This document shows, piece after piece, positions 1-49,284 of a stretch of DNA of 49,284 nucleotides; the stretch's first letter is position 1; every line of letters starts with the position of its first letter. The notes under the pieces are model-generated. The model was not told the DNA's origin. It did no database searches and saw only the letters and a program-made list of their open reading frames with translations. The stretch is from positions 1-49,284 of the forward strand of contig JAFPBB010000010.1 in NCBI GenBank assembly GCA_017390585.1. The letters are read 5' to 3'. The stretch is from Tidjanibacter sp. (GTDB lineage: Bacteria > Bacteroidota > Bacteroidia > Bacteroidales > Rikenellaceae). Both the position numbers and the translations under genes were made by a program.

Positions 1-1557
1 AAGGAGTTTATGGTGCGTAACACCTATATCTATCCTCCAAAGTTCTCGATGAAGATTATCGCTGACATCTTCGAGTACACTTCGAAGAATATGCCTAAGT
101 TCAACTCGATTTCGATTTCGGGTTACCATATGCAGGAGGCAGGTGCTACCGCTGACATCGAGTTGGCATACACCTTGGCTGACGGTTTGGAGTACTTGCG
201 TGCAGGTATCGACGCAGGCATGTCTGTTGATGCTTTCGCACCACGCTTGTCATTCTTCTGGGCTATCGGCATGAATCACTTCATGGAGATTGCCAAGATG
301 CGTGCAGCTCGTATGTTGTGGGCAAAGATTGTTAAGCAGTTCAACCCCAAGAACCCCAAATCGCTCGCATTGCGTACCCACTGCCAGACTTCGGGTTGGT
401 CGCTCACCGAGCAGGATCCCTTCAACAACGTTGGTCGTACGGCCATCGAGGCTATGGGCGCAGCTCTGGGCCACACCCAGTCGCTCCACACCAACGCTCT
501 CGACGAGGCTATTGCACTGCCCACCGACTTCTCGGCTCGTATTGCTCGTAACACCCAGATCTACATCCAGGAGGAGACCAACGTTTGCCGCTCGGTTGAC
601 CCCTGGGCAGGTTCCTACTATGTTGAGAGCCTCACCAACGAGATCGCACACAAGGCTTGGGCACACATCCAGGAGATTGAGAAACTCGGCGGTATGGCCA
701 AGGCTATTGAGACCGGTATTCCTAAGATGCGTATCGAGGAGGCTTCGGCTCGCAAGCAGGCTTGGATCGACTCGGGTGAGGAGATCATCGTGGGTCTGAA
801 CCGCTACCGTCTGGAGAAAGAGGCTCCCATCGACATCTTGGCTGTGGACAACACCGCCGTACGTGAGAGCCAGGTTAAACGCCTCCAGGAGCTCCGCGCT
901 GGCCGCGACGAGGCTGCCGTACAGAAAGCTTTGGCTGCCATCACCGAGGCTGTTAAGACCAAGACCGGCAACCTCCTCGAGCTCGCAGTTGAGGCCGCTA
1001 AGGTGCGCGCTTCCTTGGGCGAGATTTCGGACGCTTGCGAGGTTGTTGTAGGCCGCTACAAAGCAGTTATTCGTTCCATCTCCGGTGTATATTCGAGCGC
1101 TATGAAGAATGATGCAGATTTCGCAAAGGCAAAAGAGATGGTTGATGAGTTCGCAAAACGCGAGGGTCGTCAGCCCCGTATTATGATTGCCAAACTTGGT
1201 CAGGACGGCCACGACCGTGGTGCAAAGGTTGTTGCAACCGGTTATGCCGACCTCGGCTTCGATGTAGATATGGGTCCCTTGTTCCAGACTCCCGAGGAGG
1301 CTGCCAAGCAGGCTGTTGAGAACGACGTTCACGTTGTTGGCGTATCGTCGCTCGCAGCAGGTCACCTCACCCTCGTTCCCCAGATCATCGCCGAGCTCAA
1401 GAAGTTGGGCCGCGAGGATATCGTGGTAGTTGTGGGTGGTGTGATTCCCGCACAGGACTACGAGGAGCTCTATCAGGATGGTGCTGCAGCCATCTTTGGC
1501 CCCGGTACCCCTGTGGCTACCGCAGCTCAGAAGATTATGGAGATCCTCAGCGAGTAG
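1..1557 (+). CDS. mutB: Methylmalonyl-CoA mutase large subunit, 3' part
   Basis: Adenosylcobalamin-dependent interconversion of succinyl-CoA and (R)-methylmalonyl-CoA, used by Bacteroidales to make propionate from succinate. The gene runs in from the left edge: the first three codons (K-E-F) are already in frame and precede the family motif [10 protein letters not shown], so the ATG at 10 is internal. About 518 of some 715 residues are present. Visible are the TIM-barrel active-site block [11 protein letters not shown] with the catalytic-type His at window residue 127, and the C-terminal B12-binding domain with D-G-H-D-R-G at 402-407 (the His is the lower cobalt ligand), then V-G-V-S-S-L and V-V-V-G-G. 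The small subunit mutA is presumably just upstream, outside the window. Leucine codons in the first 300 bp favour TTG and three of the four CATG sites found in the window lie there. Confidence 0.97.
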
Positions 1558-1596
1558 TCGCTACCTCTCTGTGTAACCCAGACGTTGCACTTCGAT

Positions 1597-1644
1597 AAAC
1601 CCCTGCCACGGTTACGAAAGTAAACCCGGCAGGGGTTTTCTTTT
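1597..1644 (+). terminator. Intrinsic terminator of mutB
   Basis: An 11-bp perfect stem (1597-1607 with 1628-1638, arms AAACCCCTGCC and GGCAGGGGTTT) with a 20-nt loop, followed by a T-rich run. It lies 40 bp after the mutB stop. The remainder of the 310-bp gap to ferritin (1645-1812) is AT-rich and shows nothing else I can name. Confidence 0.85.
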
Positions 1645-1812
1645 GCGCTTTGTTTTTGGCCACCTACCATACTATATATATGCGCGCGAGGAGAACGATG
1701 TAGTGTGCTATCATCGCTATTGGAATTGAGGGGTGTGTTCTTATAAGTTTTACTTATGGTTGAATCGGGTAATATCATAGTGGCAAAGAGTATCAAATGA
1801 GAAAAATTGCAT

Positions 1813-1820
1813 TATCTTTG
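1813..1820 (+). promoter_or_regulatory. -7 box of ferritin promoter
   Basis: TATCTTTG matches the Bacteroidota -7 consensus TAnnTTTG. No clear TTTG -33 box is present 19 bp upstream. The start would lie near 1827, giving a leader of about 40 nt before the ferritin ATG. Confidence 0.6.
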
Positions 1821-1867
1821 TAATGCAGAAAGCAAAATAAGAATAACTAATTAAAAAACTCAATACT

Positions 1868-2398
1868 ATGAAAAAGAACATCAGCGACCGCCTCGTAGCG
1901 GCTATCAACGACCAGATCAACGCCGAACTTTGGTCGGCATATCTCTACCTCTCGATGTCGATGGACCAGGAGGCTAAGGGTAACAAGGGCTTTGCAAACT
2001 GGTTCTACATCCAGTTCCAGGAGGAGCAGGACCACGCACGCATCTTTATGAATATGCTCAACTCGCGTGGCGCGGAGGTGAAACTCCAGCCCATTGCTGC
2101 TGTGGACACCGAGTGGGCAACCCCTCTGGCTGCTTGGGAGAAGACCCTCGAGCACGAGCAGGTGGTGACCGCACGCATCAACAACCTTATGGCTATCGCC
2201 AAAGAGGAGAGGGACTACGCCTCGGAGAGCACCCTCAATTGGTTTGTGGATGAGCAGGTTGAGGAGGAAGAGAATGCACGCGACATCATCGACATCCTCG
2301 AGAAGATTGGCGACAACAAGTATGGTCTCTATGAGTATGACAAGGAGCTTGCAGCCCGTGTCTACACCACTCCTTCGCCCTTGGCAACTGCCGAGTAG
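1868..2398 (+). CDS. ftnA: Non-haem bacterial ferritin
   Basis: Cytoplasmic 24-mer iron store with ferroxidase activity. The 176-residue length is usual for FtnA. Ferroxidase-centre residues are all in place: Glu20, Tyr27, Glu53, His56, Glu97 and Gln130, with further acidic residues at 129 and 132-134. The sequence H-E-Q-V-V-T-A-R-I-N around 96-105 is the typical helix C. It is a single-gene transcript: terminators flank it (1597-1644 and the weaker 2438-2482) and it has its own -7 box at 1813. The ATG is preceded by an AT-rich stretch with no Shine-Dalgarno sequence. Iron or oxygen-stress control is likely from family knowledge, but no operator is visible. Confidence 0.95.
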   Translation: MKKNISDRLVAAINDQINAELWSAYLYLSMSMDQEAKGNKGFANWFYIQFQEEQDHARIFMNMLNSRGAEVKLQPIAAVDTEWATPLAAWEKTLEHEQVVTARINNLMAIAKEERDYASESTLNWFVDEQVEEEENARDIIDILEKIGDNKYGLYEYDKELAARVYTTPSPLATAE

Positions 2399-2437
2399 CA
2401 ACTCTCTGAGAACCTGAATTTAGCACGATAAATTGTG

Positions 2438-2488
2438 GAGCGAGTCACTCTCCTGCCAGAGGTAGGCGAAGGACTCGCTCCCTGTTTG
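2438..2488 (+). terminator. Possible terminator after ferritin
   Basis: A 10-bp perfect inverted repeat (GGAGCGAGTC at 2438-2447, GACTCGCTCC at 2473-2482) with a 25-nt loop. The following sequence is only weakly T-rich, so it may be a poor terminator or an mRNA 3' stabiliser. Confidence 0.5.
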
Positions 2489-2556
2489 TGTGGCGGCTCC
2501 GAGGGCGGAGGACGGAAATTTTCGCGGCCAGATGTGGGCACAAACGAAATAATAAG

Positions 2557-2564
2557 TATCTTTG
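2557..2564 (+). promoter_or_regulatory. -7 box of PBP1A promoter
   Basis: TATCTTTG, identical to the ferritin -7 box and a full match to TAnnTTTG. It is 22 bp before the ATG, so the leader would be short (about 16 nt). The -33 box is not evident. Confidence 0.6.
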
Positions 2565-2586
2565 TGGATAATAAACCCCAAAAGTT

Positions 2587-5013
2587 ATGAAAAAATACAA
2601 GGAACTGACTAAGGCACAAAAGGTTACGCTGTGGTTTTGGACCATCCTGCTTGTGCCTACACTTGCAGTGCTCACCCTTCTTGTTCTCACCAATGCGGGC
2701 ACCTTCGGTAAGTTGCCCTCTTTTGAGGAACTCGAGAATCCGAAGAGTAATCTCGCTACGGAGATCTACTCGGAGGACGGTGTGCTGCTCGGTCAGTACT
2801 ATGTTCAGAATCGCTCCTATGTGGACTACGAGGAGATCTCGCCCGCGCTCGTGGCGGCTCTTATAGCCACCGAGGACGAGCGTTTCCACTCCCATTCGGG
2901 CATCGACTTCATCTCCTTGGCCCGCGTGGGAATCAAGACCATCGCCCTCGGCGATAGCGGTCAGGGTGGCGGCTCGACCATCACACAGCAGCTGGCAAAG
3001 AACCTCTTCCCGAGGGATACGACCCACTACAACTCCAAGGTGGCTCGTATGGGTAAGCTCGTGATTGCCAAATTCAAGGAGTGGATTACCGCCGTGAAAC
3101 TCGAGCACAACTACACCAAGGAGGAGATTGTGTCGATGTATTTCAACACCGTGTTCTTCGGCTCCAACTCCTATGGTATCAAGGCCGCAGCCAAGACTTT
3201 CTTTGGCAAGGAGCCCCACGAAATCAATGTGCAGGAGGCGGCAGTGTTGGTGGGTGCGGTGAATGCCCCCACTCGCTACAGCCCCGTGCGTAACCCCAAG
3301 AACTCCTTGGCAAGGCGCAATACGGTGATGTCGCGTATGGCCAAGAGCGGCTACATCACCACCGAGCAGCTCGACTCGCTCAAGGAGCTGCCCATAGAAC
3401 TCAACTTCTCGACCTCCTCACACAACGAAGGCTTGGCGACCTACTTCCGCGAGATGATAAGGATGACGATGACCTCGCCCAAGCCCACCCGCAATATGTA
3501 CTACACCAAGTATGACTATGAGAAGGAGGTGGAGCGCTGGGAGTCCAATCCGCTCTATGGATGGTGCTTGAAGAATAAGAAGGCCGACGGCACGGAGTAT
3601 AACATCTACCGCGACGGACTCAAAATCTACACCACACTCAACTCCACGATGCAACGCTACGCCGAGGAGGCTGTGCAGAAACAACTCAGCGAGCAGATTC
3701 AGCCCGCAATGGACAAGCAGTGGAAGGAGACGGGGGTGCTCTTCACCGACCTCGAGCAGGAGGAGATAGACAAAATCGTGGGTAGGGCAATCCGCTACTC
3801 GGACCGCTACCGCGATATGTCCAATGCGGGATTCTCCCAGAGCGAAATCGACAAGGCATTCCGCACAAAGGTCAAGACCAAAATCTTCACCTTCAAGGGT
3901 GAGGTGGATACGCTCATCACACCTCTCGACTCCATCCTCCACCACAAGCGCATTATGCGTGCGTCGCTGATGGCTGTCGACCCCCACAATGGTCACGTTA
4001 AGGCCTACGTCGGAGGTCCCTCGTTCCGCTACTTCAAGTATGATATGGCCAAGCAGGGCAAGCGTCAGGTGGGCTCCACCATCAAGCCCTTCATCTACAC
4101 CTTCGCCTTCGACCACCTCGGCTACAACCCCTGTACGATGGTGCCCAACCTACCCGTCACCATCGAGACCTACACGGGCGAGGCGTGGACTCCCAAGGAG
4201 GCCGGCACAAAGGTTGTCTACGACGGCGAGATGTATCCCCTCAAGTGGGGTATGGCGCGCAGCCGCAACAACTACTCGGCTTGGATTATGAAGCAGGCCA
4301 ACCAGCCCGCAGCGGTGGCCGACTTCATCCACAATATGGGCATCCTCAGCTATGTCGACCCCGTCAATGCCATCTGCCTCGGCACACCCGATGTGAGCCT
4401 CTTTGAGATGGTGGGAGCCTACTCCACATTTGCCAATCGCGGTGTCCACACGGAGCCTATCTTTGTGACCCGCATCGAGGACCGCCACGGCAACGTCTTG
4501 GCCGAGTTTTCGCCCACAAGCACAGTGGCCATCAGTGAGCATACCGCCTACACGATGGTGGATATGTTGCGCACGGTGGTGCAGCGCGGTACGGGTGTGC
4601 GTATGGGCTGGGCCTATGGTATGACCGACGTGGAGGTGGGTGGTAAGACAGGTACCTCCCAGGAGAACCGCGATGCGTGGTTTATGTGTGTGGCACCCAA
4701 CCTCGTTGGAGGCGTTTGGGTGGGCGGCGAGGACCAAAGTGTCCACCTCTCGGCCAAGGGTGAGGGCTCGGTTGTGGCGCTCCCCATCTATGGCGAGTTC
4801 CTCAAGAAGGTGATGGCCAACGGCTCGCTGGGCGTCACCCGTGAGGATACGTTCCATCGTCCTGCAGGTGCCAAGGAGTATGACTGCTGGGATGGGTCCA
4901 TCTCCATTGAGGATGTGCAGTTCGACGAGAACGGCGAGATCATTGAGGAAGATGTGGTGGAGGAGAGTCAGCCCACCGACGTCATCTTCGAGGAGGAGGA
5001 TGAGTTCTTCTAA
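2587..5013 (+). CDS. mrcA: Class A penicillin-binding protein (PBP1A type)
   Basis: Bifunctional peptidoglycan glycosyltransferase and DD-transpeptidase of the cytoplasmic membrane, polymerising and cross-linking lipid II. It has 808 residues, within the family range. A short cytoplasmic tail is followed by one transmembrane helix at about 13-35. The glycosyltransferase domain shows E-D-E-R-F with the catalytic Glu at 96, and G-G-S-T-I-T-Q-Q near 127-134. The transpeptidase domain carries all three penicillin-binding motifs: S-T-I-K with the acyl-acceptor Ser at 497 and Lys at 500, S-R-N at 559-561, and K-T-G at 687-689. The C-terminus is an acidic, probably disordered tail ending E-E-D-E-F-F. 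It is the only long reading frame between ferritin and asd. Confidence 0.96.
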   Translation: MKKYKELTKAQKVTLWFWTILLVPTLAVLTLLVLTNAGTFGKLPSFEELENPKSNLATEIYSEDGVLLGQYYVQNRSYVDYEEISPALVAALIATEDERFHSHSGIDFISLARVGIKTIALGDSGQGGGSTITQQLAKNLFPRDTTHYNSKVARMGKLVIAKFKEWITAVKLEHNYTKEEIVSMYFNTVFFGSNSYGIKAAAKTFFGKEPHEINVQEAAVLVGAVNAPTRYSPVRNPKNSLARRNTVMSRMAKSGYITTEQLDSLKELPIELNFSTSSHNEGLATYFREMIRMTMTSPKPTRNMYYTKYDYEKEVERWESNPLYGWCLKNKKADGTEYNIYRDGLKIYTTLNSTMQRYAEEAVQKQLSEQIQPAMDKQWKETGVLFTDLEQEEIDKIVGRAIRYSDRYRDMSNAGFSQSEIDKAFRTKVKTKIFTFKGEVDTLITPLDSILHHKRIMRASLMAVDPHNGHVKAYVGGPSFRYFKYDMAKQGKRQVGSTIKPFIYTFAFDHLGYNPCTMVPNLPVTIETYTGEAWTPKEAGTKVVYDGEMYPLKWGMARSRNNYSAWIMKQANQPAAVADFIHNMGILSYVDPVNAICLGTPDVSLFEMVGAYSTFANRGVHTEPIFVTRIEDRHGNVLAEFSPTSTVAISEHTAYTMVDMLRTVVQRGTGVRMGWAYGMTDVEVGGKTGTSQENRDAWFMCVAPNLVGGVWVGGEDQSVHLSAKGEGSVVALPIYGEFLKKVMANGSLGVTREDTFHRPAGAKEYDCWDGSISIEDVQFDENGEIIEEDVVEESQPTDVIFEEEDEFF

Positions 5014-5084
5014 GAAGCGAAATAACAAAGTTCAACAATGCACAATTGTCGGTTGACGACAGATAGAAAAGGATAAAAATAGGT

Positions 5085-6086
5085 ATGAACGTAGCAATAG
5101 TTGGCGCAAGCGGCGCCGTAGGTCAGGAGTTTCTCCGCATCCTTGCCGAGAGAGAGTTCCCCATAGATAATCTCTACCTCTTTGGTAGCAGCCGTTCCGC
5201 GGGTACGGAGTATGAGTTCCGCGGAGAGAAATACACCGTTAAACTTCTCCAGCACAACGACGATTTCAAGGGTATCGACGTGGCCTTTGTCTCCGCAGGT
5301 GGCTCCACCTCGAAGGAGTTTGAGAAGACCATCACCAAGCACGGCACCATTATGATCGACAACTCGAGTGCCTTCCGTATGGATGCCGACGTGCCCCTGG
5401 TGGTGCCCGAGGTCAATCCCGAGGATGCCAAGAATGCTCCTCGCAGGGTCATTGCCAACCCCAACTGCTCCACCATCCAGATGGTGGTTGCCCTCGCCGC
5501 GCTCGAGAAGATTGCACACATCACTCGCGTGCACGTTGCCACCTATCAGGCTGCCAGCGGTGCGGGTGCTATGGGCATTGCCGAGTTGGAACAGCAGTAC
5601 ACCGAGATTGCCGAGGGCAAGGAGCCCACGGTGAGCAAGTTTGCCTACCAGCTGGCAGGTAATGTCATCCCCCACATCGACGTATTTGCCGAGGAGGACT
5701 ACACCAAGGAGGAGCTGAAGATGTTCTATGAGACCCAGAAGATTATGCACTCCGACATAGCCGTGTCGGCCACCTGTGTGCGCGTGCCCGTAGCTCGTGC
5801 CCACTCGGAGGCCATCTGGGTGGAGTTTGAGCGCCCCGTGTCGGTGGAGGAGGCTCGCAAGGCTTTCTTGGAGGCGGAGGGCATTGTTGTAGAGGACGAG
5901 CCTGCCGAGAAGAGGTATCCTATGCCCCTCTTTGTGGCCGAGACCACTCCCGTATTTGTGGGCCGACTCCGCAAGGATATTGCCAACCCCAATGGTCTGA
6001 CCTTCTGGTGTGTGGCCGACCAAATCCGCAAGGGTGCGGCTCTCAATGCTGTGCAGATTGCCGAGAAACTCTTTGGTACCCGATAG
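5085..6086 (+). CDS. asd: Aspartate-semialdehyde dehydrogenase
   Basis: NADPH-dependent reduction of aspartyl phosphate to aspartate semialdehyde, the branch point to lysine/diaminopimelate, threonine and methionine. The 333-residue protein begins with the Rossmann motif V-G-A-S-G-A-V-G-Q. The catalytic Cys is 128 in N-P-N-C-S-T-I-Q, and the active-site His is 240 in R-A-H-S-E-A. Substrate-binding signatures Q-A-A-S-G-A-G and N-V-I-P-H-I-D are present. It lies 71 bp after the penicillin-binding protein, a plausible functional pairing because diaminopimelate feeds peptidoglycan, though it may have its own promoter. A clear terminator follows at 6154. Confidence 0.96.
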
Positions 6087-6153
6087 GAACTCCGAGAGGG
6101 GGGCGCACTCCGTTGATGGGGGCGGTGACCCCCGGAAATCAAATTATGAGGTG

Positions 6154-6183
6154 TGAGGTGTCTCCTTGCACCTCATTTTTTTG
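6154..6183 (+). terminator. Intrinsic terminator of asd
   Basis: A 7-bp stem (TGAGGTG at 6154-6160, CACCTCA at 6169-6175), 8-nt loop, and seven T residues directly after it. Confidence 0.85.
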
Positions 6184-6284
6184 CGCCATTAAGTGGTTGT
6201 GTGCCAAGATGTTGTTGGCGAAAGCAAAAAAAAGTTGAAAAAAATTTTCACTCTCGTGCAACGTTTTGCCCGACTTTTGCATCT

Positions 6285-6415
6285 ATAGTGCAAGGAGGTC
6301 GCCTTTCTCTCCATTCGGCGGCCAGCCTACCAACTTCAAATAATCGGGGGATGGGATGTGTGGCCCACCTCCTCATCAAAAGGGTCTGCGCTCTCTTTGC
6401 AGGCCCTTTTTCTTT
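6285..6415 (+). ncRNA. Candidate small structured RNA
   Basis: This stretch lies between the asd terminator (6154-6183) and a second plus-strand terminator (6378-6417) and contains no believable gene. It can fold as a closed multiloop: AGGAGGT (6293-6299) pairs with ACCTCCT (6367-6373), CGCC (6300-6303) with GGCG (6317-6320), and GCCA (6321-6324) with TGGC (6361-6364). The near-consensus -7 box GACTTTTG (6272-6279) would start transcription near 6286. It lacks the SRP RNA core (GGAAGGAAGCA-like), so it is not 4.5S RNA. I do not recognise a family. The structure is inferred by hand, and the region could simply be a 3' readthrough segment. Confidence 0.35.
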
Positions 6416-6417
6416 TT
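6378..6417 (+). terminator. Second intrinsic terminator between asd and greA
   Basis: A 12-bp stem with G-T pairs (6378-6389 with 6399-6410; arms end CTGC and GCAG), 9-nt loop, then a T-rich tail. asd already has a terminator 200 bp upstream, so this one would end a separate transcript. Confidence 0.75.
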
Positions 6418-6421
6418 GAGC

Positions 6422-6458
6422 GGGGGAGGGTGTGTTGAGTGGGGGAGGGTGTGTTGAG
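6422..6458. repeat. 18-bp direct repeat, two copies
   Basis: The sequence GGGGGAGGGTGTGTTGAG occurs at 6422-6439 and again at 6441-6458, one base apart. It is G-rich and non-coding, between two convergent terminators. Confidence 0.8.
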
Positions 6459-6481
6459 AGGGAGGAGGCAGATGTGTGGAT

Positions 6482-6518
6482 AAAAAAAAGTGGCTCCCAT
6501 CTCTCGATGGAAACCACT
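6482..6518 (-). terminator. Intrinsic terminator of greA
   Basis: On the minus strand a 13-bp stem with G-U pairs (6518-6506 with 6501-6489), a GAGA tetraloop and a run of eight T residues. It lies 36 bp after the greA stop. Confidence 0.88.
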
Positions 6519-6553
6519 CGATGTAGCTCTGCGGATAGGTGCAGAGTGGAGCA

Positions 6554-7030
6554 TTAGATGGAGATGTCCAGAATCTCAAACTCCATAAGACCTACGGGCA
6601 CCTGAACCTCCACCTTGTCACCCTTCTTGTGACCGAGCAGGGCGTGACCAATGGGGGTCTCCACGGAGAGTTTGCCAGCCATAAGGTCGGCCTCGTGGTC
6701 GCCAACGAGGGTGTACTCCATCTCGGAGCCGGTGTTGACGTTGCGGATGCGAACTTTGTTGAGAATCTGCACCTTGCTCTTGTCGAGGTGCGACTCGTCG
6801 ATAATGCGTGCGTTTGCGAGAGTGATCTCCATACGCATAATTTTCTCTTCGAGATTGCGCTGTGCCTCTTTGGCTGCGTCATACTCGGCGTTTTCGGAGA
6901 GGTCGCCTTTGTCGCGTGCCTCTGCGATAGCCTCGGCTGCTTTGGGTCTTTCGACGATACGCAGTTGGTCCAATTCGGCTTTCATTTTGTTGTAACCTTC
7001 TTTGGTCAAAACAATGGATTCGTGTGCCAT
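6554..7030 (-). CDS. greA: Transcription elongation factor GreA
   Basis: Binds the RNA polymerase secondary channel and stimulates cleavage of backtracked RNA. The length of 158 residues is exact for the family. The N-terminal coiled coil carries the tip motif D-K-G-D-L-S-E-N-A-E-Y, with the conserved acidic residues Asp43 and Glu46. The C-terminal FKBP-like domain ends P-V-G-L-M-E-F-E-I-L-D-I. It is transcribed alone, from a consensus promoter (7180-7210) through a leader of about 140 nt to the terminator at 6482. The long leader is unusual beside the short leaders of neighbouring genes. Confidence 0.96.
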   Translation of the reverse strand: MAHESIVLTKEGYNKMKAELDQLRIVERPKAAEAIAEARDKGDLSENAEYDAAKEAQRNLEEKIMRMEITLANARIIDESHLDKSKVQILNKVRIRNVNTGSEMEYTLVGDHEADLMAGKLSVETPIGHALLGHKKGDKVEVQVPVGLMEFEILDISI

Positions 7031-7102
7031 AGATTTACTCTGTGTTTTTTTTATGTTGTTTAATATATTTTTAACCTTTGGAGGGCCGCTTCATACAGCA
7101 CG

Positions 7103-7135
7103 AAAAAAATATGAATTCCGACCTACAGGAGGTCG
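7103..7135 (-). promoter_or_regulatory. Hairpin and U-run in the greA leader
   Basis: In the minus-strand leader, CGACCT and AGGTCG (7135-7130 with 7124-7119) form a 6-bp stem with a 5-nt loop. Nine nucleotides later comes a run of seven U (7109-7103). It looks like a weak attenuator. In E. coli the greA leader also contains a terminator that yields small RNAs; an equivalent here is inference. Confidence 0.3.
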
Positions 7136-7179
7136 AAACCCAGTAACAAATTCTGCTCATTGAGCCCTCAAATATGCCA

Positions 7180-7210
7180 CAAAGGTAACCATCTTTTTCT
7201 AATAAACAAA
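7180..7210 (-). promoter_or_regulatory. greA promoter, full -33/-7
   Basis: On the minus strand TTTG (7210-7207), a 19-bp spacer, then TACCTTTG (7187-7180). Both boxes match the Bacteroidota primary-sigma consensus. The predicted start is near 7173. Confidence 0.85.
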
Positions 7211-7218
7211 ATTTGTCT

Positions 7219-7226
7219 TAAATTTG
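7219..7226 (+). promoter_or_regulatory. -7 box of cls promoter
   Basis: TAAATTTG matches TAnnTTTG, with the imperfect -33 sequence TTTC at 7196-7199 after a 19-bp spacer. The -33 region falls between the two greA promoter boxes, so the divergent promoters overlap face to face. Confidence 0.65.
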
Positions 7227-7243
7227 TAACCTCACTACCATAA

Positions 7244-8710
7244 ATGACACCTATGTTTCTGATTAATGGCGCGTTTGGCTTCACGGACCTCTGGACGATA
7301 GTATCGTTCACCTACACCATTTTTGTGGTTCTGATGGTGATTGCCGTCATCGCCGAACGACGCGATCCGGTCAAGACTTTGGCCTGGATTATGGTCATCA
7401 CAATGTTCCCCGTGGGAGGAATGATTCTCTTCCTTGCCTTCGGCCGCAACCACCGCAAGGAGCGTACCTTTATGCAGAAAGAGCTCTTCGACAACGAAAT
7501 TGTGGGCAAGATTTGTGGCGACCAACTGTGCGAGCTGCCGGCCAGCGAGGAGTTTAATAGTGCCGACCGTAGCCTTATCACCCTCCTGCTCAACAACTCT
7601 CGCGCACCACTGATGATTCACAATAGGGTGCAATTCTACAACGACGGCAAGGAGTGCTTCTCGAGTCTCTTTGAGGATTTGAGGAGTGCCACGGAGTCTA
7701 TCCACATCGAGTTCTTTGCCATTGAGAGTGGGCCGCTCTTCGAGCAGATGTTTGAGATTCTGACCGAGAAAGTTGCACGGGGCGTGGAGGTGAGAATCAT
7801 CTACGACAGCGTTGGTAGCCGACGACTCCGCAGGCGCGATGTGGTGCGTATGAAGAGTGTTGGGATTGATGTGCGCTGCTTTATGCCGGTCTTTTTCACC
7901 CGCTTTTCGAGCCTGGCCAACTACCGCGACCACCGCAAAATCGTTGTCGTCGACGGCAAGGTGGCCTTTACGGGCGGAATGAACATTGCCGACCGCTATG
8001 TGGAGGGACTGCGAGGTGGAGTGTGGCGCGATGTCCACATTCGTGTGGAGGGTGAGTCGGTGGCTATGCTCCAGTCGGTCTTTGTGGTCGATTGGGCCTT
8101 TGTTTCGGATGGCGAGCGGCTCGAAGATAGTCGCTACTTCCCCGCCTCGGAGGTGAGTGAGGTCTGCCCTATGCAGATTCTCTCCTCGGGACCCGATTCC
8201 CCCTATGCCTCCATCAAGCACTCCTATTTTGCGGCCATCTCCAAGGCGCAGAAATATGTCTACATCTCCACCCCCTATCTGATGCCCGACAATGCGATTC
8301 TCACAGCGCTCCACGTTGCGGCGCTCAGTGGTGTGGATGTGAGGATTCTCATCCCCGTCAGGGGCGACAATGCCGTGGTGGCTTGGGCGGGCTTTGCCTA
8401 TGTCGATTCGCTCTTGGAGGTGGGTGTGAAGGTCTACCTCTACCGCGTCGGTTTCAACCACTCCAAATTCATCATCATCGACGACGAACTCTGCTCCATA
8501 GGCTCTGCCAACCTCGACTATCGCAGCTTCGAGGATGACTTCGAGGTGCAGGCTCTCATCTACGACAATGCCACCACTTGCCGCCTCCGCGACCAATTCA
8601 TCGACGACCTCCGCGATTCGGAGGAGATAACGCCCCAAAATTGGGCTCAACGTTCGCGCACTTCGAAGATTATGGAGCCCATAGCAAAGCTCCTTGCACC
8701 GCTCTTTTAG
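7244..8710 (+). CDS. cls: Cardiolipin synthase, phospholipase D family
   Basis: Condenses two phosphatidylglycerols (or related lipids) to cardiolipin at the inner membrane. The 488-residue length is typical. Two N-terminal transmembrane helices (about 14-36 and 46-66) are followed by two HKD motifs: H-R-K-I-V-V-V-D with His230, Lys232, Asp237, and H-S-K-F-I-I-I-D with His406, Lys408, Asp413. The expected G-G-M-N and G-S-A-N-L-D-Y-R-S-F follow the first and second motif respectively. It is monocistronic, from the -7 box at 7219 (leader about 12 nt) to a very strong terminator at 8730. Confidence 0.95.
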   Translation: MTPMFLINGAFGFTDLWTIVSFTYTIFVVLMVIAVIAERRDPVKTLAWIMVITMFPVGGMILFLAFGRNHRKERTFMQKELFDNEIVGKICGDQLCELPASEEFNSADRSLITLLLNNSRAPLMIHNRVQFYNDGKECFSSLFEDLRSATESIHIEFFAIESGPLFEQMFEILTEKVARGVEVRIIYDSVGSRRLRRRDVVRMKSVGIDVRCFMPVFFTRFSSLANYRDHRKIVVVDGKVAFTGGMNIADRYVEGLRGGVWRDVHIRVEGESVAMLQSVFVVDWAFVSDGERLEDSRYFPASEVSEVCPMQILSSGPDSPYASIKHSYFAAISKAQKYVYISTPYLMPDNAILTALHVAALSGVDVRILIPVRGDNAVVAWAGFAYVDSLLEVGVKVYLYRVGFNHSKFIIIDDELCSIGSANLDYRSFEDDFEVQALIYDNATTCRLRDQFIDDLRDSEEITPQNWAQRSRTSKIMEPIAKLLAPLF

Positions 8711-8729
8711 CTCGTGTCGTTCAATATGG

Positions 8730-8767
8730 CAGAGGGGTTTTCCGTGCGAAAACCCCTCTGTTTTTTT
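8730..8767 (+). terminator. Intrinsic terminator of cls
   Basis: A perfect 13-bp stem (8730-8742 with 8748-8760), 5-nt loop, and seven T residues. It is among the strongest terminators in the window. Confidence 0.95.
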
Positions 8768-8811
8768 CAACTCGAGGTGGGAGTGTGGTGTTGCCTCGCC
8801 CCCCCGAGAGG

Positions 8812-9435
8812 TTAGAAGAAGAGTCCGAAGTTGATTTGCACGATGCCGTCGTGCTTGACATCCACTCGCTTGTGTTGCTGTGCCACCCTCACTTCCGAGG
8901 TGGTCTGCTCCAGATAGCCCACATACCTCAGGTCCAAGCATACCCCATCGAATTCCACACCTACGCCACCCATTGCGGCAATGTCGTTGTCGTTGAAGTT
9001 CACCCTCAGGGGAGTGGAGCCTCCCCCCTTGGAGTATTGCTTGGAGCCCAAACGCCACACGGGGCCGCCGAAGAGCCTCACGTTGCCGAATTTGAATCCC
9101 ATAAGTATGGGTAGTTCAATGCGGTAGCACTTCAAGGTCTTGTACTCTTTGGGTTGTGAGGGCGACTTGATGCCAAAGACATAGTCGCGCTGGGAGAACT
9201 GCAGCTCGGGCTGGATGTAGATGAATGTTGGGATGGAGAGGCGCAAAAAAATGGCAGCCTGATAGCCACCCACTCTGTCCCCGGCAGGCTCAAGAGTTGC
9301 CCCGTCGATACCGATGGAGTCGAACTGATAGCTGCCTGTTGCAATGCCAATGCGCCCGCCCAAGGAGAGGGGCTGCGCTTTTGTCGCCCACGTCACAAAG
9401 AGTGAGCCGACGAGGAGAAACACCAAACGTTTCAT
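8812..9435 (-). CDS. Small outer-membrane beta-barrel protein
   Basis: A secreted protein of 207 residues. The start was set at 9435 because that Met opens a clear signal peptide (M-K-R-L-V-F-L-L, cleavage after A-T-K-A-Q at about 21), while an upstream in-frame Met at 9528 adds a charged segment with no such role. The mature part alternates hydrophobic and polar residues and ends in aromatic Phe (F-G-L-F-F), as outer-membrane barrels do. It fits the general outer-membrane beta-barrel (PorT-like, eight-strand) families of Bacteroidota, but I cannot assign a role. No promoter box was seen in the 220-bp gap upstream (9436-9655). Confidence 0.8.
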   Translation of the reverse strand: MKRLVFLLVGSLFVTWATKAQPLSLGGRIGIATGSYQFDSIGIDGATLEPAGDRVGGYQAAIFLRLSIPTFIYIQPELQFSQRDYVFGIKSPSQPKEYKTLKCYRIELPILMGFKFGNVRLFGGPVWRLGSKQYSKGGGSTPLRVNFNDNDIAAMGGVGVEFDGVCLDLRYVGYLEQTTSEVRVAQQHKRVDVKHDGIVQINFGLFF

Positions 9436-9655
9436 AATCCGTGAGAGAGTAAAAAAATGTAAAACAAAAGAGAACTTACATCTCCACGAATTGCAAATGA
9501 TGTGCCGCGAACTCTCTGCGTTTGCCACTTTGCGATGGCACCTGCGATTTTATTCTCTCTGCTCCGAGGTGCTGTGTGGAACGGCTCTCATCTCACATAT
9601 TTTGGGTCGGATTGCGTGTGGGGCGTACACCCTGTATCCCCGTCGCTGCGCGTGG

Positions 9656-10477
9656 CTACTCTGTGGGGCCGAGAAGAGTGGTGCGGAGGGTGGTGTTGAA
9701 GTCGTGTAGGAGGGTTGCATTGCGTCGTTGGGTGAGCAGTCGGGCACGCTCTTGGCCCAGGAAGTAGGTGGTGCTGAGGCCGCCACAGCCCACAATCCAA
9801 CCACTAAGCCATTGGCCCGCAATCATTTCGCTCACTGCAAAGGTGCCCAGCACTGCATTGGCCGATAGCGACACAAGGGCGCTCCACGCCTCGCCAGCAT
9901 AGAACTGTCCCAAGCCAGGGATGAGGCTCAACCACCACGCCAACTCGGGGTTGCGAAGATGTGGGGTGTGGGCATAGAGGTGGTCTATCTGTTGTTTCAC
10001 TTCGTCGGATGCGGGGTGGGTGTCGAGGTGTCGTCTGGCTGCCGACTCGGAGCGTTGCCAATCTCCCTTTTGTGCCGCTGCAAGCGCCTCCACGAGGGCC
10101 ATAGTCTCCCCCATTTGCTCCGGTGCCACATAGAAGCCGGCCTCGTCGATGGCAGCCAGAGAGGTGTCGAACTCCCCTGCGAGGTAGCCACACAGGGCCT
10201 TCTGATAGTAGTAGTCGGCGAGTTCTTGCTCTCCGAGTGCATAGGTGTGGATGCGTCCCAACTCCTCGAGAGCCTCGCTGTAGAGCCCTTGTTGTTTACG
10301 CACAGAGGCCTTGGCCGCCACAGCTTGGTTGTGGGTGGCGGCATCTTTGGCGGCGTAGATTTCGCGCTCCAAGGCGAGTGCTCGGAGGTCCCAATCGGGT
10401 GTCTGCCCGTTAGTCGAAAAGCTCGCGCAGAGGAATATGGATGCTGTACATAACAGCCTCGCGATTGATCTCTTCAA
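9656..10477 (-). CDS. Helical-repeat membrane protein with P-G-L-G-Q motif (second paralogue)
   Basis: Last gene of a four-gene operon. I place the start at a TTG (10477), because it opens a good signal peptide (M-K-R-S-I-A-R-L-L) ending near S-T-N-G-Q. A GTG at 10510 is the longer alternative. Either start overlaps the end of the previous gene, by 68 nt with the TTG. The protein of about 273 residues has a periplasmic alpha-helical, TPR-like region (about 30-175) and then a hydrophobic segment beginning S-L-I-P-G-L-G-Q-F-Y-A-G-E with two or three membrane helices. The same arrangement and motif occur in the gene just upstream, so the two are tandem paralogues. The hydrophobic part resembles TM2/DUF5683-type segments; the function is unknown. 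Confidence 0.78.
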   Translation of the reverse strand: MKRSIARLLCTASIFLCASFSTNGQTPDWDLRALALEREIYAAKDAATHNQAVAAKASVRKQQGLYSEALEELGRIHTYALGEQELADYYYQKALCGYLAGEFDTSLAAIDEAGFYVAPEQMGETMALVEALAAAQKGDWQRSESAARRHLDTHPASDEVKQQIDHLYAHTPHLRNPELAWWLSLIPGLGQFYAGEAWSALVSLSANAVLGTFAVSEMIAGQWLSGWIVGCGGLSTTYFLGQERARLLTQRRNATLLHDFNTTLRTTLLGPTE

Positions 10478-11330
10478 AATGCTGATAGTAGACTCTGACG
10501 CTGGCCACACTGCCGAAGATGTTGCTCACATAGAGCAACGAGGCAATGGTGCCATAGGTTATTGTTCGAACGTTTGCGGGGCTCTCGGCCTTGGCCCAGC
10601 TTGTGGCTGTGAGGGCGGCGAAGGCACCCACGGCCATAAAGGTTGCCACACCTTCGCTCACCTGCCCGGCATAGATTTGACCCAGACCGGGCACTATGGC
10701 CGACGCGAGGCCTGCCACCCACTCTTTGGGCTGACGAGGTGGGCCTGCTGCGGCACTCTCGAGCTCGCGCTGATGGCCCGCAACAATGGGGTGGGAGTAG
10801 GTGAAGAGGCTCTTCTGGCGGGCATACTCCTCGTGGTCACCCTCCAGAAGTGCCACGCCTCCGCGGTGGAGGGCAAGGAGTTGGTCGTGTTGGGAGGCCT
10901 CGGGGCTCTGGGCAAAGAGGTCGAGCCTCTGGCGTGCCCCCTCGGTGTCGCCCCCGAGCAGATGACATACGGAGCTGTAGAAACTGCTTCCTGCGTAGAA
11001 CGGCGAGCCCTGAGTCACGCTGCCAAATGCGAGGGCTGCCGTGTCGAACTGCTTGTTGTGGTAGCTCACGAGCCCCTTCAGGTAGCGCAGCGAGTCGATG
11101 GATGGGGTGGAGTAGAGCTCCTCGGCAGGGAGGTGGTCCACAAGTGTTGTGGCGTCGCGCAGGAGACCCTTGCCCACAAGGTAGCGGCCAAACTCATAGT
11201 CACCGCGTGCGTGCCTTGCGATGGATTCCGCTGCCGGCACTTTGGCGCTCACAATCGCTCCGCTCTCTTGCCCTTTGGCTCCGAGTGCAAAAAGTGTGAG
11301 CAGGGCTACTATGACAAAGGCTCTTCTCAT
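10410..11330 (-). CDS. Helical-repeat membrane protein with P-G-L-G-Q motif (first paralogue)
   Basis: A 306-residue protein with a signal peptide (M-R-R-A-F-V-I-V-A-L-L, ending near G-A-K-G-Q), a helical TPR-like region (about 35-190) and a C-terminal hydrophobic part starting A-I-V-P-G-L-G-Q-I-Y-A-G-Q with membrane helices at about 215-245 and 255-275. Its ATG overlaps the stop of the YidD-like gene as ATGA, indicating translational coupling, and its 3' end overlaps the next paralogue. The P-G-L-G-Q-x-Y-A-G motif is shared by both. Topology suggests a periplasmic solenoid on a membrane anchor; its role in the envelope is inferred from the neighbours only. Confidence 0.8.
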   Translation of the reverse strand: MRRAFVIVALLTLFALGAKGQESGAIVSAKVPAAESIARHARGDYEFGRYLVGKGLLRDATTLVDHLPAEELYSTPSIDSLRYLKGLVSYHNKQFDTAALAFGSVTQGSPFYAGSSFYSSVCHLLGGDTEGARQRLDLFAQSPEASQHDQLLALHRGGVALLEGDHEEYARQKSLFTYSHPIVAGHQRELESAAAGPPRQPKEWVAGLASAIVPGLGQIYAGQVSEGVATFMAVGAFAALTATSWAKAESPANVRTITYGTIASLLYVSNIFGSVASVRVYYQHFEEINREAVMYSIHIPLRELFD

Positions 11331-11758
11331 TGGCGGTAACGTTTGGGGTCGTCACACACCAACCCTTGTTCGTTTTGGGGTGCGGTGGTGCGACCTATTT
11401 TGGTGTTTCTCACTGTGCGGTCGAGACCAAAGAGGAGGGCGGGCAGGGTGCCATACTCGGCCACGAGGGCTCGGAAGTAGTCGATGTTGGTCTCGGTGTA
11501 GCCCCCAGGAGTGGTGATGTCGGGTGCCAAGTGGTTCTCCCACACCCACAAAGCACCGCTCGCAGCGTGGTAGAGTGGGGAGATGGTGCTCCGTCCGGGC
11601 TCAATGCCATAGGGGTGGCTCCTGTCGCCACGCGGAGCCTCGAAGCTCACCTCGCGTAGCAGTTCCAGATCGCTCCTCTCTTGCCCCCACGCCGAGTGGG
11701 TGGCCATCAGCAGGAGGGTGGTCACAAGCAGAAGTAGTCTATGTGGTGTGCAGTGCAT
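11327..11758 (-). CDS. Secreted, degenerate YidD-like protein
   Basis: A 143-residue protein with a signal peptide (hydrophobic core at 8-19, then S-A-W-G-Q). The segment L-W-V-W-E-N-H-L-A-P followed by Y-T-E-T-N-I-D-Y-F-R-A-L and E-Y-G-T-L-P-A-L-L-F-G-L-D-R-T-V-R-N lines up, by eye, with the YidD (membrane insertion efficiency factor) pattern Y-Q-K-Y-I-S-P, C-S-x-Y-A-x-E-A, H-G-x-x-K-G-x-x-L-x-x-x-R-I-x-R-C. The family cysteines are replaced (Asn, Asn). It starts directly after the LolA-like gene (no gap) and ends in an ATGA overlap with the next. The YidD relation is inference; a plain lineage-specific secreted protein is the alternative. Confidence 0.72.
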   Translation of the reverse strand: MHCTPHRLLLLVTTLLLMATHSAWGQERSDLELLREVSFEAPRGDRSHPYGIEPGRSTISPLYHAASGALWVWENHLAPDITTPGGYTETNIDYFRALVAEYGTLPALLFGLDRTVRNTKIGRTTAPQNEQGLVCDDPKRYRQ

Positions 11759-12469
11759 CTATTTGGCAAAGAGTGTGTTGGGGTCGATATCAATGCGTTT
11801 GGCGTCGGCGGGCACCTGCCAATCGAACATCTCGGAGTTGGCTTCGGCATCGAAGAGCAGATTGGAGTAGGTGGAGAGCCTCACCAACGAGTCGCGCTTG
11901 GGGCTATACTCAATCTCCGTGATTCGCATAGGCATAGGAATCCTGCCATACTCATACTGTGCAAAGTAGACTTTGCGTAGGGTTTCGCCCTTGTTGTTGT
12001 AGTAGATCATACAGATGGGCAGTTGGCCGCGGAAGGCCAGCTCCACCTTTGCCACTCCGGCGCTACTCTTGGGCACGAAGGTCTTGATAATCATTCCATT
12101 CTCGTGGCGCACCTCGCTCTGCGTGTAGCCATAGGCGGGCAGGGCCATATCGACATAGCCGCCCGAGGCAAAGAGCGACACAAGCTCCTTGGTGGAGGCC
12201 ATCTCGGAGTCGTTGATCACCACCACCTCGCCTGTGGAGGGGGTGTAGATGCGCATCTCGCCGAGAGCATTGGAGTGGGTTATGGAGTGTTTGGGCGAGT
12301 GTTGCTCCACCACCATACGTCCGTCGGGGTGGAGGTAGATGCTGCGCTCGCTGGTCTTCTTCTTGCCGTCGGCCACCTGCACACTCTTCTCGTCAATCGA
12401 GAGGCGCACTTGTGCTGCTGCGACTATGGGGGCGAGGAGTAGTAGGGTGGCGAGTAGGTGTCGTTTCAT
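11759..12469 (-). CDS. LolA-like periplasmic protein
   Basis: First gene of the four-gene operon. The start at 12469 was chosen for its signal peptide (M-K-R-H-L-L-A-T-L-L, ending A-A-A-Q); an upstream in-frame start at 12568 would run through the preceding gene's terminator. The mature protein of about 216 residues is beta-rich, with paired-strand patterns such as Y-L-H-P-D-G-R-M-V-V and M-R-I-T-E-I-E-Y-S-P-K-R-D. It ends F-D-W-Q-V-P-A-D-A-K-R-I-D, much like the last strands of LolA/LolB lipoprotein-carrier folds (F-x-F-x-V-P-x-G-A-x-V-I). Lipoprotein or lipid handling in the periplasm is therefore likely, but the match is by pattern only. Confidence 0.7.
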   Translation of the reverse strand: MKRHLLATLLLLAPIVAAAQVRLSIDEKSVQVADGKKKTSERSIYLHPDGRMVVEQHSPKHSITHSNALGEMRIYTPSTGEVVVINDSEMASTKELVSLFASGGYVDMALPAYGYTQSEVRHENGMIIKTFVPKSSAGVAKVELAFRGQLPICMIYYNNKGETLRKVYFAQYEYGRIPMPMRITEIEYSPKRDSLVRLSTYSNLLFDAEANSEMFDWQVPADAKRIDIDPNTLFAK

Positions 12470-12493
12470 ATTGTTGATGTGGTGTGTGTGCAA

Positions 12494-12528
12494 CAAAAAA
12501 ATGGGGCGAAGAGTTGTCTTCGCCCCAT
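12494..12528 (-). terminator. Intrinsic terminator of the TM2 gene
   Basis: A perfect 12-bp stem (12528-12517 with 12512-12501), 4-nt loop, and seven T residues on the minus strand. It stands only 24 bp before the ATG of the LolA-like gene. Confidence 0.9.
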
Positions 12529-12559
12529 AAAGGTAGTAACTTTTGTGGATTAGAACAAA
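12528..12559 (-). promoter_or_regulatory. Possible promoter of the LolA-like operon
   Basis: On the minus strand TTTG (12559-12556), a 20-bp spacer, then TACCTTTA (12535-12528), one mismatch from TAnnTTTG. It sits across the end of the TM2 gene and touches its terminator, so the operon would start inside that hairpin. No other promoter fits in the 24 bp downstream. Confidence 0.4.
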
Positions 12560-12960
12560 TCTGCCCACATAAGAATGCGGCCGTTGTTCATATATTTTTT
12601 GCTGATCTTGTTATTATCAACCAGGTCGAGAACCAAAACAACCGAGTCAACAACATAGAGGATGCCGAAACCACTACCGGTGAGGGCGTAAACCAGACCC
12701 ATCCACACTTTGGTGCCGAGGTAGTAGCGGTGAACTGCCAACCAGTTGGTGAAGGGGATTACCGACAGTGCGGTAGCGATGATGGGGTTCTTGGAGTTGG
12801 TCAGCGAGAACATATCGCCTGCAGGAGCTGCCTCCATTACCATCTCAACGGAGTTGTCTACGAGAGCGTCGATAGCTGCGTCGTTAACTTCGTAGTTGTT
12901 GGCCGAAGCCGAGCAAATTGCAAACAATGCAACTGCCAAAGTGAGCAAAAGTTTCTTCAT
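12550..12960 (-). CDS. TM2-domain membrane protein
   Basis: A 136-residue protein with an N-terminal signal sequence (M-K-K-L-L-L-T-L-A, ending S-A-S-A) and an extracytoplasmic stretch of about 40 residues. The TM2 domain follows: a first helix running into N-W-L-A-V-H-R-Y-Y-L-G (the G-x-H-R-F-Y-L-G-type turn), then G-L-V-Y-A-L-T-G-S-G-F-G-I-L-Y-V-V-D and a second helix. TM2 proteins are small two-helix membrane proteins of poorly known function. It has its own terminator at 12494 and a -7 box at 13045. It is the third protein of the two-helix, glycine-rich-turn type in this neighbourhood, with the P-G-L-G-Q pair at 9656-11330. Confidence 0.85.
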   Translation of the reverse strand: MKKLLLTLAVALFAICSASANNYEVNDAAIDALVDNSVEMVMEAAPAGDMFSLTNSKNPIIATALSVIPFTNWLAVHRYYLGTKVWMGLVYALTGSGFGILYVVDSVVLVLDLVDNNKISKKYMNNGRILMWADLF

Positions 12961-13044
12961 AATGCGTTATTTTTTAGGTTAAACTTGTGTTTCTGGCAAG
13001 TGGGAGTCGCCACAATCCGTGGGTGGGTGGCAGGCTACTGAGTA

Positions 13045-13052
13045 CAAATATA
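13045..13052 (-). promoter_or_regulatory. -7 box of the TM2 gene
   Basis: TATATTTG on the minus strand, a full match to TAnnTTTG, about 85 bp before the ATG. There is no clear -33 box. The rest of 12961-13223 holds no other feature I can support. Confidence 0.5.
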
Positions 13053-13223
13053 AGATTTTTTCCCCAAGATTGCTACTCTTTGTCGCTTTTTTTTCCTCTC
13101 GCTCCTCTTTTTTCGGTCATTCCTATGTTAATGTGCAATTATGCTTAGCCTCGTGGCACACAATTTCCGATATTTTTCACCTCATACCTATTGTATATTA
13201 CGGCTCGTCCGACCCGCTATCAA

Positions 13224-13258
13224 CAAAAATCAGCCCCTCGCAATGGAGGGGCTGATTT
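13224..13258 (-). terminator. Intrinsic terminator of the WG-repeat gene
   Basis: A 13-bp perfect stem (13258-13246 with 13239-13227), 6-nt loop, and a T-rich tail on the minus strand, 44 bp after the stop. Confidence 0.88.
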
Positions 13259-13302
13259 CTCTCGGCTCTCCCGCGGTGGGGGAGCCTATGTGTGTTGTGC
13301 CA

Positions 13303-16300
13303 TTAGTTCACCGAGGAGAACTCCTTACCATCGGGCATACGGATGGTGAGGCCCTCAACTGCCAATACGTCGTCCTTCACGCAGAACGAAGCGCTCTTGG
13401 TCAGGCCATCCCACAACGACTTGAAGTCGCGTGCAATGTTCAGAGGAACCTTCACGGTGAAGGTGCCATAGGTGCTGTCGGTCACGCTGAAGGTCTCGGT
13501 CTCGGCGTCGTACGAACCGAGGGTGAGCTGGAGAACCACGCTGCTACCACGCTGTTTAACATACTCAGCCTCAGCCTCCTCGGTCAATTTAGCCTTGAGG
13601 TTGGCGATGCTGCTCTCGTTGACGCGGAGTGCATACTGTGCCTCGGTCTCAAACTCATCTTTCACCTTGAAGGCCTCAATCTTGGGAGCCATAAACTCGT
13701 TGGCGAAGTTGGTGAAGCTCTGGTAGTAGAGGAACTCTTTGCAGAGGTCGAGAGCCTCCTCGGCGGTGTAAACCACGGGAACGATCTCGGCGCCGGTGCG
13801 GTTGATGTAGCCATAGAGACCACCGATGGTTACCTGTGCGAGGTTGTCCTCGAAGTTGCTGATGGTGTCATATTTGGGTGCGGTGATGCCGCGGCCGCTC
13901 TTGTCGATGAGGCCACACTTACCCTCGAGTTTCACCCAAGTGATGCCGTTGGAGAACTCGCCAATCTCGTCGTAGATGGGGGCGAGAATCTCGTCATATT
14001 TGTTGTCGATGATGCCCCACTTGTTGCCCATCTTCACGGTTGCAATGCCGTCGGCGATTTCGCCCACCTCGTCATATTTGAGAGGAGTAACAGCCTTGCC
14101 GTCGATGTCGATGAAGCCCCACTTGCCGTCGGCGCAAACCTTGGCTACGCCATAGTGGAAGTCGCTCACGACGTCGTAGATTACGGGGATGATCTCGCGG
14201 TACTTAACGTTGAGGAAGCCCATCTTGCCACCGATCTTCACCTTGGCCAGACCATTGGCGTCGAAGTCGCCAACCTCCTCATATTTGGGCCTTACTACAA
14301 CGCGACCTGCGTGGTCTGCCCAACCGAACTTGCCACCCTGCTCGAGTTTTGCCAGGCCTGCGAGGTCCCACTCGCCAATCTGGTCATACTCCACTGCGAG
14401 CAACTCGGCACCTGCGCGGTTAACCAAGCCCCACTTCTCGCCTACGCTGGCTTTGGCAACGCCCTTGTCGTCGAATGCCTCCACCGAGTCGTAGACCTTG
14501 TCGCTCACGGGTTTGCCCTCGAGGCCAATCCAGAAGTACTTGCCATCCTTCTTAACCATTGCGGCGCTCTGGTTGTAGGAGCCCACCTCGTCGTAGATGG
14601 CGGGGACGATCATTGTGCCTGCAACATCGCAGAAGCCCCATTTGCCGTCGAGCTGCACGGGAGCCAGACCCTCGTCGAAGTGGAGCGAGCCGATGAACTT
14701 GGGAGTTACGGTGATAACGCCCTTGGTGTTGATCTTAAACCAGGTGTCGTTGCTCTGGATCATTGCAAAACCCTCCTCGTTGTAGGGCTCTGCGCCGGCA
14801 TATTTGATGGGGACAATCTGCTCACCATTGCGGTTGATGAAGCCCCACTTGCCATCGAGACATACGCGAGCCAAGCCGTTGGCGTCGAAGTCGTCGGCCT
14901 CCTCAAACTGAACAGCGATGGCGGCTGCACCCGATTTGTTGAGCCAACCATATTTACCATCCTGCTTAACCATTGCCAGACCCTCGGTGAAGCTGTGAAC
15001 ATCGTCGTACTGGATGGCGATAACAGCCTTACCATTCTGGTCAATCCAGCCATATTTGCCTGCGAGGCTCACCCAAGCCAGACCCTCCGAGAAGTTGCCT
15101 GCGCCGTCGTATTTGAGTTTGATGGCCTCTTTGCCGCGAGCGTTCACGAAGCCCCACTTGCCACCGTTGTAGCGACCCTCGGCCCAAACGCCCTTGGTGC
15201 TCACACGTGCCAAGCCGCCCGAGAACTCATCTGCATAGTCGTAGCTGATGCGAACAGCAGCCTTGCCTTTGGGGTTGTAGAAGCCCCACTTACCGCCCGA
15301 GTAGTTGCCCTCCTCGTCGTAGGCACCCTTCTGGCTAACCCTCACGAGGCCATCCACGAAGTCGTCTGCGTAGTCATTCTTGGCGGGAACAATCTTCTTA
15401 CCGGAGGCGTCGATGAAGCCATATTTACCCTTGGCATCGCGGAATTTTGCCAAACCCTCGGGGCCGAAGGGCCACACTGCGAGGTTGTTGACCTTCAGGA
15501 TCTCCTTACCTACGGCGTTCACCCAGCCCCACTTGTTCTCGGCCAGCGAAGCCATTGCCAGGCCATTGTCGCCGAACTCGCCGATGTGGGTATATTTAAT
15601 AGGTACAACCTTCTTACCCTCGACATTGATCATACCATAGAGGCCCTCCTGCTTAACGAGCACCAAACCTGCGTTGGTCCACTCGCCAACCGACTCATAT
15701 ACCACGGGGGAGATGAGGTCGCCCTCGCGGGTAATCCAGCTGTAGAGCTCACCCTTGGCCACCTTGCCCAGACCGAAGTTGTTCCAGGGCCAAAGTTTGG
15801 TGTACTCCACCTTGGTGATGAAGCGACCGGTGACGTCGATCCAGCCGTAGAGCTCGCCCTGACGAATCCAGTTGAGACCATCCTCGGTCCACTCGCCAAT
15901 CTCGTCGTTGATCACGGGCACAATCTCGCGGCCGGTGCGGTCTACCCAACCGATATACTCGCCCACGGTGACGATGGCCAAACCGTTGAGTGCATACTCA
16001 CCGAAGGTGTCGTATTTCACGGGAGTCACCTCCTTACCAAGGAGGTTGATGATGCCATATTTGCCATCGATGCTCACCTTTGCGAAGCTGCCAACGAACT
16101 CGTCGATGGTGCTATATTTCACGGGAGCGAGCACTGCGCCGAGGTTGTTCACCAAGCCATAGCGGCTCTCGCTCATAACCTTTGCGATGCCCATCTCGTT
16201 GAAGGTGCCGATCTCGTCGTAGGCGGTGGGAAGAACCTCCTTGCCGAGTTTGTTGAGAATACCCCACTTGGTGCCGATTCTCACGCGCGAGGTGCCATTC

Positions 16301-17097
16301 TCGTTCCACTCGCCAACCTCGTCATATTTGTTGTCGCACAAGCGTTTGCCGGTGTTGTTGATGAGGCCGTAGAGACCCTCCTTCACGGACCAAGCAAGAC
16401 CCTCCTCGTTGAATTTGCCGATGCTGTCGAACTGGGGTTTGTGAATCTCCTTACCGGTTTTGCTCAACACGCCCACAAGGCCGTCGACCTTCACGGTTGC
16501 GGTGCCGTTGTCGCTCCACACGCCGGGCTCGTCGTATTTCACCTTGGCGATGGTTTTGCCCTCGCGGTTGATCACGCCCCACTTGTCGGTCTGTTTAATC
16601 CAAGCCAAGCCGTCGGCCGAGAACTCGGTAACCTCCTGGTAGCGAACCTTGATGATCTCCTTACCGTCGCGGTTGATCATACCGAAGTCCTCACCGATGC
16701 GAACCACTGCGGTGCCTGCCTCGGAGAAGGTCTCGATGTCGTCGTATTTGATTTTTGCCAGCACCTTACCATCGCGGTTGATGAGGCCATATTTGTCGTC
16801 CTCCTGCACCTTGCAGATGCCGTCGGGCGAGAAAGTACCGATCCAGTCGTAGCGTGCGCGGATCACCTCGTCGCCGCTTTTGTTGATGTAGCCCCACTTG
16901 CCTTTGGTGTTTTTCACCTTGGCGAGGCCCTCTGCCGAGAACTCCTCGGCCACGTCATACTTGGCCTTGATGAGCCAATTCTCTTTGTTGTCCACGTAGC
17001 CCCATTTGCCGCGTGCGTTCTGCTTTGGCGTGAGCTCCTGTGCCAATGCAGGGAGGCACAGCATAGCCGCCATAAGGATAACGAATAATCTCTTCAT
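13303..17097 (-). CDS. Giant secreted WG-repeat protein
   Basis: A 1264-residue exported protein. A signal peptide (M-K-R-L-F-V-I-L-M, ending A-L-A-Q) is followed by about 31 tandem WG repeats of roughly 34 residues, each with a core like K-W-G-(Y/F/L)-(I/V)-(N/D)-x-x-G and then (V/I)-x-x-x-Y-D and (E/G)-L-A-x-V. About 190 C-terminal residues are non-repetitive, with a helical, charged part (E-F-E-T-E-A-Q-Y-A-L-R-V-N) and a beta-rich end. WG repeats are thought to form beta-propeller or solenoid binding surfaces; the ligand is unknown. No lipobox and no T9SS-type tail are evident. It is monocistronic, with a full consensus promoter (17210-17240) and a terminator (13224). An equally long open frame on the opposite strand is a codon-usage artefact. 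Confidence 0.92.
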   Translation of the reverse strand: MKRLFVILMAAMLCLPALAQELTPKQNARGKWGYVDNKENWLIKAKYDVAEEFSAEGLAKVKNTKGKWGYINKSGDEVIRARYDWIGTFSPDGICKVQEDDKYGLINRDGKVLAKIKYDDIETFSEAGTAVVRIGEDFGMINRDGKEIIKVRYQEVTEFSADGLAWIKQTDKWGVINREGKTIAKVKYDEPGVWSDNGTATVKVDGLVGVLSKTGKEIHKPQFDSIGKFNEEGLAWSVKEGLYGLINNTGKRLCDNKYDEVGEWNENGTSRVRIGTKWGILNKLGKEVLPTAYDEIGTFNEMGIAKVMSESRYGLVNNLGAVLAPVKYSTIDEFVGSFAKVSIDGKYGIINLLGKEVTPVKYDTFGEYALNGLAIVTVGEYIGWVDRTGREIVPVINDEIGEWTEDGLNWIRQGELYGWIDVTGRFITKVEYTKLWPWNNFGLGKVAKGELYSWITREGDLISPVVYESVGEWTNAGLVLVKQEGLYGMINVEGKKVVPIKYTHIGEFGDNGLAMASLAENKWGWVNAVGKEILKVNNLAVWPFGPEGLAKFRDAKGKYGFIDASGKKIVPAKNDYADDFVDGLVRVSQKGAYDEEGNYSGGKWGFYNPKGKAAVRISYDYADEFSGGLARVSTKGVWAEGRYNGGKWGFVNARGKEAIKLKYDGAGNFSEGLAWVSLAGKYGWIDQNGKAVIAIQYDDVHSFTEGLAMVKQDGKYGWLNKSGAAAIAVQFEEADDFDANGLARVCLDGKWGFINRNGEQIVPIKYAGAEPYNEEGFAMIQSNDTWFKINTKGVITVTPKFIGSLHFDEGLAPVQLDGKWGFCDVAGTMIVPAIYDEVGSYNQSAAMVKKDGKYFWIGLEGKPVSDKVYDSVEAFDDKGVAKASVGEKWGLVNRAGAELLAVEYDQIGEWDLAGLAKLEQGGKFGWADHAGRVVVRPKYEEVGDFDANGLAKVKIGGKMGFLNVKYREIIPVIYDVVSDFHYGVAKVCADGKWGFIDIDGKAVTPLKYDEVGEIADGIATVKMGNKWGIIDNKYDEILAPIYDEIGEFSNGITWVKLEGKCGLIDKSGRGITAPKYDTISNFEDNLAQVTIGGLYGYINRTGAEIVPVVYTAEEALDLCKEFLYYQSFTNFANEFMAPKIEAFKVKDEFETEAQYALRVNESSIANLKAKLTEEAEAEYVKQRGSSVVLQLTLGSYDAETETFSVTDSTYGTFTVKVPLNIARDFKSLWDGLTKSASFCVKDDVLAVEGLTIRMPDGKEFSSVN

Positions 17098-17209
17098 AGT
17101 TGTAAGTAGTTAGATGTTAAATGTTTTGTAGTCTCTTTTGGGATGTTCGTCAAGGTTGGGCCACGATGTAGGGTGTGTGGGTGGCCACGATGAAGAGCAT
17201 AGTTTCCCC

Positions 17210-17240
17210 CAAAGTTACAACTTTTTTGCGGGATAACAAA
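17210..17240 (-). promoter_or_regulatory. Promoter of the WG-repeat gene, full -33/-7
   Basis: On the minus strand TTTG (17240-17237), a 19-bp spacer, and TAACTTTG (17217-17210). The predicted start is near 17203, giving a leader of about 105 nt. Between this and the HU promoter (17241-17394) the sequence is GT-rich on the plus strand with no further feature seen. Confidence 0.85.
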
Positions 17241-17394
17241 TTTTTTACCCATTTTCCATCGTATACGCGCGAGTGGAGGTGGCGAGGATGGGTATGAAAT
17301 TTGTTTTTGGCAATGGGTGGTTTGTTGGTTGAGGGGTGCAATGGGGTGTTTGATGGGGCGGGAGAAAGAAAAAATCGAAAAAAAATGCTACACT

Positions 17395-17427
17395 GTTGTA
17401 AATTAATCGAATAATAGTGTATATTTG
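17395..17427 (+). promoter_or_regulatory. HU promoter
   Basis: The -7 box TATATTTG (17420-17427) is a full consensus match. A TTG at 17395-17397 could be the -33 core, with a longer spacer than usual. The start near 17434 leaves a leader of about 140 nt. Confidence 0.6.
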
Positions 17428-17431
17428 CAGT

Positions 17432-17527
17432 CCGATTTGGGAGCCTATGCCTTCGGATGGGGGCGAGATGGGGCAGTTTGCGCTCTTGTGGAGGGGCGCA
17501 GAGCGGCTCGAGGAGGCCGAAAATCGG
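17432..17527 (+). promoter_or_regulatory. Structured HU leader
   Basis: The beginning and end of the leader can pair: CCGATTT (17432-17438) with AAATCGG (17521-17527), enclosing about 80 nt that include a GCGC/GCGC pairing. This would fold the leader into a closed domain 49 nt before the HU start codon. The pairing was read by eye. Confidence 0.3.
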
Positions 17528-17575
17528 GAGAAAAAAGGTTGAATATTCACAACTAATTCATAAATTATACAAGTT

Positions 17576-17848
17576 ATGACTAAAGCAGATATCGTAAACA
17601 ACATCGCAAAAGAGACCGGCATCGAGAAAGTACTCGTTCAGCAGGTTGTTGAGGCTTTTATGGAGAACGTAAAAGGCTCCATCATCGAGAACGAGCCCGT
17701 ATACCTCAGGGGTTTCGGTAGCTTCATCATCAAGGAGCGCGCACAGAAAGTGGCTCGCAACATCTCCAAAGGCACTACCATCACCATTCCCGCTCACAAT
17801 ATTCCCGCCTTCAAGCCCGCAAAGAGCTTCGCAAGCAAGGTGAAATAA
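17576..17848 (+). CDS. hup: HU/IHF-family DNA-binding protein
   Basis: Nucleoid-associated, DNA-bending dimer of 90 residues, the standard HU length. The helical N-terminal half begins M-T-K-A-D-I-V-N-N-I-A. The beta-arm region has R-G-F-G-S-F-I-I-K-E-R, A-R-N-I-S-K-G-T-T-I-T-I-P and the end A-F-K-P-A-K-S-F, matching HU family consensus. The saddle-arm Pro expected in HU is found as I-P-A-H-N-I-P. It is probably highly expressed; its AT-rich upstream stretch has no Shine-Dalgarno sequence. A tiny basic gene follows 66 bp later and may be co-transcribed. Confidence 0.95.
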   Translation: MTKADIVNNIAKETGIEKVLVQQVVEAFMENVKGSIIENEPVYLRGFGSFIIKERAQKVARNISKGTTITIPAHNIPAFKPAKSFASKVK

Positions 17849-17914
17849 GAGCAGCCTACTGCAGATAACACAGAAGCAATCCAAATTTATAAACCAAATT
17901 AAATTTACAGAACT

Positions 17915-18010
17915 ATGCCTAACGGTAAGAAGAGGAAAGGTCCCAAAATGGCGACCCACAAACGCAAAAAACGTTTGCGTAAAAATCGTCACAAACACAA
18001 CAAGAAATAG
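17915..18010 (+). CDS. 31-residue highly basic peptide, ribosomal-protein-like
   Basis: ATG at 17915, TAG at 18008-18010. Of 31 residues, 17 are Lys or Arg and 3 are His (M-P-N-G-K-K-R-K-G at the start, then a second K/R/H-rich stretch). The frame is well formed, uses ordinary codons and lies between HU and RNase G, upstream of a terminator. Such composition is typical of the smallest ribosomal proteins, which are often missed by annotation. I recall near-identical small frames before RNase G in other Bacteroidales; whether this is a known Bacteroidota-specific ribosomal protein (such as bL38) I cannot tell from sequence alone. Confidence 0.75.
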   Translation: MPNGKKRKGPKMATHKRKKRLRKNRHKHNKK

Positions 18011-18046
18011 GTTGTCGGTTTACCTTTAATAGAAAAAATAGAGCTG

Positions 18047-18080
18047 AAAGCCTATCGAAGGTTTTTGGCTTTATTTTTTC
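18047..18080 (+). terminator. Terminator after the basic peptide
   Basis: A 6-bp stem (AAAGCC 18047-18052, GGCTTT 18067-18072), 14-nt loop, then a run of T residues. Confidence 0.6.
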
Positions 18081-18085
18081 ATTGA

Positions 18086-18160
18086 GGAACCCCATTCCCA
18101 CACGTGCTAAGTCTGTGTGGCTCTGGGATTCCGCGGACTTCCTTCCTATCCCAGTAGGAA
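18086..18160 (+). promoter_or_regulatory. Two stable hairpins in the RNase G leader
   Basis: First hairpin 18086-18132: GGAA/TTCC at the base, CCCA/TGGG, then CCACAC (18098-18103) with GTGTGG (18115-18120) at the top. Second hairpin 18143-18160: TTCCTA and TAGGAA with a 6-nt loop. They end 12 nt before the RNase G ATG. E. coli RNase E controls its own mRNA through a structured leader; a similar loop here is inference. Confidence 0.4.
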
Positions 18161-18172
18161 TCTACGAACACT

Positions 18173-19720
18173 ATGAACAGAGAATTAATCATCAATGTCA
18201 CCCCGACTGAAGTGACCATTGCTCTGGTCGAGGACAAACAACTCGTCGAACTCGACAAGGAGAGCTGCAAGAGTGGCTTTGCTGTGGGTGATATCTACTT
18301 GGGCAAGGTCCGCAAAATTATGCCCGGACTCAATGCCGCTTTCGTCAACATCGGCCACGAGAAGGATGCTTTCATCCACTATCTCGACCTCGGCCCTCAG
18401 TTCCCACAGCTCCACAAACTTGTGGCGAACCTCTCGACGAAGAAGAAAAACGTGCGCATAGAGAGTCTCCGCCTCGAGCAGCCGCTCGATAAGACGGGCA
18501 AACTCTCGAGCCAGATTTCCGGAGGTCAGCCCATTATGGTTCAGGTTGCCAAGGAGGCAATCTCCACCAAGGGCCCACGACTCACCTCCGACATTTCGCT
18601 GGCAGGTCGCAACGTAGTGCTCATTCCCTTTTCGAACAAGATATCCATATCCGCAAAAATCCGCTCCAACGAGGAGAAGAAGAGGCTCAAAAAGATTTGC
18701 GACAAGGTGCTCCCCAAGAACTATGGAGTGATCATCCGCACCGCGGCGCAGGGCAAGAGCGACGTCGACATCGAGCAGGATATCCTCTCGCTCATCAAGA
18801 AGTGGGAGAGTGCCCTCGAGGGCATCAAGACCAAGGTGCCTCCCGTGCAGTTGCTCAGCGAGATGAGCAGAGCCAACACCATCATCCGCGACTCGCTCAA
18901 CTCCTCCTTCAATGCCATCCACGTCAACGACGAGACCATTTATGAGGAGATTAGGGAGTACATTAAGGTTATAGCACCCGAGAAGCTCAAGATTGTCAAG
19001 CTCTACAAGGGCACCCAGCCCATTTTTGACAACTTCGACATCTCTCGCCAGATAAAGTCGCTCTTTGCAAAGTATGTATCCCTGAAGAGGGGTGCATACC
19101 TGATTATCGAACATACGGAGGCTCTCCACGTCATCGACGTCAATAGTGGCAACCGCGCGAAGGTTGCCGACGATCAGGAGAGTACGGCTATGGATGTAAA
19201 CCTCTCGGCAGCAGCCGAAATCGCCCGTCAGTTGCGTCTGCGCGATATGGGCGGTATTGTGATCATAGACTTCATCGACCTTCATAAAGCCGAGAACCGC
19301 CAGAGGCTCTATGAGGAGATGCAGAAACTTATGGCCGGAGATAAGGCCAAACACACCATTCTTCCGCTGACCAAGTTTGGCCTGATGCAGATTACCCGTC
19401 AGAGGGTGAGACCCGAGGCCATCAGCAAGGCGGAGGAGACCTGCCCCACTTGTGGAGGCACGGGCAAGATCTCGCCTGCGATTCTGATTGATAAGCAGAT
19501 AGAGAATCAGATTGCCTACTACGCCATTGAGAAGCGTCGCAGGAGTCTGGGGGTTGTGGTGAACCCCATTATGGCGGCCTACCTTACTCGAGGCGGACTC
19601 TGGAGCATTCGTCGCAAGTGGCGTCGCAGATATTTGTGTGACATCCGTGTGCTTGTGGACCAGTCGCTCGGAGTGATCGAGTATAAGGTTGTGGACAAGA
19701 AGAGGCGCGAACTTGCGTAG
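18173..19720 (+). CDS. rng: Ribonuclease E/G family endoribonuclease
   Basis: 5'-end-dependent endonuclease for rRNA maturation and mRNA decay. At 515 residues it is the RNase G size and lacks the long RNase E scaffold tail. The order is family-like: an S1-type RNA-binding part near the N-terminus (V-G-D-I-Y-L-G-K-V-R-K-I-M-P-G-L-N-A-A-F-V-N-I-G), then the DNase-I-like catalytic domain with Asp322 in V-I-D-V-N-S-G and Asp366 in I-D-F-I-D-L. The zinc-link C-P-T-C-G-G follows near 422-427. The leader carries two hairpins. No strong terminator separates it from mfd, which begins 103 bp downstream, so some co-transcription is possible. Confidence 0.95.
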   Translation: MNRELIINVTPTEVTIALVEDKQLVELDKESCKSGFAVGDIYLGKVRKIMPGLNAAFVNIGHEKDAFIHYLDLGPQFPQLHKLVANLSTKKKNVRIESLRLEQPLDKTGKLSSQISGGQPIMVQVAKEAISTKGPRLTSDISLAGRNVVLIPFSNKISISAKIRSNEEKKRLKKICDKVLPKNYGVIIRTAAQGKSDVDIEQDILSLIKKWESALEGIKTKVPPVQLLSEMSRANTIIRDSLNSSFNAIHVNDETIYEEIREYIKVIAPEKLKIVKLYKGTQPIFDNFDISRQIKSLFAKYVSLKRGAYLIIEHTEALHVIDVNSGNRAKVADDQESTAMDVNLSAAAEIARQLRLRDMGGIVIIDFIDLHKAENRQRLYEEMQKLMAGDKAKHTILPLTKFGLMQITRQRVRPEAISKAEETCPTCGGTGKISPAILIDKQIENQIAYYAIEKRRRSLGVVVNPIMAAYLTRGGLWSIRRKWRRRYLCDIRVLVDQSLGVIEYKVVDKKRRELA

Positions 19721-19822
19721 GGGAGTGGGTATTGAGTCGGAGAGCGGACTCCGCCCACACAGACCCTTTTCGCGCGACCATTCTCACCTCTATGTGTTAT
19801 TCTTACGGAGTCGAGCAAGATA

Positions 19823-22800
19823 ATGGAGAAGAAAAAGGTCGAAAATAGAGCCTTGCAGGATATTCTGCAAAGGGCCGCAAAGACCGCTGCACTCAAGCAG
19901 TTGGCCGAGCAGATTGAGAGCCGAACCGTGACAGAGATAACCTCTCTGGCGGGTTCGGCTTTTGCTCTCTATGCGTCGGTGGCGGCGGGTAGGGTCGGAG
20001 GGTTGCACATCTTTGTTGCCGACGACAGGGATGGAGCGGCCTATCTGGCCAGCGATATGTATCGCCTTATGGATGCCGAGCGAGTGATGTTCCTCGCCTC
20101 GAGCTACAAGCGTTCCATCCGCTATGGCAGCGAGGACGCCTCGAGTCAGGTGCAGCGCACGGCGGCTCTGGAGGCCATTCGCAATAGGGGCGGCAGGGAG
20201 ACGCTTGTGGTCTGCACCTACCCCGAGGCTCTCTCCGAGAATGTGGCCTCGGTGGAGAGTATGGATGCTACGACGGTGGAACTGAAGGTGGGCGAACGCA
20301 TCTCTATGGAGAGCCTCCGCGAACAGGTCGAGGGACTTGGTTTCGAGAGGGTTGACTTTGTCCACGAGCCGGGTCAATACTCTATGAGGGGTGGCATTTT
20401 CGATATTTTTTCCTACTCGGAGAACAAACCCTTCAGGGTCGATTTTTTTGGCGACGAGGTGGATAGCCTGCGTCGCTTCGACCTCTCGTCGCAGCTCTCC
20501 ACGGAGAGGGTGGAGAGGGTCCGCATACTGCCCAACTTGAAGAATGTGGAGGGAAGCAAGAAGGTCTCCGTGGCCGAGTATGTCGGCCAGGCGGTGTGGT
20601 GGGTGACGGGACTCGACCACACCCTCTCGAGGCTCGACGATGTGAGGCGTAAGTTGCTGGCCGAGAGTGAGAATCCTGCCGAGGATGTGTTGAGGGTGAC
20701 TTCGGCCAAGGCCTTCTTGGAGGCCACCGCCGGGAGCGCAATGGTGCTCTCGCGTCCGAGTGCCAAGAGGGAGGCTGTGGCCAAGGTGACGTTCAACACC
20801 CTGCCCCAGACAGCCTTCAATAAGCAATACGATATGCTCGCCGACGACATCGAGGCGAGGGCCGCGCAGGGCTACACCACCTATCTCCTCTCCGACAACC
20901 GCACCCAATTCGAACGCCTGGAGAACATCCTGGCCGCCACCCATCGCAAGGCACGCTTCGAGCCGATGAAGATGATGCTCCACGAGGGCTTCACGGATAG
21001 GAGCCTGAGAATCAGCCTCTACACCGACCACCAGATCTTCGACCGCTACCATCGCTACTCCCTTCGTGGCGAGATCGACCGCAGGGAGAGCCTCACCATT
21101 GCCGAGCTCAACCAGCTCAAGATGGGCGACTATGTGGTCCACATCGACCACGGCGTGGGTCAATTTGGTGGCCTGCTCCGCACGGTGGAGAATGGCAAGG
21201 AGAAGGAGTCGGTGAAGATTGTCTACAAGGAGGGCGACGTGCTGCTTGTCAATGTACACTCGCTCCACCGCATCTCGCGCTACAAGAGCAAGGATAGCGA
21301 TGCACCACCCAAGATATACCGCCTCGGCTCGGGCCATTGGCAGAAGGTCAAGGAGGCTACGAAGAAGGCCGTCAAGGATATAGCACGCGAGCTCATCAAG
21401 CTCTACGCCGAGCGTAAGGCCAGCGGAGGCTTTGCCTTCTCGCCCGACAGCTACCTGCAGTTCGAGCTGGAGAGCTCGTTCCAATGGGAGGAGACCCCCG
21501 ACCAGCAGAAGGCTGTGGAGCTGATAAAGGGCGATATGGAGTCGAAGGAGCCTATGGACCGCTTGGTTTGTGGCGACGTGGGCTTTGGCAAGACGGAGGT
21601 GGCTGTGAGGGCGGCATTCAAGGCTGCGTGCGACAGCAAGCAGGTGGCTGTGCTGGTCCCCACAACGATTCTCGCACTCCAACACTATCGCACCTTTGCC
21701 GAGCGAATGAGAGGACTCCCCGTGAGGGTCGACTACCTCTCGCGCACCCGCTCCACAAAGGAGGTGCGACAGATTATGGCCGACCTCAAGGAGGGTAAGA
21801 TAGATATCATTGTGGGCACCCACAAACTGTTGGGTAAGGAGGTGCAGTTCAAGGACTTGGGACTGCTGATTATCGACGAGGAACAGAAATTTGGCGTCTC
21901 GGCCAAGGAGAAACTCAGGAGCCTGAGTGTGAGTGTCGACACTCTCACTCTCACCGCAACACCCATCCCTCGCACCCTGCAGTTTTCGCTTATGGGAGCC
22001 CGAGACCTCTCGGTTATATCGACTCCACCTCCCAACCGACAGCCCATCATCACGGAGTGTCACACCTTCGAGGAGTCGATCATTGCCGAGGCACTCGACT
22101 ATGAGCTCGATAGAGGTGGTCAGGTCTATTTTCTCCACAATAGGGTGGAGGATATCGAACGCATCGCATCGCTTGTGAGGAAATTGCGCCCCACGGCGAG
22201 GGTTGTGGTGGGCCACGGACAGATGCCTGCAGTGCAGCTCGAGAAGTTGCTGATGGACTTCATCTATGGCGAGTATGACGTGTTGGTTGCCACAACCATC
22301 ATCGAGAATGGCATCGACATCCCCAATGCAAACACGATTATCATCAACAATGCCCACCGCTTCGGACTCAGCGAACTCCACCAGCTGCGCGGACGTGTGG
22401 GCCGTAGCGACCGCAAGAGCTACTGCTATCTCCTCGCTCCGCCCGACGAACTGCTCACAGGCGATGCACGTCGCCGACTGAGGGCCATAGAGGAGTTCTC
22501 CGACCTCGGCTCGGGATTCAACATCGCAATGCAGGACCTCGACATCCGAGGTGCGGGCAATCTGCTCGGTGCCGAGCAGAGCGGCTTCATTGCCGATATG
22601 GGCTTTGAGACCTATCAAAAGATTCTCAATGAGGCCATTACGGAGCTCCGCACGGAGGGCACCGAGGGACTCGACGACATCGTGGGACGCGGGGCCGAAG
22701 AGGAGGTCAAGGAGGATGTACACTATGTCACCGACTGCGCTGTGGAGACCGACCAGGTGGCTCTGCTGCCCGATAGGTATGTGGGCCAGATGAGCGAGAA

Positions 22801-23206
22801 ACTCCAACTCTACCGACGACTCGACGGCATCTCGGATGAGGAGAGTATGACCCGCTTTGTGGCCGAGTTGACGGACCGATTCGGCAAGTTGCCTCCGCAG
22901 GCGGAGACCCTCGTGGATATCGTGCGACTGCGCTGGAGGGCTGTGGGCCTCGGCATCGAGAGGGCCAAGGTGAAGAATGGATTGATGCTGCTCTATTTCC
23001 CCTCGGATGGCCGCAATCGCTACTATAAGAGTGCCATCTTCGGAGGCATCCTGCGCTACGTCTCCTCCCATCCGGATAGGTTTGTTCTCAAGCAGAACAA
23101 CAATAAGGTCTATCTGACCGTTAGAAATGTGGAGAACCTCAAGGAGGGATGCCTGCTCCTCGATACCCTGCGCGAGGCTCTGGTTGCACCCCTTCCGAAC
23201 GAATAG
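19823..23206 (+). CDS. mfd: Transcription-repair coupling factor Mfd
   Basis: ATP-driven translocase that removes RNA polymerase stalled at DNA lesions and recruits UvrA. It has 1127 residues, near the usual 1150. The N-terminal UvrB-like region (about 1-330) includes Y-S-M-R-G-G-I-F-D-I-F-S. The polymerase-interaction domain has Y-V-V-H-I-D-H-G-V-G-Q-F-G-G-L. In the translocase, Walker A is G-D-V-G-F-G-K-T at 584-591 and Walker B is D-E-E-Q at 685-688. T-A-T-P-I-P-R-T-L-Q, G-R-V-G-R-S and the RecG-type motif follow. The C-terminal autoinhibitory domain is present. The long open frame on the other strand is an artefact. Confidence 0.97.
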   Translation: MEKKKVENRALQDILQRAAKTAALKQLAEQIESRTVTEITSLAGSAFALYASVAAGRVGGLHIFVADDRDGAAYLASDMYRLMDAERVMFLASSYKRSIRYGSEDASSQVQRTAALEAIRNRGGRETLVVCTYPEALSENVASVESMDATTVELKVGERISMESLREQVEGLGFERVDFVHEPGQYSMRGGIFDIFSYSENKPFRVDFFGDEVDSLRRFDLSSQLSTERVERVRILPNLKNVEGSKKVSVAEYVGQAVWWVTGLDHTLSRLDDVRRKLLAESENPAEDVLRVTSAKAFLEATAGSAMVLSRPSAKREAVAKVTFNTLPQTAFNKQYDMLADDIEARAAQGYTTYLLSDNRTQFERLENILAATHRKARFEPMKMMLHEGFTDRSLRISLYTDHQIFDRYHRYSLRGEIDRRESLTIAELNQLKMGDYVVHIDHGVGQFGGLLRTVENGKEKESVKIVYKEGDVLLVNVHSLHRISRYKSKDSDAPPKIYRLGSGHWQKVKEATKKAVKDIARELIKLYAERKASGGFAFSPDSYLQFELESSFQWEETPDQQKAVELIKGDMESKEPMDRLVCGDVGFGKTEVAVRAAFKAACDSKQVAVLVPTTILALQHYRTFAERMRGLPVRVDYLSRTRSTKEVRQIMADLKEGKIDIIVGTHKLLGKEVQFKDLGLLIIDEEQKFGVSAKEKLRSLSVSVDTLTLTATPIPRTLQFSLMGARDLSVISTPPPNRQPIITECHTFEESIIAEALDYELDRGGQVYFLHNRVEDIERIASLVRKLRPTARVVVGHGQMPAVQLEKLLMDFIYGEYDVLVATTIIENGIDIPNANTIIINNAHRFGLSELHQLRGRVGRSDRKSYCYLLAPPDELLTGDARRRLRAIEEFSDLGSGFNIAMQDLDIRGAGNLLGAEQSGFIADMGFETYQKILNEAITELRTEGTEGLDDIVGRGAEEEVKEDVHYVTDCAVETDQVALLPDRYVGQMSEKLQLYRRLDGISDEESMTRFVAELTDRFGKLPPQAETLVDIVRLRWRAVGLGIERAKVKNGLMLLYFPSDGRNRYYKSAIFGGILRYVSSHPDRFVLKQNNNKVYLTVRNVENLKEGCLLLDTLREALVAPLPNE

Positions 23207-23360
23207 CACGCCCCCTGTGTGCGGCGTGGCGGGGAGGTCGAATGAGGCCGACTGCTGCACAAAAAGTGATGTTGTCGGGGTCCGCGAAGGCTCCGATGGC
23301 AACTTTGGGTGCGAAAAAGTGAAAAAATGGGGATGAATAGGAGGGAAGAGGCGAAAAAAA

Positions 23361-23391
23361 TTTGAAAAGTAAGAGAAAAACACGATATTTG
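23361..23391 (+). promoter_or_regulatory. Promoter of the OmpP1/FadL-like gene, full -33/-7
   Basis: TTTG (23361-23364), a 19-bp spacer, then GATATTTG (23384-23391), one mismatch from TAnnTTTG. A 6-bp perfect inverted repeat (ATAGAC 23402-23407, GTCTAT 23411-23416) lies just after the predicted start, so the mRNA would open with a small hairpin. Confidence 0.75.
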
Positions 23392-23447
23392 CGAAATTGT
23401 TATAGACTACGTCTATCGACGTTGTAAACAGAGAGAAACAGATTCGA

Positions 23448-24758
23448 ATGAATAGAAACAAAAAAATAGTGGTTTTGGTGGCCGCCCTGCTCGGCTTGGC
23501 AGGGGGAGGTAGGGCTCTCGCACAGGATAGCAGCCTCAATACCTATTCACCCTACACCTTCTACGGCATCGGCGATATCCACAACCAGGGCATCGCTGTG
23601 ACCCGTGCTATGGGTGGCGCTTCGGTGGGCTTCCGAAACTATCTTTATATCAACCCGCTCAACCCCGCATCCTACAGCTCCGTGAGGAACAACTCCTTCC
23701 TCTCCAACTTCGATATGGAGGGCCAGAACTTCTATGCCCACACGACGGATGCAAAGACCTCGTTCAACACCTTCAACGTGCGCGACATCGCAATGTCGTT
23801 CCCGCTGGCCAAAGGCTTGGGTGTGGGCGTGAGCGTCACCCCCTACAGTTCGGTGGGCTACGATGTGAATTTCTACGACCAGAGTCCCGATGTGCAGGGC
23901 GGTATTGGCCAGATGTTCTATGCCTACACCGGCGAGGGCGATGTGACGCAGTTCAAACTCGGCGTGGGCTATGAGGTGTTCAAGAACTTCTCGATTGGTG
24001 CCGACCTCATCTACTACCACGGCTCCATCCTGCGCACCTTCAGCGCACGTCCCACCTCCATCACCGGCGAGGGCTCCTACTACTCCCTCAGTGGCCAGAA
24101 CGAAGAGTATGTCAACAGCTTCTTCGGCACCTTCGGTATGCAGTGGACCCCCATTGCCAAGGAGGAGAGGGTGATGACCGTGGGCGCCACCTATCAACTC
24201 GGCGGCCGTATGGGTAATAGGGTGGAGGAGCGAGTGCCCCTGAATAGCACCATTCTCCCGGGTGAGTATGTGGTCGATAGGGAGTATGACTCAAATCTCT
24301 CGATGCCCTCGGTGATGGCAGTGGGTTTCTACTACCACACGCTCAAATATAGCTTTGGAGCCGACTATGAGTTTGCCGATTGGGGCCGACGCAACCTCGG
24401 CGACCAGAGCAACCGACTCTCCTTCCGCAACACCTCGAGCGTGAGGGTGGGTGGCCAATATACCCCCAATCCCGGCGATGTCCGCAATGCTTTCAAGAGA
24501 TTCACCTACCGCGGCGGTGTGCGTTGGAGCCAGAACTATGTGGTTCTCAATGACCAGCCCATCTCGGATGTGGCACTCACAATGGGTGTGGGCATACCCT
24601 TGAGGATGACGGGCCTGTCGAATGTCAACCTCGGTCTCGAGTTGGGCACAAGGGGTACGACCAAGGCGGGACTCTCGAGGGAAAACTACCTGAAGTTTAC
24701 CGTTGGATTCAGCTTCCTCGGTGAGGACTATTGGTTCGTCAAGATGAAATATGACTAA
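23448..24758 (+). CDS. OmpP1/FadL-like outer-membrane protein
   Basis: A 436-residue outer-membrane barrel. The signal peptide (K-K-I-V-V-L-V-A-A-L-L, ending A-L-A-Q) is followed by Y-S-P-Y-T-F-Y-G-I-G-D, a common start of Bacteroidota OmpP1/FadL/TodX-type proteins, with A-M-G-G-A-S-V-G-F and N-P-L-N-P-A-S-Y. Repeating amphipathic strands fill the rest, and the last strands (L-K-F-T-V-G-F-S-F and W-F-V-K-M-K-Y) contain aromatics. FadL relatives move hydrophobic substrates; the substrate here cannot be read. It has its own promoter and opens a run of envelope genes that continues to 30893. Confidence 0.85.
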   Translation: MNRNKKIVVLVAALLGLAGGGRALAQDSSLNTYSPYTFYGIGDIHNQGIAVTRAMGGASVGFRNYLYINPLNPASYSSVRNNSFLSNFDMEGQNFYAHTTDAKTSFNTFNVRDIAMSFPLAKGLGVGVSVTPYSSVGYDVNFYDQSPDVQGGIGQMFYAYTGEGDVTQFKLGVGYEVFKNFSIGADLIYYHGSILRTFSARPTSITGEGSYYSLSGQNEEYVNSFFGTFGMQWTPIAKEERVMTVGATYQLGGRMGNRVEERVPLNSTILPGEYVVDREYDSNLSMPSVMAVGFYYHTLKYSFGADYEFADWGRRNLGDQSNRLSFRNTSSVRVGGQYTPNPGDVRNAFKRFTYRGGVRWSQNYVVLNDQPISDVALTMGVGIPLRMTGLSNVNLGLELGTRGTTKAGLSRENYLKFTVGFSFLGEDYWFVKMKYD

Positions 24759-24848
24759 TGGGTCGCTCGGGGCAGTTGGAACCGAGAGGCCGCAGTGATG
24801 CTACTTGAACTCAATACAATAACTCTATAACAAGAATACCTTACAAAA

Positions 24849-26405
24849 ATGAAAAAAGTCGTAATCAAATCGATGGTAGTGCTCTCGCTCGTTATGGGCG
24901 GCACTTTCAACACCACCAACCTGATGGCACAGACCCAGGAGACCCAGCAGGTGGAGGAGACCCCCGCACAGCGCAAAGCTCGTGAGAAAGCAGAGAAAAA
25001 GGCTGCTAAAGAGGCAGAGAAAGCTCGCAAGGCTGCCGAGAAAGCTGAGAAAGCTCGCAAAGCTGAGGAGGAGAAAATTGCAAAGATCATCGCTGCACAG
25101 AAGGCTGCCGCTGCTAAGAATGGCGTGGTAGAGGAGCAGAAACCCGCAACTACCTATGGTCCCGAGTGGGGTGAGAACGCCACCGCTGCAGAGCGCGAGG
25201 AGAACCTCCGCATCTTCAACTTCTTCTCGGATGCCTACAACAACAAGGATTATGACAAGGCTCTGGAGTATATGTACACCCTTATCAACAACTGCCCCAA
25301 AGCTCGTAGTAGTGTCTATGCCAACGGCTCGAACATCTATCGTAACAAGATTGCTCGCGCTGCGTCGCTTGCAGAGAAGTCGGTCTACATCGACTCGCTG
25401 ATGAAGGTCTACGACTACCGCTTGGCTGCTTTTGCCGACGACAAGGAGTATGGCGAGGTCTACATCCTGAAGAACAAAGCCAAAGACTACTACAAGTATC
25501 GCTCGGAGGATAAGCAGGGTATGCTCGATCTCTTCCGTAAGGCTATTGAGAAGGATCCCGAGGTTGACCCCACCTTCATCAACCAGTACTTCACCGTTCT
25601 CGTTGAGGAGTATGAGGCTCTCAATGTGGAGACCGACCACTTTATGAACGAGTATGAGTTTATGGCCAACAAGATGGATGGCGTGACCGATCCCGAGGCT
25701 AAGACTACCTTCGACGCACTGCTCATCAAGTCGGGTGCTGCCGATTGCAACAACCTCGAGACCATCTTCTCGGACCGTCTCAAAAACAACCCCGACGACG
25801 CTGCCCTCATCGGTAAGGTCTACCGTCTGCTGCTTCGCAACAACTGCCAGAGCGCCTTCTTCCTTGAGGTTGGTGAGAAGAACTATGCTATCAACCCCAC
25901 CACCGTCGACGCTCAGATTCTGAGCCGCGCATTCGAGGCTAACAATATGTATGACAAGGCTCTCGAATATCTCCGCGCTGCTGTGGAGATGGAGACCGAC
26001 CCCATCCTCAAATCGAACCTCTGCGCTCAGATCTCGGGTACCGAGCTCTCCGCAGGTGCTGCTCGTGAGGCTGCCAACTTCGCTAAGATGGCTCTCGAGT
26101 TCAATGCCGACAATGGCACCGCCTACATCTGCCTCGCACAGGCCTATGTGGATGGCGCAAACGGTTGCGACGACTTCGGTAAGCAGACCGTATTCTGGCT
26201 GGCAAGCGACCTCGTGGCTAAAGCACGCACCCTCTTCGAGGGCAACGAGAAACAGCAGGATGTGTGCAACCAGCTCCTGTCGACCTATCGCGGCTACTTC
26301 CCCAAACAGGCCGACTGCTTCTTCCGTGGTCTCCAGGATGGCGACGCCTACAATGTGAACTGCGGTTGGGTGTCGGGTGGTACCACCGTAAGAGCTGCTA
26401 AATAG
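24849..26405 (+). CDS. Secreted TPR-type protein with charged coiled-coil start
   Basis: A 518-residue exported protein. After a signal peptide (ending near L-M-A-Q) comes a Lys/Ala/Glu-rich, coiled-coil-like segment (about 40-85, repeats such as A-E-K-A-R-K-A). The remainder is an alpha-helical solenoid with TPR-like pairs, for example A-Y-N-N-K-D-Y-D-K-A-L-E-Y and A-N-N-M-Y-D-K-A-L-E-Y-L-R-A-A. Its stop overlaps the GTG start of lptC by one base, so the two are translationally coupled. The coupling suggests a periplasmic scaffold connected with the outer membrane, but no specific role can be assigned. Confidence 0.82.
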   Translation: MKKVVIKSMVVLSLVMGGTFNTTNLMAQTQETQQVEETPAQRKAREKAEKKAAKEAEKARKAAEKAEKARKAEEEKIAKIIAAQKAAAAKNGVVEEQKPATTYGPEWGENATAAEREENLRIFNFFSDAYNNKDYDKALEYMYTLINNCPKARSSVYANGSNIYRNKIARAASLAEKSVYIDSLMKVYDYRLAAFADDKEYGEVYILKNKAKDYYKYRSEDKQGMLDLFRKAIEKDPEVDPTFINQYFTVLVEEYEALNVETDHFMNEYEFMANKMDGVTDPEAKTTFDALLIKSGAADCNNLETIFSDRLKNNPDDAALIGKVYRLLLRNNCQSAFFLEVGEKNYAINPTTVDAQILSRAFEANNMYDKALEYLRAAVEMETDPILKSNLCAQISGTELSAGAAREAANFAKMALEFNADNGTAYICLAQAYVDGANGCDDFGKQTVFWLASDLVAKARTLFEGNEKQQDVCNQLLSTYRGYFPKQADCFFRGLQDGDAYNVNCGWVSGGTTVRAAK

Positions 26406-27373
26406 TGCTCAAGAGACAACTATATAGAATGGCAATGGTAGCATCTCTCGTGGGAGGTGCTATCTTGCTGTTTTCGTGTGCGCCCGAAAAGAAGGGTGGC
26501 GAGGTCAATGTGGAGACTATGATCACCCAGCAGAGCGACTCGCTCACGATGATTTTTTCCAAAAACGGACGCAAGGAGTATCGCTTCGAAACCCCTCTGA
26601 TGGAGCGCTATGAATTTGCGCGCGACCCCTATATGGAGTTCCGCTACGGAATCAATATCGTCACGTTCGATTCGCTCGGCAGAGACAACTCCAAACTCCG
26701 AGCCGACTACGCCATCTTCTACGAAAAACGCGAACTTTGGGAGACGCGCGGTAACGTTGTGGGCGAGGGCGCAGATGGTCGCAAACTCTACACGCAACAA
26801 CTCTTCTGGAACCAAAAAACCGATAGGGTCTACTCCTATGTCGACAGTAAAATTGTCGACGGCGACGATGTCTTTGTGGGTGAGGGCTTCGAGTCCGACT
26901 CGGAGTTCAACGATTGGGTCTTTATGGAGAGCGAAGGCCGTATGTGGGTGGATGCGTCGCAGAGCGAAGGCGATGGCACAACCGATGGCGCCGAGAAGCC
27001 CGCAAGTGGAAAGAGTGTGAAGAGCAATTCCGCGAGCGAAGGGGTCGATGCCGATGGAGCCAAGGAGGAACCTCGTAGCATAATGGAGCGCGAGGAGCGC
27101 ATCCGCAAGGAGAACCTGCTCAAGGAGAATGGACGTCGCTCGTCGCGTAGGAAAGAGCGCGAGGAGAAACCCCAGGAAATCACTCCCGGCACCGCACCTG
27201 CAGGGGCAGTTAAACCTGCAGGCAACTTAAAGGATGGGATGACCCCCATAGGCAACCCCGAGGGAGTGAAACTCGGTGGCAAGCCATCTTTGAGTGGTAG
27301 ACGCAATACACCCAAAGGCGCTGATGGTGAGGTTAAAAGGCCCCGCCCGATGAAGTCGATGGAGAAGGAGTAG
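26405..27373 (+). CDS. lptC: LptC-type LPS export lipoprotein with basic C-terminal extension
   Basis: Periplasmic bridge component for lipopolysaccharide transport from the inner to the outer membrane. It starts at GTG 26405, overlapping the preceding TAG by one base. The N-terminal segment K-R-Q-L-Y-R plus a hydrophobic core ends in the lipobox L-F-S-C with Cys25. An LptC-like beta-jellyroll domain occupies about 40-185: R-Y-G-I-N-I-V-T-F-D-S, L-R-A-D-Y-A-I-F-Y-E-K-R-E-L-W-E-T-R-G-N-V. Residues 190-322 are an added low-complexity, Lys/Arg/Glu/Pro/Gly-rich tail, absent from classical LptC (about 190 residues) and probably disordered. Confidence 0.82.
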   Translation: MLKRQLYRMAMVASLVGGAILLFSCAPEKKGGEVNVETMITQQSDSLTMIFSKNGRKEYRFETPLMERYEFARDPYMEFRYGINIVTFDSLGRDNSKLRADYAIFYEKRELWETRGNVVGEGADGRKLYTQQLFWNQKTDRVYSYVDSKIVDGDDVFVGEGFESDSEFNDWVFMESEGRMWVDASQSEGDGTTDGAEKPASGKSVKSNSASEGVDADGAKEEPRSIMEREERIRKENLLKENGRRSSRRKEREEKPQEITPGTAPAGAVKPAGNLKDGMTPIGNPEGVKLGGKPSLSGRRNTPKGADGEVKRPRPMKSMEKE

Positions 27374-27483
27374 AGGGGGCGTGGTGCTCCGATTGCCGGC
27401 AATGGTGTGGCAAGCGGGGCAACGCATTGACAATCAGAGCGAGAGCTTGAAATAAAGGAAAAAAAGTGTGCAATAGATAAACA

Positions 27484-28743
27484 ATGGAGAGTCTGTTGAG
27501 TGTCATAGTCATAGTGGTTGTATCGGTGGTCTTGTCGGCCTTTTTCTCCGGTATGGAGATAGCCTTCACGAGCGCCAACCGACTCCGTATGGAGCTCGAC
27601 CGCAAGAGGGGAGGCGTCGTGGGACGCATCATCGAACTCTTTGCGGCCAAGCCCGGTGAGTATATCACCACGATGCTGGTGGGCAACAACATTGTGCTTG
27701 TTGTCTACTCCACATTTATGGCCCAACTGATCCATCTTCTGGCTGCCCGTATGGGTGTGGAGATGTCGGCAGATTCGGTCATTGTTGAGACCCTCATCTC
27801 CACTATTGTCATCATTCTGCTCGGTGAGTTCACCCCCAAGAGCATCTTCAAGATGCGCCCCAATGCGTTCCTCAAGGCGCTTATTCTCCCCGTCTACCTA
27901 TGCTACATCCTCCTCTTCCCCATAGCCAAACTCGCCACAGCCCTCTCTTTTGGTATTCTGAGGCTTGTGGGACTGAAGGTTAGGGAGGAACACAACATCA
28001 AGAGCTTCGGTAAGCTCGACCTCGAGAACCTCATCGACGAGAGTGCCGAGAATGAGAAGGCTCAGGCCAACGACTTGAAAATCTTCCAGAATGCGCTCGA
28101 TTTCTCGGATTTGAGAGTGAGGGATTGTATGGTCCCGAGGGTCGATGTGGAGGCCGTGGAGGCCACCATCTCCATCGAGGAACTCACCAATAGATTCCTC
28201 GAAACCAACTTCTCCCGACTCTTTGTGTGGGAGGAGAGCATCGACAATATTGTGGGCTACGTCACCACCAAGAGCCTCTTCCGCAAACCCTCCTCCATCA
28301 GCGAGATACTTATGCCCGTGCGCTATGTGCCGGAGACTATGCTCACTGAGAAACTGATGGGCGATATGATACGTTCGCGCCAGAGTGTTGCGGTGGTCAT
28401 CGACGAGTTTGGAGGCACGGCCGGCATCATATCTCTGGAGGATGCCATTGAGGAGATTGTGGGCGAGATTGATGATGAGCACGACGAGCCGGAATTGGTG
28501 GAGAAGGTGCTCAAGGACAAACAGTGGGTGCTGTCGTGCCGCCTGGAGGTGTCGTATCTCAATGAGCGCTATGGCTTGGGACTCTCGGAGGAGGGCGAGT
28601 ATGACACTTTGGCGGGCTACATCATCGACAAATATGGCGGAATCCCCACGGTTGGGACCACCATTGAGAGCGAGGGTAGGGAGATAAAAATACTCAAATC
28701 GACCTCCTCGCGCGTAGAATTGGCAAAAGTTAGGATTTTATGA
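27484..28743 (+). CDS. CorC/HlyC-family CNNM-CBS membrane protein
   Basis: A 419-residue integral membrane protein with the family order: an N-terminal DUF21/CNNM transmembrane domain with three or four helices (about 1-160, including F-F-S-G-M-E-I-A-F), a CBS-domain pair (about 195-320, with R-D-C-M-V-P-R-V-D and V-V-I-D-E-F-G-G-T-A-G-I-I-S-L-E-D) and a C-terminal CorC/HlyC domain. Relatives are linked to magnesium or divalent-cation efflux; in Bacteroidota the gliding protein GldE belongs to the same family. I do not distinguish these here. It follows lptC by 110 bp. Confidence 0.92.
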   Translation: MESLLSVIVIVVVSVVLSAFFSGMEIAFTSANRLRMELDRKRGGVVGRIIELFAAKPGEYITTMLVGNNIVLVVYSTFMAQLIHLLAARMGVEMSADSVIVETLISTIVIILLGEFTPKSIFKMRPNAFLKALILPVYLCYILLFPIAKLATALSFGILRLVGLKVREEHNIKSFGKLDLENLIDESAENEKAQANDLKIFQNALDFSDLRVRDCMVPRVDVEAVEATISIEELTNRFLETNFSRLFVWEESIDNIVGYVTTKSLFRKPSSISEILMPVRYVPETMLTEKLMGDMIRSRQSVAVVIDEFGGTAGIISLEDAIEEIVGEIDDEHDEPELVEKVLKDKQWVLSCRLEVSYLNERYGLGLSEEGEYDTLAGYIIDKYGGIPTVGTTIESEGREIKILKSTSSRVELAKVRIL

Positions 28744-28765
28744 TGGAAGTTTAGAATAAAATCAC

Positions 28766-28773
28766 TATATTTG
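28766..28773 (+). promoter_or_regulatory. -7 box of the PpiD/SurA-type gene
   Basis: TATATTTG, a full match to TAnnTTTG, with no clear -33 box. The start near 28780 supports the ATG at 28839 over an in-frame TTG at 28785. Confidence 0.6.
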
Positions 28774-28838
28774 AGGCCGATTTTTTGGAATCACAAAGAG
28801 AATCTAACAAACAAAACAATAAAAACTTAACTCAACGT

Positions 28839-30893
28839 ATGGCAACATTAAATGACTTGAGGACCAAAGGCGGTTTGCTCGTAACCATAGTTATCGCACT
28901 TGGCCTCGTCGCCTTCTTGCTTGGCGACCTCTTCAGCAGCGGTAGCATCTTCGGCTCCCGCGCAAACCGCGTAGGTAAAATCAATGGCAAAAACATCGAG
29001 TATCAGGAGTATCTCGTTCAGACCGAGTATGTGAAGAACATCTACTCCTCGCTCTATGGCTCCAGCGCTTTCGACGCTGCACAGTATGACGCAATCTACA
29101 ATGAGGCTTGGAACGACCTCGTGATGGCCAACGCCTTCACTCCCTCTTTCCAGAAGCTCGGTCTGACCATCAGCGACGCCGAGATCGTGGATATGATTCA
29201 GGGTGGTTTCCTCTCGCCCGTCATCACCGGCTTCTTCTCCGACCCCAACACCGGCGTCTATAGCGCCGATGTTCTCCGCAACTTCCTTGCACAGGTGGAG
29301 AGCAATCCTATGGCCTACGACCTCTGGAACTACATCAAGAAGAAAGCTGCCGAGCAGAGGTTGATCTCCAACTTCACCACCCTCGTTGGTGCAGGCTTCG
29401 TGGCAAACAATGTTGATGTTGAGAACTCTGTTGCAGCTGCCAACAAGGCTTCCAATGGTAAGATCGTGGTGAAACCCTACTACACCATCGCCGACTCCCT
29501 CATCGTTAGCCCCACCGACGCCGAGGTTAAGAAGTACTACAACGCACACAAGGAGCTCTTCCGTCAGTCGACCTCCCGCAGCGTTGAGTATGTAGTCTTC
29601 AATGTTGAGCCCTCGGAGGCCGACTTCGCAGAGGCTAAAGAGGCTGTTGAGACCCTCGCAGAGGAGTTCAAGGCTGCCGACAACGCACTCCAGTTCGCTG
29701 CAACCACCACCCACAGCTCCGTAGACAACCGCTACTATGCCGAGGATAAGATTGCAGAGGAGTACAAGGCCTACGCTTTCGGTAGGAAGAAAGGTGAGCT
29801 CTACGGTCCCGTACTCAAGGGCAACACCTACACTATGGCTCGCATCTCCGACATCCGCAATATGCCCGATGAGATTGGCGCACGCCACATCCTCCTTTCG
29901 TTCGATCAGCAGGAGCTTGCCGACAGCATCTACAACGCTCTCCGCAAGGGCGCTAAGTTCGCCGAGCTCGCTGAGAAATACTCGCTCGATGGTTCCGCAC
30001 AGAACGGTGGCGACCTCGGTCGTTTCGCTCCCGAGGTTATGGTTCCCGAGTTCAGCAATGCACTCATCGACGCCAAACTCAACGAGATCGTGAAGGTGGA
30101 GAGCCAGTTTGGTATCCACGTTGCACAGCTCACCTTCCGCTCGCGTCCCGTACGCAAGGCCCAGGTGGCAACCATCACCTACGATGTTGTTGCAGGTGAC
30201 GCTACCATTCAGGAGGCTGCAAACGAGGCTGCCAAGTTCATCGCCGCTGCCAACGAGAGCGACTTCGCTACCGCAGCTGCTGAGCAGGGCGTAGCAAAAC
30301 GTTCCGCACGCATCCGCAACACCGACCGTGGAGTTAGCGGTTTCGACGACGCTCGCGAGCTCGTACGTTGGGCATACAACAATAAGGTAGGCAAAGTTTC
30401 GGGTGCTATGGAGATCGATGGCGACTACGTTGTTGCCACCCTTACCGACATCCGCGAGGAGGGTTACCTCCCCGTAGCAGAGGCCAAGAGCCGTATTCTC
30501 AATCAGCTCCGCAACGAGGCTAAACAGGCTTGGGTTGCAGAGCAGGTTGCAGGTGTGGCTACCATTGAGGAGGCTGCCGAGAAACTTGGTGTTGAGGTTG
30601 TAGACCTCGAGGCTGTCTATGGCAACGCCAACAATGTTGTGGGTGTTGGTCCCGATATGAAGCTCGTTGGTGCTTTGGCCGCAGCTGAGGAGGGTGTTCT
30701 CTCCGCTCCCGTTGCAGGTAACTACGGTGTTTATGTCTTCTCCGTTACCGAGCGCACTACCGCCGAGAACGCTACTGTTGAGGCAGAGAAGGTTCGCCTC
30801 GACTCCTATCAGCTCTACTACCTCAATGAGCGCATCGACCAGGCTTTGAGCGAGGGCGCAGAGATTGAGGACAACCGCGTGAAGTTCTTCTAA
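28839..30893 (+). CDS. PpiD/SurA-type membrane-anchored peptidyl-prolyl isomerase
   Basis: Periplasmic foldase for exported and outer-membrane proteins. ATG 28839 was chosen (684 residues) because it precedes a short cytoplasmic segment and a single membrane anchor at about 12-32 (L-L-V-T-I-V-I-A-L-G-L-V-A-F-L-L-G), the PpiD topology. A SurA-N-type chaperone domain follows. The parvulin domain is seen at about 345-435: A-R-H-I-L-L-S-F, then K-Y-S-L-D-G-S-A-Q-N-G-G-D-L-G-R-F and F-G-I-H-V-A-Q-L. A long C-terminal helical region repeats A-E-x-A motifs. It has a strong terminator at 30918. Its place after the barrel and LptC genes fits an envelope-assembly neighbourhood. Confidence 0.92.
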   Translation: MATLNDLRTKGGLLVTIVIALGLVAFLLGDLFSSGSIFGSRANRVGKINGKNIEYQEYLVQTEYVKNIYSSLYGSSAFDAAQYDAIYNEAWNDLVMANAFTPSFQKLGLTISDAEIVDMIQGGFLSPVITGFFSDPNTGVYSADVLRNFLAQVESNPMAYDLWNYIKKKAAEQRLISNFTTLVGAGFVANNVDVENSVAAANKASNGKIVVKPYYTIADSLIVSPTDAEVKKYYNAHKELFRQSTSRSVEYVVFNVEPSEADFAEAKEAVETLAEEFKAADNALQFAATTTHSSVDNRYYAEDKIAEEYKAYAFGRKKGELYGPVLKGNTYTMARISDIRNMPDEIGARHILLSFDQQELADSIYNALRKGAKFAELAEKYSLDGSAQNGGDLGRFAPEVMVPEFSNALIDAKLNEIVKVESQFGIHVAQLTFRSRPVRKAQVATITYDVVAGDATIQEAANEAAKFIAAANESDFATAAAEQGVAKRSARIRNTDRGVSGFDDARELVRWAYNNKVGKVSGAMEIDGDYVVATLTDIREEGYLPVAEAKSRILNQLRNEAKQAWVAEQVAGVATIEEAAEKLGVEVVDLEAVYGNANNVVGVGPDMKLVGALAAAEEGVLSAPVAGNYGVYVFSVTERTTAENATVEAEKVRLDSYQLYYLNERIDQALSEGAEIEDNRVKFF

Positions 30894-30917
30894 TAGAGGA
30901 TAATAGCACACGATAAT

Positions 30918-30953
30918 GTGGGCGATTCCCGAGTGGAGTCGCCCACTTTTTTT
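30918..30953 (+). terminator. Intrinsic terminator of the PpiD-type gene
   Basis: An 11-bp stem with one G-T pair (30918-30928 with 30936-30946), 7-nt loop, and seven T residues. Confidence 0.92.
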
Positions 30954-30973
30954 GTTCCTGCCGCCAGCGTTAT

Positions 30974-31261
30974 ATCTGCGCTTGCCCCACCCAACTTCTT
31001 TGCACTTGCCCCCGCCTTTTTAATCCGCGCTTGCTCTTGCCTCAATTCTTTGCCTTTGCCCCGCTTGTAATCCGCGCCTACCTCCACCCATTTTCGTTGC
31101 CATTGTTCCTGCCTTTAATTTGCACCTACCTCCACCATTTTAGTTGCCCCTGCCACCGCTTTTTATCCGCGTTGCTCTGCTTCTGATGTGCCTGCTCATT
31201 TGCCAGCAGTTTGCCACCTCCCACTTTTTGCCATTGCCGCCCGTGTTATATCCGCGCTTGC
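30974..31261. repeat. Degenerate ~48-bp tandem repeat
   Basis: A core like ATCCGCGCTTGC recurs at 30974, 31023, 31070, 31118, 31165 and 31250, with spacings of 49, 47, 48 and 47 bp. The last gap, 85 bp, contains a poorly matching copy. Each core is preceded by a T-rich and C-rich stretch (CCTGCC, CTTTTT). The plus strand is strongly pyrimidine-rich, and a further tract of CCCT/CCTAA-like units ending in nine C runs to 31318. No gene is present. It lies between two terminators. Confidence 0.75.
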
Positions 31262-31329
31262 CCCTCCCTAATCTCTCTAACCTCCCTACCTTCCCTAACC
31301 TCCCTTCCCCCCCCCAATCGAGCACAAAC

Positions 31330-31370
31330 AAAAGAGAGCGCCTTGCAAACTCTGCAAGGCGCTCTCTTTT
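31330..31370 (-). terminator. Terminator of the nuclease/TonB operon
   Basis: A perfect 18-bp inverted repeat (31330-31347 with 31353-31370) with a 5-nt loop and T residues at both ends, so it could act in both directions. It lies 40 bp after the DUF5689 gene. Confidence 0.95.
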
Positions 31371-31410
31371 GAGCTGTCTGGGGGAGGGCCGAAAACCCTC
31401 CAATCACAGA

Positions 31411-32439
31411 CTATTTGCTCTCCACAACGTCGGTGTCGCTGTTGAGCAGAAGCTGATATTTCATATAACCGCCACCCGAGGAGCAGTATTTGGTGAGAAT
31501 GGCGGTGATGTCTACGATGGCACCATCCTTGGGGATGGGGTTGAGCGCAAAGCGCGAGTAGCCGCTGGTGCGGATGATGAAGGGGTAGGCATCCGAGTAG
31601 GCAAAGAGCGCTGAGCCGTAGTAGGAGTTGCTCACGCCGTTCTCGTCGTAGTAGCTGTAGGCCCAAGTTGCAGGCAGACCATCGGGATAGTCGGGGTTCT
31701 GCTTATACTCGCCGAAGACATAGTTGTTGTAGACGCCGTTGATGTTCTCGAGGAACGAGGGGAAGCGGTCGCTGCCGGAGTAGCTGTTGTGGTTCACGGT
31801 GCCCCAAATGCTCTCGATGCCCTCGAAGCGGCAGAGGGTGCCGAGATACTTCTTGTCGTCGGCAAGGATGGAGGCCACGTTCGATGCATTCACAACGAGG
31901 GTGTCGGCGGCAGTGAGTCCCTCCACGGGGCCGCAAATCATCTTCTCGTCGATGATGGTCTGGATGTCGATGTAGCCATTGGAGTAGCTCGACTCGCTCG
32001 ACTTGCCGCCGAGGGAGAGCATCCAACGGTAGTTGCCCAACTCCAACTCGTCGCATTTGACGTAGACAATCTGGCCGGGCTTGTAGATGGTGTAGAGCGA
32101 GCCTTTGCCCACCTTCACCTCGATGCCACCTGCCTCGGGACCTGTGGCGTCCTGAAGATAGATGGAACGATAGGTGTTGCCGAGCTCGTCGGAACTGATG
32201 ACCTTGGTTTTGATGGCCACCTTGTCGGTGATGGTGAACGACTTGACGAGCGAGGCGGGTGCGGGGGTGGAGTTGTAGAAGTAGCGCTCCTTGAGTTCAT
32301 TGACGGGGATGATGGTGTAGCCGTCGTTGATGATATCCTGCTCGGTTGCGGGCTCGAAGCGTGGTGCGTCGTCCCACTGTTTCTCGCACGAGGTGAGTGC
32401 CACGAGCGCGAGAACTGCGATGATGATATAGTTTTTCAT
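31411..32439 (-). CDS. DUF5689-type surface lipoprotein
   Basis: A 342-residue lipoprotein, with signal M-K-N-Y-I-I-I-A-V-L and lipobox A-L-T-S-C (Cys18). Residues 40-200 fit DUF5689: V-N-E-L-K-E-R-Y-F near the start, then Y-R-S-I-Y-L-Q-D-A-T-G-P-E-A-G-G-I-E-V-K-V and G-Q-I-V-Y-V-K-C-D, an OB-fold-like pattern. The C-terminal half is aromatic-rich (N-S-Y-Y-G-S-A-L-F-A-Y). It follows the TonB-dependent receptor gene by 24 bp and is the last gene before the terminator, the position held by SusD-type partners in polysaccharide loci. A ligand-capturing partner of the receptor is the natural inference. Confidence 0.85.
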   Translation of the reverse strand: MKNYIIIAVLALVALTSCEKQWDDAPRFEPATEQDIINDGYTIIPVNELKERYFYNSTPAPASLVKSFTITDKVAIKTKVISSDELGNTYRSIYLQDATGPEAGGIEVKVGKGSLYTIYKPGQIVYVKCDELELGNYRWMLSLGGKSSESSYSNGYIDIQTIIDEKMICGPVEGLTAADTLVVNASNVASILADDKKYLGTLCRFEGIESIWGTVNHNSYSGSDRFPSFLENINGVYNNYVFGEYKQNPDYPDGLPATWAYSYYDENGVSNSYYGSALFAYSDAYPFIIRTSGYSRFALNPIPKDGAIVDITAILTKYCSSGGGYMKYQLLLNSDTDVVESK

Positions 32440-32463
32440 ATCTCTTTCTTGTGTTGAGAGGGT

Positions 32464-35355
32464 TTAGAAACGGAAGTAGATATTGAGGTAGTAGTTGGTG
32501 CCGTAGAGGTAGAAGTACTTGGAGTCGAAACGGCTGTAGCGAGTACCGGTGGTGGTCTCATACTCGTCGTCCGAGAAGAGCCTCATCTGCTCGAAACCGC
32601 CTGTGCGGCAGATGGTGTTGGTGAGGTTCTTGATCTCCAGGCTGAAGCCGAACTGGTTGCTACCCACATACCAAGTCTTGCCAATGGAGGCGTTGACTAC
32701 GATTGCGGGGTTGAATTTCTCCTGTGCGGTGAGGGCGCGGATGTTCTCGGCCTCGCCGTCGAAGGCTGCAATGTTGATGATATCCTCCACGGTGCCCTCG
32801 AAGTAGCGGTCTATAAGTTTGTCGTCGATACGTCCACCCATAGCGCCGAGTGTGCGGTAGAGGGGGTTCATCGAGAGATACATATTGTCGAAGTACTCTG
32901 CGTCCACCGAGAGATAGATGTTGTTGCTGGTGCGGTAGTTGAGGCCCACGTTGATGGCGGTCTGGGGGGTGCTCTCAATCTTCATACCCTTCCAATAGAC
33001 CCTTTCGTTCTCCACGAGGATTGCTGCGGTGTTGTCGCGAGTCTGGGTGAAGTAGGGGTTGGAGGTGTAGGTGTAGTCGCCGATGCTGGCTGCGGCCGAG
33101 AAGCTGAGGTCGGCGGTGATGGGCACTTTCAAGCCCAACTCAAGACCGTAGTAGCGGCTGTCGATGCCCGAGAGCGACATGTTGGAGAATGCGGCCCACA
33201 CGTCGTCGTAGAAGCTGATGAGCTTCGACTGGTCCTTGATGGAGGTGTAGTAGACCGAGGCGCGCAACTGCATCCAGGGGGCCTTGAAGTTGTAGGCGGC
33301 GTCGAAGCTGAGCACCTTCTCGGTGTCGAGACCGGGGGCGATGGTGTTGCGAGTGCGGGGCGAGACGAATGCGTCCTGGAAGTAGGGTGCATTCTGCTGT
33401 GCCACAACTGAGAGCTGGATGCTATTGGCACCATTGGGCTCATAGACGTAGTTACCCTTGAGGTTGTAGCCGAAGAAGTTGAGGTGCTTGCTCTCGCCGA
33501 AGGAGTCGTCGGCAAAGAGACCCTTGCGGTAGAGACCCTCGCGGTAGAAGTTGGTGTAGGAGAGCTCACCTGCGAGTGCGAGGCGGTAGAGGCCAAAGCG
33601 GAGGTTGTAGGCACCCCAGAGTTTACCCACAGTGGAGTGGGCATAGTAGTCGTAGCCATATTTGTCGCCCTCGCGCACGATGTAGTTGTCGGAGCGGTTG
33701 AGGTCGTTGAGGCTCTTGGTGCGCTCCTCCGAGGCGTGGATGTCGCGCTCGGCGAAGTTGTCGATGTTCACCCAGTAGTCACCACCGAGGAGGTCCTTGA
33801 TGGAGGTGTAGTACTCGGTGCGGTTGCGGCGGAAGTCCACACCACCCACAATGTTCTGACGCTGCGAGATGGTGTATTCGCCCTGCAACTTGAGTCTCAG
33901 GTCGCGCTGGTCGGTGTGGCGCTCGGAGATGATGTAGCGCGAGCGGTTCTGACCCTGCACGCTCTCCTCCAGACCGGTGCCCTCATAGTTGAGGGTGGGG
34001 CGGTCGCCACTTGCGGCGTTGGAGTTGTAGTTGACGTTGTAGAGTTTGTCGAAGTCGATGTACATCATCTTCTCCCTGTTCTCCTTCCAAGCCTGTGTGA
34101 GGAGAGCCTGATGACCGGGGTCACCCTTGGCATACCAATAGCTGGGCAGGTTGCGATAGTAGTCGGGACGGGGGTCGGCGGCGCTGTTCCAGTCGAGAGC
34201 CGAGTAGCCGTTCTGACCGAAGCGGAAGGATGCTGCGGCGGTGATGCGGAGTTTGTCGGTGGGGTTGAAGAAGTAGTTGAGCATAGCCACGGGCTCGTGG
34301 TAGCTTCTCACACGGGCATTGCGGAGTTTACCGTTCTGCATACCCACGTTGGGGTTGTACCAATAGCTGTCTGCCAACGAGTAGGCCTCCTGAGTTGCTG
34401 CCATCTGTGCGCCCCTCTGGGTGGGCACACCAAAGAAGGTGAAGGCGAGCTGGTGGCGCTCATTGAATCGTTTCTCGGCGGAGAGGAAGTAGGCCCAAGC
34501 GTTGTAGGTCACACCCTCGACGAAGTCGTTGCCGCCAATGCGGCCCGAGATGCTGGCTGCGTAGGCCCAACCGTTGTCCTGCATACCGCTGGTGTAGGTG
34601 GCCATCACGCGGTGGCGATAGCTGCCGCTGGAGGTCACGAAGCCGGTGCGGAAGCCCTGACGCATCTGCGAGGCGCGTGCAAGGATGTTGGTGGTGCCGT
34701 TGATGCCGCCCACGCCGCTGGTACCCACCGAGGTGGCGTAGGTCGACTCTTGGTTGCGGGTGGCCTCGTTCAGGCCGCTCCACAACGACCAGGTGCCGTT
34801 GCCGCTGTTGGCGTCGGTCATCTCCACGCCGTTGAGGTAGATGATCTCGGTGTTCTGGTCGTAACCGCGGGTGCGGAACCTCAGTGCGCCGAACTTGTAG
34901 CCTGCGATGTTGTTGAACACATCCTTCGAGGCGCTGAGCGACACGGGGGTCGACTGCGAGTCGTTGGAGATGTCGCTATCGAACTCTGCAAAGGCGCCGT
35001 CGTCGAGCAGGAAGTCGTTGACTGCCATTGCGTCGGGGGCCAAGGTGATGTAGTTGAGCTCTTTGAACTCCCTGTCCACCTTCACGTTGATGGTGGAGAA
35101 CTGGAAGCCTGTGGCGGTGATTTCGAGGGTCACCTGACCATAGGGGATGTTGTCGAAGGTGAAGATACCCTCTTGGTCGGTCTGGAGTGTTTCATCGGTG
35201 AGGCCTTCGCATTTGAGGGTGACGGTAGCCATCTCAATGGCCTCGCGGCCCTGACGGGATACAACCTTACCGGTGATAGCACCCACTTTCACTTGTGCAG
35301 ATGCGCCAACCACGGCTGCTGCAACAAGCAGAAGGGAGATAATCAGTCGTTTCAT
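32464..35355 (-). CDS. TonB-dependent outer-membrane receptor
   Basis: A 963-residue TonB-ExbBD-energised outer-membrane importer. A signal peptide (ending G-A-S-A-Q) is followed by a carboxypeptidase-regulatory-like beta domain at about 25-110 (I-T-G-K-V-V-S-R-Q-G, F-T-F-D-N-I-P-Y-G). The plug is at about 130-245 (F-R-T-R-G-Y-D-Q-N-T-E-I-I-Y-L-N-G-V-E-M). A 22-strand-type barrel ends in Y-Y-L-N-I-Y-F-R-F with the C-terminal Phe. It is not a classical SusC: no SusD lies next to it, but a DUF5689 lipoprotein follows and a secreted EEP-fold enzyme precedes it by 57 bp. Its substrate is probably a product of the nucleases in this operon. Confidence 0.93.
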   Translation of the reverse strand: MKRLIISLLLVAAAVVGASAQVKVGAITGKVVSRQGREAIEMATVTLKCEGLTDETLQTDQEGIFTFDNIPYGQVTLEITATGFQFSTINVKVDREFKELNYITLAPDAMAVNDFLLDDGAFAEFDSDISNDSQSTPVSLSASKDVFNNIAGYKFGALRFRTRGYDQNTEIIYLNGVEMTDANSGNGTWSLWSGLNEATRNQESTYATSVGTSGVGGINGTTNILARASQMRQGFRTGFVTSSGSYRHRVMATYTSGMQDNGWAYAASISGRIGGNDFVEGVTYNAWAYFLSAEKRFNERHQLAFTFFGVPTQRGAQMAATQEAYSLADSYWYNPNVGMQNGKLRNARVRSYHEPVAMLNYFFNPTDKLRITAAASFRFGQNGYSALDWNSAADPRPDYYRNLPSYWYAKGDPGHQALLTQAWKENREKMMYIDFDKLYNVNYNSNAASGDRPTLNYEGTGLEESVQGQNRSRYIISERHTDQRDLRLKLQGEYTISQRQNIVGGVDFRRNRTEYYTSIKDLLGGDYWVNIDNFAERDIHASEERTKSLNDLNRSDNYIVREGDKYGYDYYAHSTVGKLWGAYNLRFGLYRLALAGELSYTNFYREGLYRKGLFADDSFGESKHLNFFGYNLKGNYVYEPNGANSIQLSVVAQQNAPYFQDAFVSPRTRNTIAPGLDTEKVLSFDAAYNFKAPWMQLRASVYYTSIKDQSKLISFYDDVWAAFSNMSLSGIDSRYYGLELGLKVPITADLSFSAAASIGDYTYTSNPYFTQTRDNTAAILVENERVYWKGMKIESTPQTAINVGLNYRTSNNIYLSVDAEYFDNMYLSMNPLYRTLGAMGGRIDDKLIDRYFEGTVEDIINIAAFDGEAENIRALTAQEKFNPAIVVNASIGKTWYVGSNQFGFSLEIKNLTNTICRTGGFEQMRLFSDDEYETTTGTRYSRFDSKYFYLYGTNYYLNIYFRF

Positions 35356-35412
35356 ATTGTTCTTATAGTGTGATTATTGTTTTTTTGTCTGAGGTAGTTG
35401 TGTTCCTGGGGT

Positions 35413-36462
35413 CTACTTGGCGATGAAGATGTAGACGGGAAGGTGGTCGGACCATCCGTTCTGGAAGTTGTTGCCCACATAGGTACGCAGGGGGTAGCCC
35501 TTATATTGGCCCTCCTTCTGGAAGAGGAAGTCGGCCTTGAAGATGTTGCCATAGTACTTTGCGCCGCTGGGTTTCCAGAGTTGGAGTGTGCCTTTGGGAG
35601 CATTGGCCACGTTGGAGCTCACGACGATGTTGTCGAAGAGGTTCCAGAGGTCGTTGTAGACGAGGGTGCCGTAGCCATCCTTGTGCATCTGCCAATAGGG
35701 GTTGAAGAGGTCCATCTCCTCGAGTTTGTTTTTCTTGAGTTTGGCACCGAGGTCCTCCGACACGCTCTTGTCGCCGGGGTCGTCGTTGAAGTCACCCATC
35801 ACGAAGATTTTGGTTGCGGGTTTGGCGGTGCGAACGGAGTCGCAGATACCCTTGATTTGTGCTGCCAGACCCTCGCGGAGGAATGCCGAGGAGCTCTGAC
35901 CGCCTCTGCGGCTGGGCCAGTGGCTCACCAGGAAGAAGCAATCCTCGCCGTCGATTTTGCCCCACATAGTGAGCAAGTCGCGGGTGCGGAAGTTGGCCCT
36001 TGCACCGGGGATGTTGGCTTTGATCGACTCGCTACCCTCATATTTGAATTGGTCGGGGCGGTAGAAGAAGGCCACATCCACGCCACGGGCATCGGGACCA
36101 TCGTAGTGGCAGATCTGGTAGTTGGCGGGGAGGAGTTTGGGCATCGAGGCGATATCCTCGAGTACATTGCGGTTTTCCACCTCGCTCACGCCGATGACGG
36201 TGGGGTAGGCTTTGTTGCTCTGTGCCACCGAGTAGAAGAGACGCTCGAGGTTGTCGAGTTTTTTGTGGTACTTGGCAGAGTTCCACTCCTTCACACCTGT
36301 GGGGATGAACTCTGTGTCGTAGATTGTGGGGTCCTGGATGGTGTCGAAGAGGTTCTCCACATTGTAGAACAAGACGGTGTAGCGTTTGCTCTGAGCAGCG
36401 GCGGAGCCTATGGAGAGGACCATTGCCGCCAAGAGAGTGAGTACGAAAATGTTGCGCTTCAT
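35413..36462 (-). CDS. Secreted endonuclease/exonuclease/phosphatase-fold enzyme
   Basis: A 349-residue exported metal-dependent phosphodiesterase of the DNase-I-like (EEP) superfamily. The start at 36462 opens a signal peptide (M-K-R-N-I-F-V-L-T-L-L, ending A-A-A-Q); a second possible Met lies four codons upstream. Core motifs are complete: F-Y-N-V-E-N-L-F with Asn34, G-V-S-E-V-E-N with the metal-binding Glu94, S-H-W-P-S-R near the middle, G-D-F-N-D with Asp224 and Asn226, and the catalytic S-D-H-L-P-V with His340. Substrate could be DNA, RNA or other phosphodiesters; the neighbouring nucleases favour nucleic acid. It lies 37 bp after a nuclease gene. Confidence 0.92.
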   Translation of the reverse strand: MKRNIFVLTLLAAMVLSIGSAAAQSKRYTVLFYNVENLFDTIQDPTIYDTEFIPTGVKEWNSAKYHKKLDNLERLFYSVAQSNKAYPTVIGVSEVENRNVLEDIASMPKLLPANYQICHYDGPDARGVDVAFFYRPDQFKYEGSESIKANIPGARANFRTRDLLTMWGKIDGEDCFFLVSHWPSRRGGQSSSAFLREGLAAQIKGICDSVRTAKPATKIFVMGDFNDDPGDKSVSEDLGAKLKKNKLEEMDLFNPYWQMHKDGYGTLVYNDLWNLFDNIVVSSNVANAPKGTLQLWKPSGAKYYGNIFKADFLFQKEGQYKGYPLRTYVGNNFQNGWSDHLPVYIFIAK

Positions 36463-36499
36463 ATAGTTGTGCATTTTGATTTGTCCGTTTGTGAATTGC

Positions 36500-37729
36500 C
36501 TATAGGCCCCAATCGCTTGGGTTGTAGGTCTCTTTGGGTGCGTTGGGCACATTGGGGAAGAAGGTGTGACCGGTCATCTCCTCCAGCTCGGCCACGCTCA
36601 TCATCATTCCGCGGTGGGGTTTGACCTTGTGCTGCGAGGAGTTGTGCTCCACCATAAAGACCACGCACTTGAGCTCGTTCTCCGAGCAGTTCACCACCCA
36701 TTTGCCGCTGTTGCCGCTCTTGGTGCGGAGGAGCACTTTGTAGTAGTGGGTGGGGATGACGGTGCCGCTCGAGGTGGTGTTCTTATTCTCCCAATAGCAA
36801 CCATTGACCATATAGAGGGTGTCGGCGCAGAGGAGGCCGTCGCAATACTCCTCGAGGTTGTTCCACACACCGCCGCCGGTGTTGAATCCGTCGGAGAGTT
36901 GGGGGGCGATGTTGGAGTAGTAGAAGGCCTGCACGTTGGCACCGCGGCTCACCAGACGGTCGGCACTTCCGAGCATATGGCCTCGGGTGTAGCCACTGCG
37001 CTTGTGGACCTGGATGCTGGAGGGAATTTCGGGGTCGGGTGCGTAGGCGTCGCTGCGGGAGGTGTTTTTGGCGGTGTAGTAGGAGTGCATAGGCGAGGCC
37101 ACCCACACGGGGCAACCGAGCTCCTCCGAGTAGCACACTGCGAAGTTGCGGACTTTGCCACCAGCCACATCGGGAATCATATGGTAGGCATAGTAGTAGT
37201 CGCTGTTCTCCTCTTCGGTGGGAAGTTCTGCCCAGCCGGCATATTTGGCACCGCTGTCGGTGTTGCCACCATCATCGTTGCCGCCGTCGTCATTGCCACC
37301 GTCGTCATTGCCACCATCGTCGTTGCCACTGTCGTCGTTGCCACCATCGTCGTTGCCACCGTCGTCGTTGCCACTCTCTGTGCCCTTCTGGGTGAGCAGG
37401 ATGGCGAAGGAGGCAGTCTCACCGGGATTTTTGGGCGAGACGCTGATGCGGGTGCTACGGCTCGCGGAGGAGGTGTTGGGCTCTATGGTGCAGAGTACAC
37501 CGGCCGAGCCACTATACTCGTTGGCGTCGAACTTCAGCCAATCGGCCGTTGCGTCGATGGTCCAAGTGGTGTTGCTGTAGATGTTGATGACGATGGTTGT
37601 GCCCTTGGCGGCCACGGTGGTGGATGCAAAGGGGGTGAGCAGGTAGCTCTTTTCCGCCTCGGGCTTCTCCTCGCATCCGCTCATCATCAGCAGGCCTATG
37701 AGCGCCATAATGATGCCTAATCTCTTCAT
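36500..37729 (-). CDS. BACON-domain lipoprotein with DNA/RNA non-specific endonuclease domain (T-R-G-H variant)
   Basis: 409 residues from Met at 37729. The lipobox is M-S-G-C (Cys19), marking a surface-type lipoprotein. A BACON-like Ig domain covers about 28-115 (N-T-T-W-T-I-D-A-T-A-D-W-L-K-F). A linker of seven G-N-D-D-(G/S) units and one variant follows at about 118-158. The nuclease domain of the NucA/Serratia ββα-metal type is C-terminal. The usual D-R-G-H is T-R-G-H here (248-251), with the general-base His251 kept, as is the metal-binding Asn273 in S-N-I-A-P-Q. Loss of the Asp may change activity but need not abolish it. It overlaps nothing and is 60 bp after the related nuclease gene. 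Confidence 0.9.
   Translation of the reverse strand: MKRLGIIMALIGLLMMSGCEEKPEAEKSYLLTPFASTTVAAKGTTIVINIYSNTTWTIDATADWLKFDANEYSGSAGVLCTIEPNTSSASRSTRISVSPKNPGETASFAILLTQKGTESGNDDGGNDDGGNDDSGNDDGGNDDGGNDDGGNDDGGNTDSGAKYAGWAELPTEEENSDYYYAYHMIPDVAGGKVRNFAVCYSEELGCPVWVASPMHSYYTAKNTSRSDAYAPDPEIPSSIQVHKRSGYTRGHMLGSADRLVSRGANVQAFYYSNIAPQLSDGFNTGGGVWNNLEEYCDGLLCADTLYMVNGCYWENKNTTSSGTVIPTHYYKVLLRTKSGNSGKWVVNCSENELKCVVFMVEHNSSQHKVKPHRGMMMSVAELEEMTGHTFFPNVPNAPKETYNPSDWGL
37265..37369 (-). repeat. Coding 15-bp minisatellite, seven units
   Basis: Seven 15-bp units (plus-strand start GCCACC(A/G)TCGTCGTT, with single-base variants) in frame within the nuclease gene at 36500-37729. They encode the acidic G-N-D-D-G linker between the BACON and nuclease domains. 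Unit number could vary between strains by slippage without shifting the frame. Confidence 0.9.
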
Positions 37730-37789
37730 TGTCTTGTTTTTCGGATTTATGTGTGGTTGTTTTGTTGATTTCAATGGTTGGGTGGGGGG

Positions 37790-38935
37790 CTATTGGAGTC
37801 GCCAATAGAGATTGTCGGTCTTGCTCTCCACTCGTGCTTCGATGGCGTCGTCGAGTCCCACGAAGAAGTCCAGTCCCGTCAGCTCCTCCAGCTCGTCGAT
37901 GGTCATCACATCATTGAGTGTGGCCACTCCTGTGGCTGCTTTGTGGGGCAACCAGATGGCTATGGCTTGGTAGGTGGAGGGTTTGCGATATTGGAGCAGG
38001 GCTTTGTAGTAGTAGTTGGGGATGGCCACCTGCTTGCTGCTGTCGCTCTTGCAGTAGGTGTATTTCACCTCCTCGCCGCCACCTGCGGTCTGCACCACTG
38101 CACCCGTGACCACATAGAGGGTGTCGCATCCGTAGGCCCAATCGCGCACCTGATTCTCGATGCCTGCCCACTTCTTTTGATTGAGACCCGAGAGCTGTGG
38201 GGTCATATTGGTGGGGTAGAAGGTTTGACGGTTGTCGTCGTTGGAGCCGAGACGCGATGCGGAGGGGAGCATATGGCCGCGGTCGTAGGAGCCCTGATAG
38301 GAGTATTTCATATAGAGTTGCTTCTCCTCGGGGATGTTGGGGTCCAAGATTCCCCAATCGTTGGTGCGTATACCGATGCCATCCATATTGCCGCTGCAGA
38401 GGGGGTAGGCCACCCAGAGGGGGAGGTAGTAGTCGGCATCGTAGTAGACGGAGAAACTGCGCTCGCGGTTACCCGTCGAGGGGAGCATATGGCGCGAGTG
38501 GTAGTAGCGCTCGTTGTCCACCGCAAAGGCGGGGAGCTCGAGCCATCCGCTCAGATCGCCGGCGTCGGTGCTGTATTTGGAGCGCTGCGTGACGCTAAGA
38601 CTCTTGCGCGAGGAGGCAAAGGAGATGGTGAGGATGAGCGAACGCTCCTCCTCGAGTGTGTTGGCGCCGAAGGAGAGGAGCACATTGGCGCTACCTTCGC
38701 CACTGCTCTTGCTGGGCCTACACCAATCGGCCACACCCTCGAGGGAGGTGTACTCTATCGAGAGGCTCCACTTCTCCTCGGTGGAGATGGAGAGGAAGGC
38801 CTGCTTCACATCTGCACCGATGACCTCACCGAGGTTGAGCTCCACATTGTTGGGCATAATGGGGTGGAAGGGTGTGCAGGAGTTGCCGACGAGGGTCAGC
38901 AGCGCGGCGAGGAGTATGGTTGCAAGTCGGAGCAT
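37790..38935 (-). CDS. DNA/RNA non-specific endonuclease lipoprotein
   Basis: 381 residues from Met at 38935; the lipobox is V-G-N-S-C (Cys20). Residues 30-120 form a BACON-like beta domain (W-S-L-S-I-E-Y-T-S-L-E-G-V-A-D-W, ending S-V-T-Q). The nuclease domain is C-terminal: Y-Y-H-S-R-H-M-L-P, then the canonical D-R-G-H at 218-221 with the general-base His221, and the metal-binding Asn243 in T-N-M-T-P-Q. It is closely similar in plan to the next gene (36500-37729), so the pair arose by duplication; this copy keeps the catalytic motif and lacks the G-N-D-D linker. A 14-bp palindrome lies in its leader. Confidence 0.92.
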   Translation of the reverse strand: MLRLATILLAALLTLVGNSCTPFHPIMPNNVELNLGEVIGADVKQAFLSISTEEKWSLSIEYTSLEGVADWCRPSKSSGEGSANVLLSFGANTLEEERSLILTISFASSRKSLSVTQRSKYSTDAGDLSGWLELPAFAVDNERYYHSRHMLPSTGNRERSFSVYYDADYYLPLWVAYPLCSGNMDGIGIRTNDWGILDPNIPEEKQLYMKYSYQGSYDRGHMLPSASRLGSNDDNRQTFYPTNMTPQLSGLNQKKWAGIENQVRDWAYGCDTLYVVTGAVVQTAGGGEEVKYTYCKSDSSKQVAIPNYYYKALLQYRKPSTYQAIAIWLPHKAATGVATLNDVMTIDELEELTGLDFFVGLDDAIEARVESKTDNLYWRLQ

Positions 38936-38981
38936 TGTGTTGTCGTTGTTGTTTGCGGTGTTGCTATTTTGGTTGCTTGTC

Positions 38982-38995
38982 CATCCAATTGGATG
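38982..38995. promoter_or_regulatory. 14-bp palindrome upstream of the nuclease operon
   Basis: CATCCAATTGGATG, a perfect palindrome, 47 bp before the start of the 37790-38935 nuclease gene. A weak -7-like TACCTTTA (minus strand, 39017-39010) lies just upstream, which would put the palindrome close to +10 of the transcript. It could be an operator or a start-site hairpin. Confidence 0.4.
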
Positions 38996-39034
38996 TGCAT
39001 ATTGGGGCGTAAAGGTACGCATTTATTTTTGATT

Positions 39035-39054
39035 TGCGCACGCGCGCGCACGTA
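39035..39054. other. Alternating pyrimidine-purine tract
   Basis: Twenty bases of uninterrupted alternating pyrimidine and purine (TG, CG and CA steps) in the gap between the large lipoprotein and the nuclease genes. Such tracts favour left-handed DNA under negative supercoiling. Confidence 0.6.
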
Positions 39055-39085
39055 AACGTGCAATTGGAGGGTAAATAATGGCATA

Positions 39086-39120
39086 AAAAACCCACCGTCG
39101 GTAGTAGACGGTGGGTTTTT
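39086..39120 (-). terminator. Terminator of the large OB-fold lipoprotein gene
   Basis: A perfect 14-bp stem (39086-39099 with 39107-39120) with a 7-nt loop and runs of T or A on either side. It separates the large lipoprotein gene from the five-gene operon downstream, although readthrough is possible. Confidence 0.92.
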
Positions 39121-39168
39121 CCTATCGGCGGAGTCGTTTTTGCTCCGCAATGTGTGGTCTGTTGTCGA

Positions 39169-42100
39169 CTACTGTGCTGCGGTCCACATTACATCCCAAA
39201 TCGAAACGCGGTCCTTGTTACCTGCAAGTTGCGAGGGGCAGTTGTTGGTGAATACGATCTGGAAGTCACCTGCAATGTTGATCTCCTCCTCGAAGCTCTG
39301 TACCTCATATTTCGCGCAGGAGGTCTTGACATTGATGGTCTTCACGGCCTCGCCGTTCTGCATAATGGTCACGTCAATATCCACACCATTCTTGTCGGTG
39401 AAGGCAAGACCGTAGGTGAATTTGAGTTTGCCAATACCGCCATTGAGTACGGGCGAGGTGATAGAACCAATCTTGTCGGTACCACCTGCGATGCAGAATG
39501 CGCGGGTGTTGGGGTCGCTGCCGAGGAGGCTGGGAAGCACGGGGTTGGCATCGTTGGGGCCACCCGACTGAACGGCACAGAACTTACCCACCCAACCTGC
39601 GGTGGTGGTGCGATCAGTGTAGGAGGAGTTGTGTGCAACGGTAGCAAAGTCGTCGCGACCAGCCCATTCGCCAAGCTCGGGCTTATCGGGGTCGGGCTCG
39701 GGCTCGGTGGTGCCACCGCCCTCGCCCTGCTCGCCAAAGCGGGCGCCGGTGAGGCCTGCGTAGTCGGAGTTCTGACCGAAGATAATCTGAACGGTACCCT
39801 TGTTGTAGCCGGCGATACCCTTGATGGTACCCGAACCCTGTGCTACGGTTGCGCTGCCATAGGTGGCATATTTCGACGAGAATACCACAAAGTTGTTGCC
39901 ATTGGCATCCTCAATGCCGATGGAGGTGTGCATACCATCCATTACCCAAGTCTTGGCAAGGTCGGCAGCTACAACCTGAACACCCTCGAGAGCTACATAC
40001 TGACCCTCATACTTGTTGGCAAGGAAGTCGGCCATCGAAACGGTCTTGGCCTCCACAGCGTTGCCGCTCGAAATCTTGGTGATCTTCTCCAGTGCGAGAC
40101 CGCTGATCTGGATGGCATCGTTGTAGGTGCCCACGGTTGCGCCGCTGAGGTCAATCTGCACCTTGTCGCCGAATGCGAAAGTGTGGTTTGCAGCGAGGTA
40201 GAACTGAAGACCTGCGGTGGCGTCCTGAACATACAGACCCTTCTTCGAGGTGAGGTTGTTGAGGTCCATATTGGAGATCACCACACCCTCGATGGTGGCG
40301 TTGGAGATGGTTGCACCCTCACCCATAGCCAAGATGTCGGCAATGTTGGTGATGCCGGGAGTGGGATCGGGAGTGGGATCGGGCTCGGGATCGGGCTCGG
40401 TGGTGCCGCCGCCGGTGTTGCCGCCCTCGCCGTTTGCCTCGTCGGTGAGTTTCACACCGAAGAAGATGGCGCGGGTAGCGTAGTCGGAGGTGGCTGCGCA
40501 GTCAAATGCTGCGTTGCTCGAGAACTCGATTACGTCGGTGGCTGCGAGGCCGCTGAGCAGAATCGAGTAGTGGTCGCTGTCGGATACGGTGATGGTGTAG
40601 GGAGGATTCTGTGCTGCACCATCGTTGGCCTTGATGGGCTGAGCGATAGCCTCGCCACCGTTTACGCGGAAGTAGATGGTCTGGTCGCCACCTGCACCCC
40701 AAGCTACAGCGTAGAAGTTGAGATATTTGTCGCCCGAAACGCCAATGGCTTTCGAGGTGAACTTACCCTGCTGTTTGCTCTTGCCGAGTTTGAAACCGGT
40801 GGCAGTCTGACCATTAACTTTGGAGTCGTTGCCGAGGGTGTAGACAGCGTTGGTGGAGTTGTCGGCAGCCTGCACGAAGGGGCTGTCGGAAACAAACTCA
40901 CCATTGCCAGCTACGGGAGGCTCGGGCTCGGTGGTGCCGCCGCCCTCACCATCGGTGTGCGAGATGTAGAGAGCGTTTTTGATCTCGTGTTTGTTGCCCT
41001 GCTCGTAGAAGAAATACTTACCCTGAACGGTGATAACATCGCCTGCGTTCAGACCTTTGGCTGCCCAATCGATGGTGGCACCTGTGTTGTCAACAAGGCC
41101 ATAAATGTAGATGCTGCCGCTCTCGTCCACGAGGTCGAAGTTGCCGTACTGAGTGTTGATGCTACCGCTAATGGTACCGGTAAGCTGATAGGTGGTTGCA
41201 GTGTCTGCCTTCTCTATGAACTCTGCAACGGAGATAGCCTGTGCATTGGGGTCGGGCTCGGTAGTACCACCACCGGTGTTGTCGCCGCCGGTGTTGCCAC
41301 CCTCGATTGCGCCGCCTGCCGAGAGGTCAATCTCTGCGCCGCCGCCACCTGCGGTGAGCTTCACATCGTCGAGTGCGTAGGCTGCACCCACGGATGCGGT
41401 GAAGTAGAGCGAGATGGTCTCGGGCACCTCTTTGAGGTTGAACTGCGAGGTTGCGATGTTCCATTTGCCGTTGAGGTTTACGCCCTCGAGGAAGGAGTAG
41501 CTGAGCTCGGTCCACTTCTCGCCGTCGCCGCTGATGTACACCTTGAACTCGTTGTTGTTGAAGGTGTTGTCGGTGGCGTTGTACTCATAGCGCTCGGTAC
41601 CGAACGAGAGGGTGAGTGCGTTGCCCTCGAGCTCTGCGAGCGAGATGTCGCTGATGGTGAAGTTGGTGGGGGCAGTGCCGAACCAGAGGTAGTTCACGCC
41701 GCTACCCTCGTAGTTGGAGTGGGTTCCACCCGAACCGTTGGAGGAGTTGCTACGAACGGTGAGTTTGGTACCGGTGTAGCTTACGCCTGCCTGATTCTCG
41801 GGGGTGGGGTTGCAGAATGCGCGACCCGTGTCGCCGTCCATATAGGTGTCCCAACCACTGGAGCCTTTCTGTGCCTGGCCGCCCTTGTCGAAGTTGTCGT
41901 AGTAGAGAACATCGCCGAGGGCCACCTGACCTTTGCCGGCCTGGGCTACGGTGATGGAGAGCTCGGTCTTATCCATCGAGATTTTGATGGTCTCGTTGCG
42001 AGCCTCGCCATCGTTGGGGGCTGCGGTGATGATAGCCTGAACCACGGTCTCCACCATATCGGGGTTGGAGTAGCTCAGGGGGGTGATGCCGAACCAATCG

Positions 42101-42312
42101 GCCTGCGAGTTGATGTTCCAACTGCGGGTTGCTTTGATGACAAATTTCTGCTCGCCGCCCTCCTCGGGGAAGTTGATGGAGGTCAGGGCCACGCCATCCT
42201 CGGTGGTCACGCTAATCTCGGGCAGAGTGTACTCGGGACCATTGGGAACGCAGCTGTTCATCAGCAGGGCCAGAGGCGCTGCAAGAAACAAAAGCAATCT
42301 TTTGATGTTCAT
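39169..42312 (-). CDS. Large multidomain surface lipoprotein with OB-fold and DUF5689 domains
   Basis: 1047 residues from Met at 42312; the lipobox is M-N-S-C (Cys21). Apparent order: BACON-like domain at about 30-130 (R-S-W-N-I-N-S-Q-A-D-W-F-G-I); jelly-roll-like binding module at about 135-330; OB-fold at about 360-450 (I-S-V-A-E-F-I-E-K, Y-Q-L-T-G-T-I-S, Y-G-N-F-D-L-V-D-E-S-G-S-I-Y-I-Y-G-L, G-D-V-I-T-V-Q-G-K); second jelly-roll-like module at about 465-630; DUF5689-type region at about 660-860 (I-S-N-A-T-I-E-G-V-V-I-S-N, G-L-Y-V-Q-D-A). A beta-rich C-terminal module of choice-of-anchor type follows. Flexible G-G-G-T-T-E-P-E/D-P linkers separate them. No catalytic motif is seen, so it is probably a binding platform. 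Related OB domains accompany secreted nucleases such as YhcR, which agrees with the neighbours. Confidence 0.87.
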   Translation of the reverse strand: MNIKRLLLFLAAPLALLMNSCVPNGPEYTLPEISVTTEDGVALTSINFPEEGGEQKFVIKATRSWNINSQADWFGITPLSYSNPDMVETVVQAIITAAPNDGEARNETIKISMDKTELSITVAQAGKGQVALGDVLYYDNFDKGGQAQKGSSGWDTYMDGDTGRAFCNPTPENQAGVSYTGTKLTVRSNSSNGSGGTHSNYEGSGVNYLWFGTAPTNFTISDISLAELEGNALTLSFGTERYEYNATDNTFNNNEFKVYISGDGEKWTELSYSFLEGVNLNGKWNIATSQFNLKEVPETISLYFTASVGAAYALDDVKLTAGGGGAEIDLSAGGAIEGGNTGGDNTGGGTTEPDPNAQAISVAEFIEKADTATTYQLTGTISGSINTQYGNFDLVDESGSIYIYGLVDNTGATIDWAAKGLNAGDVITVQGKYFFYEQGNKHEIKNALYISHTDGEGGGTTEPEPPVAGNGEFVSDSPFVQAADNSTNAVYTLGNDSKVNGQTATGFKLGKSKQQGKFTSKAIGVSGDKYLNFYAVAWGAGGDQTIYFRVNGGEAIAQPIKANDGAAQNPPYTITVSDSDHYSILLSGLAATDVIEFSSNAAFDCAATSDYATRAIFFGVKLTDEANGEGGNTGGGTTEPDPEPDPTPDPTPGITNIADILAMGEGATISNATIEGVVISNMDLNNLTSKKGLYVQDATAGLQFYLAANHTFAFGDKVQIDLSGATVGTYNDAIQISGLALEKITKISSGNAVEAKTVSMADFLANKYEGQYVALEGVQVVAADLAKTWVMDGMHTSIGIEDANGNNFVVFSSKYATYGSATVAQGSGTIKGIAGYNKGTVQIIFGQNSDYAGLTGARFGEQGEGGGTTEPEPDPDKPELGEWAGRDDFATVAHNSSYTDRTTTAGWVGKFCAVQSGGPNDANPVLPSLLGSDPNTRAFCIAGGTDKIGSITSPVLNGGIGKLKFTYGLAFTDKNGVDIDVTIMQNGEAVKTINVKTSCAKYEVQSFEEEINIAGDFQIVFTNNCPSQLAGNKDRVSIWDVMWTAAQ

Positions 42313-42384
42313 AATTTTTTGTGTGTTGTTTGTTGTGAAAAATGTGTGTATAGTGTTGTTTTTTCTTACTCGTTGGCTCATTGC

Positions 42385-42400
42385 CCGACCTTAAGGTCGG
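42385..42400. promoter_or_regulatory. 16-bp perfect palindrome in the leader of the large lipoprotein
   Basis: CCGACCTTAAGGTCGG, centred at 42392/42393. It falls at about +18 to +33 of the transcript predicted from the promoter at 42425-42455. It may be a repressor site or, in RNA, a 6-bp stem with a UUAA loop. Confidence 0.5.
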
Positions 42401-42424
42401 CATTTCGCGCGTGTGCATTTGGCG

Positions 42425-42455
42425 CAAAATTATCTATTTTTCCTGTCTCTGCAAA
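42425..42455 (-). promoter_or_regulatory. Promoter of the large lipoprotein gene, full -33/-7
   Basis: On the minus strand TTTG (42455-42452), a 19-bp spacer, and TAATTTTG (42432-42425). The predicted start is near 42418, with a leader of about 105 nt. Confidence 0.85.
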
Positions 42456-42526
42456 CTTTTTTGTCAATCTTTCGCTCTCGGTTCCCTTTTTTTGCGTTGG
42501 GGGTAGGTGGAGTCGGAGTTTTTTCT

Positions 42527-42534
42527 TACTTTTG
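42527..42534 (+). promoter_or_regulatory. -7 box placing the ABC gene on a leaderless mRNA
   Basis: TACTTTTG, a full match to TAnnTTTG, ends 6 bp before the ATG at 42541. With usual spacing the transcript would begin at or within a base or two of the start codon. The -33 box is not clear. Confidence 0.6.
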
Positions 42535-42540
42535 TAAGTT

Positions 42541-44238
42541 ATGACACTCTCGAAAGTTTACACTCTCATCCCGCCCGAACGTCGCCGACGACTGCCCCGA
42601 GTTCTTCTCTCGGCGCTTCTCTCGGCGTTGCTCGACCTTGTGGGTATTGCGGCACTCGTTTCGGTGTTGCTGCTTGTGCTCGACGAGAACGTCATCCGCA
42701 CCAATGGGCTCTTTGCGTCACTCTACGACTCTCTCGGCTTTGGCTCCGAGGGGGCTTTCATCGTGGCTGTGTGCTTGGCGGTGTTGGCGGTGATTGTCCT
42801 CAAGGCGGTGGCGGGTGTGGCCCTCCAGCAATATCGCTCGCGCTTTATGCTGCTGCTGTTTGCCGACCTTTCGAGGAGTATGTATGAGAGCTATCTCTCT
42901 CGGGGACTGCTGTTTGTGCGCTCCCACCACACCACCAAGCTCGTCAACGACGTCAATGCTGTCTGCCACCGCTTTGCCTCGGGCGTGGTGAGCTCGCTGC
43001 TGGTGATTCTCACGGAGGTGGTTGTTGTAGCGGTGTTGCTTGTGGCCCTCTCGCTCTACAATCCTATGATTGTCCTCCTTGCTGCTGCGGTTTTCATTCC
43101 CGTGTCGCTCATCTACTCGCGCCTGATTCGCAAGCGTATGGCCGAGAACGGAAAGGAGGAAAACCGACTCCAAGTGGCACAAAATAAGACTATGTTTGAG
43201 GCGCTCCGAGGCTATGCCGACATTGAGATTGCGGGTGCCAAGCCCTCCATCGCGAGTCGCTTTGCCGCTGGGCTCGAGTCGTTGCGCCACTATTCGCTGA
43301 GGGCCTCGAGGATGCGTAGTGCTTCGGGCTATGTGGCTGAGTTTGCGCTGGTTCTGGGCGTGGTGGCGGTGATTGTGTTGGGCATCTCTATGGGCCACTC
43401 GGTGGCTTCGCTCAAGCTCTTCCTGGGCGTCTTTGCCGTGGCGGCCTACCGCATCGTTCCCTCCATAAGTCGCATCGTGGGTGCCTCCACCGAATATAGG
43501 CGCACGAGCTATGTTGTGGACATCCTCTCCGACGAGCTGGCTGTGCCCACCCACCAGAGTCCCACTACATCCGAACGACTCCCCTTCGACTCCTCCATAG
43601 AGCTCTCCCACGTCTGGTTTGCCTATGGCGATGTGGAGGTGCTGAGCGACTTCTCGCTCCTTGTTCGCAAGGGTGAACGCATTGGTATTCAGGGCGAATC
43701 GGGCCGAGGTAAGACCACGCTCTTCAACCTTTTGGCGGGCCTGTTTGTCCCCAATGACGGTAGCCTGAAGGTGGACGGAGTGGCTGTGGAGAGCCCTCTG
43801 CAGCGACGTATGTGGCAGAACAATCTGGCCTATGTCTCGCAGGATATATTCCTCCCCGACCAGACCATTGCCGAGAACATCGCACTCGGTGTGGCAAGGG
43901 AGGCGATTGATAATGACCGACTTATGAAGGCTATTGAGGCAGCCCGCTTGGGCGATTTTGTGGCCTCGCTACCATCGGGTGTCGACACCATCACGGGTGA
44001 AGCGGGATGTAGGCTCTCGGGCGGACAGCGTCAGCGCATTGGCATTGCGCGTGCTCTCTACAAGGAGGCCTCGGTGCTTATGTTCGACGAGGCGACCTCC
44101 TCGCTCGATGAGAAGACCGAGCGTGAGGTGGTCGATGCGGTGGTTGGGCTCTCCGAGGCCAATCGCGATCTCACCATTCTCTTCATCTCCCACAACCACA
44201 AGACCCTCGAGTTTTGCGACAGAATCGTAACCCTCTAA
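42541..44238 (+). CDS. ABC exporter, fused membrane and ATPase domains
   Basis: A 565-residue half-transporter of the exporter class. A six-helix membrane domain covers about 15-310, and the ATPase about 345-565: Walker A G-E-S-G-R-G-K-T at 385-392, signature L-S-G-G-Q at 492-496, Walker B V-L-M-F-D-E with Asp516 and Glu517, and the H-loop I-S-H-N-H. No C39 peptidase domain is fused, unlike bacteriocin exporters of the PCAT type. The next three genes follow tightly (11, 4 and 48 bp), so they form one operon with a separate S24/S26-type peptidase, a PqqD-like protein and an HPr-kinase-like protein. Export of a modified peptide is the likely use; lipid export is an alternative. Confidence 0.92.
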   Translation: MTLSKVYTLIPPERRRRLPRVLLSALLSALLDLVGIAALVSVLLLVLDENVIRTNGLFASLYDSLGFGSEGAFIVAVCLAVLAVIVLKAVAGVALQQYRSRFMLLLFADLSRSMYESYLSRGLLFVRSHHTTKLVNDVNAVCHRFASGVVSSLLVILTEVVVVAVLLVALSLYNPMIVLLAAAVFIPVSLIYSRLIRKRMAENGKEENRLQVAQNKTMFEALRGYADIEIAGAKPSIASRFAAGLESLRHYSLRASRMRSASGYVAEFALVLGVVAVIVLGISMGHSVASLKLFLGVFAVAAYRIVPSISRIVGASTEYRRTSYVVDILSDELAVPTHQSPTTSERLPFDSSIELSHVWFAYGDVEVLSDFSLLVRKGERIGIQGESGRGKTTLFNLLAGLFVPNDGSLKVDGVAVESPLQRRMWQNNLAYVSQDIFLPDQTIAENIALGVAREAIDNDRLMKAIEAARLGDFVASLPSGVDTITGEAGCRLSGGQRQRIGIARALYKEASVLMFDEATSSLDEKTEREVVDAVVGLSEANRDLTILFISHNHKTLEFCDRIVTL

Positions 44239-44249
44239 ACCATCCGATT

Positions 44250-44702
44250 ATGAGCCCCAAGAAAACCATTCCCAACGCCATCTTTTTCGCCTCGGTGGAG
44301 GAGATTATTGCCGAGGGTAGGAGTGTGGAGATGGTTGTCAGGGGGGTGAGTATGCGACCCTTTTTGCGCGATGGCAAGGATGTGGTGGTGCTCTCGCCGC
44401 TACCTGCCGAGGGGGTGAGTGTGGGGATGGTGGTGCTGTTTCGCCACCGTGGGAGCCACGTTCTCCACAGGCTCGTTGCGATTGGGCCCGAGGGGCTGAT
44501 TTTCGAGGGCGACGGCAACTACCGCCTGCAGGAGAGGGCCACTGCCGACAGCGTTGTTGCCTATGTGTCGGAGGTGCGAAAGAGTGGTGGTAGAGTGCTT
44601 GCCTACAACTCTTTGGCGTGGCGCGTGTGGAGCGCAGTGTGCCTCTGCCGCAAGTGCCTCAGGAGGGTGGCTATAGATGTGAAACGAACAATAAAACGAT
44701 AG
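44250..44702 (+). CDS. S24/S26-type (signal-peptidase-like) serine peptidase
   Basis: 150 residues from ATG 44250; a longer frame from 44214 would run into the ABC gene. The motif V-R-G-V-S-M-R-P-F-L places the nucleophile at Ser34, as in G-x-S-M-x-P of signal peptidases and LexA-type proteases. H-V-L-H-R-L-V puts His73, and E-G-D-G-N puts Asp88, at the positions seen in the Ser-His-Asp subtype (SipW/ER type) instead of the Ser-Lys dyad. There is no clear N-terminal membrane anchor; a modest hydrophobic, cysteine-containing stretch lies near the C-terminus (A-V-C-L-C). In this operon it would be the leader or precursor peptidase, by inference. Confidence 0.82.
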   Translation: MSPKKTIPNAIFFASVEEIIAEGRSVEMVVRGVSMRPFLRDGKDVVVLSPLPAEGVSVGMVVLFRHRGSHVLHRLVAIGPEGLIFEGDGNYRLQERATADSVVAYVSEVRKSGGRVLAYNSLAWRVWSAVCLCRKCLRRVAIDVKRTIKR

Positions 44703-44706
44703 GATA

Positions 44707-44976
44707 ATGAGACTGAAAAGTGACTATAAAGTGCGACGAATTGCGGGCGAGAGCGTCATCGTCCGTATGGGTGAGCAGAACGTGAGGATGACAAGCATCA
44801 TCTCGCTCAACCCCACCAGCGAATGGCTCTGGCAGCAACTCTCCAATCAGGAGTTCGACGCCGAGAAGGTGGCCGACTTGCTCACCTCGGAGTATGAGGT
44901 GGAGCGCGAGGTGGCCCTGGGCGATGCTGCCAAGTGGATTGAGATGCTCCGCAAGGCCAATCTTGTGGAGGAGTAG
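44707..44976 (+). CDS. PqqD-like peptide-binding protein (RRE domain)
   Basis: An 89-residue protein with the PqqD pattern: L-N-P-T-S-E-W-L-W-Q-Q-L after an N-terminal three-strand part, then V-A-D-L-L-T-S-E-Y-E-V-E and W-I-E-M-L-R-K-A-N-L-V-E. PqqD-like proteins bind the leader of a ribosomal peptide precursor and deliver it to modifying enzymes, in PQQ synthesis and in many RiPP pathways, including B1 of lasso peptides. It starts 4 bp after the peptidase gene stop. No precursor gene is visible between 42313 and 45918, so the precursor must be elsewhere or the protein has another partner. Confidence 0.9.
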   Translation: MRLKSDYKVRRIAGESVIVRMGEQNVRMTSIISLNPTSEWLWQQLSNQEFDAEKVADLLTSEYEVEREVALGDAAKWIEMLRKANLVEE

Positions 44977-45024
44977 AGGCTCCCTCCCACTACTGAGTTG
45001 AACTTTACCTCTCCGAGATAGAAA

Positions 45025-45918
45025 ATGGTACGTTTTAGAGTTGCAGAACACGACTTTGAGTTGACTATGGGGGCTATGTGTCGCCCCGTGCCGGTGCCCC
45101 GCAATTTCCGCGTCTTTATGGTGGAGGGCGCCGAGGATGGCGAGCCCCTCTTCAGGGTGAGGCTCGATAGCCCCGTGGAGCCGCGTGTGGATGAGCCGCT
45201 GGTAAGGTTGGACTACGAACTCACCGTGGGCGACTGCACCCTCTGTGTCTACCCCGACGAATATCGACTCACGATTCGTTCGGCGGGTGAGTGTACCATT
45301 GTCTGCCCCTTTGTGGAGGCGGGTGAGGTGGCCCACTACTACTCCGACATCCTCGCCGAGGGTCACAAGCCCAATAGTGTGATGTTCGACCACGCACTCT
45401 GTTTTGCCTACTCCTTTGCCACGCTGCCCCACAAGACCCTGCTCATCCACTCCTCGGTGGTGATGAAGGATGGCAGGGCGGTGATGTGTCTCGGCGAGAG
45501 CGGCACGGGTAAGAGCACCCACACGCGCTTGTGGCTCGAAAATATCCCCCACACCGAACGACTCAACGACGATGGTCCCGTGGTGAGGGCGATGGAGGAT
45601 GGTAGGGTGGTGGTCTACGGCTCGCCCTGGAGTGGCAAGGGTGCAGTCTATCGCAACGAGGGTTGCCCCGTGGTGGCATTCTTGCGACTCTCTCAGGCAC
45701 CCGAAAACCGCATCAAGCCTCTCCGCTCGCTTGCAGCCTTCGGTGCGCTGCTTCCATCCACTTTGCCTACCCTACAAAAAGAGGAGAGAACCCTCGACCA
45801 GATTTGCGGGGCTCTCTCCGATATGATTGGCTCTGTGCCCACCTACGCATTGGCGTGTTTGCCCGATGCGGCGGCGGCCCAATTGAGCTACGAAACGATT
45901 TTTGCTGCCTTGGGATAG
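45025..45918 (+). CDS. HPr-kinase-like P-loop protein
   Basis: A 297-residue protein whose C-terminal half resembles HPr(Ser) kinase/phosphorylase: I-H-S-S-V-V with His142, P-loop G-E-S-G-T-G-K-S at 157-164, then L-N-D-D with Asp182-183 and G-S-P-W-S-G-K. The N-terminal 130 residues are beta-rich and not HPrK-like. Relatives sit beside PqqD-like genes in peptide clusters, where some lasso-peptide kinases phosphorylate the precursor. The 3' end overlaps the convergent acyl-CoA ligase gene by 31 bp (45888-45918). No terminator is seen at the junction. Confidence 0.88.
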   Translation: MVRFRVAEHDFELTMGAMCRPVPVPRNFRVFMVEGAEDGEPLFRVRLDSPVEPRVDEPLVRLDYELTVGDCTLCVYPDEYRLTIRSAGECTIVCPFVEAGEVAHYYSDILAEGHKPNSVMFDHALCFAYSFATLPHKTLLIHSSVVMKDGRAVMCLGESGTGKSTHTRLWLENIPHTERLNDDGPVVRAMEDGRVVVYGSPWSGKGAVYRNEGCPVVAFLRLSQAPENRIKPLRSLAAFGALLPSTLPTLQKEERTLDQICGALSDMIGSVPTYALACLPDAAAAQLSYETIFAALG

Positions 45919-47564
45919 AGGTAGCGACGGATGCTCCTCTTGGGGGTTTTCTCAAACTCTGCAGCGCAGACTTTGATGGTTGCAACCCTCTCGTAGGGAG
46001 CCACTAAGGTGTTGAGCTTCTTGAGGTTTTCGTTCATCAACTCCTTGATTTGGGTGGTGCTCCATCCATTCTTTTGTGCCATCTCATAGTTGGGCACAAC
46101 GAGCGCCACCAACTTACCCTCCTCTTCTACGATAAGCGACTCCACCACAGCCTCGAGGTTGTTGAGCTTGGCCTCAATCTCCTCGGGGTAGATGTTCTGA
46201 CCGTTGTTGGAGAGAATCATTGTCTTGCAGCGGCCACGAATGAAGCAGTTGGTGGCTGCATCCACCACGCCCATATCGCCGGTGTGGAACCAACCCTCTT
46301 TGTCGAATACGGCCTCGGTGGCGGTGGGGTTCTTGTAGTAGCCCGCGGTGACATTGTCGCCACGCACACAGATCTCACCGGGGATGTTGTAGGGGTCGGC
46401 CGAGTCGATCTTCATCTCCATACCGGGAACGAGCTTGCCACACGAGAGCGACTTATATTCGCTGTGGTGGGCATAGCAAATCAGGGGAGCACACTCGGTC
46501 ATACCGTAACCCACAGTGTAGGGCAGGCCAATCTTCTTGAGCAACTTCTCCACGTCGCTATTGAGCGCTGCACCACCCATAATGAGCTCGGTGAGGGCGC
46601 CACCAAAGGCATCCATCAGCTGGGTGCGTACCTTCTTGTAGATAACCTTGTTGAGCAGAGGAATCTTGATGAGGGTCTTGATGGGCTGTTTCTCGAGGGT
46701 GGGCACCACCTTACCCTTGATGATTTTCTCCACCAGCAGGGGTACGGTGAGCAACAAGTCGGGCTTCACATCCTTGAGTGCCTTGAGCAGGATGGGTGCT
46801 GCGGGGAGCTTGCCAAGGAGGGTGATGTGGGAGCCGGTGGCCAGAGGGGTGAGCATATCGAATGCACAGCCAAAGGCGTGGGCCAAGGGCAGAATGCCCA
46901 ACACGCGCGAGCCCTTGTAGTGGAACTTATATTTGATTGCAAAAACGACGTTGGAGGTGATGTTGTCCACGGTGAGCATCACACCCTTGCTCAGACCCGT
47001 TGTGCCGGAGGTGTAGGAGATGATGAATACCTGTTTGCCCTCCACCTCGGGGTAGATGATGTCGTTGGTGGTGAAGCCTTTGGGGTAGCGCTCGGCGAAG
47101 AGTTGCTCCACGTTGTTCATAATGGGAGCGATGCTACCCTCGGTGCGCTCCCAGAGCACCTCTTTCGACTCGTAGTTCACCACAGCCTCCAGCTGCTCAA
47201 ACTTCTCCACGTCGATCTTCTCCCACACATCCTGACTCATAAAGAGCAGGCGGCTGTCGGAGTGGTTCACGATGTTGGTGGCGTCGATGGGGTTGAAGTC
47301 CTGCAAGATGGGGACGATGACACAACCATAGGTGATGGTGGCCACATAGGCGGTAACCCACATTGGGGTGTTGCGACCGATGAGGGCTATTTTGTCACCT
47401 GCCTTGATGCCATATTTCTCGAATACGAGGTGGTATTTTGCCACCAATTGAGCCAAGTCGAGGTAGGTGAGTGTGGTTTTTTTGAAGTAGTCGGTGAGTG
47501 CGGGGAGTTCGGCGTTGGAGCGGAAACTCTCCTGATACATCCTGATGAGATTGTCTTGTACCAT
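45888..47564 (-). CDS. AMP-forming long-chain fatty-acid-CoA ligase
   Basis: Activates a fatty acid with ATP to an acyl-adenylate and then acyl-CoA. The start was placed at 47564 (558 residues), because from there the protein lines up with Bacteroidales homologues (I-R-M-Y-Q-E-S-F-R, L-P-A-L-T-D-Y). A frame opening at 47630 would add 22 polar residues. ANL motifs are present: the P-loop I-S-Y-T-S-G-T-T-G-L-S-K-G, Y-G-M-T-E, G-W-F-H-T-G-D, and G-R-C-K with the hinge, followed by a Lys-containing end (F-E-K-T-P-K-R-S-I-R-R). The final catalytic Lys is likely within that end. A -7-like box just upstream could make the mRNA leaderless. Confidence 0.93.
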   Translation of the reverse strand: MVQDNLIRMYQESFRSNAELPALTDYFKKTTLTYLDLAQLVAKYHLVFEKYGIKAGDKIALIGRNTPMWVTAYVATITYGCVIVPILQDFNPIDATNIVNHSDSRLLFMSQDVWEKIDVEKFEQLEAVVNYESKEVLWERTEGSIAPIMNNVEQLFAERYPKGFTTNDIIYPEVEGKQVFIISYTSGTTGLSKGVMLTVDNITSNVVFAIKYKFHYKGSRVLGILPLAHAFGCAFDMLTPLATGSHITLLGKLPAAPILLKALKDVKPDLLLTVPLLVEKIIKGKVVPTLEKQPIKTLIKIPLLNKVIYKKVRTQLMDAFGGALTELIMGGAALNSDVEKLLKKIGLPYTVGYGMTECAPLICYAHHSEYKSLSCGKLVPGMEMKIDSADPYNIPGEICVRGDNVTAGYYKNPTATEAVFDKEGWFHTGDMGVVDAATNCFIRGRCKTMILSNNGQNIYPEEIEAKLNNLEAVVESLIVEEEGKLVALVVPNYEMAQKNGWSTTQIKELMNENLKKLNTLVAPYERVATIKVCAAEFEKTPKRSIRRYLYPKAAKIVS

Positions 47565-47570
47565 TTGCTG

Positions 47571-47578
47571 CAAATATG
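47571..47578 (-). promoter_or_regulatory. Possible -7 box of the acyl-CoA ligase
   Basis: CATATTTG on the minus strand, one mismatch from TAnnTTTG, 6 bp before the ATG at 47564. No -33 box was found. If real, the transcript starts at or next to the start codon. Confidence 0.35.
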
Positions 47579-47730
47579 TTCTTGTGTTCTTGAATTTTGT
47601 TCTTCTCTTACTCTGGTCCCGATGGGCCATTTCATAAGCAGTGCGAAAGTAAGTCCAAAGTTGGAGTTATCCTCGTTTTGCTCTCAAAATGGTCCGCCAT
47701 CCAACCGTGCCAAAAGCTTGCTGTGGTACA

Positions 47731-47768
47731 AAATAGAAACGCCCCAAAGCACTGAACTTTGGGGCGTT
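47731..47768 (-). terminator. Intrinsic terminator of aspA
   Basis: A perfect 12-bp stem (47768-47757 with 47749-47738), 7-nt loop, and a T-rich tail on the minus strand, 50 bp after the aspA stop. Confidence 0.88.
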
Positions 47769-47818
47769 GGTCTATGGTTTATGGCATCCTATTTCTACGA
47801 TGCCCAATATGCAATTCC

Positions 47819-49255
47819 TTACTGTTTGGGGAACTTGCGGGGTTTCACCATATTCTCGGGTTTGAGAAGGTTGTCGAGCTCCTCGCGGCTCATAAGATTC
47901 CTCTCCAGAACCAGGTCGTAGATACCCTTGCCGGTCTCGAGAGCCTCTTTGGCCAACGAAGTGGAGGTCTCATAGCCAATGTAGGGGTTGAGTGCGGTAA
48001 CAAGGCCGATGGAGTTGTAGACCAAGCGTTTGCAAACCTCCTCGTTGGCGGTGATGCCAACAACGCATTTCTCCCTGAGGGTGTTCATAGCGTTGATGAG
48101 CATATCCACGTTCTCAAACATCGAGTGAACGATGATGGGCTCCATCACGTTGAGCTCGAGCTGAGCAGCCTCACTTGCGAAGGTCACGGTAAGGTCGTTG
48201 CCGATAACCTTGAAGGCAACCTGGTTCACAACCTCGGGAATAACGGGGTTCACCTTGCCGGGCATAATCGACGAGCCGGGCTGCATAGGAGGCAGGTTGA
48301 TCTCATTGAGACCGCAGCGGGGACCGCTCGACATCAGACGGAGGTCGTTGCAAATCTTCGAGAGCTTCACTGCCAACCTCTTCATAGCCGACGAGTTCAT
48401 AACGAAGGCGCCGGTGTCGTTGGTAGCCTCAATCATATTGGGCGACACAACCATAGGAAGGCCGGTAACCTCTGCCAAATATTTGCAGCACAATGCGGGG
48501 TAGTCGGGGTCGGAGTTGATGCCGGTACCGATGGCGGTAGCACCCATATTCTGCTCATAGAGGAGGGCTTTGTTCTGCTCGAGGCGGTCGATCTCCTCTG
48601 CGAGGGTGGCGGCGTAGGCGGTGAACTCCTGACCGAGGGTCATAGGCACTGCATCCTGAAGCTGGGTGCGACCCATCTTGATCACATCTTTGAACTCCTC
48701 ACCCTTTGCTGCGAAGGCGTCGATGAGCTGTTTGAGGGCCTCCTGAAGTTTGGTGATGCTCCTCACGGTAGCCACTTTCACCGAGGTGGGATAGGCGTCG
48801 TTGGTCGACTGCGAGAGGTTGACGTGGTTGTTGGGGTGGCAGAATTTGTACTCACCTTTCTCGTGGCCGAGGAGCTCGAGAGCGCGGTTGGCGATAACCT
48901 CGTTGGCGTTCATATTGGTCGAGGTGCCTGCGCCGCCCTGAACCATATCCACCACGAAGTGTGCGTCGAGTTTGCCCTCTGCAACATCCTTGCAAGCCTT
49001 GACGATTGCCTCAGCAACCTCTGCGTCCATAAGCTCGAGGTCGCGGTTGGCCATAGCTGCTGCGGCCTTAACCTCTGCGAGAGCTTTGATAAACTCGGGG
49101 AACATACAGAGTTTCACCCTCGAGATGTGGAAGTTCTCCACTGCGCGCATAGTCTGCACGCCGAAGTAGTACTCTACGGGAATCTGTTTGTAACCCAGAA
49201 GGTCGTGCTCCTCGCGGGTCTTACCCGAGAGCTGAGCCATTGTAATGTCCATCAT
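47819..49255 (-). CDS. aspA: Aspartate ammonia-lyase
   Basis: Cytoplasmic tetramer converting L-aspartate to fumarate and ammonia; in anaerobic Bacteroidales it feeds fumarate reduction. The 478-residue length is family-typical. The fumarase/aspartase signature G-S-S-I-M-P-G-K-V-N-P occupies 327-337, containing the mobile catalytic Ser loop. Further signatures are S-T-N-D-A-Y-P-T, G-R-T-Q-L-Q-D-A and G-A-G-T-S-T-N-M-N. Two Met codons near the start (49255, 49252) are both possible. The 29 bp to the window edge (49256-49284) show no promoter. Ligase and aspA are not obviously co-transcribed, since a terminator lies between them. Confidence 0.96.
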   Translation of the reverse strand: MMDITMAQLSGKTREEHDLLGYKQIPVEYYFGVQTMRAVENFHISRVKLCMFPEFIKALAEVKAAAAMANRDLELMDAEVAEAIVKACKDVAEGKLDAHFVVDMVQGGAGTSTNMNANEVIANRALELLGHEKGEYKFCHPNNHVNLSQSTNDAYPTSVKVATVRSITKLQEALKQLIDAFAAKGEEFKDVIKMGRTQLQDAVPMTLGQEFTAYAATLAEEIDRLEQNKALLYEQNMGATAIGTGINSDPDYPALCCKYLAEVTGLPMVVSPNMIEATNDTGAFVMNSSAMKRLAVKLSKICNDLRLMSSGPRCGLNEINLPPMQPGSSIMPGKVNPVIPEVVNQVAFKVIGNDLTVTFASEAAQLELNVMEPIIVHSMFENVDMLINAMNTLREKCVVGITANEEVCKRLVYNSIGLVTALNPYIGYETSTSLAKEALETGKGIYDLVLERNLMSREELDNLLKPENMVKPRKFPKQ

Positions 49256-49284
49256 AGTTTTTTGTTTGATTTTAGGTTTGTTAT

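What the first reader, a model, noticed from the sequence alone, without database searches (positions are those of the whole stretch)
1..49284. Near-total absence of CATG across 49 kb
Reading every line for CATG, I found only four: 219-222, 270-273, 282-285 and 33178-33181. A random sequence of this length would hold about 190. Codons before internal Met end in T (GAT-ATG, CGT-ATG, AAT-ATG), although the same genes otherwise favour C (GAC, AAC, ATC). On minus-strand genes CAT is nearly always followed by A. This looks like strong, old selection against a palindrome, as expected from a restriction-modification system of NlaIII type or long exposure to one.
Basis: partly seen in the sequence, partly recalled or inferred. 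Interest (0 to 1): 0.8.

Follow-up and report, generated by a model that had tools for sequence, protein, structure and literature searches.

The report
Gut bacterium has purged CATG genome-wide
This gut bacterium and its sister species have removed almost every copy of the four-letter word CATG from their DNA, most likely because a DNA-cutting defence enzyme that targets CATG has long circulated among them.

Summary
The depletion is genome-wide: 31 seen, 2,343 expected in a 563 kb sample. The genome is an 84.7%-complete Rikenellaceae/Tidjanibacter-like assembly.

Fifteen of 23 genus members are depleted, two of them only partly; eight have normal CATG (0.90-1.13). The 14 depleted ones with a marker form one clade (support 1.000). 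CATG is avoided by a different silent change in each reading frame, which fits selection and not one mutational bias. Survivors gather in tRNA genes, at an AAA/RloB gene pair and in a divergent gene tract.

Three clade members carry an NlaIII-type system: ICEA-family endonuclease plus D12 methyltransferase. The window's own assembly shows no ICEA and no methyltransferase of four families searched. The driver is thus missing from the assembly or very recently lost (crude silent-site estimate). This is a known phenomenon, restriction-site avoidance, in a very strong form.

The parts
1..49284 (.). whole window: near-complete absence of CATG (4) and complete absence of CTAG (0)
286..33177 (.). 32.9 kb without a single CATG
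219..285 (+). three of the four CATG (219, 270, 282), all wobble C + ATG in the methylmalonyl-CoA mutase gene
210..309 (+). divergent tract: 73% DNA identity to the sister species G005 against 87-96% in the other 100-base bins of the gene; probable import from a CATG-tolerant relative (or a contig-edge assembly fault)
   Evidence: the reading as an import is inference
33178..33181 (+). fourth CATG, wobble C before ATG in the minus-strand gene 32467-35355 (carboxypeptidase-regulatory-like domain)
10..1557 (+). methylmalonyl-CoA mutase (partial), used as phylogenetic marker
19823..23206 (+). transcription-repair coupling factor (Mfd-like), used as phylogenetic marker; 0 CATG here, 8-23 in the eight normal relatives

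Best explanation
The genome has been under long, strong selection against CATG by an orthodox Type II restriction-modification system of NlaIII type. The endonuclease cuts any CATG that the methyltransferase has missed, so each site is a standing risk and mutations that destroy sites are favoured until almost none is left. Shown: the depletion, its genome-wide reach, its single-clade distribution within the genus, silent avoidance by three different base choices, and an ICEA/NlaIII-family endonuclease with a D12 methyltransferase in three sister species. Inferred: that these enzymes recognise CATG, that this kind of system drove the purge, and that in this organism the system is either present but missing from the 84.7%-complete assembly or was lost only recently. 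The systems are low-GC cassettes with different neighbours in G013 and G017, which suggests that they move between species.
For: CATG 31 of 2,343 expected in 563 kb of this genome. Depleted (0.00-0.15) in 13 of 23 genus members, partly in two more (G010 0.36, G031 0.59), normal (0.90-1.13) in 8. Of the 15, 14 are in the tree and form one clade, support 1.000; G009 has no marker and six of the 14 (G008, G030-G034) rest on Mfd alone. PF05315 (ICEA) hits with E 1e-112 to 1e-118 in G012, G013, G017, each with a D12 methyltransferase 88-100% identical to the G013 one and a small second methyltransferase beside it (for G013 and G017; for G012 from partial matches at C77 only). 0 of 295 order genomes pass the ICEA cut-off. 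Wobble C before ATG 11/1,885 vs 73.4% elsewhere; CAT before G 5/731 vs 15.2%; xCA before TG 0/586 vs 15.1%. Outside called genes 14 of 162 expected; C before ATG starts 1 of 423. 4 of 30 CATG lie in 875 bases of tRNA genes (P 2e-7).
Against: No ICEA, and no D12, N6_N4, N6_Mtase or C5 methyltransferase, in this assembly, nor in G005, which is 99% complete and also depleted (0.03). Several assemblies without the system are at least as depleted as the carriers (G000 0.01, G005 0.03, G009 0.03, G030 0.03, G034 0.00, against 0.04-0.07 in G017, G012, G013). Within the genus 3/15 vs 0/8 is not significant. A distant (34%) homolog of the D12 enzyme lies in normal G001. Specificity of the three systems is inferred from family membership only.
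Confidence: 0.82

Rival explanations
1. Relic (a sub-case of the best explanation): the system was lost and the depletion is only its fading trace.
For: No ICEA found in 12 of 15 depleted assemblies. G031 and G010 sit inside the clade with partly recovered CATG (0.59, 0.36), as expected after loss. Rusinov et al. describe avoidance without a resident system as traces of lost ones (PMC4687349, abstract and passages).
Against: In this genome C before ATG is only 0.6%, which allows at most about 0.008 units of silent turnover since pressure ended, against about 1.0 on the whole path to G005 (205 of 828 wobble C/T sites differ; a crude neutral model). So loss, if any, was very recent.
Confidence: 0.35
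2. The system is present in the organism but absent from the assembly, because low-GC, variable cassettes are lost in assembly or binning (the other sub-case of the best explanation).
For: The four cassettes measured (CATG type in G013 and G017, CTAG type in G017, DpnII type in G014) are 35.6-37.3% GC in genomes of 52-53%. G011's D12 gene is cut at a contig end. [quoted passage not shown]
Against: G005 is 99% complete in about 30 contigs and shows none of the four methyltransferase families searched, although CATG, CTAG, GATC and ACGT are all strongly depleted in it. Other methyltransferase families were not searched.
Confidence: 0.55
3. Mutational bias, such as deamination of methylated cytosine in CATG, removed the sites.
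For: In the C|ATG frame the replacement is T for C.
Against: In the CAT|G frame sites are avoided by CAC and in the xCA|TG frame by other third bases, which are not C-to-T changes on either strand. Known CATG methylation is on adenine (recalled).
Confidence: 0.03
4. General structural or regulatory dislike of the word, unrelated to restriction.
For: CTAG is low in all 23 genus members (0.00-0.19), and is widely avoided without systems (PMC4687349, passage).
Against: For CATG, eight close relatives have normal counts.
Confidence: 0.05

Closest known systems
Avoidance of orthodox Type II restriction sites in host genomes (Rusinov et al. 2015, PMC4687349)
   Same: 4-base palindrome, strong under-representation, shared among close relatives whether or not the system is found.
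   Different: Far below that paper's threshold of 0.78: 0.019 by Karlin's measure on 182 kb of this genome (12 loci). The paper's main text does not hold the word CATG.
NlaIII / Helicobacter pylori iceA1-hpyIM CATG system
   Same: ICEA-family endonuclease next to a D12 methyltransferase in three sister species; iceA1 is 52% identical to NlaIII (PMC2749054, passage); hpyIM is called CATG-specific in a reference title of that paper.
   Different: Not found in the window's own assembly; a second small methyltransferase lies beside it in G013 and G017, and in G017 also a 379-aa ORF with a weak EVE match.
MjaI / BfaI CTAG systems
   Same: A MjaI-family endonuclease in G017 and G007, with an N6_N4 methyltransferase beside it in G017 and about 0.9 kb away in G007. 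M.MjaI and M.BfaI are given as homologs of a CTAG methyltransferase (PMC5867850, passage).
   Different: Only 2 of 23 genomes, one of them with normal CATG; CTAG is low everywhere in the genus, so the link to the CTAG deficit is weak.

Membership tests
Restriction-site avoidance by an orthodox Type II system | site under-represented beyond composition | tested here: met
   4/215 in window, 31/2,343 in the genome sample, Karlin 0.019-0.036
Restriction-site avoidance by an orthodox Type II system | site is a palindrome | tested here: met
   CATG; five palindromes are among the six lowest words of the 40-stretch sample
Restriction-site avoidance by an orthodox Type II system | cognate system in the same genome | tested here: not met
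   no ICEA, no homolog of the D12 enzyme, no methyltransferase of 4 families; assembly 84.7% complete, so absence from the organism is not shown
Restriction-site avoidance by an orthodox Type II system | cognate system in close relatives (trace or shared exposure) | tested here: met
   3 of 15 depleted, 0 of 8 normal genus members
Restriction-site avoidance by an orthodox Type II system | relatives outside the exposed lineage have normal counts | tested here: met
   8 genomes at 0.90-1.13, outside the clade
NlaIII-type CATG system (in G012, G013, G017) | ICEA/NlaIII-family endonuclease | tested here: met
   PF05315 E 1e-112 to 1e-118 over positions 1-218 of 218
NlaIII-type CATG system (in G012, G013, G017) | linked D12 adenine methyltransferase | tested here: met
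   PF02086 E about 1e-50; 88-90% identical to the G013 enzyme in G012 and G017
NlaIII-type CATG system (in G012, G013, G017) | recognition of CATG | not testable with these tools
   inferred from family and from depletion of CATG in carriers

The most novel reading that the evidence does not exclude
The CATG taboo is kept up at the level of the whole clade, not of single genomes: a pool of mobile, low-GC restriction cassettes (CATG, and likewise GATC, CTAG and perhaps ACGT) passes between species so often that most genomes lack the cassette at any moment yet stay purged, and only lineages that drop out of the exchange (G031, G010) regain sites.
Probability: 0.25. Interest if true: 0.65.

Novelty: new member of a known kind. 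Interest (0 to 1): 0.5.

Why it matters
One genus offers a graded series: eight species with normal CATG, thirteen almost purged, two partly recovered, and three of the purged ones with a matching system visible. That makes the rate at which restriction purges a genome, and the rate at which sites return after loss, measurable from silent sites. It also suggests that word counts can point to a defence system that a draft assembly lacks.

Tried and rejected
Chance or base composition: rejected. A feature of this contig only: rejected. Mutational bias: rejected by the three-frame test. A system in this genome: searched with PF01555, PF02086, PF02384, PF00145, PF05315, PF09568 and the G013 D12 protein, none found; other methyltransferase families, such as the Eco57I type, were not searched, and PF02086 was not run on G030-G034. 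ICEA carried by phages or plasmids: none in IMG/VR (one stretch matched a pattern, none was a relative) or in phage records; one weak plasmid match in Priestia. The D12 methyltransferase: 1 relative in IMG/VR, 58% identical, on a 527 kb contig (not followed). No solved structure matched the ICEA protein. The first ICEA search looked negative; it listed only three members of the genus, and the genus search corrected this. G005's lack of methyltransferases and its ACGT deficit (0.04) stay unexplained. Papers: eight searches showed no paper on CATG avoidance in Bacteroidales; one search found no paper at all, and searches listed only 15 of 48, 8 of 1,538 and 8 of 16. This covers only that open-access library and those terms. 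Of papers I saw: PMC4687349 abstract, passages and two sections; PMC2749054, PMC5867850 and PMC11247762 passages only; the rest in listings. Set aside: two masked stretches of this genome and two of relatives (all N); G009 is not in the tree for lack of a marker; relatives were sampled with 17-128 kb each, not whole. My gene caller is a simple codon model and misses genes (for example the AAA/RloB pair of L013), so its 'outside genes' class is not pure.
Full report
Observation. The expectation is 215 from an order-2 Markov model and 227 +/- 13.5 from dinucleotide shuffles; Karlin's measure gives 0.036. By observed/expected it is the second lowest of the 256 tetranucleotides.

Reach. Forty other stretches of the same assembly (517,614 bases, two stretches masked) hold 26 CATG for 2,123 expected and 18 CTAG for 1,068. 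With the window and a small rpoB locus the sample is 563 kb: 31 of 2,343 and 18 of 1,183. The five lowest palindromes of the 40 stretches are CATG, CTAG, GATC (0.34), CCGG (0.42) and GTAC (0.56).

Organism. Window genes match Bacteroidota families (BamG, GldE; that these point to Bacteroidota is recalled). The closest named records to the mutase gene are Tidjanibacter, Rikenellaceae, 'Alistipes sp.' and Bacteroidales assemblies, the best a sheep-colon one at 96% identity. The assembly is 1.75 Mb in 84 contigs and 84.7% complete. That the genus is Tidjanibacter is an inference: the contig of the record behind L204, named Tidjanibacter, has the same length (364,551) as contig C3 of genus member G001.

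Relatives. I sampled all 22 other genomes that the genus searches returned, 17-128 kb each. CATG observed/expected: G001 1.06, G002 1.13, G003 0.90, G004 0.95, G007 1.00, G011 1.01, G015 1.03, G016 1.03, that is 8 normal genomes. Depleted: G000 0.01, G005 0.03, G006 0.13, G008 0.15, G009 0.03, G012 0.05, G013 0.07, G014 0.08, G017 0.04, G030 0.03, G032 0.06, G033 0.05, G034 0.00 (0 of 83). Partly depleted: G010 0.36, G031 0.59. A tree from Mfd, RpoB and the mutase (G009 absent; G008 and G030-G034 with Mfd only) puts the 14 depleted or partly depleted genomes that it contains in one clade with support 1.000, and all 8 normal ones outside. So the purge most simply began once in this genus, and G010 and G031, nested inside, look like recoveries. 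In the Mfd gene the normal genomes carry 8-23 CATG and the depleted ones 0-1; G010 and G031 carry 5 each (G009 has no copy in the set).

How the sites went. In 439 genes of this genome called by my script, a wobble pyrimidine before an ATG codon is C in 11 of 1,885 cases, against 73.4% elsewhere. His is CAT before G in 5 of 731, against 15.2%. Codons of the xCN type end in A before TG in 0 of 586, against 15.1%. In the five normal relatives tested (G001, G007, G011, G015, G016) C before ATG is 66-92%, and in partly recovered G031 58%. The three frames need different base choices, so no single mutational bias explains them. Outside called genes CATG is 14 of 162 expected, and only 1 of 423 ATG starts has C before it.

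Survivors. Of 30 CATG in the stretches other than the rpoB locus, 4 are in tRNA genes, which make up 875 of 561,191 bases (P 2e-7); 3 of 18 CTAG are there too. Six more CATG and two CTAG lie within 453-2340 of L013, in or just behind an AAA_21 gene and an RloB gene, which I read as a recently acquired defence pair. Three of the window's four lie in a tract of the mutase gene where identity to G005 falls to 73% from 87-96%, which I read as imported DNA; a contig-edge assembly fault is possible. The rest are unexplained, among them one in rpoB where the sisters G005, G012, G013 and G017 have T and the normal relatives C.

The enzymes. Around the D12 hits of depleted species I found, in G013 and G017, an ORF of 226 aa with a full-length ICEA match (PF05315, E 1e-112 to 1e-114), a D12 methyltransferase of 334-335 aa and a second small methyltransferase. 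A genus-wide search found ICEA in G012, G013 and G017 only, of 23, and the D12 enzyme in the same three, with a 34% homolog in normal G001. ICEA passes the cut-off in 0 of 295 order genomes, with weak matches in 2. The proteins are 86-90% identical between carriers, the cassettes of G013 and G017 are 36% GC and their flanking ORFs differ, so they probably move. iceA1 of Helicobacter is an NlaIII relative and hpyIM is called CATG-specific (PMC2749054, passage and a reference title). Other systems fit other low words: DpnII-family in G014 (GATC 0.13), with a like-built locus in G030 (0.08) whose endonuclease I did not scan, and a MjaI-family enzyme in G017 and G007.

The gap. The window's assembly has none of the enzymes sought. 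Nor has G005, 99% complete. With a crude neutral model, 0.6% C before ATG means at most 0.008 units of silent turnover since pressure ended, against about 1.0 on the path between G000 and G005. In that model the pressure lasted until about now in evolutionary terms: the system is missing from the assembly, or was lost just now, or comes and goes. The same model gives G031 1.75 units since release, more than its whole path to G000 (1.28), so it is rough. G005, with CATG, CTAG, GATC and ACGT all low and no methyltransferase found, makes me favour missing or mobile cassettes over several recent losses. This is inference.

What is known. Rusinov et al. (PMC4687349; abstract, passages and two sections seen) report that only orthodox Type II systems cause avoidance, that sites of systems held by other strains of the species but not by the genome itself are under-represented in 43.3% of 1,930 cases, and that avoidance without a system can be a trace of a lost one. 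They also report that CTAG is low in 55.4% of control pairs whatever the systems, so I give the CTAG deficit little weight. The finding is a strong and well-resolved case of this known phenomenon.

Noticed in passing
1-49284: CTAG is absent altogether (0 of 111 expected); GATC, CCGG and GTAC are depleted about 2-fold.
   Followed up: partly
L080, L081, L275-L278 (G005) and stretches of G006, G031, G032, G034: ACGT is strongly avoided in G005 (0.04), G031 (0.02), G034 (0.07), G032 (0.15) and G006 (0.23) but not in most other members of the clade; G034 also nearly lacks GGCC and CGCG (both 0.03). No system was identified.
   Followed up: no
L013 163-2250: AAA_21 + RloB gene pair; six CATG and two CTAG lie in or just behind it, in a genome that otherwise nearly lacks both.
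   Followed up: partly
L211, L212, L226, L232, L272, L274: CATG is low (under 0.4) also in Bacteroidales that look more distant (81-86% mutase identity); of 80 named loci, low in 7 of 16 with ruminant or horse names in the title against 4 of 64 others (Fisher P 7e-4), not corrected for relatedness.
   Followed up: partly
L342 7965-10984: 527 kb IMG/VR contig with a D12 methyltransferase 58% identical to the G013 one; neighbouring ORFs look like further methylases by eye, not scanned.
   Followed up: no
L156, L160, L158: An N6_N4 methyltransferase of 321-349 aa without a visible endonuclease lies between similar ORFs in G012, G006 and G008.
   Followed up: no
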